Shown: piece by piece, positions 1 through 64,000 of the stretch | How the letters are laid out: each line of letters opens with the position of its first letter | Numbering within the stretch: the first letter of the stretch is position 1 | Assembly: GCA_032622095.1 (NCBI GenBank) | Contig: CP136061.1 | Span: forward strand, 39,437,797-39,501,796 | DNA length: 64,000 bases | Reading direction: 5' to 3' | Origin: Siphonodentalium dalli | Lineage: Eukaryota > Mollusca > Scaphopoda > Gadilida > Siphonodentaliidae | Position numbers and translations under genes: made by a program | Notes under the pieces: model-generated | What the model was told of the DNA's origin: nothing | The model's input: only the letters and a program-made list of their open reading frames with translations | Database searches by the model: none

Positions 1-189
1 GGCAGGACTAACACGAAACGAACTTTAAGTTACAACAACATGACAGGACTAACACGTAACGCTTTTTATTTTGACATATTCGGGCAGGACTAACACGAAA
101 CGAACTTTAAGTTACAACAACATGACAGGACTAACACGTAACGCTTTTTATTTTGACATATTCGGGCAGGACTAACACGAAACGAACTT
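1..189. repeat. 82-bp tandem repeat at the left edge
   Basis: Units start at 1, 83 and 165, with identical text beginning ggcaggactaacacg. The third unit breaks off near 189. The array is cut by the window edge and probably continues leftwards. Confidence 0.9.
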
Positions 190-1149
190 ATTAGTACAGC
201 GGCCAAACGCCAAACGTGGTCGGGTACCCCTACCCACGGTAGAACAAGTTAAAACCAACTTTTTTTGAAGGAGAAATATATACTGTAGACGAAAATGATA
301 GTGAAAAATAACGGAATTGGTGGTGGCTATTCTGAAATCGACGATGAACGATACCCACCAGTGACTTTTCCCAGAAATTAACGATTTTGGTAAAGTGAGC
401 CCTGTGGTTATGTCTTAAGATATTAGCCCACATTATAGGCGTTAAAATGACTACAGCATACCATATCTGTACCTGATATGCAAGAAGTGTTGGTTAATTT
501 TGATTTTCGTGCCATTTGGAGCCGAAACATTTATTTTTTGTTGAAAAATCGCTCTTTTTCAAAATTGTTTTATTTTTCGAACATTATCATTCAAACGGAT
601 ATTGCAATAATATTGAAATATTTAGTCCATATGGTGTAGTAGTTATCTGTCAAGCATACGAAGAAAGAAGTTAACAACGATTTTGAACGGTTTGCGAGAT
701 ATCGGATTTTAGCTACCCCTCCCCCAAACACGTTTTTGGTCGAAAAAAATACATATTTTTGATAATGACATTACAAACATTTTCGAATTGATCTGAATGG
801 GACCCAATATGAATCTTGTACTGAAATTGTTGTCCAGAGATGACGTTTAATCGATTACAGATGTGTTCAGGCTTTCAGACTCCCAGTTACAACAACAACA
901 ATTAGTTTATTGATAACAGTTAATTTTGCATGCATTAACATCGATGTTAAGTACTAATAATTAGCGATAAAGAGCGTTTATTATCAGCTTAAAGGATATA
1001 TATGGTAACTTTATCCGGAGAGTGTTATGAAAAGGGTGCTGTTTACATCAGATAACTAATAATTATTTTTAAATGACTTGAATGGCACTAATAATTATAT
1101 AATTCTTCACACGATGTTCCTGCATGTCCTGTTTCTTATTAAAGACATA
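190..1149. other. No gene recognised
   Basis: AT-rich sequence without a convincing coding frame, RNA gene or repeat. The few open frames are short and match nothing known to me. Confidence 0.5.
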
Positions 1150-1611
1150 TGTGACCCGCCATATCAAATCCAGTCGGAAGTCGGGATTTTTTTTACCCTG
1201 TGCCAAATGCATTATCTTATATATGCGAGTCGACCATAGGTCGCCTCGCATATATAAGAGAATGCATTGGCCTAACAATTTTTTATCATTTTTTTTAAAT
1301 AAATGTTTCTGACAATTTTTAGGACATAAAATAAAAAAAACATCCATTACCCTGCAGGGAGCCCCACACATATATAGAAGCATATAGAAGAGTGTCGTCT
1401 GCTCATGTTTGTCTGGGGCTCTGTATGGGTGAAATTATAAAATTGTTAAAGAATACAAGAAAAAATTATTAAAATTGTAAAAATTATTAGGCCAATGCAT
1501 TCTCTTATATATGCGAGGCGACCTAGGGTCGACTCGCATATATAAGAGAATGCATTGGCACAGGGTAAAAAAAATCCCGACTTCCGACTGGATTTGATAT
1601 GGCGGGTCACA
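1150..1611. mobile_element. Family A MITE copy A1 (TA target)
   Basis: The termini are TGTGACCCGCCATATCAAAT and its reverse complement, extending inwards to GTCGGGAT, flanked by TA at 1148-1149 and 1612-1613. Inside are two hairpin modules (GCCAATGCATTCTCTTATAT plus GCGAG and partner arm), a central hairpin with gtgtcgtctgctcatg, and AT-rich spacers. There is no coding capacity. Confidence 0.85.
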
Positions 1612-1613
1612 TA

Positions 1614-2538
1614 TTATGGACTTGTTCGGGTACGTGAAACTGACGAGTTAGTGTTCAGGCGCTATGCCAACAGGAGGAATGTAGCATTATACTAACATCG
1701 CGGAAATTTTCAAGCAATCGACGGTAGTTACTCCATAGAAAACATCATCTGAACTACGGTCAATTGTAAATATTTACATCTCGATTAGGGACACAACTAT
1801 CAACGATAAACTAACAAAAATTATTTCGCCACCGAGAGTCACTGAATGAAAGTGTGTTGTTAATTTGGATATAATATTTGTAAAAATAACTACTTTTAGC
1901 AAGATTATTCTCCATTTATATTTAATCACCCTACCGGAGTGTTTCGCAGCACTTTAAATATACGACGTTTTACTTTTCGGTGCTTCTCCGCTATGTTATA
2001 GGCAAACATATATAGAGGATATCTACACTTTTTGGTTGGATATAGGAATTATCTCATGAGTGATGACCAAAAAAAAATGAATATCCTCGAGTGGCTCGTG
2101 TAGATGTTCTGTTTATTATATGCTCCGTTCAGTTGGACCATGACTCAACTGGGAAGGAGAGTAAAAAGAGCAAATTGATATACCCAAGCACAACGATGGT
2201 AATGAGCTTGTGCATATAAAAATAGTTCCATTTTTCAGACATCTTGGTTGAGGGATAAATGGCTTAACATCATAGTATGTTTAACAAAATAATTTAATTG
2301 ATCATATATCACAATTTTTTCAACCTCAACACTCAGGAACATTTAGCTTAGTATTCCATCAAGAAACCTAATCGCTTTTAATTTTAGTGCGGATGGATAC
2401 GAGTGAGATATCGATATCTCACTAGACGGATAACGGTTTATATCTGATGCAAAAATAATATTATTTGATAGCTTAGCATAACATAAAATAACAGATCACA
2501 CTTCTCTTGGTAAGTCAGACACTGCTATGTGAAGTAAG
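1614..2538. other. No gene recognised
   Basis: AT-rich, apparently unique sequence. A short inverted pair with tatcgatatctcac lies near 2400. No coding signal. Confidence 0.45.
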
Positions 2539-2540
2539 TA

Positions 2541-3116
2541 CAGTAATGCCCTAAGTAATCGACCTCTTAACCCTTTACCCAACAAACCGGCCAAAAACGG
2601 CCAAATAAAGCTGCAACAGCCTAAATTATCTTGGGTCTGTCTCAATAAAACCATACAAATATGGATATCATTGGAACCGGCTCATTGACCATATTGTGAT
2701 GGTTACAGTTATGCCCTGTGCCAATGCATTCTCTTATATATGCGAGTCGACCATAGGTCGCCTCACATATATAAGAGAATGCATTGGCCTAAAAAAATAA
2801 TCTTTTTTTAACACTTTGTACCATTTTTTCTTACATTCTTTAACAATTTTATAATTTTTAATGTGTTAAGCCAATGCATTCTCTTATATATGCGAGGCGA
2901 CCTATGGTCGACTCGCATATATAAGAGAATGCATTGGCACAGGGCCGTTCTGTTGGGTAAAGGGTTAACCACAGCAGAATTATGGGTAACTTTTCAGGAT
3001 TTAGTCGGAAATATGGCTTTCCGATGAATGGCAACAAGCCATATTTCCGACTAAATCCTGAAAAGTTACCCATAATTCTGCTGTGGTTAAGAGGTCGATT
3101 ACTTAGGGCATTACTG
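2541..3116. mobile_element. Palindromic TA-flanked MITE interrupted by B1
   Basis: The ends CAGTAATGCCCTAAGTAATC and complement are flanked by TA at 2539-2540 and 3117-3118. TA targets with CAGT ends are typical of Tc1/mariner-type elements. With B1 removed, the arms form one long palindrome running through ttatgggtaacttttcagg, with centre near 3030. B1 sits in the left arm only. Confidence 0.8.
2571..2964 (+). mobile_element. Family B MITE copy B1 (TTAA target, piggyBac-like)
   Basis: The element is CCCTTTACCCAACA...TGTTGGGTAAAGGG, flanked by TTAA at 2567-2570 and 2965-2968. It contains two hairpin modules (about 2720-2788 and 2870-2938) in mirror orientation. TTAA duplications with CCC ends are the hallmark of piggyBac transposition. 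It is inserted in the left arm of the 2541-3116 palindrome. Confidence 0.88.
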
Positions 3117-3582
3117 TAGCTCCGTTAAATGGCCGACGTCACCTCCACAATCGACACCTGGTGGGCCTCAAAGGAACCTATTAATGGTATAGTAGTTATG
3201 TTGGGGAACAACACATGAATTACGTTTTAATATACATAAACAACTCTGAAAGAAGCCCCAACAAAACGTGTTTGTGATCTGCCACCTCTCCATAACTTTT
3301 CAATTTAGACAATAATGTTGAGTACGTATACGATCCACGTGTTAATGTAAGTTAGCTTTAGAAATGAATAGCGCTATACGCTTTAAGTATATCTAGATTC
3401 ACAAGTCTCGTCGCATAATTGCGGTAATTAATTTCGCAAACGATATATACATGTAACAAAATGGTACTTTCACTTTCAGTAAACCAAAAGTTAGAACACG
3501 GTTCGGTTCTGGTTGACAAATACGTTAAATGCTTTTAGATGGACTTATACAAGGACCCAGAAAAAAACGGGTCCCTATGGGT

Positions 3583-3695
3583 TCCCAGTTTATAGTGGAA
3601 AACGAGTCTAGTGAATTAGGTCTGGACCGAGCCTTTGCCGAGGTTCAGACCTAATTTACTTGACGAGTTTTGTAAATTCCGCTATAAACTGGGGA
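3583..3695. repeat. Imperfect palindrome
   Basis: The arms cccagtttatag and ctataaactgggg continue inwards through gaattaggtctg and cagacctaattta to a short loop near 3640. It may be a small MITE, but no target duplication is evident. Confidence 0.65.
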
Positions 3696-4219
3696 CGTGT
3701 TGTAGATTCTATTTATTACATGATCCAAAACCTCGACAAAACATACTTAAATCAACAAATGGGACGCGAAACTAACATCGGCTTCTATAAGGTATGCGAT
3801 GACGTTTCGCATAACTATGAGAAATAGTTCGAGTTAAACAAAGACCCTTTGGCGTATTTAATGGCGTATATATTGTGACATAACTTTTCAAACTCTTCAT
3901 TCGTTATAGTTTGTTGGAAAAATATTGGAAGCTATAGTATTTAGAGACGTAGGGTGCGGAATGTAAACGGACGACAAACCGGAAGTCAGAGGTCGCCTGA
4001 CAATCCTTTCTGTTATGCAACGAACGTTTAATATCATAATTTATAGAATGGGTTTATTGAATGGAATAAGGTAGAATCGTGTAATAAACTCTTATACTGA
4101 CTTATGTATGCCGTATAAAGATTCGTTGAATTAAGTCATATAGAATTTCGAAAAGTTGTCCCGATTTTCTTGGGCGTGGAACAATATTCCCATGACTTCA
4201 GGGGAGGTGGAAAAACGTT
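3696..4219. other. No gene recognised
   Basis: Apparently unique AT-rich sequence, no coding signal. Confidence 0.4.
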
Positions 4220-4305
4220 TCCGGACACGTAGGCGGGGGTGGGTGATTTCCGGACACGTAGGCGGGGTGGGTGATTTCCGGACACGTAGGCGGGGGTGGG
4301 TGATT
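4220..4305. repeat. 29-bp tandem repeat, three units
   Basis: Three units of ccggacacgtaggcgg plus ggtgggtga, differing by one G. The resulting open frames on both strands are by-products of the repeat. Confidence 0.85.
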
Positions 4306-5484
4306 AAATTATCGGTCCACAACAGCTTGTACTGTCGGTTGGGTTGATGCTGTTGTTGGACCGTTCAAGTTGCTCCTCTATACCAGACATTAATTAAAAA
4401 GACGTACTAAATTTACACATGGTGCCCTGGCATTGACGTGAACCCCAATCATCTGACATTCGCGATTAATTCTGTTTTCAAATTGATAAATCATTTACCG
4501 TGATAGAACAAGTTAAAGTGATGATACGATCGTTTCATATAATTGTTTACATACATTTTCTGATGCCGCGACAAATCTAAATTCTCTGGAAAACAAGTCT
4601 TTGTTTACTTATAAATCTAGTTGGTTTGGCATTCGACGGACCTCTGATATATGCATGTTTGATATCATCATTCTTGGGATAGGCTGCCCTCTATATTTTT
4701 ATATAGACAAAGCGTCTAATTTACCTAACCCGAAGACATAACATAAAGTTACCCCCCCCCCCCCCCCGACCAGGATTCTGTGAGTAAAGTCTGTCATATG
4801 AGTAATGGGACGAGAATATCAGCTGAATATCAGGTTTTTATATTAAGTTTTTGGTAAGATATAAAGAAGTAGAATTGTGAACACGCACTTACCCAGTTTT
4901 CGTTGGTTGTGTTGCTCACAACACCTCCATTGGACCTCGTGGTCAGAAAAACAGCTTAACAAATCCTATGTCAGAATACAAGTAAAAGAGAATTTCCAAA
5001 ACGTTTAGACACTGCGATAGCGAGACATTGATCGTGGAAGTTGATTTACTCACACGGGTAGGTTTGTGTGTATCGGATTAAGCAGATAATCTGATCAACC
5101 TTCGAAACAGAATGAAGTATCCCACTCGAACTTTGTCACCTCATGGCTGATCCGGTAGATTCTTCATTTGTATTGCTAGATTAGAATCCTTTACCAGCCA
5201 ATCCATTTTGACTAATTTAACGATATAATCCCCATAATCCTCTCTCTGTATGCTCTAATATGTGCCCTCGATATTAAGAGCATAAAAAGATTGTCGCATT
5301 TAAACAAAATAGTTACATACAGTAAACAATGTCTAACAATGAGTCGGCCAATAATCCGCTTCTATTCCATTCAGTCTGCGCTTTTTAAAACCCCATTAAA
5401 ACCAGAAACGCCGTGGCACTGTGTTTTACGACTGAAATTCCAATAGTGTTTGTGATCGGAGAACCAACGATTTACGCATTGTCG
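4306..5484. other. No gene recognised
   Basis: Holds a 16-base poly-C run at 4752-4767. Otherwise no coding frame, RNA gene or repeat was recognised. Confidence 0.45.
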
Positions 5485-5850
5485 CACACAAAAGGATAGC
5501 CTATAGATATCGAACATTTGTTCAAAGTTCCTATACAGGCTAGACTGTCGGGATCTATATATATCGCATCACAGATCGGCTTGTATGTATCCGTCCGATG
5601 GGAGCATAGGAGAATAATGAAAGCAATGTGTCGGGGCTTTACATGGACGTGTATACAATGCAAAATGTCTTGGGACAAGATCTATTGTGGTCAATAGGTT
5701 AGGTTGATTGCTCAATATATTGGTAGTCTAGACTCAACGACTGGAGACACAGGCAGTATATGCCACATATTATGCAACGTACGCATATGTATTTGTGCAT
5801 CTTTTAATTTGAGCTCGGGTGCAAACTAGGTGCGGGCATGGAAGGGGGCC
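5485..5850. repeat. Dispersed repeat G, copy 1
   Basis: Shares phrases such as tatatcgcatcacagatcgg, tgtggtcaataggttaggtt and attggtagtctagactca with 10655-10905. The 5' part overlaps in content with 9830-9960 and 12005-12035. It appears to be one long dispersed repeat present here as fragments. Confidence 0.7.
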
Positions 5851-6075
5851 AAAATTTCCAAATCTCGGAATTTCAACCCCCGCTCCCTTGGGTAGAATTA
5901 CCCAACTGGTATCTATCTCAAATTCTCCTAATGTTGGAAATGCCAGCCCTTTACGCACATCTCCCCTATATAATGCATATGTTTAATTGTTTCAGACATA
6001 AAGCACCCATATAATAATATCACAACTTAGCATACATGGTATCCATTACAATACAAATGATATTATAAATCTAAA

Positions 6076-6807
6076 TCTCATATATATTTTGAAGACCTCT
6101 GTCTGTCTGTTTGTCTGTCTGTCTGTCATTAATACAAATCTACGATTCTCGACCGATCGGGACGAAACTTGGTACGTGTGTGTAGGTTGACCAGGCGGTG
6201 GTCGTGGCGTATTGGCGAGCACGTGCGACGCCCGTGCAGCGCATGCGCAGACGAGATCTCGGAAACGGGTGGAGCTATCGACTTGAAATTTGGTATGTGA
6301 ATGTATCTTGCCCCGAGTACGAATTTTATCGGGTCGCCGAGCCCGTGCGACGCCAGCTTCGCGCATGCGCAGACCAGATCTCGGAAACGGGTGGAGCCAT
6401 CGACTTGAAATTTGGTATGTGAATGTATCTTGCCCCGGATACGAATTTTATCGGGTCGCCGAGCCCGTGCGACGCCAGCTTCGCGCATGCGCAGACCAGA
6501 TCTCGGAAACGGGTGGAGCCCCGGATACGAATTTTATCGGGTCGCCGAGCCCGTGCGACGCCAGCTTCGCGAGCCCGTGCGGCGCCGTGCGGCACATGCG
6601 CAGAAGAAATCTCGGAAACGGGTGGAGCTATCGACTTGAAATGTGCTATGTGCATATATCTTGCCCCGGATACGAATTTTATCGGGTCGCCGAGCCCGTG
6701 CGACGCCAGCTTCGCGCATGCGCAGACCAGATCTCGGAAACGGGTAGAGCTATCGACTTAAAATTTGGTTTTTGAATTGCCCAGACAACATCGGGCTCAT
6801 CGGCTAG
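6076..6807 (+). mobile_element. Helitron-like element H1 with core repeats
   Basis: It starts A|TCTCATATATATTTTGAAGA and ends GGCTAG at 6807. Near the left end is a GTCT microsatellite (about 6102-6127), then four to five GC-rich core repeats of roughly 90-130 bp (gcatgcgcagaccagatctc, aaacgggtggagc, gtcgccgagcccgtgcgacg). TC start, CTAG end and internal tandem cores fit non-autonomous Helitron/Helentron relatives. The open frames across it are in all frames and not genes. Confidence 0.6.
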
Positions 6808-7466
6808 TCTGCTATATATTTTGAAACTTCCCTATATAGATATATGTGTTTGTATATCCTTTATAGACTCGAAAACGGCTCGACCGATTGATCCCAAACT
6901 TCCTATCTGAGAGTAAAAAGGCACGGGAAGTGTCATCGTACCGCTTCTGAGAACGTCCGAGCACTCCTTCGCCCTTCGCCGTCCCACTGTCCTTGGAATT
7001 GATGGGTTAATGAGGTTAATGATAAAGAGCGTTCGTTTCTGTAGTGTCCTTGTTAAAGAGCGTTTATATACACGAGTATAAATACGGCTCAATGGAAACT
7101 GGGGATATCGAGACGAAATTTCGTACTTGGGGCTTCCAAGGGACGGGGGAGATTTTCATCGGGTCAGTTTGTCCGCCCGATGTGACCTTGACCTTGAAAC
7201 GGGTACCCACAAATGACCTTGGGCGATATCTCGGTCGTCAGCGGTGACCGAGACGTGAAATTTGTTATGTATGGTCAACTCGGGATGGGGAATATTTTTT
7301 GTCCGGTTATTTTGTCCACCCAACATGACCTTGACCTTGAAACGGGTACCCGAAAAATGATAGCATGCTGTCGGCGTGTCTGTACGGGGTTACCTTGGGA
7401 GAAAGAAAAAAATGGATCGACAAAAGCCATGGGACCAATCCCGCCAGTGGCGGGCTAATCTGCTAG
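6808..7466 (+). mobile_element. Helitron-like element H2
   Basis: Starts TCTGCTATATATTTTGAAAC directly after the CTAG of H1. Ends with hairpin CCCGCCAGTGGCGGG (7440-7454), an 8-base spacer and CTAG (7463-7466). A GC-rich hairpin just before CTAG is the standard Helitron 3' terminus. Internal phrases (cctttatagactcgaaaacg, ctcgaccgattga) are shared with H3 and H4. Non-coding. Confidence 0.72.
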
Positions 7467-9291
7467 TCTACCATATATTTTGAGACTTCCGTATATATAT
7501 GTATATATATCCTTTATAGACTCGAAAACGGCTCGACCGATTGAGCCCAAACGTGCTGTGTAAGGGTAAAACATATATATGAGATATATCCTTTATAGAC
7601 TCGAAAACGGCTCGACCGATTGAGCCCAAACGTGCTGTGTAAGGGTAAAAAAAACTCACAGACAGTACACTCGGACCATTAGCGAGCTCGTGTGACCACT
7701 CCTCCACCCTTCAACTGCCACCGCCATGGTGATTGATGGGTTAATCGCGTGATAATTAATGAGCGTTTGTATATGAGGCGTCGCTATTAAAGAGCATTTA
7801 TCAACTTTGGTGAAAATATACGGCTTTATAGACTCGAAAACGGCTCGACCGATTGAGCCCAAACTTGCTGTGTATGGGTAAAAAAACAAAAAACAGGCAG
7901 TACACTCGGATCATTCGCGAGTCCGTGCGACCACCCCTTCACTTTTCAACTGCCACCGTAATGGGAATTGATGGGTTAATCGCGTGATTATTAATGAGCG
8001 TTTGTATATGAGGCATCGCTATTAAAGAGCGTTTATCTACTTTAGTGAAAATATACGACATTTGACCGTCTCGGAAACTGGGGATATCGAGACGAAATTT
8101 CGTACTTAGGGGTTCCAAGGGACGGGGAGATATTTTCGTCGGGTCATGCTGCAGTTTGTCCGCCCGAGGTGACCTTGACCTTGAAACGGGTAGGGGAGAC
8201 CCGGGCAAAGCGGATCGCCCGGGCAAAGCCGGTCACCTTTATTATTTCAATACTAGCAAATTATTCCGATTCTATCCGTATTTTAGAATAAGATAGTTTT
8301 ATGTTTGGTTAGTTTTATACATTTCCACAGAGAACTAGGTATACTAAAATTATGTAGCCCATTGGAACATTTTCGTCGACATTTTACGATTTTACCAAAT
8401 TTGTAATTATTGTGCGTTTGCGCATATCTATTTCGCAGGTCGATGGTCACATACCCATCTACCCGAATAAATGTTGTCGGTGTCTTGTGTAGGCAATATA
8501 TATGTGGAATAAGACAATATGTCAATTTGCTAAATTTGATAGGACACGCGCGTAATACGCCGGACTGTAAAAAGATGTGATCTGGGCAAAGCGGATCGGA
8601 CAAAGCGGATCATTCATGAATTTGGACAATTTTAGTCCGATGTATCGACAAAACTCGTGCCTTGTCGGAGCATGACCATAATTGGAAAACTTGAGCGTTT
8701 GAAAACACGCGGTATTAATTATTTGGGAAAAATATGTATTATTGTAATAAATAAAACTAAAAAGCATATGAATAGTTGAAAAATATTGCATTTTCAGAAG
8801 GATTCGTTTGCTGATCCTCTTTGCCCGATGTGGTGATCAGATTTGCCCAACGGCCGGGCAAAGCGGATCAAAATTAAAAATCACCATAGCAACCAAACCA
8901 ATAGATGTATCTTAATGCATCATCCGTCAAATGTTATGCCATCATGATTAGAAACTGACTGCTAATAATTCTGATTGCCGGTTGCATTTTTCTACAAGAA
9001 ACCCTTATCCGCTTTGCCCGGTCTCCCCTACCCACAAATGACCTTGGGCGATATCTCGGTTGTCAGCGATGACATCGATGTGAAATTTATTATGTATGGT
9101 CAACTCGGGACGGGAAATATTTTTGTCGGGTTATTTTGTCCACCCAACATGACCTTGACACGGGTACCGCAAATGACATTGGGCGATATTTCGGGCATCA
9201 GCTGTGGCAGCGACGTGCGGGGTTTCCTTGAAAAACTAAAATTAATGGATCGACCAAAGCCATGGGACCTAGCCCGCCACTGTTCTGCTAG
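7467..9291 (+). mobile_element. Helitron-like element H3, interrupted
   Basis: Begins TCTACCATATATTTTGAGAC directly after the CTAG of H2 and ends CTAG at 9288-9291, where the 3' hairpin is decayed. The phrase tatagactcgaaaacggctc recurs at about 7517, 7598 and 7827, each followed by similar sequence, so the left half is internally duplicated. An 836-bp TA element (8193-9028) is inserted in the right half. Confidence 0.6.
8193..9028. mobile_element. TA-flanked MITE inside H3, with iterated GGGCAAAGCGGATC
   Basis: Inverted ends GGGGAGACC(C)GGGCAAAGCGG lie between TA at 8191-8192 and 9029-9030. The interrupted host text gaaacgggta/cccacaaatgacc is intact in H2 at about 7196-7218, which shows the target. 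The motif GGGCAAAGCGGATC or a variant recurs at the ends and near 8585, 8600, 8820 and 8852. No transposase frame. Confidence 0.78.
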
Positions 9292-9616
9292 GTGCTTATA
9301 AAGCAGGTTATTCCAATGAGGAAATAATATGAGCTTTATAACAATCAGAATTATAAATGGCATACAGTATTTTGTAGAATTAAACGTTCTCTCTCTCTCG
9401 GAAACCAAATACATCGTTGCGCACTAACACTGGCATAGAACACATTCCGCCATGCACAAACATTCAACTAGCGCGGCAAGCTCGTACCTACATAACCTAT
9501 TAACTCCTATTAAAGCACACTGTTAGCTTATTAAAACAACGTTTGGTGTAATTTACCCAAATATGAGCACAGTAGAGAGGAGTTACAAACGCAATTTTAT
9601 GAAGCAAGTACAACCC
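9292..9616. other. No gene recognised
   Basis: Apparently unique AT-rich sequence between H3 and a dispersed repeat. Confidence 0.4.
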
Positions 9617-9965
9617 TAATGGATGGAAATTTCCGACTCATGGCCGTTTGAGTCCAAAATATTGATCGAAAGTAGGACAATTTTCTATTTCGTTTTTGTC
9701 TAAAACAATCATTTCCACAACCAAATGCTGGTTGGAATATCAAACAATTTCAACCTAGTCTTGGTCTACAATTTCCAACTTTATAACGTTGAGTCAGAAT
9801 GAAATTTTCAACTATTGTAACTTTTGGCCAGACTGCCTGGTCTAAATATATCGCATCAGAGAATGACAGAGATTGGATTGTATGTGTCACATCGGGGAAT
9901 ATTGCTGGGACGCAAATAGTCGAACCGATGCACATCTTTATTTCCGATTATCTCAATGCGCAATT
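9617..9965. repeat. Dispersed repeat G, copy 2 (5' part)
   Basis: Matches 11765-12035: ggttggaatatcaaac, aatttccaact, tctaaatatatcgcatca in the same order. The match is diverged, so the copies are old. Confidence 0.65.
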
Positions 9966-10193
9966 CTACTCCGTATTCATAATCCACTAAATGCAAATGT
10001 TCCCTGACAATCCACACCTGGCTTATACTATACGCATGTGGTAATTAGTTGCATCTATGTATAATGCCGATTAGTCTGATAGGTTTGGCATTCCACAAGT
10101 CGCGTAACAGTTCGAATCACAATGAAAAGGACAACCGAATTGAAGTTTGTGTTTCAAGAGGAAATTAACTCTCTCCTGCTGATCCTCACGATA

Positions 10194-10640
10194 TGTGACC
10201 TGCCATATCAAATCCAGTCGTAAGTCTGGATTTTGTTTACCCTGTGCCAATGCATTCTCTTATATATGCGAGTCGACCATAGGTCGCGTCGCATATATAA
10301 GAGAATGCATTGGCCTAACAATTTTTTACAAATTTAATAATTTTGTCTTGTATTCTTTAACAATTTTATAATTTCACCCATACATAGCCCCAGACAAACA
10401 TGAGCAGACGACACTCTTCTATATGCTTCTATATACATGTATGTGTGGGGCTCCCTGCAGGGTAATGGATGTGTTTTATGTCCTAAAAATTGTAAGAAAT
10501 ATTTATTTTAAAAAAATGATAAAAAAATGTTAGGCCAATGCATTCTCTTATATATGGTCGACTCGCATATATAAGAGAATGCATTGGCACAGGGTAAACA
10601 AAATCCCGACTTCCGACTGGATTTGATATGGCGGGTCACA
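10194..10640. mobile_element. Family A MITE copy A2
   Basis: Ends TGTGACCTGCCATATCAAAT and GGCGGGTCACA, flanked by TA (10192-10193, 10641-10642). The first hairpin module is complete. The second has lost about 13 bases of its tip (reads tatatggtcgactcgcat). Confidence 0.85.
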
Positions 10641-10654
10641 TATTGCCATGTGAC

Positions 10655-10905
10655 ACATGTATCCGTCCAATTGGAGTATATGGGATAATTAACGCACTAT
10701 CAGGGATTTACATAGACGTAAACACTGCAAAATTGTCTTGTACAAGAGCTGTTGTGGTCAATAGGTTAGGTTGGTTACACAATATATTGGTAGTCTAGAC
10801 TCATCGACTAGAGACACATGGGGTGTATGCCACACAATAATATGCAACGTACACATTTGTGCGTCTTTTAATTTGAGGGTGCAAGACTAGGTGCAGGCAC
10901 GGAAG
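10655..10905. repeat. Dispersed repeat G, copy 3
   Basis: Repeats the 3' half of copy 1, from the phrase atgtatccgtcc through tgtggtcaataggttaggtt to the tag containing cttttaatttgag. Confidence 0.65.
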
Positions 10906-11764
10906 TAGATCATGCCATGAATCTCTATAATCTGTCTAACGTCCGTAGAGATCATATTCCACCAGCACAAAACCTGGGAACTTATTGAGGGTCTGACCTG
11001 ACAGAGAAATAACAAGGCAGGGAATATATTGCTTTGTTTATAATTGTTCCAATATCGCCAAAATAAAACATTTAATTAATTGCCCTGGAGAAATTCCATG
11101 ATTGTAAGTGGCGTAAAGCAAAATCGTCCACAAAGTCCCTTAAATATTCTTTAAAATCTCGAGTTGGGTCCTTCGCCTACTAATGATAAACTATTAAGCA
11201 ATAGGTATTAACACAGAAGTATCATTCCCCGCGTTATTTTCCGACTTTATACGCTTCCTGACAAATTTACAGGGTTCGCGCTGCCACTTGCCAAATTTGC
11301 CAATGGCAAAAATAATTCACATTTGGCAAAAATATTTTCATTTGATAAAAATTTTGGCAAGTCACTTTTGATTCCTCAAGAAAGTTTATTAATATTTGTC
11401 AATCAATACCATTCAATTCAGGAAACTCTTTCAGTATGAATGGTTTAGTTGTGATTTACATATGTATAAAGTTATAAAAGTTATCACCTCTAAGAAGATG
11501 CAATCAATCTGATACCATTAGTATCGACGGGTGGGTGATGGGATTGCAAGTATGTCAGGTTGTGGTGTTTAAGCTAATCCTCTTTCGACGTGCCTTTCTG
11601 ATAAAGAAACCCTTCTACAATTGCATTGTTATGTTGTTGGTTTGGTTGGATTGACAGTCAAAACTTCAAAAAGTTTCCAGGGTTTGAGCTGGTGGAATAT
11701 GATATTGACGGGCGCGTCTTTACTCTTATCGACCAGATAAGAGTAAAGATTATTGACATGATCT
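10906..11764. other. No gene recognised
   Basis: Contains a short perfect hairpin (tttactcttatc, gaccagataagagtaaa, about 11718-11746) and a run of ttggcaaa phrases near 11290-11360. No coding signal. Confidence 0.45.
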
Positions 11765-12040
11765 AATCTCCCCTAATGGTTCGAAATTTCCAACTCTTGG
11801 CTATATTTCAGTTCAAATTATTGGTCCAAATTAGAACAATTTTCAACTTTTTTGGTCTATATATATAAACAACAATTTTCGCACCAAATACTGGTTGGAA
11901 TATCAAACTATTCGAACCAATTCAACATACCCTTTGTCTGAAATTTCCAACTATAACCTTGAGTCAGGAATGATATTTCCAACTATTGGAACATTTGGCT
12001 AGAGTGTCGCTATAGACTGTCGAGTCTAAATATATCGCAT
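11765..12040. repeat. Dispersed repeat G, copy 4
   Basis: Same order of phrases as copy 2. It ends at tatatcgcatca, where an AATTC microsatellite begins. Confidence 0.65.
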
Positions 12041-12061
12041 CAATTCAATTCAATTCAATTT
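12041..12061. repeat. (AATTC)n microsatellite
   Basis: About four AATTC units. A second run is at 12718-12741. Confidence 0.8.
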
Positions 12062-12317
12062 ATTAGATACTCTCATCGTATAACAATACATGTTGAGAAG
12101 AAATGTGTTAGTGCGTGTTATTCACAATGATATGTATGAATATATTGGGAATTAAACGGGGTTTTGTGTATTCATAAAAAAGGATGGCGTAATTTGGCAG
12201 CCATCTGCAAATATTTCGTCAGGTGATGGGGTGGAGGGGGTGGGGGTAACACGTTGTTAAGCCTCAGGAGTGGTTTATCTCACGCTGGGCCTTTTTGATA
12301 AATATTGATAGTTTTTT

Positions 12318-12485
12318 TCATAGCTTTCATCAGAGATCGGCGTGTAAGTATCCTTCGAGTCCGCTGCTGGGAGTACGGGATAATGAAGGCATCGGAGATC
12401 GTGTGTGTAAGAGTCCTTCGAGTCCGCTGCTGGGAGTATCATGAGTATGGGATAATTAACGCATCAGAGATCAGCTTGTATTGTA
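12318..12485. repeat. Short tandem duplication of a repeat G fragment
   Basis: catcagagatcggcgtgtaa and tccttcgagtccgctgctgg recur 70-80 bp apart, then a third partial unit follows. Related to the 5540-5600 segment of repeat G. Confidence 0.65.
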
Positions 12486-14363
12486 TTGTATAGTTTATTT
12501 CTCATAAATCATACATCGTATGATATAAAGACAATACATATATAGACAGACCTAACCCTGGTTCACATTAAGACAACAAACATTGAATCATTAGAAGCAT
12601 TACATCGAGATTTGAAGGATGCTTATCCCATTTACACTCAGAACAACACAAAGCAACATGTAGTCACAATTACGATACAAGCTGTCGCAACACGAGAACA
12701 ACAACGACAGGCTTCTCAGTTCAATTCAATTCAATTCAATTGGTATGTACTCGTCGTCATTTTGATATATATATACGGCTTAATTCTGGTCTCTGGTCTA
12801 GACCACCCTGATAATCACGGTGTTCCAAGTCTGGGCCTGGACTCGCGAAACTACCTGGTCTCGAGCTGTGATATGCGATTATTGTTCAATCAACACCAAT
12901 CTCTGGACAAAAGCGTGCTGTGCGCTGCATCGAGATTGGTGTGTTAGAGTCGCCAACCCTGAGCACGTGGAAGCGGCTTATCTCTTAAATCTTTTATTCG
13001 CTCATTTAAACCCACATATGTGACATAAGTGGTCAAAATATTAATAATCTTGAATCAAGGAACTGGCGTTGTATAGCGGTACCTGTATGACGTCGCCGTC
13101 AGACATGGATCACGGGGCAGGGGGTGATGCAGATTTCTCACCTTTAATTTTCTAAAGCTGGAAAAGTTCATGCCTGAACGTAACACGAGAACATCAACGA
13201 CAGGTTGGAAAGTTCATACCGACCATGGCCACATGTTGGGATTGTCCCGATAGTTTAAGTTTCCAATCAATGGTTTGGTCTGTTGATTGTGGTTTATCAC
13301 CGTTTCAGCCGCGAGGCCATGTCACGATGCTGTCATTTTTACGGGTGGAAGAAAGTTCACACATAGAGTAAATTTTACCGGAAATTACTCCGCTTCGTGT
13401 AGAAACCACCGACCCCGGAAAGCAACCGACAAACTTGCCCAGATACACGATTTCAAATTATCCTCACTCTGCGTGGATCGCATATCCGCGCTTGTCGATG
13501 TTAGAACCATGCAGCTTCGTCAGCGCTGGGCGGCATATGGTGGCATAATGCACTGATCACCCTATCGACTGGACTACTGGGGTCCTTTCCCATCAATGAA
13601 TAGTGAATAATATTTTGTTTTCAGATCAAGAACCAATTATATATTGTTCTACTTTGAGTAAAAATATTAGACTGAAATTAAATATAGTTAAAATATATGT
13701 CTTTATTTATCTTGATCTCAGCTCTTTCAGATTTGGGCATACTAGTATAAAATGAAATTCATCTCCGATTTCCTCTCCACGTAACGAGCATTATCTCTCG
13801 TTATATTGTGTGTTTGTCCAGGAACCAGTCAACAATATTGTTGTTGTCAATACCGAGGAATTTAGGACGTGTAAACTGTTCTCTAATGCACCTATAAAAA
13901 GTAAATTTATTTGAGGTAGTCATAGATCCATGCCATTGTTGTGTATATAAGTCCGTCAGCTTTTTTTCTCAAGCAATGTTCTAAAGATGAACAGAGTGAT
14001 TGGACATTTACGGCAATCAATTACCCATTGCAATACACTAATTGAAACAAGATAGATTAGAATTATTCAGTTTGTTGACGAACAGTAATGAATGCATTTC
14101 TTAATGAACAATTCCCTTACGCCCATACGAAGAACGCAGTGATATTTGTGTCGGTAATTGTGAGAATCTTCGATTCTGGTGGCCGTTTTGAACGCCATCT
14201 TAAAACTATTGTCAAATATGAAGTGGTCGCGATGCTGTATATATACATGTATATATGTCGTCCGTTGTGTATAGAGTCAAAGCATGCGTCGCACACATGC
14301 ATGTAAGAGCATACTCACCATCAGCCTTTGGTACCCATAGGTGTTCAGTTGAAATATATAATA
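12486..14363. other. No gene recognised
   Basis: Includes a somewhat GC-richer segment (about 13040-13560) with an 89-codon open frame at 13287-13556 that I cannot relate to any family. It has no splice-site support and is not called as a gene. Confidence 0.4.
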
Positions 14364-15372
14364 CTAGCAGGTTAGCCCGCCACTGGCGGCGTTGGTCAGA
14401 AACATGACATTTTGTAAATTATGTGTTTTAATAATTTAATTGAATTTTTTGGTTTTTCAATGAGTTAATTTACGGTACATCGGGCGGAAAAACTGACCCG
14501 ATGAAAAACTTCCCCGTTCCTAGGAACGACAGAAATAAGAATCACTCAACACGCATTTTTTGTTTTCCAATGAGTTATTTCTGCCTTTTTAATCAAGAGT
14601 AATTATGATACCCGTCCCTAAAAGAGGTATGATTTTTTTTAACCTGCCCGTGGCCATTGAGCAGCCCCTGACATAGGTTTTCCACCCTTACGAGGTGGTC
14701 AATATTCCCCGCAAGGAGCGGACAGTCAATTAATCCCGCCGTGCACCCCCATCGCCAACGCGACGTATTTTTTGTACCATGTGTTGCGTTCTAAAAATAG
14801 GTCGATTGCAGTAGATTCGTAGATGACGAAATATGAGTGCGACAGAGAATATTGTTTGATCGAAAGCATTTGAATTGATACGTCACAAGACTCGCCTTGA
14901 TGCTGGCTAATAGATATTTGTCCCTGCTAGGTGTTGGGAATGTGAATTAAAATTGCCGTGGGGATGCCGTGGGGATGCCGTGGAGGTCTAGTCCGATGAA
15001 AATGTCCCCGTTCCTAGGAAGCGAGTTCCAGATAACGTAAACAAACGCCGTCCCCCGTTCAGTATGCGAAAGCCGAAGGGAATAAAGAGCGTTAACCGGT
15101 TAACGAACCCAAATATGGAAGATCTTAATCAACGACACTGCAGATAGGAACGCTCTTTAACTATCAACGATATTAACCCCGAAGTGCCGTTTTTATGACT
15201 GAGAGTGGAGAACGGGTGCTCTGAGCTTCTCCAAAACGCCGCGCCGACGATTCCCGCGTGTTTTTACCCTTAGATGGGAAGTTTGAGTCCAATCGGTGCA
15301 GCCGTTTTCGATTCTATAAAGGACACATATATTTATATATTTATATACGGAAGTCTCAAAATATATAGGAGA
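14364..15372 (-). mobile_element. Helitron-like element H4
   Basis: On the minus strand it runs A|TCTCCTATATATTTTGAGAC (first T at 15372) to hairpin CCGCCAGTGGCGGG (14376-14389) and CTAG|T (14364-14367). A preceding A and following T are the expected Helitron insertion site. The 5' region shares ctttatagaatcgaaaacgg-type text with H2 and H3. No Rep/helicase frame. Confidence 0.75.
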
Positions 15373-15983
15373 TGTATATAATCTTTCCACAAAAATTCAA
15401 ATATAAATTGAAAAATATATGAAATAGTTGACAGAAAGGTGATCATATGAAGTTTTATCATGTCACCTGGTTGGATCGACCAATGAGGACGCTCCGTTGG
15501 TAGAAGCATATCAGGAGACATGGGGTCGTCATCTTTGTAGCCCGTCCCATATGGAATCCATATGGGACGGACTAGGTTCCCATATGGGGTTGATGTCCGC
15601 CATTTTGTTTTTTACGGAACTCTGCCGCCTCGGGTATATTTTCGGTGTATTTTGTCGCCAAGAAAAGGGATATCTGTCGGAAATCAAGTTATATGTTAAT
15701 TTAAAGACATAGTACCATATACCAAAACTTGCATGTGATATATTTGAGAAATTCTAAACACTCATAAATTAACTATCAAACTCAAGTTTGTTGTCCTGCT
15801 TCTGGTGATTAGCCATTGACTCAATGCGTTGACGTTCAACGCCCATGACGCGTCACTGTGACGTTACATAAGTTAATAGCCATAGACAACAAATTTACTT
15901 ACTGGCAGGTAATGAACTTCGTATAAGTAATTCAAATTCTCACACGGAAAACATGATATGTGGGTGACATGATAAAATCGTTA
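15373..15983. other. No gene recognised
   Basis: Contains a perfect hairpin (cgtcccatatgga / tccatatgggacg) at 15542-15567. Otherwise unique. Confidence 0.45.
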
Positions 15984-16115
15984 CAGGGCTCGTTGTTGCC
16001 GGCTACGGTTACATATGAGGCTCAGCGAGATTAATATCGGGCTCGGCTAGCGCCTCGCCCGATATTAATCTCACTTCGCCTCATATGACACCGTATCCGG
16101 CAACAACTCGCCCTG
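15984..16115. mobile_element. Small palindromic TA-flanked MITE
   Basis: Arms CAGGGCTCGTTGTTGCCGG and complement, with inner arms gagattaatatcgggc. TA flanks at 15982-15983 and 16116-16117. 132 bp, with a few mismatches between arms. Confidence 0.78.
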
Positions 16116-16924
16116 TAACTTATATTATGAATTTTCTAATTCTATAGACCAGTGTTCGCATGTGTTTTGTCCATGCCCCTATCAAAATTTAATCACAATG
16201 TTGCAAATGCAAAATTTTCAGCAGTTGGTAAAAATTATCATTTTTCACAATTTATTTCTCCAAATGTTCATCTTAGAACACGTTCAGTCAAGCATCCACG
16301 CATATACATACAATATACGTCCATGGGTCAAGGTTGTTTACAATTCCATGTCGTCACTCTCTACACTGGTTCATGTTATGCCCATAAATCCAACTTGACA
16401 TGCGGCATTCTAAGTGTAGACTATTCAATTAATTGTTCTAATATCTTAAAAATAATTAATTTGAGTCCAAGATTTCTGGAAAACGTATCGGTTAACAGGC
16501 TATCATAATTTTTTTTTAATATTTAATATAAATTAGTTTATGGCTGGAGTTTCTAATGTCCGTACACGCGACGTAACCACAATTAATTAACGGGTGTGGA
16601 TTGGGTTACAGTATAGCATACATCGTGTACAATATATGTAGAGACGGGCGTCAACTCAAGTCACCAGCTGACTATAGCATAAAACTAATACATTTCTGGG
16701 ACAAGTATGCATATAATCATAATGAAACAGTTGATTTTATACATTTGCTTGAAAATTGTACGAGAATATCTCGACGACAGGGTTCTATTCATTGCATTCC
16801 GGTTTTGCTGTCATCCATAAAATATTTTTATACCCGTTGATTCGTACGTGCAGCTCGCGTCCTACTCACTATACAGTGAGCGTTGTCAGATTTTGGTCGA
16901 CGAACATACTTTATTCCAGAGCAA
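16116..16924. other. No gene recognised
   Basis: The longest open frame (16152-16508) has no recognisable motif, and its composition is like that of its surroundings. Confidence 0.4.
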
Positions 16925-17185
16925 TGTCCAAAAGCCTTGAAATGGGGTGTCTGTTATTTGCAGAATGAGGTCCCAAGAGGGTGAATTTAGTTATGCTACC
17001 CGCATAGCGGGCAACATCACCAAATTCACCCTCTGGAGACCTCATTCTGCTTACACCTCAGCAGAATGAGGTTCCCAGAGGGTGAATTTGGTGATGCTAG
17101 CCCGCTATGCGGGGTAGCATCACTAAATTCACCCTCTGGGGACCTCATTCTGAAAATGACAGACACCCTATTTCAAGGCTTGGAT
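16925..17185. mobile_element. Family E palindromic element E1
   Basis: Two mirror hairpins built from tgcagaatgaggt, cagagggtgaattt and gatgctagcccgctatgcgg lie within inverted ends gccttgaaatagggtgtctg. Arms match almost completely. No coding capacity. Confidence 0.75.
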
Positions 17186-18164
17186 GTACACTTCCATTGG
17201 TGCTCACATAATGGTAAAGTTCTTGTTTTACTTCAGGGAGTTCGGGCTAAACAAATCCCTCAAACACAGGAAATTTGAGTACGGCCCCCCCCCCCCCCCC
17301 CCCGTTAAGTTTACACCCATAGCGCATTTTCACAGAAATAGAATTAGCATTATATCATCACAATCGTTTTTCTTGTTCGTTGTGGTAAAGTTTGAGCCAT
17401 GGTGCGAGTCAATAGCCTATGTGGTTCACAAGTTATAGCTAATTACATGTATGATTTTTACGAAGACGTAGCTGATTTACGACATACACCAATTGTGCAC
17501 TTCAAAATGCCATTTGTGTGTCTGTGTTGCTATTATTATTAGATATTTTACAAACAAATATTTCAGAAATTGGAAATAGGCGGTTCACAGACAAGGGCAG
17601 CCACTACAGGTCGTAAGAAATGAGGTTTCTACTGTGCCATGGCCCCTTGATTACGAAAATACCAACAAAACTTCTAACCAAAACAATCGTGAAATCGGTT
17701 CTCAGCTCTCGGACTATTCAAGCTACAATTCCATCGGTTCCGTAATGCATACGAACATTTACTGATTATGTCGGCTTTTATCCAACGATGTTTGTTTCCC
17801 TGCTCACAATTCGCATTGTAATTGGAATAACACAAGTCAGAGTCGAAGGCTATTCCAGTCGTAATAGACCAGCATTGCATGATGGAAGGATATCGACTTA
17901 CAACATATTGCCCTTGTTTAATATTAGCAACAGCCATATCCTACATTGTTGCAAACATTTGGCATTGTTACTTCGGTATGTGGTATTTGAGTATATGTCT
18001 GTATGTTGACAGGCCAGCATGAGGGAACAAAACGGATTTCATCCATTGATTCTTATATCATAGTTATCGATATTCTTTAATTCAAATTTCCTAAGCTATT
18101 TACATACAATTCATATCACACATGTATACAGGCATAACGAATATCTACAAAAGCATCCAACATA
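17186..18164. other. No gene recognised; poly-C run
   Basis: A 19-base poly-C run lies at 17285-17303. The rest is unique AT-rich sequence without coding signal. Confidence 0.45.
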
Positions 18165-18310
18165 ATACAAGATACAAGAAGGTATGTTATTGGCTGCGGA
18201 CACAAGTACCACGGTAGCGATGGCATAGTAGGTGTGACAATTTATTATGGTGGAGTTTGGTGACAATTGGTCAGTCATAATTCTGTGCCATATATAGCTA
18301 TCCATGTCGC
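18165..18310 (-). repeat. Dispersed repeat F, inverted copy
   Basis: In reverse it carries ccaattgtcaccaaactcca, caccataataaattgtcaca and tactatgccatcgctac, the same order as in the two direct copies at 18507 and 19191. Confidence 0.75.
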
Positions 18311-18392
18311 CCGCTGATTTTCCGCACAATGAGTCGACTGGACCAATTAACCATTGCTTTTCACCAAGGTTGATCTCTACTCATTACGTTTT

Positions 18393-18725
18393 GCTAAATT
18401 GTATTCACGACGATATATATAATAGCACGATAGATCGTCCAGAATTGTGTTTGGCCGTGGCCTGGTGGCAATTCCTCATTGACTCACATATCATTATTGT
18501 GGTACTTGGTAGACTCATTATGCGAATTTGCAGAGGGCGACATGGCTTGTTATGGCCTATTAATTATGACAACCAATTGTCACCAAACTCCACCATAATA
18601 AATTGTCACGCCTACTATGCCATCTCTACTGTGGTACGTGACATGTTTTGCTAAATTGTATTCGCTACGACTCTACGAGATATATATCTGTACGATCGAT
18701 CGTCCAGAATTGTGTTTGACCGTGG
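18393..18725 (+). repeat. Dispersed repeat F, direct copy 1 and flanking duplication
   Basis: The core at 18507-18665 starts gtagactcattatgcgaatt and includes the caccataataaattgtcac tract. On both sides lie copies of gctaaattgtattc and gatcgtccagaattgtgttt (18393-18460 and 18650-18725), so the core sits in a direct duplication. Confidence 0.7.
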
Positions 18726-19190
18726 TACGTTTTTTATATGATCTCATTGCATGCATGTTTATCTACTTATATTAATTTCATGAGTATTAAGACAGTTCCC
18801 CAATTGCGTATTTAGACAGTTCCGCAATTGCGTTTTTTTATTTTGCGACGTTTGATGTAAACAGCATTTATTCCATATAATTCAAATACAGTGCATGTTA
18901 CAAACAATGAAGCATGAATATAGGTTGTATGGAGGGGATTGCAACGTTTAGTTCTACGCATAAGGTTTGACTCACTTACATTAAATTTTGCTGAGAAATT
19001 GCACGGGCGATTTGTTCTTAATAAGAACAATCATGGCTGTTGACAGACATGGATTATTCATTGAGTTATCAAGTGGACTTGTGTGTTAGCATGCAAAATA
19101 TAACACTGCGTGTTGAGTAAAGATCAACAGCAACAAGACATTCATGTAGATACATCATTGAGAGATCGACCGCGTCGCTGGTAGAGCTTG

Positions 19191-19361
19191 GTAGACTCAT
19201 TGTGCGAATTTGCAGAGGGCGACATGGCTTTCTATGACATATTAATTATGACGACCAATTGTCACTAAACTCCACCATAATAAATTGTCACACCTACTAT
19301 GCCATCGCTACTGTGGTACGTGTGTCTGCGGCCAATACAAGATACAAGAAGGTATGTTATT
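19191..19361 (+). repeat. Dispersed repeat F, direct copy 2
   Basis: gtagactcattgtgcgaatt through caccataataaattgtcaca to a small inverted pair (caatacaagata / gaaggtatgttattg). Confidence 0.75.
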
Positions 19362-20042
19362 GCACAACACCTCAATGGGTAGTAACTGTTGCAAGATACT
19401 GACGAGTATGATACGTATATAAATACATAAATAATAATATTCATTTATTTTTAATAATAATTTATTTTATGTAGCGTAAATACATTGACATGCTCTAAAA
19501 CGCTTACAATTATAATACAACACGAAGTATGGTAAAAATAATAAATAAATAAATAATTCCACACAACCTCTGTGGATTAGATTACGCAAACACACAGTTG
19601 TTATCGCTTTCCTCGGATTGCTGATCGTCGAGATTAACATTTCCCATTTTTGCTGTCATTGTTCTAACTTTCTGTTTATGATTGCGATCACAGTATTGGT
19701 TGTGTTCCAATTGATTTTTCACCACGGTATCGGCCGGTCATGTGGTCGGTCATTTGACCTCCAAATTTTCAGAAAATTATTTAAATCCGAACATGCCATG
19801 CCGTACACTGTTTACAATATGCAGGACAATCTGTTCGACCACCTGGTTGTGGATAATTTGTCACCGCATAAACCACAGCGTTCATGTTCATACTTCGATA
19901 GAGGTTGGTATTTATTTTGGGGATTTGGTTTGAATTTGTTCTGATTTTGTGACAAATAGTTGACATCTTATTAAGATTCAACGTCTTTGGTATGTTTGAT
20001 AGCAACTTTCTTGGTTCTCGTTTTGTCCAGCAACTGTTTTAA
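19362..20042. other. Low-complexity AT stretch and LINE upstream flank
   Basis: 19430-19560 is rich in ATAA and AATA repeats. 19560-20042 shows no endonuclease-like frame and therefore marks the truncated 5' side of the LINE. Confidence 0.5.
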
Positions 20043-22775
20043 TGTTCAGTCGACGTGCCAGAATTTACCCGCAGGAAATATAACTGGCGGAATTTAAACA
20101 TGCATCTGTATCAATATGTGCTCGAGAGTCATATAGATGAAATTTCACAGCTACAAACAAAATGTAAGCAAGACGTTAAAACCCTATACAACAAGATAGT
20201 TGAATGGTTGCATGGAGCTGCGTCAGCATCTTGCGGTGTAAAATCAGTATGTTCATTTAAAAAACCATATTGGAATCCACTACTGAGTACGTTACACACC
20301 GACGTGAAACAAAATCGTCGTCTCTGGATCTCCGATGGGAAGCCACATTCTGTTAATTCGCTCTCATACGTGTCTTACAAAAACGCTAAACGTCGTTTCA
20401 GACGTGAACTGCGAAGCGCAATACGTCGCCGTGAGCATATATTCCTGCAAAATGTCGAAAGTGCGGCTCACTCTGATGTCACGGCATTCTGGCGGATGAC
20501 CAAACCAGCCAACCAGAAACGAAGTGTAGCAACAGGGATAGATTTTGGTGATGGAGCACACACGGACACTCAGAGTTTATTATCTGGTTGGCGGGATTAC
20601 TTCAGTCAACTATATAGCCCGAGTCCACACGAAATCCCGGAATTCGATCTTGAAGTATCTAGTACTGTTACGGAATTAATGACGAAGTCTCACGCAGACT
20701 ACAATTCAACAGTATTCTGTGACATTATTCCAGCAGATGAAATTGCTATTCATATCAGGAAACTTAGAAAGAACAAAGCCGGTGGGAGTGATGACATTGT
20801 TAATGAACACTTAATTAATGCACCAGACTCAGTTTACCTGGTCTTGTGCAAATTGTTCAACGCCATTATCAAACATGAGTGGATTCCTGTAGACATGAAA
20901 GCCGGAGTAATTATTCCACTATACAAAGGCGAGCCAAAACCAAAAAATGTCCCTGACAGCTACCGGGCAGTAACTTTGCTCTCAGTTTTGTACAAACTCT
21001 TCGAGGCTGTTATGATGTCGCGATTCTCGAGCAAGAACGCGTCGATGTTCATTCCTCATCAGCTCCAATTCGGCTTTCAAGAACACATTGGTTGCAACAT
21101 GACGTCATTCGTCGTTCAAGAATTCATCTGCCACATTGGTGATAATGGATCAAAAGCGTTTGTTTGCTTCCTCGATTCACAGAAAGCGTTTGACCGTGTG
21201 TGGCATGATGGTCTCTTAGTTAAATTAAGCGCGCTTGGATTCAGTGGTAAAATTCTTCGAATTATTGCCAACATGCATGATAATTGCTACAGCCGTGTGC
21301 TGTATAATGGTTGCCTGTCTGATAATTTCCACATTCTCCAAGGAACAAGACAAGGGTCCGTGACCTTTCCCTTTTTCTACTTGGTATTCATCGATGAACT
21401 GTTGTACATACTTCAAAAATCTACACGCGGCCTACAGATAGGCAATATGAATTGTACTTCACCGACCACGGCAGATGATATTTGCTTGATCGCTATGAAC
21501 AAATCAGGACTCGATGAATTACTGGAGATATGCAACTCATACAGTTCCAAATGGAGATTTTGCTTCTCGAAAACAAAAAGTGCTGTCATCGTCTTCAACG
21601 AGACTCGGTCTCAACATATCAAAAATAAAAGAACTTGGTCTATCGGCCTCAGTGATATTACTGAGACAACTGAATGTCGCCACCTTGGAATAACTCAGCA
21701 TAAGTTCAACCATAACCACACGCGTGCGACTGAAATGGCAGATACCATGCGGAAAGCATACTTTACAGTTGCCGGTAGAAAAGCTCTGGAATTGTGCACG
21801 CCTCTGTCGATGTCAAAACTGTTCCTCACAATTGCTATTCCAAAAGCACTATACGGTGGCGAACTACTATATTCGCCAAGTGAAGATACTTCATATACAC
21901 TGGAAAAATCTCTCCGTAAGTGCGTGAAACACATCCAGAATCTACCAGCGAGAGCCAGTACAAACCTGTCACTCGGATTACTTGGAATCCAACCCGTCAA
22001 ACAGCAGCTCCATCTGAAGAAACTTGCTTTCTTAGGAGATCTTATCCATTTGCCAGAGTCACACGAAACACCACTGAGAATATTCGTCTTCAAAGTTTAC
22101 CAGCAAAGACTTTTCAATATCAACACAACAGGTTTCGCGGCAGATATAATAAACATCCTTCAGCTTTATGGGCTTGATAAATACCTAAACGTCTTCCTCA
22201 ACGAAGGAATCTTTCCATCGAAGTATTACTGGAAGCGCATCATCAACACATCTGTGCGATCTAATTACATTAATCAGTGGTTACTGTCAAACTCTGGTGA
22301 TTTCCATTGGTATAGACACATACACAGAGATCCGTTATCGACTTGGAGTATTTGGAAACTTCTAGCCGGGAACCCGAGTCATTCTCAAGAACTGAAGAAC
22401 CTAGCTCTATTACTGAATAGAACTACATATAAGAATAATTCATCATGTGCAGCCTGCAAGCACCACTATGACAATCAGTTCGATCACATACTTTTCTCAT
22501 GTAATTCAGCCGAAATTCTACAACTGAGGTATATTTTCTGGTGCGATCTAATTGATCGTCTCGGCATAGAAACTTTCGTGTATCTTGACTCCCTCCATCC
22601 CGATCAACTACAGGCGTTCTTATTAGGTGGAACTGACTTGTTATTGCCTCCTCAGTCTGTGCAATATAATTGGGGCCGCATACTCATATTCACGGCAAAA
22701 TTTCTACACACAGCCTGCGTGGCGACACGATTGCCAGAAGTGAGCGGAAATACACACCAGACCATATCCGTGTGA
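20043..22775 (+). CDS. Non-LTR retrotransposon (LINE) reverse transcriptase
   Basis: The frame opens after a TAA at 20040-20042. A GTG at 20055 begins PEFTRRKYNW, with about 906 codons to TGA. RT blocks are seen in order: KNKAGGSDDIVNEHL (motif 0), GVIIPLYKGEPKPKNVPDSY and LLSVLYKLFEAVM (motif 1), QLQFGFQEHIGC, FLDSQKAFDRVWH (catalytic Asp near residue 374), GTRQGS with FIDELL, TADD near residues 472-475, FSKTKSAVIVFN and ECRHLGI. The C-terminus has a CAACKHHYD...H...C cysteine-histidine motif near residue 798, as found after RT in several LINE clades. The first 100 residues look like the usual linker between endonuclease and RT, but no apurinic-type endonuclease frame is found upstream, so the copy is probably 5'-truncated. 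ATG starts are absent at the N-terminus. TADD replaces the usual FADD or YADD. Clade is not assigned. Confidence 0.88.
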   Translation, partial: CSVDVPEFTRRKYNWRNLNMHLYQYVLESHIDEISQLQTKCKQDVKTLYNKIVEWLHGAASASCGVKSVCSFKKPYWNPLLSTLHTDVKQNRRLWISDGKPHSVNSLSYVSYKNAKRRFRRELRSAIRRREHIFLQNVESAAHSDVTAFWRMTKPANQKRSVATGIDFGDGAHTDTQSLLSGWRDYFSQLYSPSPHEIPEFDLEVSSTVTELMTKSHADYNSTVFCDIIPADEIAIHIRKLRKNKAGGSDDIVNEHLINAPDSVYLVLCKLFNAIIKHEWIPVDMKAGVIIPLYKGEPKPKNVPDSYRAVTLLSVLYKLFEAVMMSRFSSKNASMFIPHQLQFGFQEHIGCNMTSFVVQEFICHIGDNGSKAFVCFLDSQKAFDRVWHDGLLVKLSALGFSGKILRIIANMHDNCYSRVLYNGCLSDNFHILQGTRQGSVTFPFFYLVFIDELLYILQKSTRGLQIGNMNCTSPTTADDICLIAMNKSGLDELLEICNSYSSKWRFCFSKTKSAVIVFNETRSQHIKNKRTWSIGLSDITETTECRHLGITQHKFNHNHTRATEMADTMRKAYFTVAGRKALELCTPLSMSKLFLTIAIPKALYGGELLYSPSEDTSYTLEKSLRKCVKHIQNLPARASTNLSLGLLGIQPVKQQLHLKKLAFLGDLIHLPESHETPLRIFVFKVYQQRLFNINTTGFAADIINILQLYGLDKYLNVFLNEGIFPSKYYWKRIINTSVRSNYINQWLLSNSGDFHWYRHIHRDPLSTWSIWKLLAGNPSHSQELKNLALLLNRTTYKNNSSCAACKHHYDNQFDHILFSCNSAEILQLRYIFWCDLIDRLGIETFVYLDSLHPDQLQAFLLGGTDLLLPPQSVQYNWGRILIFTAKFLHTACVATRLPEVSGNTHQTISV

Positions 22776-23155
22776 CACGGTCAACACAATATACTGATAT
22801 GTGCGGGTGAAATTTCGGACGTGACATTCTATAAACTCGCTATATTTGTATAAATATTATGTATATTCATAATGCACTCTATATATATGGTCACTATTTA
22901 ACCTGTGTGCACATACATGCATGCTTTGTGTTACACAACAAACTAATTGTAAGCTCTTCATATTGGAGGTCAATAAATCTATCATCGTATACCATTGCGC
23001 AGACATATTGGTTGATATCAAAGTTAGACATGTCCGGATATTTACCCAAACGAAATAACGGGTAACACTAAAATTCATATTGCTGGAACGTAACTGCACT
23101 CATCGCCTTATGTCACAATGCGGTATGAGTGCCAGAAAATAAAATAAAACAAAAT
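20043..23155 (+). mobile_element. LINE copy, 5'-truncated
   Basis: The RT frame is followed by about 380 bp of untranslated sequence that ends in an A-rich stretch (gaaaataaaataaaac and following bases, about 23137-23155), a plausible 3' end. No clear target-site duplication was found by eye. The intact frame suggests a fairly young copy. Confidence 0.7.
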
Positions 23156-24474
23156 ATAAAACCAACAGCAACGTCTTGACACGAGCTATCGTCGTCTGTG
23201 GAATCGAGTAATGGTGCTTACTGCATGGTGGTGGGTTCTTATCGGATCACCATGGGATCACGGTATATTCCACCGTATAAATGATGGGGTCTGACAATTT
23301 AGACTAATTTCACGGGTGATTTTACCGTAATATTTGCGGGTTTTTCCGACAGTGTAACTATATATTGTTAAGGTGATGCGACCGAACAATTAAATTGAAA
23401 TCGGACGACATGTGGTATCTTCAAAATTAGGTTTTTTCTTTAAAGTATTGATAACATTCTAAACAGAGTGTATAGGGGGCATTACGATGCTACCCATTTG
23501 TTAATATATAATACATTCGTCAAATATACGTTATGGTCACCGTGTGACGTCACAATGGCAACTTAGGGACTATACTGACACAAGAGTTCAGACCAAATCG
23601 CTATTACCTTCTATCGGCCATAACCATTACTATATAAATCGCACAGGTAAGAGTTATACATAGATTCGTCCCATTGGAACTATATTTATTATCAGGCGGC
23701 GATTGTCCATGATTCATGTCAATTGGTTGTGTAAGTGGAATTCTACAAAAGAACTGTTTTTTAAATACGCGTGTCTGCGTTGAAGCCAACTCGGTATATT
23801 CTGTTCAGTAATGATCACTTTTATCACATTCCGGTCCGTTTTCATGGAACAAATAGCGCGATAAATACGTGAAATGTTTATATATGGAACTTATATACAA
23901 TGGAAAGTCATATAATGAAATCAGGGTTCTTTGTTCTCCAGCACGAACCACTAATAAGATAACGCTAAAAACTAGATTGTTCCAATTCTCTGCGTAATAA
24001 TAAAAACAGCGCTCATCCATCGATATGTTATGTTTCCAGAAGATGATGAAGATGAAACGTATAAATACCGCCAAGTAACACATATCAAGATGTAAAATCC
24101 CAAGATGTAAAATCGTTCCATATAGAATAAGGCATATATATAATAGAATACAGAAATATGTACATCGATATTTCGTATAATATATTTATCGACATATATT
24201 ATCGCCGCTACCAAAATTATACCCCAAAATATTCCTCCCATGGGGGAGGGATAATGTAAATTTTGTTATGGAAATTTTCCAGTTGTTTTATCTTTTTCGC
24301 ACGGAAATGAGACAAACGCTCTTTGTGTATAGCATGTCAGGAATATACCATCAAATTAACACCCTTTATTGTTCCACACTGAAGTAATATAGCCACCCCC
24401 TCTGAAATTTAATGAATTGAATACCTACCTATAGGTGTGGAACATAAAGACCGATTAAGATTCTTTCAGATATT
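23156..24474. other. No gene recognised
   Basis: Unique AT-rich sequence. The minus-strand frames at 23805-24241 are low-complexity and hydrophobic and have no family resemblance. Confidence 0.4.
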
Positions 24475-25090
24475 TGTGACCCGCCATATCAAATCCAGTC
24501 GTAGGTCGGGATTTTTTTTTACCCTGTGCCAATGCATTCTCTTATATATCCGAGTCGACCATATGTCCCCTCGCATATATAAGAGAATGCATTGGCCTAA
24601 CAATTTTTTATCATGTTTTTAAAATAAATGTTTCTTACAATTTTTAGGACATAAAATAAAAAACATCCATTACCCTGCAGGGAGCCCCACACATATATAG
24701 AAGCATATAGAAGAGTGTCGTCTGCTCATGTTTGTCTGGGGCTCTGTATGGGTGAAATTATAATTTTTTTAAAGAATACAAGAACAAATTATTAAAATTG
24801 TAAAAAATTGTTAGGCCAATGCATTCTCTTATATATGCGAGGCGACCTATGGTCGACTCGCATATATAAGAGAATGCATTGGCACAGGGTAAAAAAATCC
24901 CGACTTACGACTGGATTTGATATTGCGGGTCACATATACCAGTGATTGATCAATAAAATGACTATATCATAGAACAATAATTAAATGACTCCGGCATTTA
25001 TAAGACTGGATTGTTAGCCATGTGTGGTTTCTATCACTTTGACTGACTACTTAGTAATCGCTAACCCAGTATTTGATATGGCGGGTCACA
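24475..25090. mobile_element. Family A MITE copy A3, with a second right terminus
   Basis: A standard family A copy (24475-24934) is followed by about 155 bp that end in a second copy of the terminus, ATTTGATATGGCGGGTCACA at 25071-25090. The first 130 bp after the inner end are also found after A4. The left flank is TT rather than TA. Confidence 0.72.
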
Positions 25091-26169
25091 TTTATCGACT
25101 TATATGGATGATTTTTTTCAGAAATGGACGGAGCTTTTATGATCTTGAATCTACCTCTGATCATATTCTCAGCCAGGTTGATCTGTGATTTACTGATCGA
25201 ACGAGGTAAGTACTCGTGCATGTGTATAACCACCAACACACGTGCACATTAAACGGACGGGCGACATTCTTTGTAGATTATAATTTAGAAATAACATTTA
25301 TCAGATTATAATAATTTCCTCAAGAATATACTAATAGTATAGCATAATGATGATATGGATGCGATATTATTAACAAAACACGCTTTGTGTCCGAGAAAAT
25401 ATAGGTCTAGTGATGTTTAGTTTCTAGCAAAATGCGCAGTGGATTGTTTATAAGCAGAGTCACGATATTGCGTCATTTTCTTATTTAGATTCGCGTGCAT
25501 TAAAAATCGGTTGTAAAACCCATAATTTGGTGCGGTCTGGTATGTATCACCATATATAGGTGAGGAGAAAATACTACAGCGCAACGGATAATTTTCATTG
25601 GATGATCTGGTAGTTCCAAGTGTGTGTCTGTAAACAAACGGTTCTCTAACGTTTGTTTACACAACAACGCGTTCAAACGCGACATTAACATGCAACGTAC
25701 GCGATATTTATGATTTGTATAAGAACAATATCTGTCTATATTATATAATATTCTTTTTGTTTGTAGCGGATATGACTATTTTAACAGCTATATCCACCGC
25801 CAAGGCGCACGTATCTTTAATCTACCCACATATTTGAGGGTGTCGCCCCCTCGGTTGATTTTGAAGTGATACCCATGATTCATACCTCTCTGTTAACTGA
25901 TATTCGGCATTAAATGCCCATTTAACCAGTTTTCAAGATTCAAATCAAGGCTTATATTCGCAGCTTTTATAGCACCAAACTGTTCATATTTTTATTATTT
26001 CTTTTGATGGGATTTAGTGCCATACATTTTGATGTGATTTAGTGTCATACATTTTGATGTGATTTAGTGTCATACATTTTGGTGTGTTGAAGTTATGAAC
26101 ATTACTTCAGAAAATGTGTGAAAACTATATATAATCATATTAGTGTGAACTAACCATGACTTGTATTCT
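25091..26169. other. No gene recognised
   Basis: Contains three near-identical short units with gtcatacattttgatgtg (about 26015-26085). No coding signal. Confidence 0.45.
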
Positions 26170-26955
26170 ATATTCTCTTAACCGGTACGCAGCATTCCCG
26201 GAATGTCATGGGTAGTAGGGGGTGACACTCCTCTCTGTTAACTGGTATTCGGGATTCATCCATATGGGTGGTATAGAGGGTGACACCCCTATCTGTTACT
26301 CGTATCGGGATTCGTGGGTGGTATATAGGGTGAGACCCTATCTCTTAGCTGGTCTTCTGGATTCATGAGTGGTATAGGGGTGACACACTCTGTTAACTGG
26401 TATTCGGAATTCATACATGGGTGGTAGGGGTGACACACTCTCTGTTAACTGGTATTCGGGATTCATGCATGGTGGTATAGGGGGTGCACATGACACCCCT
26501 ATATGTTACTGGTATCGGGATTCGTGGGTGATATAGGGCGACACCCTCTCTGTTAACTGGTATTTGTGATTCATGCATGATGGTATAGGTGGTGACACCC
26601 TTATATGTTAACTATATCGGGATTCGTGGGTGGTAGGGGTGACACCCCTCTCTGATAACTGGTATTCTGAATGTCATGGGTGGTAGGGGCGACACCGTCT
26701 CGGTTAACTGGTATTCGAGATTCATGCATGGTGGTATAGGGGGTGACACCCCTATATGTTACTGGTATCTGGATTCGTGGGTGATATAGGGCGACACCCT
26801 CTCTGTTAACTGGTATTCGGGATTCATGGGTGGTAGGAGTGACACACTCTTTGTTAACTGGTATTCGCTATTCATGGGTGGTGTAGGGGTGACACCCCTC
26901 TCTGTTAATTAGTATTCGGGACCATGGGTGGTATGGGGGGGGGGGGTGACACCCT
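26170..26955. repeat. Imperfect minisatellite, unit about 50-58 bp
   Basis: About fifteen diverged units of the pattern ctctgttaactggtattcgg, gattcatgggtggta, gggggtgacacc. Unit length varies through small indels. Weaker relatives extend back to about 25850. Confidence 0.85.
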
Positions 26956-27800
26956 CAAGTTTAGAATAGAACAAAGATATAAGGTAAATAAATAAATAAA
27001 CAGTGCTATGATTGATGGGTGTTAAAGTTGCACGCACTTTTTTCTTTTGCCAACAAGCTCTTGTGAGAAATGTGTGGCTATAAATATGCACAATGCACGT
27101 TTTTTCTTCTTTTAACGATATGCAAGTGATGCCACTGTTTGTTGGACAAAGAAAACATCTTTTCTTTCTTAGAAATGGTCGATAGATCGCTGTGCTTAAT
27201 TGGGTCTCTCTAAATCAATAAATGAGACCATCACCAAGAATTTTCGCGTACACGTGTACTGAGATACTCCATAAATAACCCTGACTTTTCAAGAGTCAAA
27301 ATCGAAGTCCATTATCTCCACTCATACATGCCACTCCAACATTCCATTTACTGTCATGGTTCAGTAGAATCCATCATGAGTACTCGCACCTGACTCTCAA
27401 ATAGATCATGCCATGAATTTCTACTCTAGCTAGTACAATAGCTGGGAGTTTTTGTTATGTTCTGTCCCGTTCTACAAGACAGGGAACTTTATAACATTGA
27501 AAAAAGAGCGCAAGGAATATATTTCTTTATTTATACTCGTTCCTCAATAGTCTACGTCACAGAAGCGGGTGGTCCCAGCTTAGGATTGCATGATTTAAGC
27601 GACTTTTGTGACCGGATTTCGCAATAAACAACCCGAACCAGACATGTTACTACCTTTGGTCTGAGCTCTACATCCGTGACATTTTCGTGGAGTGGTTAGA
27701 GTATATCGTTATCGTATACTAGTGCTCGCCTGCAAGCTTTTCCCGAACTCCATCCAGAGTTTATATCCCTTGACTCGATAAGACACGCAGGATATTACAT
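26956..27800. other. No gene recognised
   Basis: Unique sequence between two minisatellites, no coding signal. Confidence 0.4.
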
Positions 27801-27965
27801 ACCACCTCATCGTTAATTCGGTATATGTCCCCATGAATACGATGATATTATCCCCACATCATCTTTATGTCGTCATGTATGCGATGATATCACCCCACCT
27901 CATCGTTATAGTATATGTCGCCATGCGTGCAAGGATACCATCTAACCTCATCTTTATGAACACCC
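27801..27965. repeat. About 60-bp tandem repeat, three units
   Basis: Units share cacctcatcgtta, tatgtcgccatg and gatgatatcaccccac phrases with moderate divergence. Confidence 0.65.
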
Positions 27966-28049
27966 ACGAAATCTTCTTCCCACAGAAAACAGACGGTTGG
28001 AAGCCGTAAAATCTGAACTCGATAAACAAGAACACGGCCACGTGCTGAG

Positions 28050-29180
28050 CCGGATCAATTCAACTATTGGTGAGTGTTACTGGATCTAACCCTAACCTTA
28101 ACTGGATCAACTCAACTATAGGTGAGTGCAGCTGGGTCTAACACTAACCGGACCATTCAATCATTGGTGAGTGCAACTGGATCTAAATCTAACCCTAACC
28201 GGATCAATTCAATCATTAGTGAGTGCAACTGGCTCTAACCCTAACCCTAACCGGACCATTCAATCATTGGTGAGTGCAACTGGATCTAACCCTAACCCTA
28301 ACCGGATCAATTCAATCATTGGTGAGTGCAACTGGGTCTAACCCTAACCGGACCATTCAATCATTGGTGAGTGCAACTGGATCTAAATCTAACCCTAACC
28401 GGATCAATTCAATCATTAGTGAGTGCAACTGGCTCTAACCCTAACCCTAACCGGACCATTCAATCATTGGTGAGTGCAACTGGATCTAACCCTAACCCTA
28501 ACCGGATCAATTCAATCATTGGTGAGTGCAACTGGGTCTAACCCTAACCGGACCATTCAATCATTGGTGAGTGCAACTGGATCTAACCCTAACCGGATCA
28601 ATTCAATCATTGGTGAGTGCAGCTGGGTCTAACCCTAACCGGACCATTCAATCATTGATGAGTGCAACTGGATCTAACCCTAACCCTAACCGGATCAATT
28701 CAATCATTGGTGAGTGCAGCTGGGTCTAACCCTAACCCTAACCGGACCATTCAATCATTGGTGAGTGCAACTGGGTCTAACCCTAACCGGACCATTCAAT
28801 CATTGGTGAGTGCAACTGGATCTAACCCTAACCGGATCAATTCAATCATTGGTGAGTGCAGCTGGGTCTAACCCTAACCGGACCATTCAATCATTGATGA
28901 GTGCAACTGGATCTAACCCTAACCCTAACCGGACCATTCAATCATTGGTGAGTGCAACTGAATCTAACCCTAACCGGATCAATTCAATCATTGGTGAGTG
29001 CAGCTGGGTCTAACCCTAACCGGATCAATTCAATCATTGGTGAGTGCAGCTGGGTCTAACCCTAACCCTAACCGGACCATTCAATCATTGATGAGTGCAA
29101 CTGAATCTAACCCTAACCGGATCAATTCAACCATTTGTGAGTGCAACTGGATCTAACCCTAACCCTATAAACCTAACCGG
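28050..29180. repeat. Minisatellite carrying telomere-like CCCTAA runs
   Basis: About 23 units of 44-58 bp: gatcaattcaatcattggtg, agtgcaactggatcta and one to three CCCTAA. Units alternate between gatcaattcaa and gaccattcaa types. Length varies mainly by the number of CCCTAA hexamers. Open frames across it are repeat artefacts. Confidence 0.92.
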
Positions 29181-29384
29181 ATTAAGTTAACTGGTTCTGC
29201 ACGAGTCACGGCTGCGTACATCAGATTACATCGATCAACAAAGACGGACGTACAAGAAGTGGTAGGACTTCAGTGGCATGCATTGTGTCCAATCCTTTGT
29301 TTATGATAATTGCATTGCCATAATTAATAAAAGAGAGGGGTGGGTGCCAGCATACATGTACAGTGGACCATATCATAAGAAGAT

Positions 29385-30335
29385 GATCTGCAACGAGTTA
29401 TGTTGATATATAAGATTTTATGAAACGAGTTTCATCAATTTGATTCACAGCAAGTTGTGAATCAAATTTATAAACGAGTTGCATAAGATTTTATATCCCA
29501 ACAGAACGAGTTGAAGATCTTGTATATCACATGAAACAAATTAGAGCTTTATGCCTTTTTAACAAATCAAAATCTTAACCCTTTACCCAACAGAACGGCC
29601 CTGTGCCAATGCATTCTCTTATATATGCGAGTCGACCATAGGTCGCCTCGCATATATAAGAGAATGCATTGGCTTAACACATATTAAAAATGATCAAATT
29701 GTCAAAGAATGTAGAAAATATTATAAGAAAAAATGGTAAAAAGTGTTAAAAAAAGATTTTTTTTAGGCCAATACATTCTCTTATATATGCGAGGCGACAT
29801 ATGGTCGACTCGCATATATAAGAGAATGCATTGGCACAGGGCATAACTGTAACCATCACAATGTGGTCAATGAGCCGGTTCCAATGATATCCATATTTGT
29901 ATGGTTTTATTGAGACAGGCCCAAGATAATTTAGGCTGTTGCAGCTTTATTTGGCCGGTTTGTTGGGTAAAGGGTTAACAGAAGCTTAAAATGCACACAC
30001 ATTTAAATTGCTGGCTGAGATGCTTCACAACCGTATACAACAGCAATGCGCGTTCAAGCTGCCGACGGAAAATATAGTCCCCCAATCTGCCTCTTTGTTT
30101 TTGTGTCTATTTTTGTTAGTGCACCGAAGTTGGACAAGAATTTTACATTTTACTTTAATGAACAATGCAATCATTTTGCATTGCCTGGTGTTGTTGTCAT
30201 GTGCGGCTTTACGAAATAGTAATAATCCGCCTGATGCAATGTAAAATCATTTTATTGGCGCGATGCCAATTGGCGGGAAGCAGGCGCCTTTTCGTCATTA
30301 GTGAGAGATAAGGAAATATGTAACGGCTTTTTAAA
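29385..30335 (+). repeat. Dispersed repeat R29 (inverted copy at 43467), holding B2
   Basis: Shared with 43467-43906 in reverse: aagattttatatcccaac, cgagttgaagat, gagctttatgcctttttaac, agttggacaa, ggcgcgatgccaa, gagagataaggaaatatgta. B2 interrupts this copy but not the other. The element type is not identified. Confidence 0.78.
29579..29974 (-). mobile_element. Family B MITE copy B2
   Basis: TTAA at 29575-29578 and 29975-29978 flank CCCTTTACCCAACA ends. The internal order is reversed relative to B1 (the AACAGAACGG end is on the left). Two hairpin modules, one with a single-base change (atacattc). Confidence 0.88.
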
Positions 30336-30544
30336 TGATAAAATAGGTATTTCATGTGAAATAATTTAGAATAGGGCAGATGTTGCCATCATACTTGTAC
30401 AGTAGACAGTATAATTTATATTTTAACAACCATGTAAAGTATACCATATCATATAATTTACATTTTAACATACATGATGATATAATTTATATTTTAATAT
30501 ACATGTACATTAGACCATATCATATATAAATTAACATTTTTGTT

Positions 30545-30735
30545 TCTCAGAAAATTGCAATGTGTCCTGAGTAATGAGATAATTATACTGGAGGCCGAAA
30601 CAGAAATGAGATATCCCGGAGGTTGAATCGGTCCACACGAGACATGGAGGGAACAGAAAGATGCAATGTGTCCTGAATGCAGAAATTTGATATCCCAGAG
30701 GCTGAATCACTCCACACAAGACAGGGATAAGCCAA
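30545..30735. repeat. Tandem duplication of about 105 bp
   Basis: gcaatgtgtcctga, atatcccggaggttgaatc and ccacacgagaca recur once with about 15 percent change. Preceded by AT-rich short repeats (ccatatcatata). Confidence 0.7.
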
Positions 30736-30761
30736 GATAAAACTATGCGGTTCACTATTAA

Positions 30762-30888
30762 CCCTTTCAGTGCCAAGTCCGATTTTTGTATCAACCCATA
30801 TTTCCTTGATCATTTTTCAAATTTATTAAATTGAAAAATGATCAAGGAAATATGGGTTGATACAAAAATCGGACTTGGCACTGAAGAG
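30762..30888. mobile_element. Family D perfect-hairpin TTAA element
   Basis: TTAA at 30758-30761 and 30889-30892. Arms of about 60 bp (CAGTGCCAAGTCCGATTTTT and onward through atatttccttgatca) are nearly identical. Only the outermost CCCTTT/CTCTT and the tiny centre differ. Likely a minimal piggyBac-type foldback. Confidence 0.78.
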
Positions 30889-30944
30889 TTAAAGTACAGC
30901 CTATTCAAACCAGGATTTACTGTGTACGACATTTACAGAAGGAT

Positions 30945-31230
30945 CAGGTTGAATCTCACCAGTTGAAGTTGGTGATGTTCACCCATTAGTCACATCGATT
31001 ATGCAATTTATCTTCTGCAAATTAGGTGATATAGAAACTGAAAAGAAGGGGAAAAGTAACTAAAACAATGTTAATTTGAGACTATAAATACTTCCCAAAA
31101 GATTAGACCTATAAACAGAATGAGGTCTCCCGATAGTGAATTTGGTGATGGTAGCATCACTAAATTCACCCTTTGTGGACCTCATTCTGCAAATGTCAAA
31201 CGGGATCGTCCCGTTTTGCAGACACCTATT
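30945..31230. mobile_element. Family E element E2
   Basis: Interior phrases gttggtgatgttcacccatt and gagactataaatacttccc match E4 and E7. Followed by a hairpin of agaatgaggtc / gacctcattct type and a small extra hairpin (aacgggatcgtcccgtt). Confidence 0.65.
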
Positions 31231-31469
31231 GTTTTCGGTAGGTTGGGGTAGAGGTGTGAATAATCCTCTTCATGAATACTTAGGCCTTTCCTAGTTGGTT
31301 TGATTGGATTCGGTTTGTTTTCTGCATTTATAACTGTTTATTAGTTATGGATAATATATACATGTAAATAGATCAAACAATAACAAGAATTACAAACATT
31401 AACGATTTAAAAACTTGTAAATGACAACATCACACTCAATGACTGAATAACTTGGCCATCTCATCCGGG

Positions 31470-31880
31470 AACTCTACTTCATCTATCTCGCCTGTCAAGT
31501 ACACACTTAAAATGACGTCTGGAATTTTCTAAGGCACAATACATTGGTGTCACTCTGCCGCCCGCACTTATCTGTAATATCTTACATTCATTGAACAGTT
31601 GCTCCTTCTTTATGAAGTCTATCAGCCGGAATATGTTTGAATGGGAGCCCGCTATCATATGTTGCAGTTCCCTGAACCACCTTCCTACGTGGTTCGTGGT
31701 CCTTAATTGGCCCAACAGCGTCAACGTGGTTCCACATAGTTCTTCCGCGGTCACCCCCCATGCACCCAGAAGGTTGTCATATAGTCTGTAAACTGTGTTA
31801 CACTAATACCCCCAAGGTCGACCTATTGGTCGTTGGTCAGTGATATTCCATGCTCGTCGAGTGTGGTGAACCAAGCATCG
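31470..31880 (-). pseudogene. Relic of a MULE-type transposase C-terminal region
   Basis: On the minus strand, 31479-31754 encodes RTTNHVGRWFRELQHM and then HSNIFRLIDFIKKEQLFNE. This resembles the RTNNHVEGWHRRLN ... HPNI...I..I..EQ pattern near the C-terminus of invertebrate MULE transposases. The expected Asn is Thr and the expected GWH is RWF. A preceding segment (FTDYMTTFWVHGG) is in another frame and ends at a stop, so at least one frameshift has occurred. Another frame further upstream (31880-32030) reads TVRNYLKQFHPKARAEIILP and may belong to the same relic. No full gene remains. Family is assigned by recalled motif only. Confidence 0.55.
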
Positions 31881-32072
31881 TTCGTGGTTGTCGTGGTATA
31901 TTGCTCAGGCAAGATGATCTCGGCACGGGCTTTGGGATGAAACTGTTTTAAATAATTCCGCACTGTCGATTTCAGGTTTGCAACAAACATGTCCACATAA
32001 ACTTTGTTAAAATCCGGTATATGGTATGCTCGAGGAGTTTCGGGTGACGAAAAATGTCATTCTTTGTGTTAA

Positions 32073-32465
32073 CCCTATACCCAACAAACCGGCCAAAACC
32101 TGCCAAATAAAGCTTCAACAGCCTAAAATATCTTCGGTCTGTCTCAATAGAACCATACACATATGGATATCATTGGAACCGGCTCCTTGACCACATTGTG
32201 ATAGTTACAGTTATACCCTGTGCCAATGCATTCTCTTATATATGCGAGCCGACCATAGGTCGCCTCGCATATATAAGAGAATGCATTGGCCTTTTTTTCT
32301 TACATTCTTTGCATTGCATTGACATTTTTTCTTACATTCTTTAACAATTTTATAATTTTTAATGTGTTAAGCCAATGCATTCTCTTATATATGCGAGGCG
32401 ACCTATGGTCGACTCGCATATATAAGAGAATGCATTGGCACAGGGCCCTTCTGTTGGGTAAAGGG
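32073..32465 (+). mobile_element. Family B MITE copy B3
   Basis: TTAA at 32069-32072 and 32466-32469. Left end CCCTATACCCAACA has one change. The spacer between the hairpins has a small duplication (ttttttcttacattctttg twice). Confidence 0.86.
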
Positions 32466-32469
32466 TTAA

Positions 32470-34050
32470 TAGTAGCACTTCAGGTCTTTAAAAAAAAAAC
32501 TATGAATAGTTTCCACACACCGAGATCTAACTCCGTAATTGTAGTCGTTGTAGATGAGATGCCTGCCGCATCTGCCATTTGGAACAAATGATGTACTAGA
32601 TAATTAGCCATTTTGATTTATGAAAGATTGTCCATATATTGTCCAGTCTTTATATACAAAAAAATATTCACGATGAACATTAGTTATAGTGTAACTTAAA
32701 TATGCGCGAAAAACAAGTGACAACAGTTACCATGGCCTTAGTATAAACAAGTTTAAGGTGGCGTGGTGACAAAACATTTAACTTGGATCGGCCTTATTGT
32801 CAGCGTTGTAACAATACTGCCAATCGCACATTCAGTTAATCCCCTGCCGCATGTCTGCAAAGTGAGACTATTTATAGTCATTTCCAGACTTGACTGAAAT
32901 GACTCAACATAGAAAACAATCGGGAACTCAAATAGTATCTGGACCTAAATATTTATTTGATGACCAACCAAGTCTGCTTGCATTTATGATCAGTTGACAA
33001 TGTTTCAACTGCAAACCAATCTGAAATTAAAGCTGCCCCAACCCTTAAATCTTTTGAGATCCAAACCTTGGAAGGAAGATTGTGGGGTCTCAGGTGTCTG
33101 AACAGTTTTCCCTCCCCATGCAACTCTGAACTTGTGAAAACAGTGTGTTGGAATATAATACATAGGAAATGCCACAGGTTCACAACTTTACTGCCAATCT
33201 ATCTCCTAACCTTTTTGCGACTTCCATAATTCCTGAACTTAATAGCGTGTCTGGTGACCTGATTCAGGTCCAAGCTAAATGTTAGTACATGTACCTCATA
33301 ATTTTGTTGATTGTTAGTCTTCTATTTACGTCACATATTGTACTTTATACTGTATATATTTAAATTTTTTAGAACTCTTTACATAATTATGTTAAAGGTG
33401 GATTATATATTTGTAAACATGTATATAGTTACCTGGGTATAAAATATTAGATCTGAATTGAAGACTCCTGTCGGGAAATGCTTCTATCGATTAATATTCA
33501 TTTTATTTCAAATATTTTCTGGTCTAAACATGTGTGGTTGTTTAGCTAACGAACAATAGTGGTTACTGTTAACAGAGACCAGAAATTGTATTGTGTAATT
33601 TTGTCATAAATAAGCGTTAATTATACTCGTTGTCGCTTATAACTATGGAATAAAACAATACAACCAATCAATCTGGAACATTTGACGTTCGGCATTTAGC
33701 CATATGAATATCATAATGCTCTCTATCGCTATATGCTATCACCCGAATGGTCCGTTCTAAAAATAGACAAATAAAGTGTCCCAATTAATCGTCTCATTTC
33801 ACAATAAAATATTCGAAATAAAATCAATATTAATTGATAGAAGCCTTTCCGGACAGGGACCTTCAGTTCATATTTATTATTTTATACCCACGCAACTATT
33901 TCAAATTTGTTATTTAAAGAGATAATCCATCTTTAACATGTGTAGGCTACATATTTTTCTTTGTTACAGTTTATTATGTGCAATATCCAAATGTTTGTGA
34001 GTTTATTATTCTGTTTGAGGCCAGTTCAACAAAAACAGTTGGTTTCTCAG
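32470..34050. other. No gene recognised
   Basis: Unique AT-rich sequence. The minus-strand frame at 32953-33183 has no recognisable motif. Confidence 0.4.
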
Positions 34051-34222
34051 TGAAAGCCTCGTGCCCATGTGAAAGCCTCGTGCCCATGTGAAAGCCTCGT
34101 GTCCATGTGAAAGCCTCGTGCCCATGTGAAAGCCTCGTGTCCATGTGAAAGCCTCGTGTCCATGTGAAAGCCTCGTGCCCATGTGAAAGCCTCGTGTCCA
34201 TGTGAAAGCCTCGTGCCCATGC
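34051..34222. repeat. 19-bp tandem repeat, nine units
   Basis: Unit tgaaagcctcgtgcccatg, with C/T alternation at one position. 19 is not divisible by 3, so every frame stays open and yields fake repetitive protein frames. Confidence 0.93.
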
Positions 34223-34570
34223 AGCCTGTCATTTGTAGAATGAGGTCCTCAGAGGGCGAAATTAGTGAATAGTGATGCTATCCCACATAGTGGGCTAGCA
34301 TAACCAAACTCACCCTCTGGGGGACCTAATTCTGCTTAGTCCTCATCTGCTATGGGAGTCAATGACTCAAATTGAAGTTTCCAAATAATGGTGAATATTG
34401 TGACCCATTGGGAACCTCAAATATGCAATGTGTCGTCTGCCAATTTGGGGATACAGAGAAACTAATCTAAAAAAAAGAAAGATAATCTATGTGAAGAAGT
34501 TTCTATAGAAATTAGATAATAAAGAAACTTTCCAGAGAAGATGAGGCCCAAGCAGAATGAGGTCCCCATA
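34223..34570. mobile_element. Family E element E3
   Basis: Left end cctgtcatttgtagaatgag, hairpin with gatgctatcccaca and tgggctagcataac, interior gcaatgtgtcgtctgccaat shared (reversed) with E5. It breaks at gaatgaggtcccc (about 34568), where a family C element begins. Confidence 0.65.
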
Positions 34571-34730
34571 GTGAGCCTCACATATATAAGAGAATACATT
34601 GGCCTATAAATCTTTCCCTTGACCTTGTAAGCCAGTGCATTCACTTATATATGTGAGACTCACATATATAAGAGAATGCATTGGCACAGGATCATTAATG
34701 CTGAACCAGCGCAGCACCCTAATGAAAGGG
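34571..34730. mobile_element. Family C MITE copy C4, left-truncated
   Basis: Contains the diverged hairpin pair (gagcctcacatatataagag, gcattcacttatatatgtga) and the right end aatgaaaggg before TTAA 34731-34734. The left terminus is missing and replaced by E3. Confidence 0.6.
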
Positions 34731-34997
34731 TTAAATAGTAAATATTAATATTTGCCTCCCTCATCACTTTGAAAAAAAGTTTCCCTAAGAAACCAACTCA
34801 TTTGTTAATCTGGCCTAAAATACTTTTTCATATGTCTCTTTGTTTACACCATTTTGATTTTATACATATAATATATGAGCAAATTTCACTGTATCCTGCT
34901 GTATCCATTAGTTTTGTTTACATCACAGTAATTAGCCCTGGGTTTGAGTAAAATGACATGTATGTGATCAGAGATGGATATGCTGCAACTTCATCCA

Positions 34998-35087
34998 AGC
35001 CAGCATCAAGTACATGACATGGAGGAATCAAGCCAGCATCAAGTACATGACATGGAGGAATCAAGCCAGCATCCGGTACATGATCAG
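34998..35087. repeat. 35-bp tandem repeat, about 2.5 units
   Basis: gccagcatcaagtacatgac plus atggaggaatcaa, repeated exactly once and then partially. Confidence 0.85.
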
Positions 35088-35091
35088 CTGA

Positions 35092-35965
35092 GTCAAGTGG
35101 TCCTGTTAATGTACTATGATGCTGGTGGGTCCTGCTGAATTGATATGATGCTGATAGGGCAAAATGATGCTGTTAAGAAAAGTACCGTTATTTTTTCTAA
35201 AGGTGTCATTTTCGCGGTGATAGGATAATGTGAACATATCCAGGAAATGGCATTATGTGTGTCAAACATTCAAAGATAAATATATTGCAAACTATTTTAA
35301 TACTGGTTGTATTAACCCTTTACCCAACAGAACGGCCCTGTGCCAATGCATTCTCTTATATATACGAGTCGACCATAGGTCGCCTCGCATATATAAGAGA
35401 ATGCATTGGCTTAACACATTAAAAATTATAAAATTGTTAAAGAATGTAAGAAAAAATGGTAAAAAGTGTTAAAAAAAGATTTTTTTTAGGCCAATGCATT
35501 CTCTTATATATGCGAGGCGACCTATGGTCGACTCGCATATATAAGAGAATGCATTGGCACAGGGCATAACTGTAACTATCACAATGTGGTCAAGGAGCCG
35601 GTTCCAATGATATCCATATTTGTATGGTTCTATCGAGACAGACCGAAGATATTTTAGGCTGTTGAAGCTTTATTTGGCCGGTTTTGGCCGGTTTGTTGGG
35701 TAATTGTTCCAAAATCGACTGTAAATAAGATGGCTATACACGTCAGTTTGCAAACACCAGCACAGCTATTATTAATATTTTCAAAAATATATATATTCTT
35801 GAATATGTCATACAGACACCGGCTTTTATCACTCATACTAGATAAACACAGTGAAAATGACAACTTAATAATGGTACTTTTTCATTTCGCCCTACTAGCA
35901 TCATAGCAATTCAGCAGGACCCCCCCCCCCCCCCACATAGCAGTCAAGCAGGACCACTTGACCAG
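35092..35965. repeat. Inverted repeat bracketing B4
   Basis: Left arm 35092-35160 (agtcaagtggtcctg, gggtcctgctgaattgata, gatgctgatagggc) pairs with right arm 35889-35965 (gccctactagcatcatagca, attcagcaggacc, caggaccacttgacc). The right arm also contains a poly-C run (35921-35934). Confidence 0.68.
35316..35703 (-). mobile_element. Family B MITE copy B4, right end truncated
   Basis: TTAA 35312-35315 on the left. The right end stops at TTGTTGGGTAA without AGGG and without a second intact TTAA junction. Both hairpins are present. Confidence 0.8.
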
Positions 35966-36310
35966 GGGTGGAGACATGGAAGAGAATGAAAATTGGGTTC
36001 AGTTCACCAATGGTCTAAAGCAGTGTTCAGATGGCTGCATTGTGTTGTGTTATGCTGTTGCGATGATGCGATCTGTTTTCTGCATTACACCTTATAACAA
36101 AAAAAGATGCATGTATCAGATCACCCATGAATTATTTTACAAATATTAATATTAATATATTTGGAAAATATTATAAATTTAATATTGAAACTTCAATGAA
36201 AGTGTCAATGACACTAGCTCAACATGGGGAGGAGTTAATTTTTTGCTGAGCAATGAAAAGAATGACAAAGAAGAAGTCACGCTGAAAATCCTAATAATTT
36301 TTGATCTTGA

Positions 36311-37090
36311 TCGGATGAGGGATATGGTCTGTAGGGTGTGGCAAAGGATTTAGTCATACAAAGAGTAAATTCCAAGATGGCCGCTGGCAGCCATATTTTT
36401 CAACGAATTATGGTCAAAATAGGAGGCTCCCATCTAGAGGTCACCCCGAAGATCCATATGAAGTTTGGTGATGATAGGATGAGAGATGTGGTCTGTAGGG
36501 TGTGGCAAAGGATTTAGTCATACAAAGAGTAAATTCCAAGATGGCCGCTGGCAGCCATATTTTTCAACGAATTATGGTCAAAATAGGAGGCTCCCATCTA
36601 GAGGTCACCCCGAAGATCCATATGAAGTTTGGTGATGATAGGATGAGAGATGTGGACTGTAGGGTGCTGCAAAGGATTTAGTCATACAAAGAGTTAATTC
36701 CAAGATGGCCACTGGGGACAATATTTTTCAACGAATTATGGTCAAAAGAGGAGACTACCATCTAGATTCACCTAAAGTTTGGCGATGATCATATGAGGGA
36801 TGTGGTCTGTAAGGTGCATAATGCCAAACCTGTCAAATCACAATATCTAAATCTTTTAATTCTCGCAATTTAAAAAAAAAAAACGGAACTTTGATATGCA
36901 TGTCTCAAAATTTCAAAAAAGTCTGAAAAGGTGGATAACTCCACAAAGTTGGACGGACCTCATAATCACAAGTGAACATGTCCCCATGATACTAAAGTTT
37001 AAAAAAAATTCACTGAAATACAAGCTCAGACAAAGTTGCGTCCCCTGATGGACGGACGGACGGACAGATAGATGGACGGTACGACAAGCC
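36311..37090 (+). mobile_element. Core-repeat element with GGAC microsatellite (pearl-like)
   Basis: Three 164-bp direct units (gtctgtagggtgtggcaaag, aagatggccgctggcagcca, ggaggctcccatctagaggt) plus a shortened fourth, then about 200 bp, then a (GGAC)n run at 37051-37080. Tandem cores followed by a short GACGG-type microsatellite is the layout reported for bivalve pearl/CvA elements. The assignment is by layout only. Confidence 0.6.
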
Positions 37091-37324
37091 GATTCCTATA
37101 AACAGGGTACAAAAAAAAGATATAATGCTATTTATACCCTGATTTAAATGGGGTATAAAAAAATAAGATATAATGCTATTTAAACTAGATTTATTCTCAT
37201 TTTGTATATTCTATAAATTTTTTAACTGACATAACATGGTGTATCACAGGTATATGAACAACGTACACAGGTCAACCCACCGCGGGATACAAATGACGAT
37301 GCCTTCTATGTATGACCAAGCCAG

Positions 37325-37745
37325 CAAATAGTGTGTCTGTCATTTGCAGAATGAGGTCCCCAGACAGTGAATTTAGTGACGCTATCCCGCATGTTGGGCT
37401 AGGATCACCAAATTCACCCTCCTGGGAACCTCATTCTGCTTAGGCCTCAACTGCTATGGAAGACCTAGGATCAGATTGAAGTTCCCAGTTGGTGATGTTC
37501 ACCCATTAGTCACCTCGATTGTGCATTTTATCTTATGAAAATTAGGGGATATAGAAACTGAACAGAAGGGAAAAAGTAACTAAAACCAATGTTAATTTGA
37601 GACTATAGATACTTCCCAGAAGATGAGGCCTGAGCAGAATGAGGTCCCCAGATTGTGAATTTGTTTATGCTAGCCCACAGTTGCGGGGTAGCATCACTAA
37701 ATTCACCCTCTGGGGGACATCATTCTGCAAATGACAGACACACTA
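37325..37745. mobile_element. Family E element E4
   Basis: Inverted ends caaatagtgtgtctgtcatt, two terminal hairpin halves and the standard interior (gatgttcacccattagtcac, gagactatagatacttccc). About 420 bp. Probably a full-length copy. Confidence 0.75.
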
Positions 37746-38213
37746 TTTGCATACTTGTGTATGACATGCAGGGATGCAATGGGAAGATCTTGATTAAACC
37801 CACCTCCTGATACAAATGATGCTTCCTACATATAACATGCAGGGATCTAGAGGGAACATTCAAGAAAAATTCAGATTTGTTGTTTCTATTAAATGTTTTA
37901 AATTTCATACCATAAATGGGATATATATATTCTATTCAAACGTCACATAATTTCTAGTCAAAACATTAACTATTGTAACAAATTTCTAGTTTTTTCACAC
38001 TTAAATTCTAACTTTTGTCATTCAGACCCTAAAATTAGAAAACTTTTGAAACTTATGATCACCACTGGAGGAAGGGAGGGGTGGGGAAATTGTGTCCCTG
38101 TTGACACATCTTCGCTTTGTATTTGTATAGCATATCTGGCAACAATGAAGTAACACAATGTGATTATATAATAAGCAATTGATGCCATGTGAGTTGTAAA
38201 ATCCATCATTGGA
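37746..38213. other. No gene recognised
   Basis: AT-rich sequence. A short repeated phrase (acatgcagggat) is seen at 37769 and 37848. No coding signal. Confidence 0.4.
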
Positions 38214-38643
38214 ATCAAGTCTGAGTTTAGTGTGCCTGTCATTTGCAGAATGAGGTCTCCAGAGGGTGAAATTAGTGACACTATCCCACATACAGGGCTG
38301 GCACTAAATTCACCCTCTGGGAGTTCTGCTTAGGCCTTATCTTCTCTGGAAAGTTTCTTTATTATAAAATTTCTACAGAAACATCTTCACATAGATTCTA
38401 TTTCTTTTTTAGTTTAGTTTCTCTATATCCCCATATTGGCAGACGACACATTGCATAATCGAGTTTCCCAATGGGTGAACATTCACCATTTGGGAACTTC
38501 AATCTGATGTCTCCCATAGCAGATGAGGTACCCAAAGGGTGAATTTGGTGATGTCAGCCCACTGTGTGGGATAGCAACACTAAATTCACCCTCTGGAGAC
38601 CTCATTTTGCAAATGGCGTGCACACTAAACTCAGACTTGATTG
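38214..38643. mobile_element. Family E element E5
   Basis: Ends tcaagtctgagtttagtgtg and complement enclose two hairpin halves and an interior shared with E3 (cttctctggaaagtttcttt). The outer arm sequence differs from E1, E4 and E7. Confidence 0.72.
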
Positions 38644-38894
38644 AAATAACATTGTTGGAACACAAGTTGTGAGACAATGTTGATTTCCCTCCATATGCAG
38701 ACTTGAAATTTGTCCCCACTAAAACAGTATGAAAAGATTTTTTGGAGATACCACTTATGTCAACACTGATGTTGGTGCCAAATAAATAATTATAGTACGA
38801 TTGGCACCACAAGTATGACAGCGTGAACATTGCTTATGAAGTGAAATATGACAAAACCTGATTATTATAAAAGGAACACTATGATATTATTTAA

Positions 38895-39148
38895 CCCTTT
38901 CATGACTGGAGCTTCCTGAAATTTTCTGAAAACCTTGTGCCAATGCATTCTCTTATATCTGAGAATCTCCCATAGGCAGCTTCGCATATATAAAAGCATA
39001 CATTGGCCTAACAATATTTACCTTGACCTTGTAAGCCAGTGCATTCTCTTATATATGTGAGGCTGCCTATGGAAGACTTGCATATATAGGAGAATGCACT
39101 GGCACAGGTTCTTTAATGCTGCACAGCACAGCTCCAGTCATGAAAGGG
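38895..39148. mobile_element. Family C MITE copy C1 (TTAA target)
   Basis: CCCTTTCATGACTGGAGC ... GCTCCAGTCATGAAAGGG between TTAA 38891-38894 and 39149-39152. Holds two diverged versions of the A/B hairpin (gtgccaatgcattctcttat; gccagtgcattctcttatat). Confidence 0.85.
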
Positions 39149-39291
39149 TTAACAGGCGAATCAATGTGAATCATGATAAAATTTGACACAAATTTATAAA
39201 ATTATTAGATGTCTTGAGGTAACACTGAACCTGAACAGCAATCTACATCTCAGAATTCTCCTGCACCAGGTATCATTTCCAAATGTATATA

Positions 39292-39751
39292 TGTGACCCG
39301 CCATATCAAATCCAGTCGTAAGTCGGGATTTTTTTTACCCTGTGCCAATGCATTTCTCTTATATATGCGAGTCGACCATAGGTCGCCTCGCATATATAAG
39401 AGAATGTATTGGCCTAACAATTTTTTATCATGTTTTTTAAATAAATGTTTCTTACAATTTTTAGGACATAAAATAAAAAATATCCATTACCCTAGAGGGA
39501 GCCCCACACATATATAGAAGCATATAGAAGAGTGTCGTCTGCTCATGTTTGTCTGGGGCTCTGTATGGGTGAAATTATAAAATTGTTAAAGAATACAAGA
39601 ACAAATTATTAAAATTGTAAAAAATTGTTAGGCCAATGCATTCTCTTATATATGCGAGGCGACCTATGGTCGACTCGCATATATAAGAGAATGCATTGGC
39701 ACAGGGTAAAAAAATCCCGACTTACGACTGGATTTGATATTGCGGGTCACA
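39292..39751. mobile_element. Family A MITE copy A4
   Basis: TGTGACCCGCCATATCAAAT ends with TA at 39290-39291 and 39752-39753. Body nearly identical to A3. The next 130 bp are also the same as the A3 right flank. Confidence 0.82.
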
Positions 39752-39990
39752 TATACCAGTGATTGATCAATAAAATGACTATATCATAGAACAATAATTA
39801 AATGACTCCGGCATTTATAAGACTGGATTGTTAGCCATGTGTGGTTTCTATCACTTTGACTGACTACTTAGTAATCGCTAACCCATCATTTGATTCTCAA
39901 TACAGAATATCTGATGAATTCTTTAACTAACTTTTGGGTAATCGCTAACCCAGCATTTGATTCTCAACAGAGAAAATCTGATGATGTATT
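39752..39990. repeat. A3/A4 shared flank and direct duplication
   Basis: 39754-39885 matches 24937-25068. Then taatcgctaacccatcattt plus gattctcaa and atctgatga recur at about 39871 and 39940. Confidence 0.7.
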
Positions 39991-40076
39991 CAGGGTCACA
40001 GACTGATTTTTAGGAAACCTATTTTGAATTTTATGCAGACTCTAAAGTGGTTGAGTCAAAAAAATTCACATGTTAA

Positions 40077-40468
40077 CCCTTTACCCAACAGAAGGGCCCT
40101 GTGCCAATGCATTCTCTTATATATGCGAGTCGACCATAGGTCGCCTCGCATATATAAGAGAATGCATTGGCTTAATACATTAAAAATTATAAAATTGTTA
40201 AAGAATGTAAGAAAAAATGGTAAAAAGTGTTAAAAAAAGATTTTTTTTAGGCCAATGCATTCTCTTATATATGCGAGGCGACCTATGGTCGACTCGCATA
40301 TATAAGAGAATGCATTGGCACAGGGCATAACTGTAACTATCACAATGTGGTCAAGGAGCCGGTTCCAATGATATCCATATTTGTATGGTTTTATTGAGAC
40401 AGACCCAAGATATTTTAGGCTGTTGAAGCTTTATTTGGCCGGTTTTGGCCGGTTTGTTGGGTAAAGGG
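40077..40468 (-). mobile_element. Family B MITE copy B5
   Basis: TTAA at 40073-40076 and 40469-40472. Both ends intact, two hairpins. Very close to B4 in sequence. Confidence 0.88.
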
Positions 40469-40484
40469 TTAAAGGTGTACAAGC

Positions 40485-40655
40485 AGTGTGTCTGTCATTT
40501 GCAGACAATCTGAACCCAGGTCTCCCATAGCATTTGAGGCCTAACCAGAATGAGCTCCCCAGAGAGTAAATTTGGTGATGCTAGCCCACTGTATGGGATA
40601 GCATCACTAAACTCACCCTCTGGGGGACCTTATTCTGCAAATGACAGACACAAGC
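40485..40655. mobile_element. Family E element E6, short
   Basis: tgtgtctgtcatttgcaga ... tctgcaaatgacagacaca enclose a single hairpin (gatgctagcccactgtatgg, gatagcatcact). The interior present in E4 and E7 is missing. Confidence 0.68.
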
Positions 40656-41013
40656 TTCGTTCATCTGACTGTAGCTTGTTAAATATGTAAACAAAAATTC
40701 TACCAATTTAATCTAGATAATTTTTGATAATTTAGATGGACACCAAAAATTACAGCACTAATATTTGCAATAAAAATGACTATGTATACATGTGGTTTAT
40801 ATGTTATGTGGTTTCTAACAATCCTTTCCCAGTGAGACAGACAATAGCGATGTCAAAATAGACTTAATAAAAAAATATGTCATTTTACTGGCGATTTGGA
40901 ATCCTGAATACATGAGTTTTCCCCAAAGATTTGAAACTGGACACGATTGTGTGAACTCCCAAAGACATGATTACCACATTTACTGACCCACTAAGAATGT
41001 AAGACTATAATAG

Positions 41014-41123
41014 TTATTTTAGACTGGCGACGGCTAATTCAGCGGCCTCCTGGAATGTTGATCCAAACTTAATTGGAAGGTTACTCTCTCTCAAAATTCT
41101 CTTTGCTTCATCAACGTTGGTCC
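41014..41123 (-). CDS. SUCLG2: SUCLG2 terminal exon i (coding part)
   Basis: The acceptor is ctccatttcag, preceded by a pyrimidine-rich tract, before GGACC. The exon encodes [18 protein letters not shown] and an alanine-rich helix ending VASLK, then TAA at 41014-41016. A family C MITE ends 29 bp upstream of the exon on the transcript side. A minus-strand ATTAAA at 40707-40712, about 300 bp past the stop, is a possible polyadenylation hexamer; this is weak evidence. Confidence 0.93.
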
Positions 41124-44100
41124 CTGAAATGGAGAAGAGAAGAAAACTTTAACTCTTTCATGACAGGAGCTGTGCTGTGCAGCATTAAAGATCCCATAGG
41201 GAACCCTGCATATATAAGAGAATGTACTGGCTTACAAGATCAAGGTAAATATTGTTAGGCCAATGTATTCTATTATATATAAATAGGCTCCCTATGGGAG
41301 ATTCGCATATATAAGGGAATACATTGGCACAGTATTTTCGCAAAACTTCACAAAGCTCCAGTCATGGAAAGGTTAAAGGCTGACATATTCAAAACCTCAA
41401 ATTACATTATATTTATCATGTTCTATATCATCTATCTATTTATGTCACATGACACCCCTATAATATAATTCAACGAGAGGCCGATCACGATCGGCAGATG
41501 TTTAACCCATACCTTGGCGATAGCGATTAGCTATTTTTATAAATTTTATAAATCCTTACACCAACCTTTTCATGAGTGCAAAAGTTTCAACAATTCACAC
41601 TTTATATAGTGATCGTGTGAAAAATATTTAGTTATCACATTGTGTCAACAGGATTGGTGGAGGATGTTAATATTTTAAAGCAAATAAACCAAATGACCCT
41701 CACTATGCAGGTTAGGGGTGTGTTATCGTCAACTATGCCAAGAACTATAAACATAATCAATGGAAATATTTGAGTTATCAAATCGGATAGAATGGGGTTA
41801 ATCTTACCCAAACTAATGAACTGATAAACACAAAATAGTCTATGAAAAGCATGTCATTGGATTTAGAACCCCATACAATAAGTCAGTCTCAAGAATACCA
41901 GCACCATTAATATTATCCTGGAGCCCAAATGCAATTGAGGGAATTTCAAAATAAGACATTTCCTCTAATGATGAATATTCAATTGGTGATGTATTGAAAC
42001 CCTTACTGAACCTGGCTCAAAGTGAAAGGGATAATATTATATCTGTCTATCGCATAATATGTGTCTATGGAATGGTTTAATTTTAATCCCAAATCCAGGC
42101 AAATCAAAAGTGGATCACCATCAACCTGGACATAACATAGGAGAATGATTAAATGAAAAGCATCAAAACCATATGATGTGTGGAGAGGGTTAATCATTTT
42201 CAATGACATCATGTTATGGAACTAAGGAATGTGTGGATAAATTTTTGTCTAAGATAAGACAACAGTGTTTGTAAAGAACAATGTCTGTAAAACAACACTA
42301 CAAAGTAACAATGGACTATTCCAATTTATTATTTTAGAATAGGTGTCATATAGTGTGTGCATATAGCTAATGTAATAAACCTGTTTCAACAAAGGGGTTA
42401 ACTTCATATTGCACAGAAAGCAGAACTCCACCAGAGAGTGAGTAATCAATCAGTTTGACATAATTATGATAACAAGTCCAGCCAGCCAGTGGTACCACTA
42501 TCATGCTTTATAGCATGTAGTATCTAATGTCATAGTGATAATTAACTCATTTCAATAACACACATTGCTGTGGGATATATGTTCTCTTCAAATTCCCAGC
42601 AGTAATTACTTGAATTATAAAGGGTCATAACACTGTTAAAATATATCGGATCAAACCCATATTCGAACTCGATCTGTATTTAGGGGTGATAAATTCATAT
42701 ACCAAATTTTGTGTTGATCAGATGAAAAATGTTTTGAGTCATAGCAGCTTGGGTGAATTCTAAGTAAACATAAGAGTGAAAAGGGTTAATTAAACAATAC
42801 CAAAAACCATACAGATGAAGAACGTGCTAAGAAAAACCTAGGTAAGAAATATGAGGCAGATCAGAAGAAATATGTTCAACTTATTGCATTGGATAGCATG
42901 TGTGTAAAGGGTTAATTATTTTCTAAACTGATCAACCAATCAATACCAAAAACTATACAGGTGAGGGGTGTGTCATCATAAACCTACATATCAAATATGA
43001 ACACAATCGGACAAAAAAATATTTCGGTTAGAGCATCGGATTTAAAAAAAAAATATTTTATTTTCGAAAAAAGGGTCATAACTCCTTTAAAATAAATCGG
43101 ATCAAACCCATATTCGAACTCGATCTGTATTTTTGGCTGTGAAACTCACATACCAAATTTGGTTCCAATCAGATAAAAAATGTTTGAGTTATGGCAGAAT
43201 GCGTGAATTCTAAGTTGAAAAAGTGCCATAACTCTGTAACAAAATCTCGGATCAAACCCAAATTCGAACTCGATCTGTATTTTGGCCTTCGATTGGATAG
43301 AAAATGTTTGAGTTATCGCATTACTCGTAAAGTGTCTACGGACAGACAGACAGACAGACGGACAGACAGACAGACATACAGACAGACAGACAGACAGACG
43401 GACGAACGACGAGTGGTCAATCCGGGCAACGACACTATGTTTACCATACTATGGTATGGGTAAACATAAAAAGCCATTACATATTTCCTTATCTCTCACT
43501 AGTTACATATCACTTGGCATCGCGCCAACAAAATGACGGCGTGTCTTTACATTGATTCAGGCTCATTAATACTATTTCAAAAAGACACCCATGACACCAA
43601 TAACAAAATGATTGCTTTGTCCAACTTTGTAGCACTAATGAAAATAGACATAAAAACTTTTATTGGCAAATTGCGTCTCAGCCAACACAGTAAATGTATG
43701 CATTTTGCAGCTTCTTTTAAGGGTTTTGATTTGTTAAAAAGGCATAAAGCTCTAGTTTTTTTCATGTGATATACAATATCTTCAACTCGTTATGATGGGG
43801 TATAAGATTTTATTTGATAATTCACAATTCGTCTACGACTCGTTATGAATCAAATTTATCAAACTTGTTTCATAAAATCTTATATCCCAACATAACATTG
43901 GAGATCCTCTCTATAATAATACAATTAAATTTTGTCTGTTTTTTTGTCTGTCTGTCAGGGTATGGGCGACCAAACGGCTGGACCATCGGAGCTTAAAATT
44001 TTGTACACAGGGGTCAATTGATCCAGGGCGTGTCCTGGGATAGGTGCCATTGACTTCAGGTGTCTTAAAAGGGCACTAATAATTAACTTAACTAAATAGT

Positions 44101-47100
44101 TAATTATATAAACAAAAGGAGACCAAATGGCTGGACTCTCAGAGCTGAAAATTTGTACACAGGGGTCAATTGACCTGGGGAGTATCAAGGGGTAGTTGCC
44201 GTTGACATCAGATGTATAAGGACCTGGTAGCTGGAAATTGGTATGAAGGATTAAATTGACAGGGATTACCATTGGAGAGGTGCTGTTGACCCTAAAGGGG
44301 AACTTAAAAATTATATTATCATATATGATCAATAAAGAGCGTTCCTTAACAGCCTAGACAATATGTAGGAAAATTGGCACACAGGGGTCACCTGACCAGT
44401 GGAATACCATGAGATAGACGCCTTTGTTCTCAGATGACTTAAAGTTGGACTAATAAATGATATTCACATAGATGATCAATGAAGAATGTTTATTATCAGC
44501 TCAGAAGATAAGATAGAAAATTGGCACACAGAGGTAATTTGACAAAGGGATTGTCATGAGATAATTAGTTACCTTCAAGCCTGACAACCACAGGTAGTTG
44601 AAGCTGCATAGACTGACATGCGTTAGTGATTCCTTTAGCTATAGTGGCACAATCCACGATTCCTCCAAAGATGTTCACCAGAATAGATTTAACCTGTAAA
44701 CCAAGATATATATCAACAATATTTCCAACTTCATTTAAAGTAAATATTTCATGCTGATTAGACTCAAAACTCATGCTAATGTTGGGATGCATGAAAGAGT
44801 TTTTAAGATTCTGAAATAATTTGCAGTTAGCCTTGAAATGCTCTTCACTGAGCATAAACATCAGGATTTGCCAAATTGGCCAATATAAATTTTTTTTTTT
44901 TTTCGAAAATGGCCTAAGAAAATTTAATTTGGCCAAACTTTTTGGCTTAAAAGTTCCAGGCTTATTAGTCAGCAATCACCTCTAATGATATCACACCAGA
45001 TCTCAGTAAAACCCTTACATTCATCGATAATTAATCAGTAGTTGCACAAGTACTAAGTACTTTCACTTATTTTTTGTTGGCTTATGTAATAAAATCCAGT
45101 TAGCATTCTCGTTAAGTCGTCAACAAAATCTCAAACACATGACATGATATTTACACCTGCAGTGCCGATACAAATTTCCGTAGAGCCCGCCGAGGTGACT
45201 GCACTTCTAATATTTGATATTAAGTCGTAAGTCGGGATATTTTTACCCTGTGCAAATGCATTCTCTTATATATGCGAGTCGACCATAGGTCGCCTCGCAT
45301 ATATAAGAGAATGCATTGGCCTAACAATTTTTTACAATTTTAATAATTTTTTCTTGTATTCTTTAACAATTTTATAATTTCACCCATACAGAGCCCCAGA
45401 CAAACATGAGCAGACGACACTCTTCTATATAAGTGTGGGGCTCCCTGCAGGGTAATGGATGTTTTTTTATTTTATGTCCTAAAAATTGTCAAAAACATTT
45501 ATTTAAAAAAAATGATAACAAATTGTTAGGCCAATGCATTCTCTTATATATGCGAGGCGACCTATGGTCGACTCGCATATATAAAAGAATGCATTGGCAC
45601 AGGGTAAAAATATCCCGACTTACGACTGGATTTGATATTGGGGGTTTGGAGGTGACAATTAGTAATGATGGACCCAAGAATTTACAAACCCACAAAAAAC
45701 TCATAAACAGCTGAACCACTGATACCAACAAAATTAAAGCCTTTTGCATTAATTAAGTTTAAAGAATCATCGGGGCTTGATTTCCATGTTCTAAGTGTAA
45801 GCGCTTTAATTATGTATACAAATAATATGGAACTCAGGTCACAAGATCCTCTATTTCTTTATGGTAACCTTCTAACAGCCATATGTAAGTTATTGAACTT
45901 ATTATCTCCTCCAATAAATAGAACCATTACTGTCATCTGCTCATATTTCCTGAACATCCCTTCAGATGAATAATAGACCACTCGAATGTATACTCTTAAA
46001 ACTGAATGGGAGAATCCATGTAGCATAGAAAATTTAAAAGATGCCCTGTACGATTTAATACCTCTAAATTACTATTTCTGCAGCTTCAATGGCAAAAAAT
46101 ATTTGATTTGAGTCAAGGAACCCACCTTTTTTAAAATCTATTTATTTTCTACACATCAAATTCACTCACAAACTCTTATTAAGGCATCTACGCCTGTATG
46201 TATATAATTCCGGTGGAATTTTAGCGAGGCTGACACTGATCTTTAGAGGGTGGGTTCCTCGGTTAAAATAAAATATTTGAATCATACCTGGTCATCGCTG
46301 TTGAGCAGTTTGAAGGCATGGAACACCTGCTGTTCGGTTACTCCTCCTCCGACATCGAGGAAGTTTGCTGGGCTTCCTTTATGTAGCTTTATGATGTCCA
46401 TCGTCGCCATGGCCAGACCAGCACCATTGACTAAAATCAAATCAAAGGTTTCGTGTCTAAAGATGCTCTATCTCCAAGTCTGGATATATAATAATGGGAT
46501 GGGAATATAATAAACATGTGCCTTCAAATAAAGTTTTGAAGAAATTTCTACCTGAGAGAGGTGCTGGAAAGAGATAGAAATAGTATGTCTGTCATTTGCA
46601 GAATGAGGTCCCCAGAGGGTGAATTAAGTGACGTTATCGCTACCGCTATAGGAGACCTGGGATCAGATTGGAGTTTCCCAGTTGAAGTTGGTGATTTCAC
46701 CGTTAGTCACCTCGATTATGCATTTTATCTTCAGAAAATTATGGAATATAGAAACTGAACAGAAGGGAAAAAGTAAGTAAAAACAATGTTAATTTGAGAC
46801 TATAGATACTTCCCAGAAATGGGGCCAAAGCAGAATGAGGTCCCCAGAGGGTGAATGTAGTGAAACTAGCCCACAGTGCAGGAGAGCATCACTAAATTCA
46901 CCCTCTGGGGACCTAATTCTGCAATTGACAGACACTATTTCAAGGATTATCTATCTCTTCCCAGCACCTCTCTCAGATAGAAATTTCTTCAAAACTTGAT
47001 TTGAAGGCACGTATGCATTGCATTATTATATTCCCATCCCATTATTATTCCAAAAAGACATAACAGAAAACATCCAGTGCTATATATATTTCTCAAGGTT

Positions 47101-50100
47101 CCCATTACATAACATACACAAATCACACTGAACAGCATGATGTTATAAAAATGGTTACTTATTCTATTCCAGTCTGTAGAAATATTTCCTCGTGACAGAG
47201 GCTGTTGACTGATATCCCAGAATCCATTCAGAAAGTTCAGGAAAGAGATATAGCATCTATAATGGATGTGAACCTCAAATAATAATTATATGTCCGATAG
47301 AGTGAATATTAACCCTTTTATGACTAGAGCTTCCTCAAATTTTCCGAAAACCCTGTGCTAATGCATTGTCTTATGGAGCCCATAGCCCATAGGGAGACTC
47401 GCATATACATGTATAAGAGAATACATTGTCCTAACAATATTTACCTTGACCTTGTAAGCCAGTTAATTCTCTTATAAATGTGAGGCTCCCTATGGGGACT
47501 CGCATAGAAGAGAATGCACTGGCACAGGATCTTTAATACTGCACCAGCACAGATCCCATCATGAAAGGGTTAAAACATACTTTACAATGAGTTTTCAACC
47601 AAAGTTGCCAACATATGCTCCAAGAATATTAAATGAATTACTAATCCCCCAAAAAAATGCATATGACTTGGTGTTCTGAGGAGATAAATGATGGATATCT
47701 AGTGTTTTGGAGTGGATATAGAAATTATCTCAAGTCAGGAACCAGCCTAGAGGGCGAATTGGGAGACACCTTCTCCCTAAAATGTGCCACGTCTCCCTAT
47801 TTTTGTCCCAGGGAGAAGTGACTTCTCTATCATATACCAGCATATTGTTAGGGTGTAAATTGAACTTCAACCATTATTACTTCTCCTTGATAACAGTTCA
47901 CTTCTCCGCAATAACCAAACAGGAAGAAATGACTTCTCCCAATTTGAAACCTTTCAGCTGGCCCCTGTCTTGAGTGAGGGACAGAATTTGTTTTGTTTTT
48001 CAAGCATAATTTCTAAAGAAAAAGTAACTATGCTTGCATACGGGTGAAGTCTTTGATGAAGTATACATTTTTCTTCCTATTTTATTAACAGACAAAAATA
48101 CATAATCATTCAGATGAACTCATAATTGTCAAGTTGAGTATACAAAATTTCCCCATCCATTCCTATATAATGCAGACTACACTCTGACATGCATACATTG
48201 ACACCCTATATTCCAATAGTCCAATCCATTCCTATATAATATAATTCAGACTACATTCTGACATACATACCTAGACAACCTATATTCCCATCCATTCCTA
48301 TATAATTCAAGTTCTTTTCAGCCGCCATTAACTCCCGTGGATCAGATTCAGATATGTCTTCCATTGCGAAGATCTCCTTTTGTCTAAATGCTGCATTGTC
48401 ATCAAAATTAATCTTGGCATCAAAACAAACAACTGGAAAAGAAAGGGATATTTTAAAGTTTACAGTTGTGCACTATGTTGAGAAAAATGAACATGACTTT
48501 GTGGCATCCATCTTGTGCCTCCATACTAGTACAATAAGGGAGCCGATGGTCAATATCATATTGAACCTTGTTTCGAATCAGCCAGTAGCCGGTGCATGCC
48601 TTATTACAATCTCTACCAGAGCACACCAGTCATACTTCCTTTCTGACTCTTGTCACCGGCTGGGTAATAGTCTGTGTTTCTATATTTAGCGTGGGATTTT
48701 CCAGGCAAAATGGCGAAAACCGACCACCCCAAAGTCTAATTTCTTTTGTGCTTTGAGAACAATTCCTGCACTAAAAATTTAATGACAGAATGGAGAATTA
48801 GAGCAGTAGTTTTGTTGATGATTTTCACAAGCTACTCATCAAAATTGCAGAAAATTGGAACTCTTTGTGTTTGACTTGCCTTGCATGTTGTCGTGACAAT
48901 GTTGTCCATCTGCGTTTAGACATTTGTGTTGATAAAATAATCAGAGACACTGTCATGAAAGGGATAATAACCGAGGCGATATATAAAGTTTAATGTTTAA
49001 CCCACTGGGAGCCTCACACAGATGAAAGCATGCACTACGGAGTGTCGTCTGCTGAAGTCTGTGTGGGGCTCTCTATGGGTCATGAAAGGGTTAATTAGTC
49101 ATTATATTGAACACCTCGAATATCAATGTCAGAAAAGAATAATGTCCAATGGCGACCTTTCACCTATAGCTATGAGATCTGGCCCTTGACAATTAGCGGT
49201 TGGTGCACAACATGACCACTCTCATACTAGAACAAGAAGTTGACTCAATGCGATATGTTAATACCCATTGTTCATGTAGTTTTCAACAATAGGGCACATA
49301 AATACTTTTCTGGGAAAGATAATTAACCAGTTACCAATTGATCAAATGTTAGGCACAGTTTGTCACTTATGTATGCTTGTTGACGTTACCTAAGTGAACC
49401 AACTACTGAAAATGTAACACACCGTGAGAGTGGCGACAAGTATTACGCATGCGTCATTCATATTTCATCATCACTTCTGTGCATAATCCATAACAATGTG
49501 TCCATGACAAGGACATATTGGATATTCAAAAATAATAAAATCGAGGGTCGGTGTCAACACATAAATCACATCTGCAATATCGACATTGACTTGAATATTC
49601 TCAGGATCCTATAGTTACTAGGTAGTGAAACCTTTTTCAAAATATGTTACATTGGACTTTAATATTTAATAAACAGTAGAAATTGATCATAGGAACAACA
49701 AAAATAAGCTTGAATACTGGAGCTGAAACAAGGTTTTTCACCTTCAAAATATAACATACTGAATTTGATATAGTTGGGAAATAGCTGGTAGCCTGGTAGA
49801 TAATGTTACAGACTTAATTTATCAGGAAAATATGTATCATTCCATCTACATTCTGAGGCTAAAACAAAACTGCCTACTCCATGCTTCTGAAGTCTGAAGC
49901 AAAATCAAAATCTTCCACCACTCTTAAAAGTACACAATCCGATTCGATGGTCCCCATATCATCAGATTCCAACAACAACATTTCTTGAAATGACACTTCA
50001 GTTATCAGAATTGATTAATTGCCAAAAAATAATGTTAACCACTGTCAACTATCGTAGAAAATTGCCCAAAAAGTGTTATATATTATTTATACCATAATTG

Positions 50101-53100
50101 CCTGTTCTATTGTGTGTATAACACCCATTTTATAAACTTCATCTTTACACCCTACTGTGGGTATACAGCTTCTTACTGTGGGTATAAATTTCAACTGTGG
50201 GTGTAAGTAAAATAGTCCCTATGTCACATTCATTTGAAATTGGAAGTTGTCATGATATCAATTACATATGAGGAAAATTGCTTGAATTTCAACCAAATGT
50301 AGCTTGCTAGTGCTATATTAACTAGGAAACATATGAATGATAATTCCAAGTGACTGATCGCTCAGAAACAGGATGACGTCATGACATTAATGTAAGCATC
50401 ACTACGCATCAAAACCACAATTACACTCGTGGTGAAAATTTGGTATTCTCGGCTACTATGGGTGTATTCTATATATATACATTTTGTTCAATGCAATTTG
50501 GTATTGAGAGTATGATTGTTGGCATTCGTCAAATATTTGCCAGGCCGCCAAATATTCCAGGTAGTGAAAAATGATAGATTTCAAAAATCAATATCTGATA
50601 ACTCTGAGCTTTGTTGGGTGGGTTCCTTGACTCGAAACAAATATTTTTTACCCCCGAGGCAAAGAAATAATAATTTAGGAGCGTTAACCCTTTACCCAAC
50701 AAACCGGCCAAAACCTGCCAAATAAAGCTTCAACCGCCTAAAATATCTTCGGTCTGTCTCAATAGAACCATACAAATATGGATATCATTGGAACCGCCTC
50801 CTTGACCACATTGTGATAGTTACAGTTATGCCCTGTGCCAATGCATTCTCTTATATATGCGAGTCGACCATAGGTCGCCTCGCATATATAAGAGAATGCA
50901 TTGGCCTAAAAAAAAAGAAATTAACACTTTTTACCATTTTTTCTTACATTCTTTAACAATTTTATAATTTTTAATGTGTTAAGCCAATGCATTCTCTTAT
51001 ATATGCGAGGCGACCTATGGTCGACTCGCATATATAAGAGAATGCATTGGCACATGGCCCTTCTGTTGGGTAAAGGGTTAAATCAGACAATCCATCTTTA
51101 ACAGCAACACGACCTTGATAACCAGACACCTTTTATTTGGTATAAACCAGACACCTTTTATTTGGTATAAACCAGACACCTTTTATTTGGTATATGATAA
51201 CCAGACACCTTTTATTTGGTATATGATAACCAGACACCTTTTATTTGGTATAAACCAGACACCTTTTATTTGGTATACCGGTATTCCTATTGTAATTTTT
51301 CAAAAAATACATTGTTGAAACAAACCTTCTCCAGTTGATGTTTCTCCAAATGGGTTGATCTCAACTTGCGTGGCATCAACTTTCATGAATAGTTCATAAA
51401 GTTTCTTTATCTCTTGTGCTGCCTGAGGAATAAATCAGTAGTATATTTACATAGTCCGCCTGTGTTACACTAAATCAGTAGTATATTTACATAGTCCGCC
51501 TGTGTTACACTAAATCAGTAGTATATTTACATAGTCCGCCTGTGTTACACTAAATCAGTAGTATATTTACATAGTCCGCCTGTGTTACACTAAATCAGTA
51601 GTATATTTACATAGTCCGCCTGTGTTACACTAAATCAGTAGTATATTTACATAGTCCGCCTGTGTTACACTAAATCAGTAGTATATTTACATAGTCCGCC
51701 TGTGTTACACTAAATCAGTAGTATATTTACATAGTCCGCCTGTGTTACACTAAATCAGTAGTATATTTACATAGTCCGCCTGTGTTACACTAAATCAGTA
51801 GTATATTTACATAGTCCGCCTGTGTTACACTAAATCAGTAGTATATTTACATAGTCCGCCTGTGTTACACTAAATCAGTAGTATATTTACATAGTCCGCC
51901 TGTGTTACACTAAATCAGTAGTATATTTACATAGTCCGCCTGTGTTACACTAAATCAGTAGTATATTTACATAGTCCGCCTGTGTTACACTAAATCAGTA
52001 GTATATTTACATAGTCCGCCTGTGTTACACTAAATCAGTAGTATATTTACATAGTCCGCCTGTGTTACACTAAATCAGTAGTATATTTACATAGTCCGCC
52101 TGTGTTACACTAAATCAGTAGTATATTTACATAGTCCACCTGTGTTACACTAAATCAGTAGTATATTTACATAGTCCACCTGTGTTACACTAAATCAGTA
52201 GTATATTTACATAGTCCGCCTGTGTTACACTAAATCAGTAGTATATTTACATAGTCCGCCTGTGTTACACTAAATCAGTAGTATATTTACATAGTCCGCC
52301 TGTGTTACACTAAATCCTCTTCGGTGATTGGTCAACTTCCAATTGGCTCACCTGTTTCATACCCCAATAACACACAGACCGTAACCCCAGCACGACGTCA
52401 CAAATTGTTGATCTAATTTGACCTAATCACTAAAAGACGTCAGCAGAATAATTGTTGCTAAGTGCTTGGAAATCTTATGTTGGGATGACTTAATGTGCTG
52501 TGTGGGCTAGTATCAAATTCTCAGCTTTTTTTATGGGAATAAATCTTCAAAAATCTATATAAATATAAGAAATTAATGGTGGGCATGTGTGTTATTAGGA
52601 GATACAGTGCTTTGTTCGTTTGAGGCACTTATTGAGAACCGCTTTGGGGTTCACATAATGTGCCCTAATGGCCACAGCACCTTATCCCCCAATAACACAT
52701 ACCCCCACTACATTCATTTCTTAAATAAAAGAGATAATACCACAATTGATACACATATTGACTCTTTTCATGAAATGACAAGAATGAAATCAGATTCAAC
52801 CCTGTTAACCCTTTGAACCCGAGCGGCCGGAAAACCAGCGTGAACCTCCAAATACCCCAGCGGCCGGTATACCGGCCGCTGAACCGTCGAGTATACCGAC
52901 CGCCACGTGTGTATTGTTTACAAGCATTGTCGCGGTCGTCTGCTTCTCCAATAATTATGTTTTTGTTTGTGTCTTGTTGCTATTGAGAAATTTGAGTTTA
53001 AACACACAACATCATGAATTATGAAGACTAAAACATTTTCGGTAGACGAGGTGGTCTGGCAAATTTTGGAATCGGACACGGAAGATTTAGATCTATGATG

Positions 53101-56100
53101 ACTACGACAGAAATGTTGTGAGTTAGAATGGGAAAATGAAAGCACAGTGACACTGGAAGAGATTCAGACGTCAGTCGCTCTAGCAGCGGGTGGCGTTGTT
53201 TCAAGTACCGATACGACAAGAGGTCAATGTATGTGACAGTTGAGGTGTTGTGGATGTGGGCGGAGCTTATGTCGAGGTAGGGGGAGTGGCAATGGGCGTG
53301 GCTTCATACCTACAATTAATCAAGGTGATCATAATGTCCATACCCGGAAAAGGGACAAAAATCATTTATTGAACGTACCTTTACACCGAAAGAGAAGCCG
53401 GGACCAAAGAATGTACAAACTTCAATAAGTGTGGACAGTTCACCCCTTGATTACTTAAATTTAATATATTTACAATACTCTGTGGTCCATGTGGAACATA
53501 CCTGTAAAGTTTCAGACCCGTGGCACCACTTAATCATAACCAACACATGTGCCTAGGAAATGTCTAAATTGGGGCATAATAAAATTCAATGCTCAGTGCA
53601 ATGGTGTCATTGGATCATTTGATGTATTAGCTTAGCAATCGTTTCTACCCTTAAACAAAAGTTAGGTTCACCCATCTGACCAGATATATATCAAATTTCG
53701 CAATGGGGCATTGGCTGCATCGAAAACGCCATTTCCTAGGGATGAAATACGTCGATAAAAGCTATAATTGCATTTTAATTTCAATTTCGGGTAGTTGCAT
53801 AGCACCCGTTGCCAGGTAGTGATCGTGTGACAATGTATCTCGATCGTAAAATACTCAGTTGTCCATGGGGAACGTACATGTCAAGTTTCAGACATGTGAC
53901 ACCACTTTATCATAACCAATACATTGCGCCTAAACACAGTCTACAATAAATAAAAAATAACCCTGGGAGCCCAGGGTCATGGTGTCGATCGTTGTGGGGA
54001 GCCAGGGTTCAAAGGGTTAAATAGTGTAAGCTGAGCTGAAGGGGCCTCCGTGGCTCAATCGGTTAAGGTACAACTCCAAGCCATTTCGACCTCCAGCGCT
54101 GGTGATAAGGGTTCATGTTTCCATCATGGACTTTGTAACTCAAAATCTGGTGCAGTTGCCAATTACTCGCAGGTGGTTTGTGCACATGGTCAACGAGTTT
54201 ATCAGCCATTGAAATCACTGTTAGATTAGGCGTAAGTGTGTGGATTTCCTCCAACACTAAAACTGGCAATGTCATGATATGGCCTTAGTTGCTGAAAGTG
54301 ACATTAAGCCCCAATCAATCAATCAGCTCAGCTGAGATAACAACAAGGACAAAAATAACTTCCTTTGGAATTTTTATACCTGAGGCAAATTTCAGAAGCT
54401 GTCATAATATAGAGCAGAATTTAACCAAATTGAAACACAATAGATTGACTTTAAAAAATATTTTTTTTATACAGTACTTAATCCACAAAAAAGCTCAAGG
54501 ACACTCTATACATATTAATACTCACTCTTGACCATAGGACATTATCATTATAATATCACTGTCATTATCCATCGTCTAAGTAAGATGCAATCCGAGATGA
54601 AAAGTGCATGCATGTGCATCAGGATTATCATACTGCCCATAAAACAATTTGAGATTATAAAATGACTGCATATCTTTTATTGCTGGCTATTTCGCTTTAC
54701 TGCCATTTTATTGGCTTGTTCATCTGTCATTCCCACAATCGTGTCAATTTGAAATCATGATATGATATCTAACACTAACCTGTGATTGTTTACTGCCCGT
54801 GAAGCCGAGGTTGGCAGCCATTTTGTACACTAACCTGTGATTGTTTACTGCCGGTGAAGCAGAGGTTGGCAGCCATTTTGTTGGCTTGGTATGATATCTA
54901 ACACTAACCTGTGATTGTTTACTGCCCGTGAAGCCGAGGTTGGCAGCCATTTTGTTGGCTTGGTATTACTATCTAACACTAACCCGTGATTGTTTACTGC
55001 CCGTGAAGCCGAGGTTGGCAGCCATTTTGTTGGCTTGGTCATCGGTCATCCCTATCATTATGTCAATACCCTCCTGAAAAAAGAGACGCGAATATCATCA
55101 TCGAATAAATGACATTTTTTCGATTATCAGTCTCATTGTTACAAATTTGTCGAAATAAGTAATATACATAGTTGGAAGCTCTTTAAATTTTCTCAATGTC
55201 AAAGCTCTAATAGCTTTTCAGATTTATTATATAATTGGACTTATTAATTGTGCTTCAGTACAATTAATTGCGCTTAAGTGCAATTTGTTATACACATATG
55301 TAAATCAATTGCACTTAAGTGCAATTCATTTAATATTATGAGGACAGCCATTAAAAACTCTGAAATTTCAAATGCGATTAAGCACAATAGAATTTCGCTT
55401 AAGTGCAATTATTGATCACCAGAAACATAACCCCCTTAATAAACCGGCAAACCTGATTATGAACGTCATTTGATCATCGAGGGGTTTTTATGGCTATTGT
55501 ACTTAAGCGCAATTGGTAGAGATGTAAGTGATTGCACTTAAGTGCAATTGAATTGCGTTTAAACGTAATTGAATAGCGCTTAAACGTAATTGAATTGCAC
55601 TCAAGTCCAATTATTAATAAATGTGAAAACGGCCTCCCATACCACTAAATTTGGCTCCTATGAAATTGACAGCAACAGTTAAAACCCTTCCATAAGTTGT
55701 GTGACCTGTGCGGATTTGCTAACTTGACACACATAGGGCACAATGAGCACTTGCCGAAATGGTGAGGCTCAAGCAAATCAAGCAATTTTCCAACCACCAA
55801 ACAAGAAGCTTACTCTTAGTTGGCAGCTATTGTATTCACAAGAAACAATATTTTTTTAAATAAGTAAAATATATATCTCCTAGAAGTATCTTGTCCACTG
55901 AACTATATGGTATATTCCCAATTTAACTAGGAAGGGTTAACAACCCCCGAGTTGAAAACGGTACGAAAATTCTATGGTACATTTTACCATGGTTCATATA
56001 TTTTACTTATTTTGAAAAATATTGTATCTCTGTCAAAGTTATCTTGCCCACTGAACTGTATGGTAAAATATAGAATTTTCTGGCAGGTGGAGGCCACGAG

Positions 56101-59100
56101 GAAAAATAAACACCGCTATGCACCTCAATCAAAGAACTGGATTGACCTGATAACCTACAATACATGTATATACAATATCACCATAAGCCAATGTATGTAA
56201 TTACACCAGAAGACTAATACATGTTGACCAACTACCAGAGGCCCAAACTAAACAAATAGTGGTGACTTGGATTGAAGATCCTGCAAATAAAGTAGATAGT
56301 TTCAGAAAGACATGAAGACGGAGATGACCTCCCCTTCGGAGCTTAGAGCCATTAATGTATCAGCTGAGTACTTGCTGGACAAGGAATGTGCAACACCCCC
56401 CCCCCCCCCCATCAATCAAGGGGATTGCGAAATAATGCACTTAACGGGCTAACCCATGTGTAGACAAGGACAATAATGAAAAAACACAGTTTTATAAGAG
56501 GCATGAAGAAACAACCAGAGGTAAAAGCCTCAAATTATAAAGTAGACCCCCATAAAAACAATAGAACCAATCTCAAAGTCAATTCTTGAGGGGGCAGTGT
56601 CCTAGTACGAGATCTAGCCTGATGAAAAAACAGCTGCAAGCTCAAAAAGGGCCCAGACACCGACTAATCCATGATATGCCATTGTCTATAAGGATTGAGA
56701 TATCATTGACTGATAATCTGTACTAGTGACCGGGAAGAGATTCTCGCCGAAATAGTTGATTGCACCGACCCTGTAAAATAGCCGGAAGAAAGTCGAATGG
56801 ATATTATATTGACATACTCCTACATATAGTGACCCATACATGTAATTTGGAACAAAAAGAAAATTTGTAGGAAACCTAGAGCCCCTTTGATGACAGAGCA
56901 CACTACAATACTGTTTTTCGGAAAGCACCAGAAGAATCAAATGTGCCGAGATGACTCACTAATGAAGATTCAAATAGGGCCGTGTAGTATAAGCGGTTAC
57001 TAGAAAGAAAATGCTGCGGTTTTAGCTCAACCAAAAAGTCCTATGGAATAGACCTATGTCTTGTTATATATGCCATAGTTGAACTGAGATGGTAAAGGAT
57101 CTACATAAACCTTAAAATAGTTCAATATTGAACCAACAATTACAGTCTCCATTAGTATTTTGCAAAGAGGGACGGGTGCGAATTTCAAGGATGGGTGCGA
57201 ATTTCGGCACCCGTGAATTGAAAATTATGAGTGCGTACGGGTGCGAGAGCAATCACTCCCGTCTCATGGGAAGGACTGAAATATTATTAACTACGAAACT
57301 GAATATATTTTAGTTAGAATTGAATGCAACCTGCAGATAAAAATATGCGGATGCACCCTCATAAAATATATAACCCACTTGTACCATATTTACAAGATAT
57401 TTTGTATACCTATATATGGGTATTTGTCAGCCATACTAGTAGGTGGTATTAAAATCAATAATATTAACGGTCGCGATTCATATAGTGACCCAGTGTATCA
57501 TTACCGCCCTTAGTGATCTGACTGACCCATCATCCAAAGATTATTTCTGAAGACTATCGACACAGGCGACACTCTATTCCAGCAATGACCATGACCTCGC
57601 AGGAGCTGGATGGCAAATTGAAAGAAGTAACAACCTATAAGCAAGGAGTTGAACTCTGCACAAACCGAGAACCATAAAACATTTGAATACTTCTCAGCTG
57701 GTTCAATCCCATGGCGCCAAGTTTGCAGTCCGATGGCATAACCACTCGGTTACGGCGACGCTTGTCTGCATCAGAGAACCCCGAACAACTATCTAAGCTC
57801 CCTCATGAGCGCATGTATGGGTGACCCCAAAGGAATGTCCAAAGCCTTTTCACCTCGGGGTGGAGCTACAGCTCGTTCCGATCCCGATCTCGATCCGTCC
57901 GAACTGGCGATGGGTTGTTAGTTGGGGGCAGGGTCCGAAGCATGCCTCCTACTCGAACGGCATCAGCGAACAAATTCTTTATGCATTAGGATTCAAACCC
58001 GTAGGTACTGGCTGCTGTTGATCAGAAGGCGGCCAGTGACTAGAATTCCAGGCCCACGGACATGGAGTTGGCCAACAAGGAGAAAGCATGCTTGGGAATT
58101 TCGGCCCCAGCCCAAGCCCAGCAGGGACCGAAGGCATATAGGATGATAATAGGGACAGGGCGAACCCCCAGCGGTGCTAACCCCGAGATGGTGACTTGTA
58201 GCGATGGACGGCGTGGTTCAAATGTTAGATGAGAAGCCACGGCCGACCCGAGCGATAGAGATTGACGTCCCGTACGATAGTCCAAGGAGCCCACTATTGG
58301 TGGATGGATGGGGTGCCCCTCCAGATCCTTGTTTGAGGTAACTATCGCCCCGAGTTGCTAAGCCAAAGAGGGGACCACTATTCTCTAGTGTCCTGGTCTC
58401 AGAGGCAGCGGGACCCTCGAAACGAGGAGAAAAGTTTCTCTAGGGGAGCTACAGGGAAGGAGATCTTCTGTACCTGGTCTTACATCGTGTAGCAGTTCTT
58501 GTCCTGAGAAGTTATTTAGTGTGATTGCACTGTCAACACCAGTTAAGTCTTTTTTGACAATTGCTAAAAATCAAAAATACACCTGTTGTTTTTGTGTCAT
58601 GTTGATAAGCACCTTGGCTGTGGCAACTAACGGCAATAAGCTAATCAATTGTGACTGTCGAATAACCTTGATTTGCATGAAATAATTTTTTTTTTTTAAC
58701 ACAATATTATTAAGTTGAAAAATTGTTAACAAGTGCAAATTTATTTTACAATCCTATTTCACAAGATTTAAATACTGCTTCTGTCAGTTGTACACCAGAC
58801 TACGATTGTCATAGTCTAAATAAATATAAGAACTACCAACTTAACAAAGCCTTCCAATGGCCGAAACTCGAAATAAGTCACCTAATTTCGTGATACCGTT
58901 GTAGAGGCCGGCCACGTGGCACTCGCCCAAACCATAGAATGAATCGCACCTGTATGAAATAGATTCTTGATATAAAGAAACGATAAGCGTCTTTTGTCAT
59001 ATCCAAATGTGCATCTTTTAATCTGCCTTTCGGCGACAAATCTTCTTAGACACCATTTTTGTTTTATCGGCTGTTTAAAAATACGGAAAACTAAATTTCG

Positions 59101-62100
59101 TTAAAACGAAACGAGTTATCCGAACTGATAAAGCCGATATTAAAACGCTATAACAATGCGAGTCCGCTCGAGTAGTCTTTGTGTCAATTGCACACAATCA
59201 ATAATAACCAAAGGAAATAATGCTTTTTTGTACAATACAAAAACAAAACTGTCTTTTGTAGACATGTAATACAAAAAAAAACTGTCAGCACTTAGCTTCA
59301 ATTTTAGGAGATGTTACTCCAGCTAGCCAACTAGGAAAATAGAGTGTGAGTCAATCTGGCGATTGGTTTTGGTGGAATGGGAGATCACGAGGCCGGATAT
59401 TACAGGTCATCATGAACCATGATAAAATGTACCATAGAATTTTCGTACCGTTTTCAACTCCGGGGTTGTTAACCCTTCCTAGTTAAATTGGAAATATACC
59501 ATATAGTTCAGTGGACAAGATAACTTTGACGGAAATATAAATTTTGTTGTTTGCTATAAAGAATATACAAGGAGTGTTCAATATACTGGATCTCATTTAA
59601 CATGGTCAAGGGAGGTAACACTAATGAAGTAATCATATTTACACTAAATCGGGTGTCAGATTGAGCATTAATAGCGTCCATTTCCAATGTTATTTTCGTA
59701 GCTTGTTGCAAGTTGCGTCTACACAATATGGAAGCAAGTAGGGCTCTGTGGGACGTCAGGTGATGTAATTTGACCAAACAACATCCTGCATTCATGTTCC
59801 ACAGAGCAACAAATACATGTGTAAATATACGGTAATGTAATTAAAACATCCACTGCTGACATTCTAGGTGTATGCATAATTTGTATGTGTCAAAAGCAGT
59901 CTTGAAAGATATTTAATAGTTCTGCAGAGTTTACACTGACTTTGAATATGGCCTCGGGATTATTCTCTGCCACCTCCTCGATATCCATTCCTCCAAATGG
60001 ACTGCCCACCATTACTGGTCCTGCATATCCTCGGTCCATCAGGATTGCAAAATACGTCTCCCTCGTGATGTCCAAAGCTTCTGCAACCATCACCTGTGGA
60101 ACAGAGAAAAAAAATGTAATTTACCTTGGTGTATTATTTGCTAACTACTTAAATTAAAGATCATGTTTGATGCAACAATGAACAAGAGCCGAAACACTTT
60201 ATCTCGGCACATCAGATTCAGCTAATCAATATTTTCTGATGATAAACATATAGGCGGACAGCCCAGAAACATAATATGCACAGATTTTAAAAGTGACATA
60301 TAAAAAAAATGTGTTTCCTTCTGGAATTTGGAATAAAAGTTATAATTTCTCAAATAGCAGTAAATAAGGGATGTTCCATCAAATCAACTTATCCAATTTT
60401 TTTAAAGTCACATACACGCCAAAACCCAAATAGAAGATTACGATGTCTAGTCAGTAAAGGAGGGGAGAAAAGAAGATGGTTAATAGGTACCTTGGAAACC
60501 ATAACACCTTCTTTTGAAGTCTGTTTAGTGACCAGTTTATGTCCAAGCATCTTCTCGACATAAGATTTCACTTCATCAGGGCTGTAATAGATGAAACAAG
60601 TTATATTTACACATTGTGTGTGGCATGTGGGTGTCAATATCATATTCAACATAAAGTCAATGGGTCACTTCATTGTATGTCAACAATCAACAAAAAGTCA
60701 ATGGGTCACACATTGTCAGTACAAAACCGTACAACAAAATCATTTGTTAGGCAAAAAAAAAAAAAAAAAATTCAAATCAATGAGGGAGGGAGGGTTTTAT
60801 TTTTACTTTTTTTCTGCGCATAGTAAGCATGGACAAAGATACCTTCCTCTGTCTAGTAATAACCAGAAAGGTAGAGGGAACTGTTATGCATATAAACTCA
60901 TTTAGTCTTATATAAAAATGACATTGTACTACCAGTGTATGACTGGGATTACCTAACAATATATAATGCCCCTGACATTAACTACTGTTATTGTTGTCTA
61001 AAACCTGATACCTCCCCATTCTAATATGTGATCCTGAATTTAGTCCTGTGCCTTTCAATTGTATAAAGTTACAATTAGTGTAAGTTGTTCACAATGACTA
61101 ATTGTAAGAAGAGCATGAGGATCAGCTAATCATTTTCAGAAAAAGGACAAAAAGAGTTGTTAATTTACTATCAAAATGCAAAAGATAAGTGGAAGAACCT
61201 GTCTAGCAAATCACGGTTAATTAGATCTGTTTCGTAGAATAAGGTAACCAGATTTCCATTATTTGACTGTCTGCTGAGTATGAAGTAATGTTACAGATGA
61301 CAGATAATGTGTGAGATTATTATGGTAATCCAATAATATGCATGCATAGACTAATTAGAATACCACATTATACACATGTTTGCATGCAGAAATCAAATTT
61401 ACATATATCGCATCCGTGTGATCGCTGGTGGGCCTCACCAAGGAATATCTCACATGTGTGAGGTTATTAATGACAATATTCGCTATGTATAGTATGCTTC
61501 GATAATTTAGACGATGCACATGTTTGATGCACTAAACAGATGTGTGTATCCATCACCAGTATAGCCGTTGATTGATGGGCGTCACTAAGGAATAATATGT
61601 GATGTGTATAAATAAATCATAGGCCCTACCTATTGTTTTCCAATATAACGCTGATATGACGTGTTAAACGCTTATTCTTTCACGCAAATAAATCTGACTA
61701 AGAAAATCTGTTCAATGATAGCACAGTCCTTTACAAAACGTTCCTACAACCATGCATGCAACCCCATCTGCACTGGACAACCAGCTCATTATCAAGTATA
61801 TCATGCTACACCAAAATACTCAATCGTGTTGCTAAATGCCGATACATTGTGAAAAAATATGTGCCAAAATTAGGACCCCGGGCTGTTTCTGCAGCCTATT
61901 TCTGCCTCAATGCTTCAACGAAATATACACAATTGTATCGAATTCAACCCGGCAAATATCGAGGTGTTGAGCGAATGTAACTGCTACTATACCAACCGTT
62001 CCATTCTGTCAAAATTAATTTATAACCGTATTTTTCTCTTTTTCGTAACCAGAAATTGCAACATAAAAATAAAGATGCGCGGTTGTATCATCGTAGAAGC

Positions 62101-62703
62101 GCGGTTGGTAACACAGATGCGCGTTTTCAAATGGTCGGTGTGAGTCAGTGAGTGGATTGAGTTCACGCCCCAGTATTAGCATAATGTCTTAAAATAGTTT
62201 TATTGTGTGATAATGATTCCCATGATAAAAACCCATTCAAATTCCTAATAAGTTAGTACGTGGACTACCTGCAGCTGAATTGTGACTCTCAGACCAAAGC
62301 TTAAACGGATTGGGATCGGATTTACCAAATATTTTACAAAGACTTGGAATTTAAGTCCCAGCAAGTTAAATAAAGCTTCACATTGTGTTTGAGATCCTAA
62401 TTATATAGAATACATGTACATCTTATATTACCCCGGCTCCTCTCCCAACATCACAAAGCAAACCTTCGCCTTTGCTGAAATTTTACTGGAAATTTAACAA
62501 TTATATTGTATGGCTGGCCTGGTTGGTCTTGGCATTAAAAGAGGTATAATAAATAAAGCATGAACCCAATGAGAAAGAAAGTTGGAATATTAATCAAACT
62601 TACTTTTTTGTTAAATGCACACCACCTTTGAATCCATTTGAGAACACACCTTTTCCTCGGCCTCCAGCAAGAATCTGTGCCTTTATAACATATTCATCAA
62701 CCT
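41014..62703 (-). CDS. SUCLG2: Succinyl-CoA ligase [GDP-forming] subunit beta, 5'-partial, nine exons
   Basis: This is the nucleotide-binding beta subunit of mitochondrial succinyl-CoA synthetase, which couples succinyl-CoA to succinate with GTP formation in the TCA cycle and pairs with SUCLG1. The spliced frame is join(62604-62703, 60491-60581, 59941-60093, 54984-55073, 51326-51422, 48271-48432, 46288-46430, 44573-44693, 41014-41123) on the minus strand. It gives about 354 residues ending in TAA with no internal stop. Visible motifs are the ATP-grasp stretch [11 protein letters not shown], then [60 protein letters not shown] and VVVRLEGTNV. The vertebrate GDP-forming protein is about 430 residues, so roughly the first 75-80 are missing; they would lie above 64000. 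MVAEALD and [15 protein letters not shown] match SUCLG2 better than SUCLA2. Introns are 0.4-4.9 kb and full of mobile elements. Family identity comes from recalled homologues, not a search. Confidence 0.95.
41153..41372. mobile_element. Family C MITE copy C2, next to the last SUCLG2 exon
   Basis: TTAA 41149-41152 and 41373-41376. Ends CTCTTTCATGACAGGAGC and GCTCCAGTCATGGAAAGG. Two hairpins with an aggctccctatgggagat core. It lies in the last intron, 29 bp upstream of the terminal exon. Confidence 0.8.
41377..42600. other. SUCLG2 last-intron sequence, nothing recognised
   Basis: AT-rich intron sequence without obvious repeats or splice-linked frames. Confidence 0.45.
42600..43415. mobile_element. 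Core-repeat element ending in (GACA)n
   Basis: Three related modules (tcggatcaaacccatattcg, aactcgatctgtat, tgtttgagttat) at about 42645, 43095 and 43245, followed by a (GACA)n run at about 43339-43408. Layout like the element at 36311. Confidence 0.6.
43467..43906 (-). repeat. Dispersed repeat R43, empty-site copy of R29
   Basis: Reverse-orientation copy of R29. At 43717-43720 it has a single TTAA where R29 carries B2. The surrounding text matches (caaatcaaaaccc before, aagaagctgcaaaatgc after, on the minus strand). Confidence 0.8.
43910..44560 (+). mobile_element. Core-repeat element starting with a GTCT microsatellite
   Basis: gtctgtttttttgtctgtct at about 43937, then diverged units with gtacacaggggtcaattgac (about 44003, 44155) and related phrases at 44225, 44375 and 44525. 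The order resembles Helitron-related H1. The ends are not resolved. Confidence 0.5.
44573..44693 (-). CDS. SUCLG2: SUCLG2 exon h
   Basis: The exon is 121 bp, with acceptor gtttacag and donor GAAG|gtaact. It encodes [20 protein letters not shown], then GITNAC and [15 protein letters not shown] is the family signature. [10 protein letters not shown] matches the GDP-forming rather than the ADP-forming paralogue. It ends in phase 1. Confidence 0.94.
44697..45229. other. SUCLG2 intron, nothing recognised
   Basis: AT-rich intron sequence between exon h and A5. A poly-T run lies at about 44889-44903. No coding signal. Confidence 0.4.
45230..45640. mobile_element. Family A MITE copy A5, ends eroded
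   Basis: Same double hairpin and central gtgtcgtctgctcatg block (reversed). The terminal TGTGACCCGCC is lost on the left (starts near ttaagtcgtaagtcggga) and altered on the right (gatattgggggt). Confidence 0.75.
45641..46287. other. SUCLG2 intron, nothing recognised
   Basis: AT-rich intron sequence between A5 and exon g, no coding or repeat signal. Confidence 0.4.
46288..46430 (-). CDS. SUCLG2: SUCLG2 exon g
   Basis: The exon is 143 bp, with acceptor gattttag and donor CAG|gtatga. It encodes [20 protein letters not shown] and [11 protein letters not shown], then a helix ending LLNSDDQ. The NGAGLAM and GGG turns are among the most conserved parts of the family, and the GGG loop lies near the active-site phosphate. 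Confidence 0.93.
46488..47050. mobile_element. Family E element E7 inside a longer inverted repeat
   Basis: E7 proper is about 46588-46945, with the standard interior. Outside it, left arm 46488-46587 and right arm 46946-47050 are inverted copies of each other (aatgggatgggaatataata, gttttgaagaaatttct, gagagaggtgctgg). These arms occur with no other E copy in the window. Confidence 0.78.
47313..47569. mobile_element. Family C MITE copy C3
   Basis: TTAA at 47309-47312 and 47570-47573. Ends CCCTTTTATGACTAGAGC and CATGAAAGGG. Two decayed hairpins. Confidence 0.8.
47574..48150. other. SUCLG2 intron, nothing recognised
   Basis: AT-rich, with several copies of the word cttctcc or tctccct (47770-47940). 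No frame or structure assigned. Confidence 0.4.
48151..48310. repeat. Tandem duplication of the exon f 3' edge
   Basis: ccatccattcctatataat plus cagactacattctgacata recurs about 65-75 bp apart, two and a bit units. The unit spans the end of exon f, its donor and the start of the intron. The extra copies lie in the intron. Confidence 0.75.
48271..48432 (-). CDS. SUCLG2: SUCLG2 exon f
   Basis: The exon is 162 bp, phase 1 at both ends, with acceptor cttttccag and donor CTAG|gtatgt. It encodes [20 protein letters not shown], an acidic stretch ([10 protein letters not shown]) and [12 protein letters not shown], which leads into the C-terminal CoA-ligase domain. The last part of the exon together with its donor is partly duplicated in the intron (48151-48310). 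Confidence 0.93.
48436..49000. other. SUCLG2 intron, nothing recognised
   Basis: The open frame at 48354-48689 is antisense to exon f and reads on into the intron. No support as a gene. Confidence 0.45.
49001..49090. mobile_element. Family C-like mini element C5
   Basis: TTAA 48997-49000 and 49091-49094. 90 bp forming a hairpin (gagcctcacacagatgaa ... gtctgtgtggggctc) around gtgtcgtctgctgaag. The same hairpin, diverged, is the centre of family A. Confidence 0.7.
49091..50687. other. SUCLG2 intron, nothing recognised
   Basis: About 1.6 kb of AT-rich intron without clear repeats. tactgtgggtata phrases recur near 50153-50200. Confidence 0.45.
50688..51077 (+). mobile_element. Family B MITE copy B6
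   Basis: TTAA at 50684-50687 and 51078-51081. Intact CCCTTTACCCAACA ends, two hairpins. Lies 250 bp from the exon e donor. Confidence 0.88.
51118..51281. repeat. Short tandem array beside the exon e donor
   Basis: Six copies of ccagacaccttttatttggt plus ata, some with an extra tgata. The array ends about 45 bp from the donor. Confidence 0.9.
51326..51422 (-). CDS. SUCLG2: SUCLG2 exon e
   Basis: The acceptor is attcctcag before GCA GCA CAA and the donor is GAAG|gtttgt. The exon encodes [20 protein letters not shown] and [12 protein letters not shown] and ends in phase 1. A 22-copy 40-bp array starts 9 bp beyond the exon on the acceptor side, and a second short tandem array lies about 45 bp beyond the donor. 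Confidence 0.92.
51431..52316. repeat. 40-bp array, 22 units, abutting the exon e acceptor
   Basis: Unit taaatcagtagtatatttac plus atagtccgcctgtgttacac. All units are identical except two neighbours (52111-52190) that read tccacc. A 6-base partial unit follows. No spacer variation, so it is a tandem repeat and not a CRISPR array. Confidence 0.97.
52317..52804. other. SUCLG2 intron, nothing recognised
   Basis: Unique sequence between the 40-bp array and the piggyBac-type element. The frame at 52589-52816 has no known motif. Confidence 0.4.
52809..54016 (+). mobile_element. Decayed piggyBac-type transposon
   Basis: Ends CCCTTTGAACCC ... GGGTTCAAAGGG between TTAA 52805-52808 and 54017-54020. 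The inside keeps parts of the N-terminal transposase region on the plus strand and then non-coding sequence. Most of the catalytic domain is deleted. A repeated block (accacttaatcataacc / accactttatcataacc) lies in the right half. Confidence 0.75.
53021..53470 (+). pseudogene. piggyBac transposase N-terminal remnant
   Basis: ATG at 53021 reads [20 protein letters not shown] and stops at TGA 53096-53098. A second frame at about 53344-53470 reads [18 protein letters not shown] followed by [10 protein letters not shown]. An acidic ESD start and a later F.P..PGP...SPLDYF.L segment are typical of the N-terminal part of PGBD-like transposases. The catalytic DDD domain is absent. Frames are broken between the two parts. 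Confidence 0.6.
54047..54325 (+). mobile_element. tRNA-derived SINE
   Basis: Head ggcctccgtggctcaatcgg contains a good pol III box A (TGGCTCAATCGG). A degenerate box B (gggttcatgtttc) follows at about 54109. The body ends ttgctgaaagtgacattaag, then a CAATCAATCAATCA tail. The layout and tail match SINEs common in molluscs, from memory. Confidence 0.75.
54700..54983 (-). repeat. Partial copies of SUCLG2 exon d in the intron
   Basis: Three tandem copies (about 54764-54826, 54826-54890, 54899-54968) repeat the last 45-60 bp of exon d with donor CAG|gttagt. A fourth, older copy of the exon's 5' half (minus strand ATTGACACGATTGTGGGAAT, then GACAGATGAACAAGCC) lies at about 54700-54752 and has no acceptor. 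Confidence 0.85.
54984..55073 (-). CDS. SUCLG2: SUCLG2 exon d
   Basis: The exon is 90 bp, phase 0 at both ends. The acceptor is ttttttcag before GAG GGT ATT. It encodes [20 protein letters not shown] and [10 protein letters not shown]. The donor reads CGG|gttagt, whereas three downstream partial copies of the exon edge read CAG|gttagt, so the last codon is Arg here but Gln in the copies (Gln in the recalled vertebrate protein). Reading past the donor meets an in-frame TAG after five codons, so intron retention would truncate the product. Confidence 0.9.
55245..55612. promoter_or_regulatory. Cluster of ten 20-bp palindromes (AATTGCACTTAAGTGCAATT type)
   Basis: Exact or near copies at about 55245, 55266, 55307, 55371, 55391, 55496, 55531, 55551, 55571 and 55593. 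The core CACTTAAGTG is two head-to-head NK-2-type homeodomain sites (TNAAGTG). Binding is inference. It could also be a degenerate satellite. Confidence 0.55.
55613..55886. other. SUCLG2 intron, nothing recognised
   Basis: AT-rich intron sequence, no structure assigned. Confidence 0.35.
57690..57767 (-). repeat. tRNA-Ser-like sequence (probable SINE head)
   Basis: The minus strand reads gtcgccgtaaccgagtggtt, then atgccatcggactgcaaact. The D-arm is like tRNA-Ser (CCGAGTGGTTA) and is followed by an anticodon-arm-like GGACTGCAAACTT and a weak box B (gggattgaacc). The acceptor stem does not close, so it is not called as a working tRNA. Confidence 0.5.
57820..58500. other. GC-rich block, function unknown
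   Basis: Visibly richer in G and C than the intron around it, with several 60-85-codon open frames on both strands but no recognisable domain and no splice-site support. I cannot name it. Confidence 0.4.
59523..59940. other. SUCLG2 intron, nothing recognised
   Basis: Intron sequence between the long inverted repeat and exon c. The minus-strand frame at 59508-59795 has no known motif. Confidence 0.4.
59941..60093 (-). CDS. SUCLG2: SUCLG2 exon c
   Basis: The exon is 153 bp (51 codons), in phase 0 at both ends. The acceptor is ttccacag before GTG ATG GTT, and the donor is AAA followed by gtcagt. It encodes [28 protein letters not shown] and [15 protein letters not shown]. It is separated from exon b by the shortest intron (397 bp). 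MVAEALD is a SUCLG2-type motif. Confidence 0.93.
60491..60581 (-). CDS. SUCLG2: SUCLG2 exon b
   Basis: The acceptor is ctattacag and the donor is AAG followed by gtacct. The first base completes the split codon (AA|C, Asn), then the exon reads [20 protein letters not shown] and continues to EGVMVSK. It lines up with the segment of vertebrate SUCLG2 that contains ATKQTPKEGVKV. It ends in phase 0. Confidence 0.92.
60582..62603. other. SUCLG2 intron between exons a and b, nothing recognised
   Basis: 2.0 kb of AT-rich intron. It holds the phrase gtcaatgggtcac twice (about 60656, 60698) and a poly-A run at about 60754-60770. No transposon ends seen. Confidence 0.5.
62604..62703 (-). CDS. SUCLG2: SUCLG2 exon a (first exon in the window)
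   Basis: On the minus strand the exon follows an acceptor ending ttacag and ends at donor gtaagt. It encodes [18 protein letters not shown] and then a GGVHLTK segment, the glycine-rich start of the ATP-grasp fold. It opens with two bases completing an upstream codon and ends with two bases (AA) of a split codon. No upstream exon is found between 62704 and 64000, so the gene continues past the right edge. Confidence 0.9.
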
Positions 62704-64000
62704 CTGTAATATTAAATGTTTTTATTGAGGTCACACCATTATTGACTTTTTATTTAGCAACTGAATAATTTGATTCAAATATGATCATTTCTATGAGAGT
62801 TACCAATATTACTACAGACTGAGAAACATTTGCCAAAACTTGTAATATATGGGTATCCTCTCACCCAACATGGTTATAATCATATTAAATCTTTAATTTT
62901 AACAATGGCAACAACTCTTGGTGAAAATTGACAAAACTTTTAGTACATGGGCAGCAGGGTACCATCTAAGCTAGTACTAGTAAGCTATGGTCATACTGTA
63001 GTGGTGTCATAAATTGTCAATTATATTCTACTGAACGCTAGGTGATAAAACACAAATAAATAATGTATTCCATACAAGTATTTGGGCACAAACACCTCAC
63101 CAATTTAACAGCACATGCGCAATATTATTGTCAGCTAATCAGTTAGTGAGGCATGCATGAACATTCCTCACAGCCACTAAATTTTCCTGTCTGATTTTAT
63201 CTTCTGGCACATTCCAGATAACATTCACGTCCTGTGCGGTCATAAGATAGTAAGGTATTAATGCAAATTTGGTTCAGTCAACTGAATGGTAAATATTAAA
63301 TTTTATTTTATTCATTCTTGTACTTTTGCAAATTATATTGGAAATTGAAATCATACTTAGGGTTGAAACGATTAATCGACTAGTCGTAGACGACGCTGAA
63401 ATGTCAGAACGTCGACTCTGAACTTTGCCGTCGACTAGTCGGAATATAGTGTATTAGTTTCATGTATAACGTTTTCAAGATCGATTCCGGCATAAACGGA
63501 ATTAACTGCGCGTAAGTTATGGTAAGTATAACGTTTGGTGGCACCCGGAATTGACAGTGTTACTAGTATAGACACACACAGACCGGTGACCCGACTATTA
63601 ATTGGAAAAATGAAATTGACAACACAATGTCTCACTCGTCGTTTGAGGTCAAAGACATGATGGCAATGATTGACGCGGCTTTGTAGTTTGTCCGAGACCG
63701 CTTTGATACAGACACTGTGTATATTTCCATTGATCTCGCACGGTCGGATTATGATGCGACGCTGGGTGAAGGTCGCTTAAGGTGACGTCATTGGTGCTAC
63801 CGTATATAAATGATACTGACATTAAGAACTGGCTATCGTATTCTACAACGTAGCCTATACAGTTACTATAGGGCGTATTTAGTCGGAACATTAACATTTT
63901 ATAGTGACACCGCTCGGCACCGGTTTAATGGTGATCACGTGACTAAACGAAATAATCGAACGCTGATATTAAATTTAAAACCTGTATAAATGATCGTGTA
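62704..64000. other. SUCLG2 intron to window end, nothing recognised
   Basis: No upstream SUCLG2 exon found. 63357-63445 contains clustered cgactagtcg palindromes beside gggttgaaacgattaatcg, possibly a transposon end. The two minus-strand frames at 63435-63897 have no known motif. Confidence 0.4.

Follow-up and report, generated by a model that had tools for sequence, protein, structure and literature searches.

The locus and its elements

The window, by which we mean the whole 64-kb stretch of DNA analysed here (C1:39437797-39501796), belongs to a genome of 2.23 Gb with nine large contigs. It contains an RVT_1 open frame (20043-22775) and, near 44565-44975, part of a CoA-ligase exon, both consistent with a eukaryotic genome, and a search against Rfam gave no match within it. 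Dispersed along the window are MITE families that carry a common hairpin, here called H (GCCAATGCATTCTCTTATATATGCGAGTCGACCATAGGTCGCCTCGCATATATAAGAGAATGCATTGGC), which is a near-perfect palindrome of 69 bp.

Family A is represented by five elements, all on the plus strand. A1 (1150-1611) has TGTGACCCGCC ends, a TA/TA duplication and two hairpins (1196-1276 and 1487-1565), and in A2 (10194-10640) the second of the two hairpins (10240-10319 and 10529-10594) has suffered an internal deletion. A3 spans 24475-25090, and its right half, its right arm and the next 140 bp are identical to A4 and the A4 flank, before its own terminus is regained at 25080-25090. A4 itself (39292-39751) has a TA/TA duplication and is the likely donor for the converted half of A3, and A5 (about 45200-45650) consists of an A-type core with inner arms and hairpins at 45246-45325 and 45525-45604. 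Family B is represented by six elements. B1 (2571-2964, minus strand) has CCCTTTACCCAACA ends, TTAA on each side and two hairpins, and B2 (29579-29974, plus) is built likewise with a variant of the spacer; the others are B3 (32073-32465, minus), B4 (35316-35700, plus), whose right terminus is truncated, B5 (40077-40468, plus) and B6 (50688-51077, minus). A preliminary description of this DNA had delimited the same eleven elements by their termini, which holds apart from A5, where the canonical TGTGACCCGCC termini are missing, and B4, where the last bases are lost; furthermore it had placed the right end of A3 at about 24934, and this must be moved to 25090.

Four elements belong to family C. 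The one at 38895-39148 (plus) has CCCTTTCATGACTGGAGCT ends, TTAA, a short spacer and two diverged hairpins, and the one at 47313-47569 (plus) likewise has TTAA and two diverged hairpins; the left part of the copy at 34559-34730 (plus) is absent and the copy at 41153-41372 (minus) is diverged. Lastly, D0 (30762-30888) has TTAA and the ends of a fourth carrier family, D, which adds to the three recognised at the outset, but it contains no hairpin and is the H-less counterpart of the H-bearing D elements.

Architecture of the core

A profile search of the window finds exactly 22 copies of H in the eleven A and B elements, in agreement with the initial count of about 22, and a further 8 diverged copies in the four C elements, as had also been proposed for this family. 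The presence of the same hairpin twice in A and B, together with a common spacer phrase, is likewise confirmed, since termini and phrase occur far above shuffled expectation (11, 10 and 12 matches in the window vs shuffle means of 0.55, 0.32 and 0.04). The two hairpins had been said to lie in mirror order, and they are indeed inverted relative to each other, the precise arrangement being H - spacer - rc(H), with the first hairpin returning as its reverse complement, and the full core is CCCTGTGCC-H-spacer-rc(H)-GGCACAGGG. Homology between families ends at CCCTGTGCC and GGCACAGGG, and the discrete unit common to them is accordingly CCCTGTGCC-H...rc(H)-GGCACAGGG. The whole core self-folds strongly (z about -21.6).

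In A the spacer contains an additional insert of about 140 bp. A short MITE-like repeat, ACCCATAGAGAGCCCCACACA...CTGTGGGT, resembles this insert; one copy starts at 49001-49036 of the window, and another, in the C1 segment L090, has TA on both sides. The hairpins are unstable, as seen from tandem H units in the segment L033 and from the frequent internal hairpin deletions. The element in question (L033:1500-2560) is a C element with about ten hairpin-plus-spacer units head-to-tail. In a number of A-type cores (L035, L037, L039, L151 and L153) the arms have been lost at nearly one place, which lies within the T-run adjoining the core or immediately outside it.

Carrier families, target sites and copy numbers

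The families were sampled in 70 segments of C1 (284 kb), which were picked via A or B termini or cores and are not a random sample, and in these the core is present, at least in part, in 24 of 24 A, 39 of 39 B and 5 of 5 C elements, and a single H in 3 of 5 D elements. Family B had been assigned the target TTAA, which is borne out by 34 of the 39 sampled elements, and the same duplication flanks all five C and all five D elements. The target of A had been given as TA, and TA does occur, but the duplication is more generally 2 bp of A/T (TA, TT or AA) and never TTAA, with 17 of 24 elements matching against a permuted mean of 9.9 (P=0.0006). An obligate TA duplication, as for Tc1/mariner MITEs, is thus not a property of A.

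With TTAA on both sides and the terminal motif CCCTTT, which satisfies the piggyBac-type CC[C/T]T, families B, C and D would, as judged from target site and terminal motif, fit piggyBac-type MITEs (TTAA target, CCC... ends), whereas A does not. Piggybac-like frames are plentiful, with 128 PF13843 matches among 649 candidates and many frames intact in the genome; the 3' sides of 18 such copies were sampled, and none showed the A, B, C or D ends expected of an autonomous partner.

Counted as exact matches, so that all figures are lower bounds, the 27-mer of the outer H arm, i.e. the outer arm of the core, occurs 139,625 times in the genome, the B terminus 91,648 times and the A terminus 27-mer 17,725 times, and the reversed control patterns gave 0 matches throughout. 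Family D is a third young family, which targets TTAA and of which about 13,000 copies carry a single H. In the H-bearing form a single hairpin stands directly after TATCAACCCATATA and is followed by an A-like spacer, TTCTTATATTCTTTAACA, and in the hairpin-less form TATCAACCCATATTTCC is found at the place of the hairpin. The same D arm therefore occurs genome-wide both joined to H (13,115 exact matches) and without it (10,030).

Two A-type elements of about 1.4 kb at 4.49 and 4.55 Mb of C1 (L082:1501-2912 and L085:1501-2888) are of a different make, in that A ends and half hairpins flank a long inverted repeat enclosing an open frame of 142 amino acids, which matches Bcl-2 (PF00452, E 9e-11) and appears to be a copy of a host gene captured by the A family. 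Elsewhere on C1 (824385-917033, L021-L028) successive B termini are spaced ~11.17 kb apart, which marks a large tandem duplication carrying B elements.

Divergence of hairpins and ends

The H consensus of A is identical to that of D and differs from that of B in 1 position, situated in the inner flank, and from the left and right hairpins of C in 5 and 10 positions, respectively. The hairpins of A and B diverge from the H consensus by about 2% on average and those of C by 11-15%, and the mean distances between hairpins (A-A 0.026, A-B 0.023, B-B 0.018, and 0.16 to C) tell the same: A and B hairpins are not separable (P=0.078). Complete concordance between core and end trees, with the cores of A and B as distinct old clades, had been named at the outset as what would speak against the proposal; for A vs B this is refuted, and it is the C hairpins that form the older, distinct clade.

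Arms and hairpins were also compared within B. Variants confined to a single B copy have the same frequency in the arms as in H (0.46% in each), while sites diagnostic of subfamilies number 13 of 151 in the arms vs 1 of 156 in H (P=0.0006), although three of the diagnostic columns sit at the core boundaries, where they are biased by the choice of some loci, and the contrast becomes weaker without the boundary columns (about 11 of 149 vs 1 of 156). Since private rates are equal but diagnostic sites fall mostly in the arms, the hairpins of B probably have a more recent common ancestor than its arms, and the ends had probably already diverged when H came to be shared. That H varies so little between B subfamilies could alternatively be read as constraint on the source copies. 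Homogenisation of H after insertion is ruled out by the equal frequency of private variants in arms and hairpins, and an earlier and cruder contrast of arms with H proved to be produced by subfamily sites, CpG and homopolymers.

Recombination products

One such product lies within the window, in A3. Over its first 294 bp (24475-24768) A3 has 14 differences from A4, whereas over the following 300 bp (24769-25068), which comprise the second hairpin, the right arm and 140 bp past the A4 terminus, there are none. A3 then regains an A terminus (25080-25090) at a 7-bp microhomology, ATTTGAT, and its TT/TT duplication fits solely the outer end at 25090. The simplest reading of this arrangement is that A3 was repaired with A4 as template, through the hairpin and into the A4 host flank.

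A second product joins two families. The locus L088 reads CCCTTTACCCAACAG-TTATG-TGTGACCCGCC...TTTTA-CCCTGTGCC and then continues with the core of B and a right arm of B that is truncated, so that an A arm stands between B terminus and B core. It is a single locus in the genome; A/B chimeras are indeed rare at present (1 of 48 A hairpins). Furthermore, in L058 a B element has inserted at TTAA within a C element, and such nesting sets two H-bearing elements side by side and is a substrate for exchange. A B element predating the core was not found, since at least 5 of the 6 matches are plain hairpin deletions, and a possible pre-core A exists at one locus only; the transfers by which A and B first acquired the core have thus not been observed.

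Origin of the shared core

The preliminary description had left two routes to the sharing of cores, namely exchange between transposon systems and a core that is itself mobile and captures new ends. The latter may be phrased as the proposal that the core is or was a TA-targeting MITE of its own, with ends CCCTGTGCC/GGCACAGGG, which inserted into the ancestors of A, B, C and D, and it would explain why all families have one and the same outer boundary, why TA stands on both sides of the core in A and on the H side in D, and how a core with TA on both sides can exist outside the known families at the locus L150. However, there is no TA at the core in B and C, so the obligate TA of a Tc1/mariner MITE does not hold for the core either, and the flanks of L150 have a 12-bp direct repeat (CATGATCTACCC) in common rather than a simple TA duplication. 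Genome-wide, C/G+TA precedes only 429 of the 139,625 arms. Twenty of these sites were read, five of them in more depth, and the majority proved to be A or D elements bearing a substitution, with truncated copies and L150 making up the remainder. Where C or T precedes the core, the first 30 cases likewise all lie in A, B, C or truncated A copies, with none free-standing with a target duplication of its own, and within the window no free-standing core is found. Since free-standing TA-flanked cores are this rare (<1%), the core as a mobile unit is not supported and we regard its autonomy, past or present, as improbable.

It would seem about equally improbable that H is uniform because it is functionally constrained, as a transposition enhancer, a source of hairpin RNA or a replication feature, and that its sharing is ancient. 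The strong folding of the core and the fact that subfamily-diagnostic changes are found in the arms and not in H both agree with constraint, but H mutates as fast as the arms after insertion, A, B and D are identical even in the unpaired loop and at the imperfect positions, which pairing does not demand, C holds many H variants at its 11-15% divergence, and the unrelated ends would be left unexplained. Descent of all four families from one MITE, the ends of which diverged beyond recognition, is in turn hardly credible. B, C and D do all start with TTAACCCTTT, but the interiors of A and B are within 1 base in 80 of each other and yet the two families have nothing in common in their ends and use different target sites, and the same D arm is found with and without H; for A vs B such descent is in fact already refuted unless ends evolve far faster than H, and the private mutation rates are equal.

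Exchange of cores, on the other hand, is supported by the common H consensus of A, B and D, by the inseparable hairpins of A and B, and by the recombination products L088 and A3/A4. We therefore consider it probable that H is a module residing in at least four MITE families with unrelated ends, passed between them by recombination and then amplified with each set of ends. The sharing of H, the recombination products and the counts are direct observations, and the course of events may be pictured as follows. H with its spacer would be an internal module and not a transposon, already old in the TTAA family C, and its source would have been C or a C-like element. A younger variant of H would then have been passed to ends without common ancestry, those of A with their 2-bp A/T target and the TTAA-targeting ones of B and D, by recombination between copies, nested or separate, in which template switching or ectopic gene conversion ran through H into the arm or flank of the partner and rejoined at short microhomology. 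The founding transfers presumably used the same route as the visible junctions, and each new combination would have been amplified as a unit by a transposase recognising its ends, for B, C and D presumably one of the piggyBac type.

A more far-reaching version, which we put forward tentatively and think rather doubtful, is that H is a recombinogenic cassette recruiting ends across transposase systems, in that a cruciform or hairpin forming at H provokes breaks, repair proceeds through H into the arm of a partner, and successful combinations burst as MITE families. If this were true, mobile elements would evolve by interior-driven shuffling of ends across superfamilies. Classification of MITEs by their ends assumes that ends and interior have one history, and here the histories can be separate: one interior, present in tens of thousands of copies, occurs in families that differ in their ends and in their target duplications, and since H-less counterparts and junctions can still be read, the origin of new MITE families becomes directly testable. 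It should also be mentioned that repeat libraries clustering by interior will merge unrelated transposon systems.

Relation to known systems

It had been stated that no description of this family was known, and indeed we did not find the H family in the literature searched, but the phenomenon as such was published in 2010 for the CMITEs of Acropora corals (Wang et al. 2010, PMC2872659). These are TTAA MITE families with piggyBac-like CCCTTT ends, whose TIRs differ and whose one common interior is more conserved than the TIRs; one element holds the interior of another family, tandem arrays occur, and a new element arose by one inserting into another (PMC2872659). The H families likewise combine distinct TIRs with a common interior more conserved than these. 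However, the CMITEs are ~100 bp long, with 75 bp of interior, number about 1,600 and all have TTAA (PMC2872659), whereas A has a 2-bp A/T duplication and never TTAA, exact arms here number ~140,000 and the interior is a double palindrome, and H-less sister elements and visible recombination junctions go beyond what is found in the corals. The CMITEs are thus the closest known case, to which the present one adds a non-TTAA family, far larger numbers, H-less sisters and readable junctions.

Foldback or palindromic MITEs have long inverted repeats and strong self-folding as is also seen here, but they differ in that each long inverted repeat of the present elements encloses a second palindrome, which is common to families with other ends. 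According to Luchetti et al. (2019, PMC6887750), the MER6/V-domain MITE carries and amplifies a domain from an unrelated element, and the likeness lies in a foreign domain being carried and amplified by a MITE; as described there, however, the V-domain is SINE-derived and rides one transposon family, unlike H.

Other repeats in the window

A number of further repeats are found alongside the H-bearing elements. The stretch at 28050-29176 is a minisatellite whose units measure 45-52 bp and which includes telomere-like CTAACCCTAACC stretches, and at 51271-52450 there is a nearly perfect tandem array with a unit of 40 bp. Another dispersed palindromic repeat, consisting of CAGAATGAGGTCCCCAGAGGGTGAATTTGGTGATGCTAGCCC and its reverse complement, occurs at about 11 places between 16943 and 46935.
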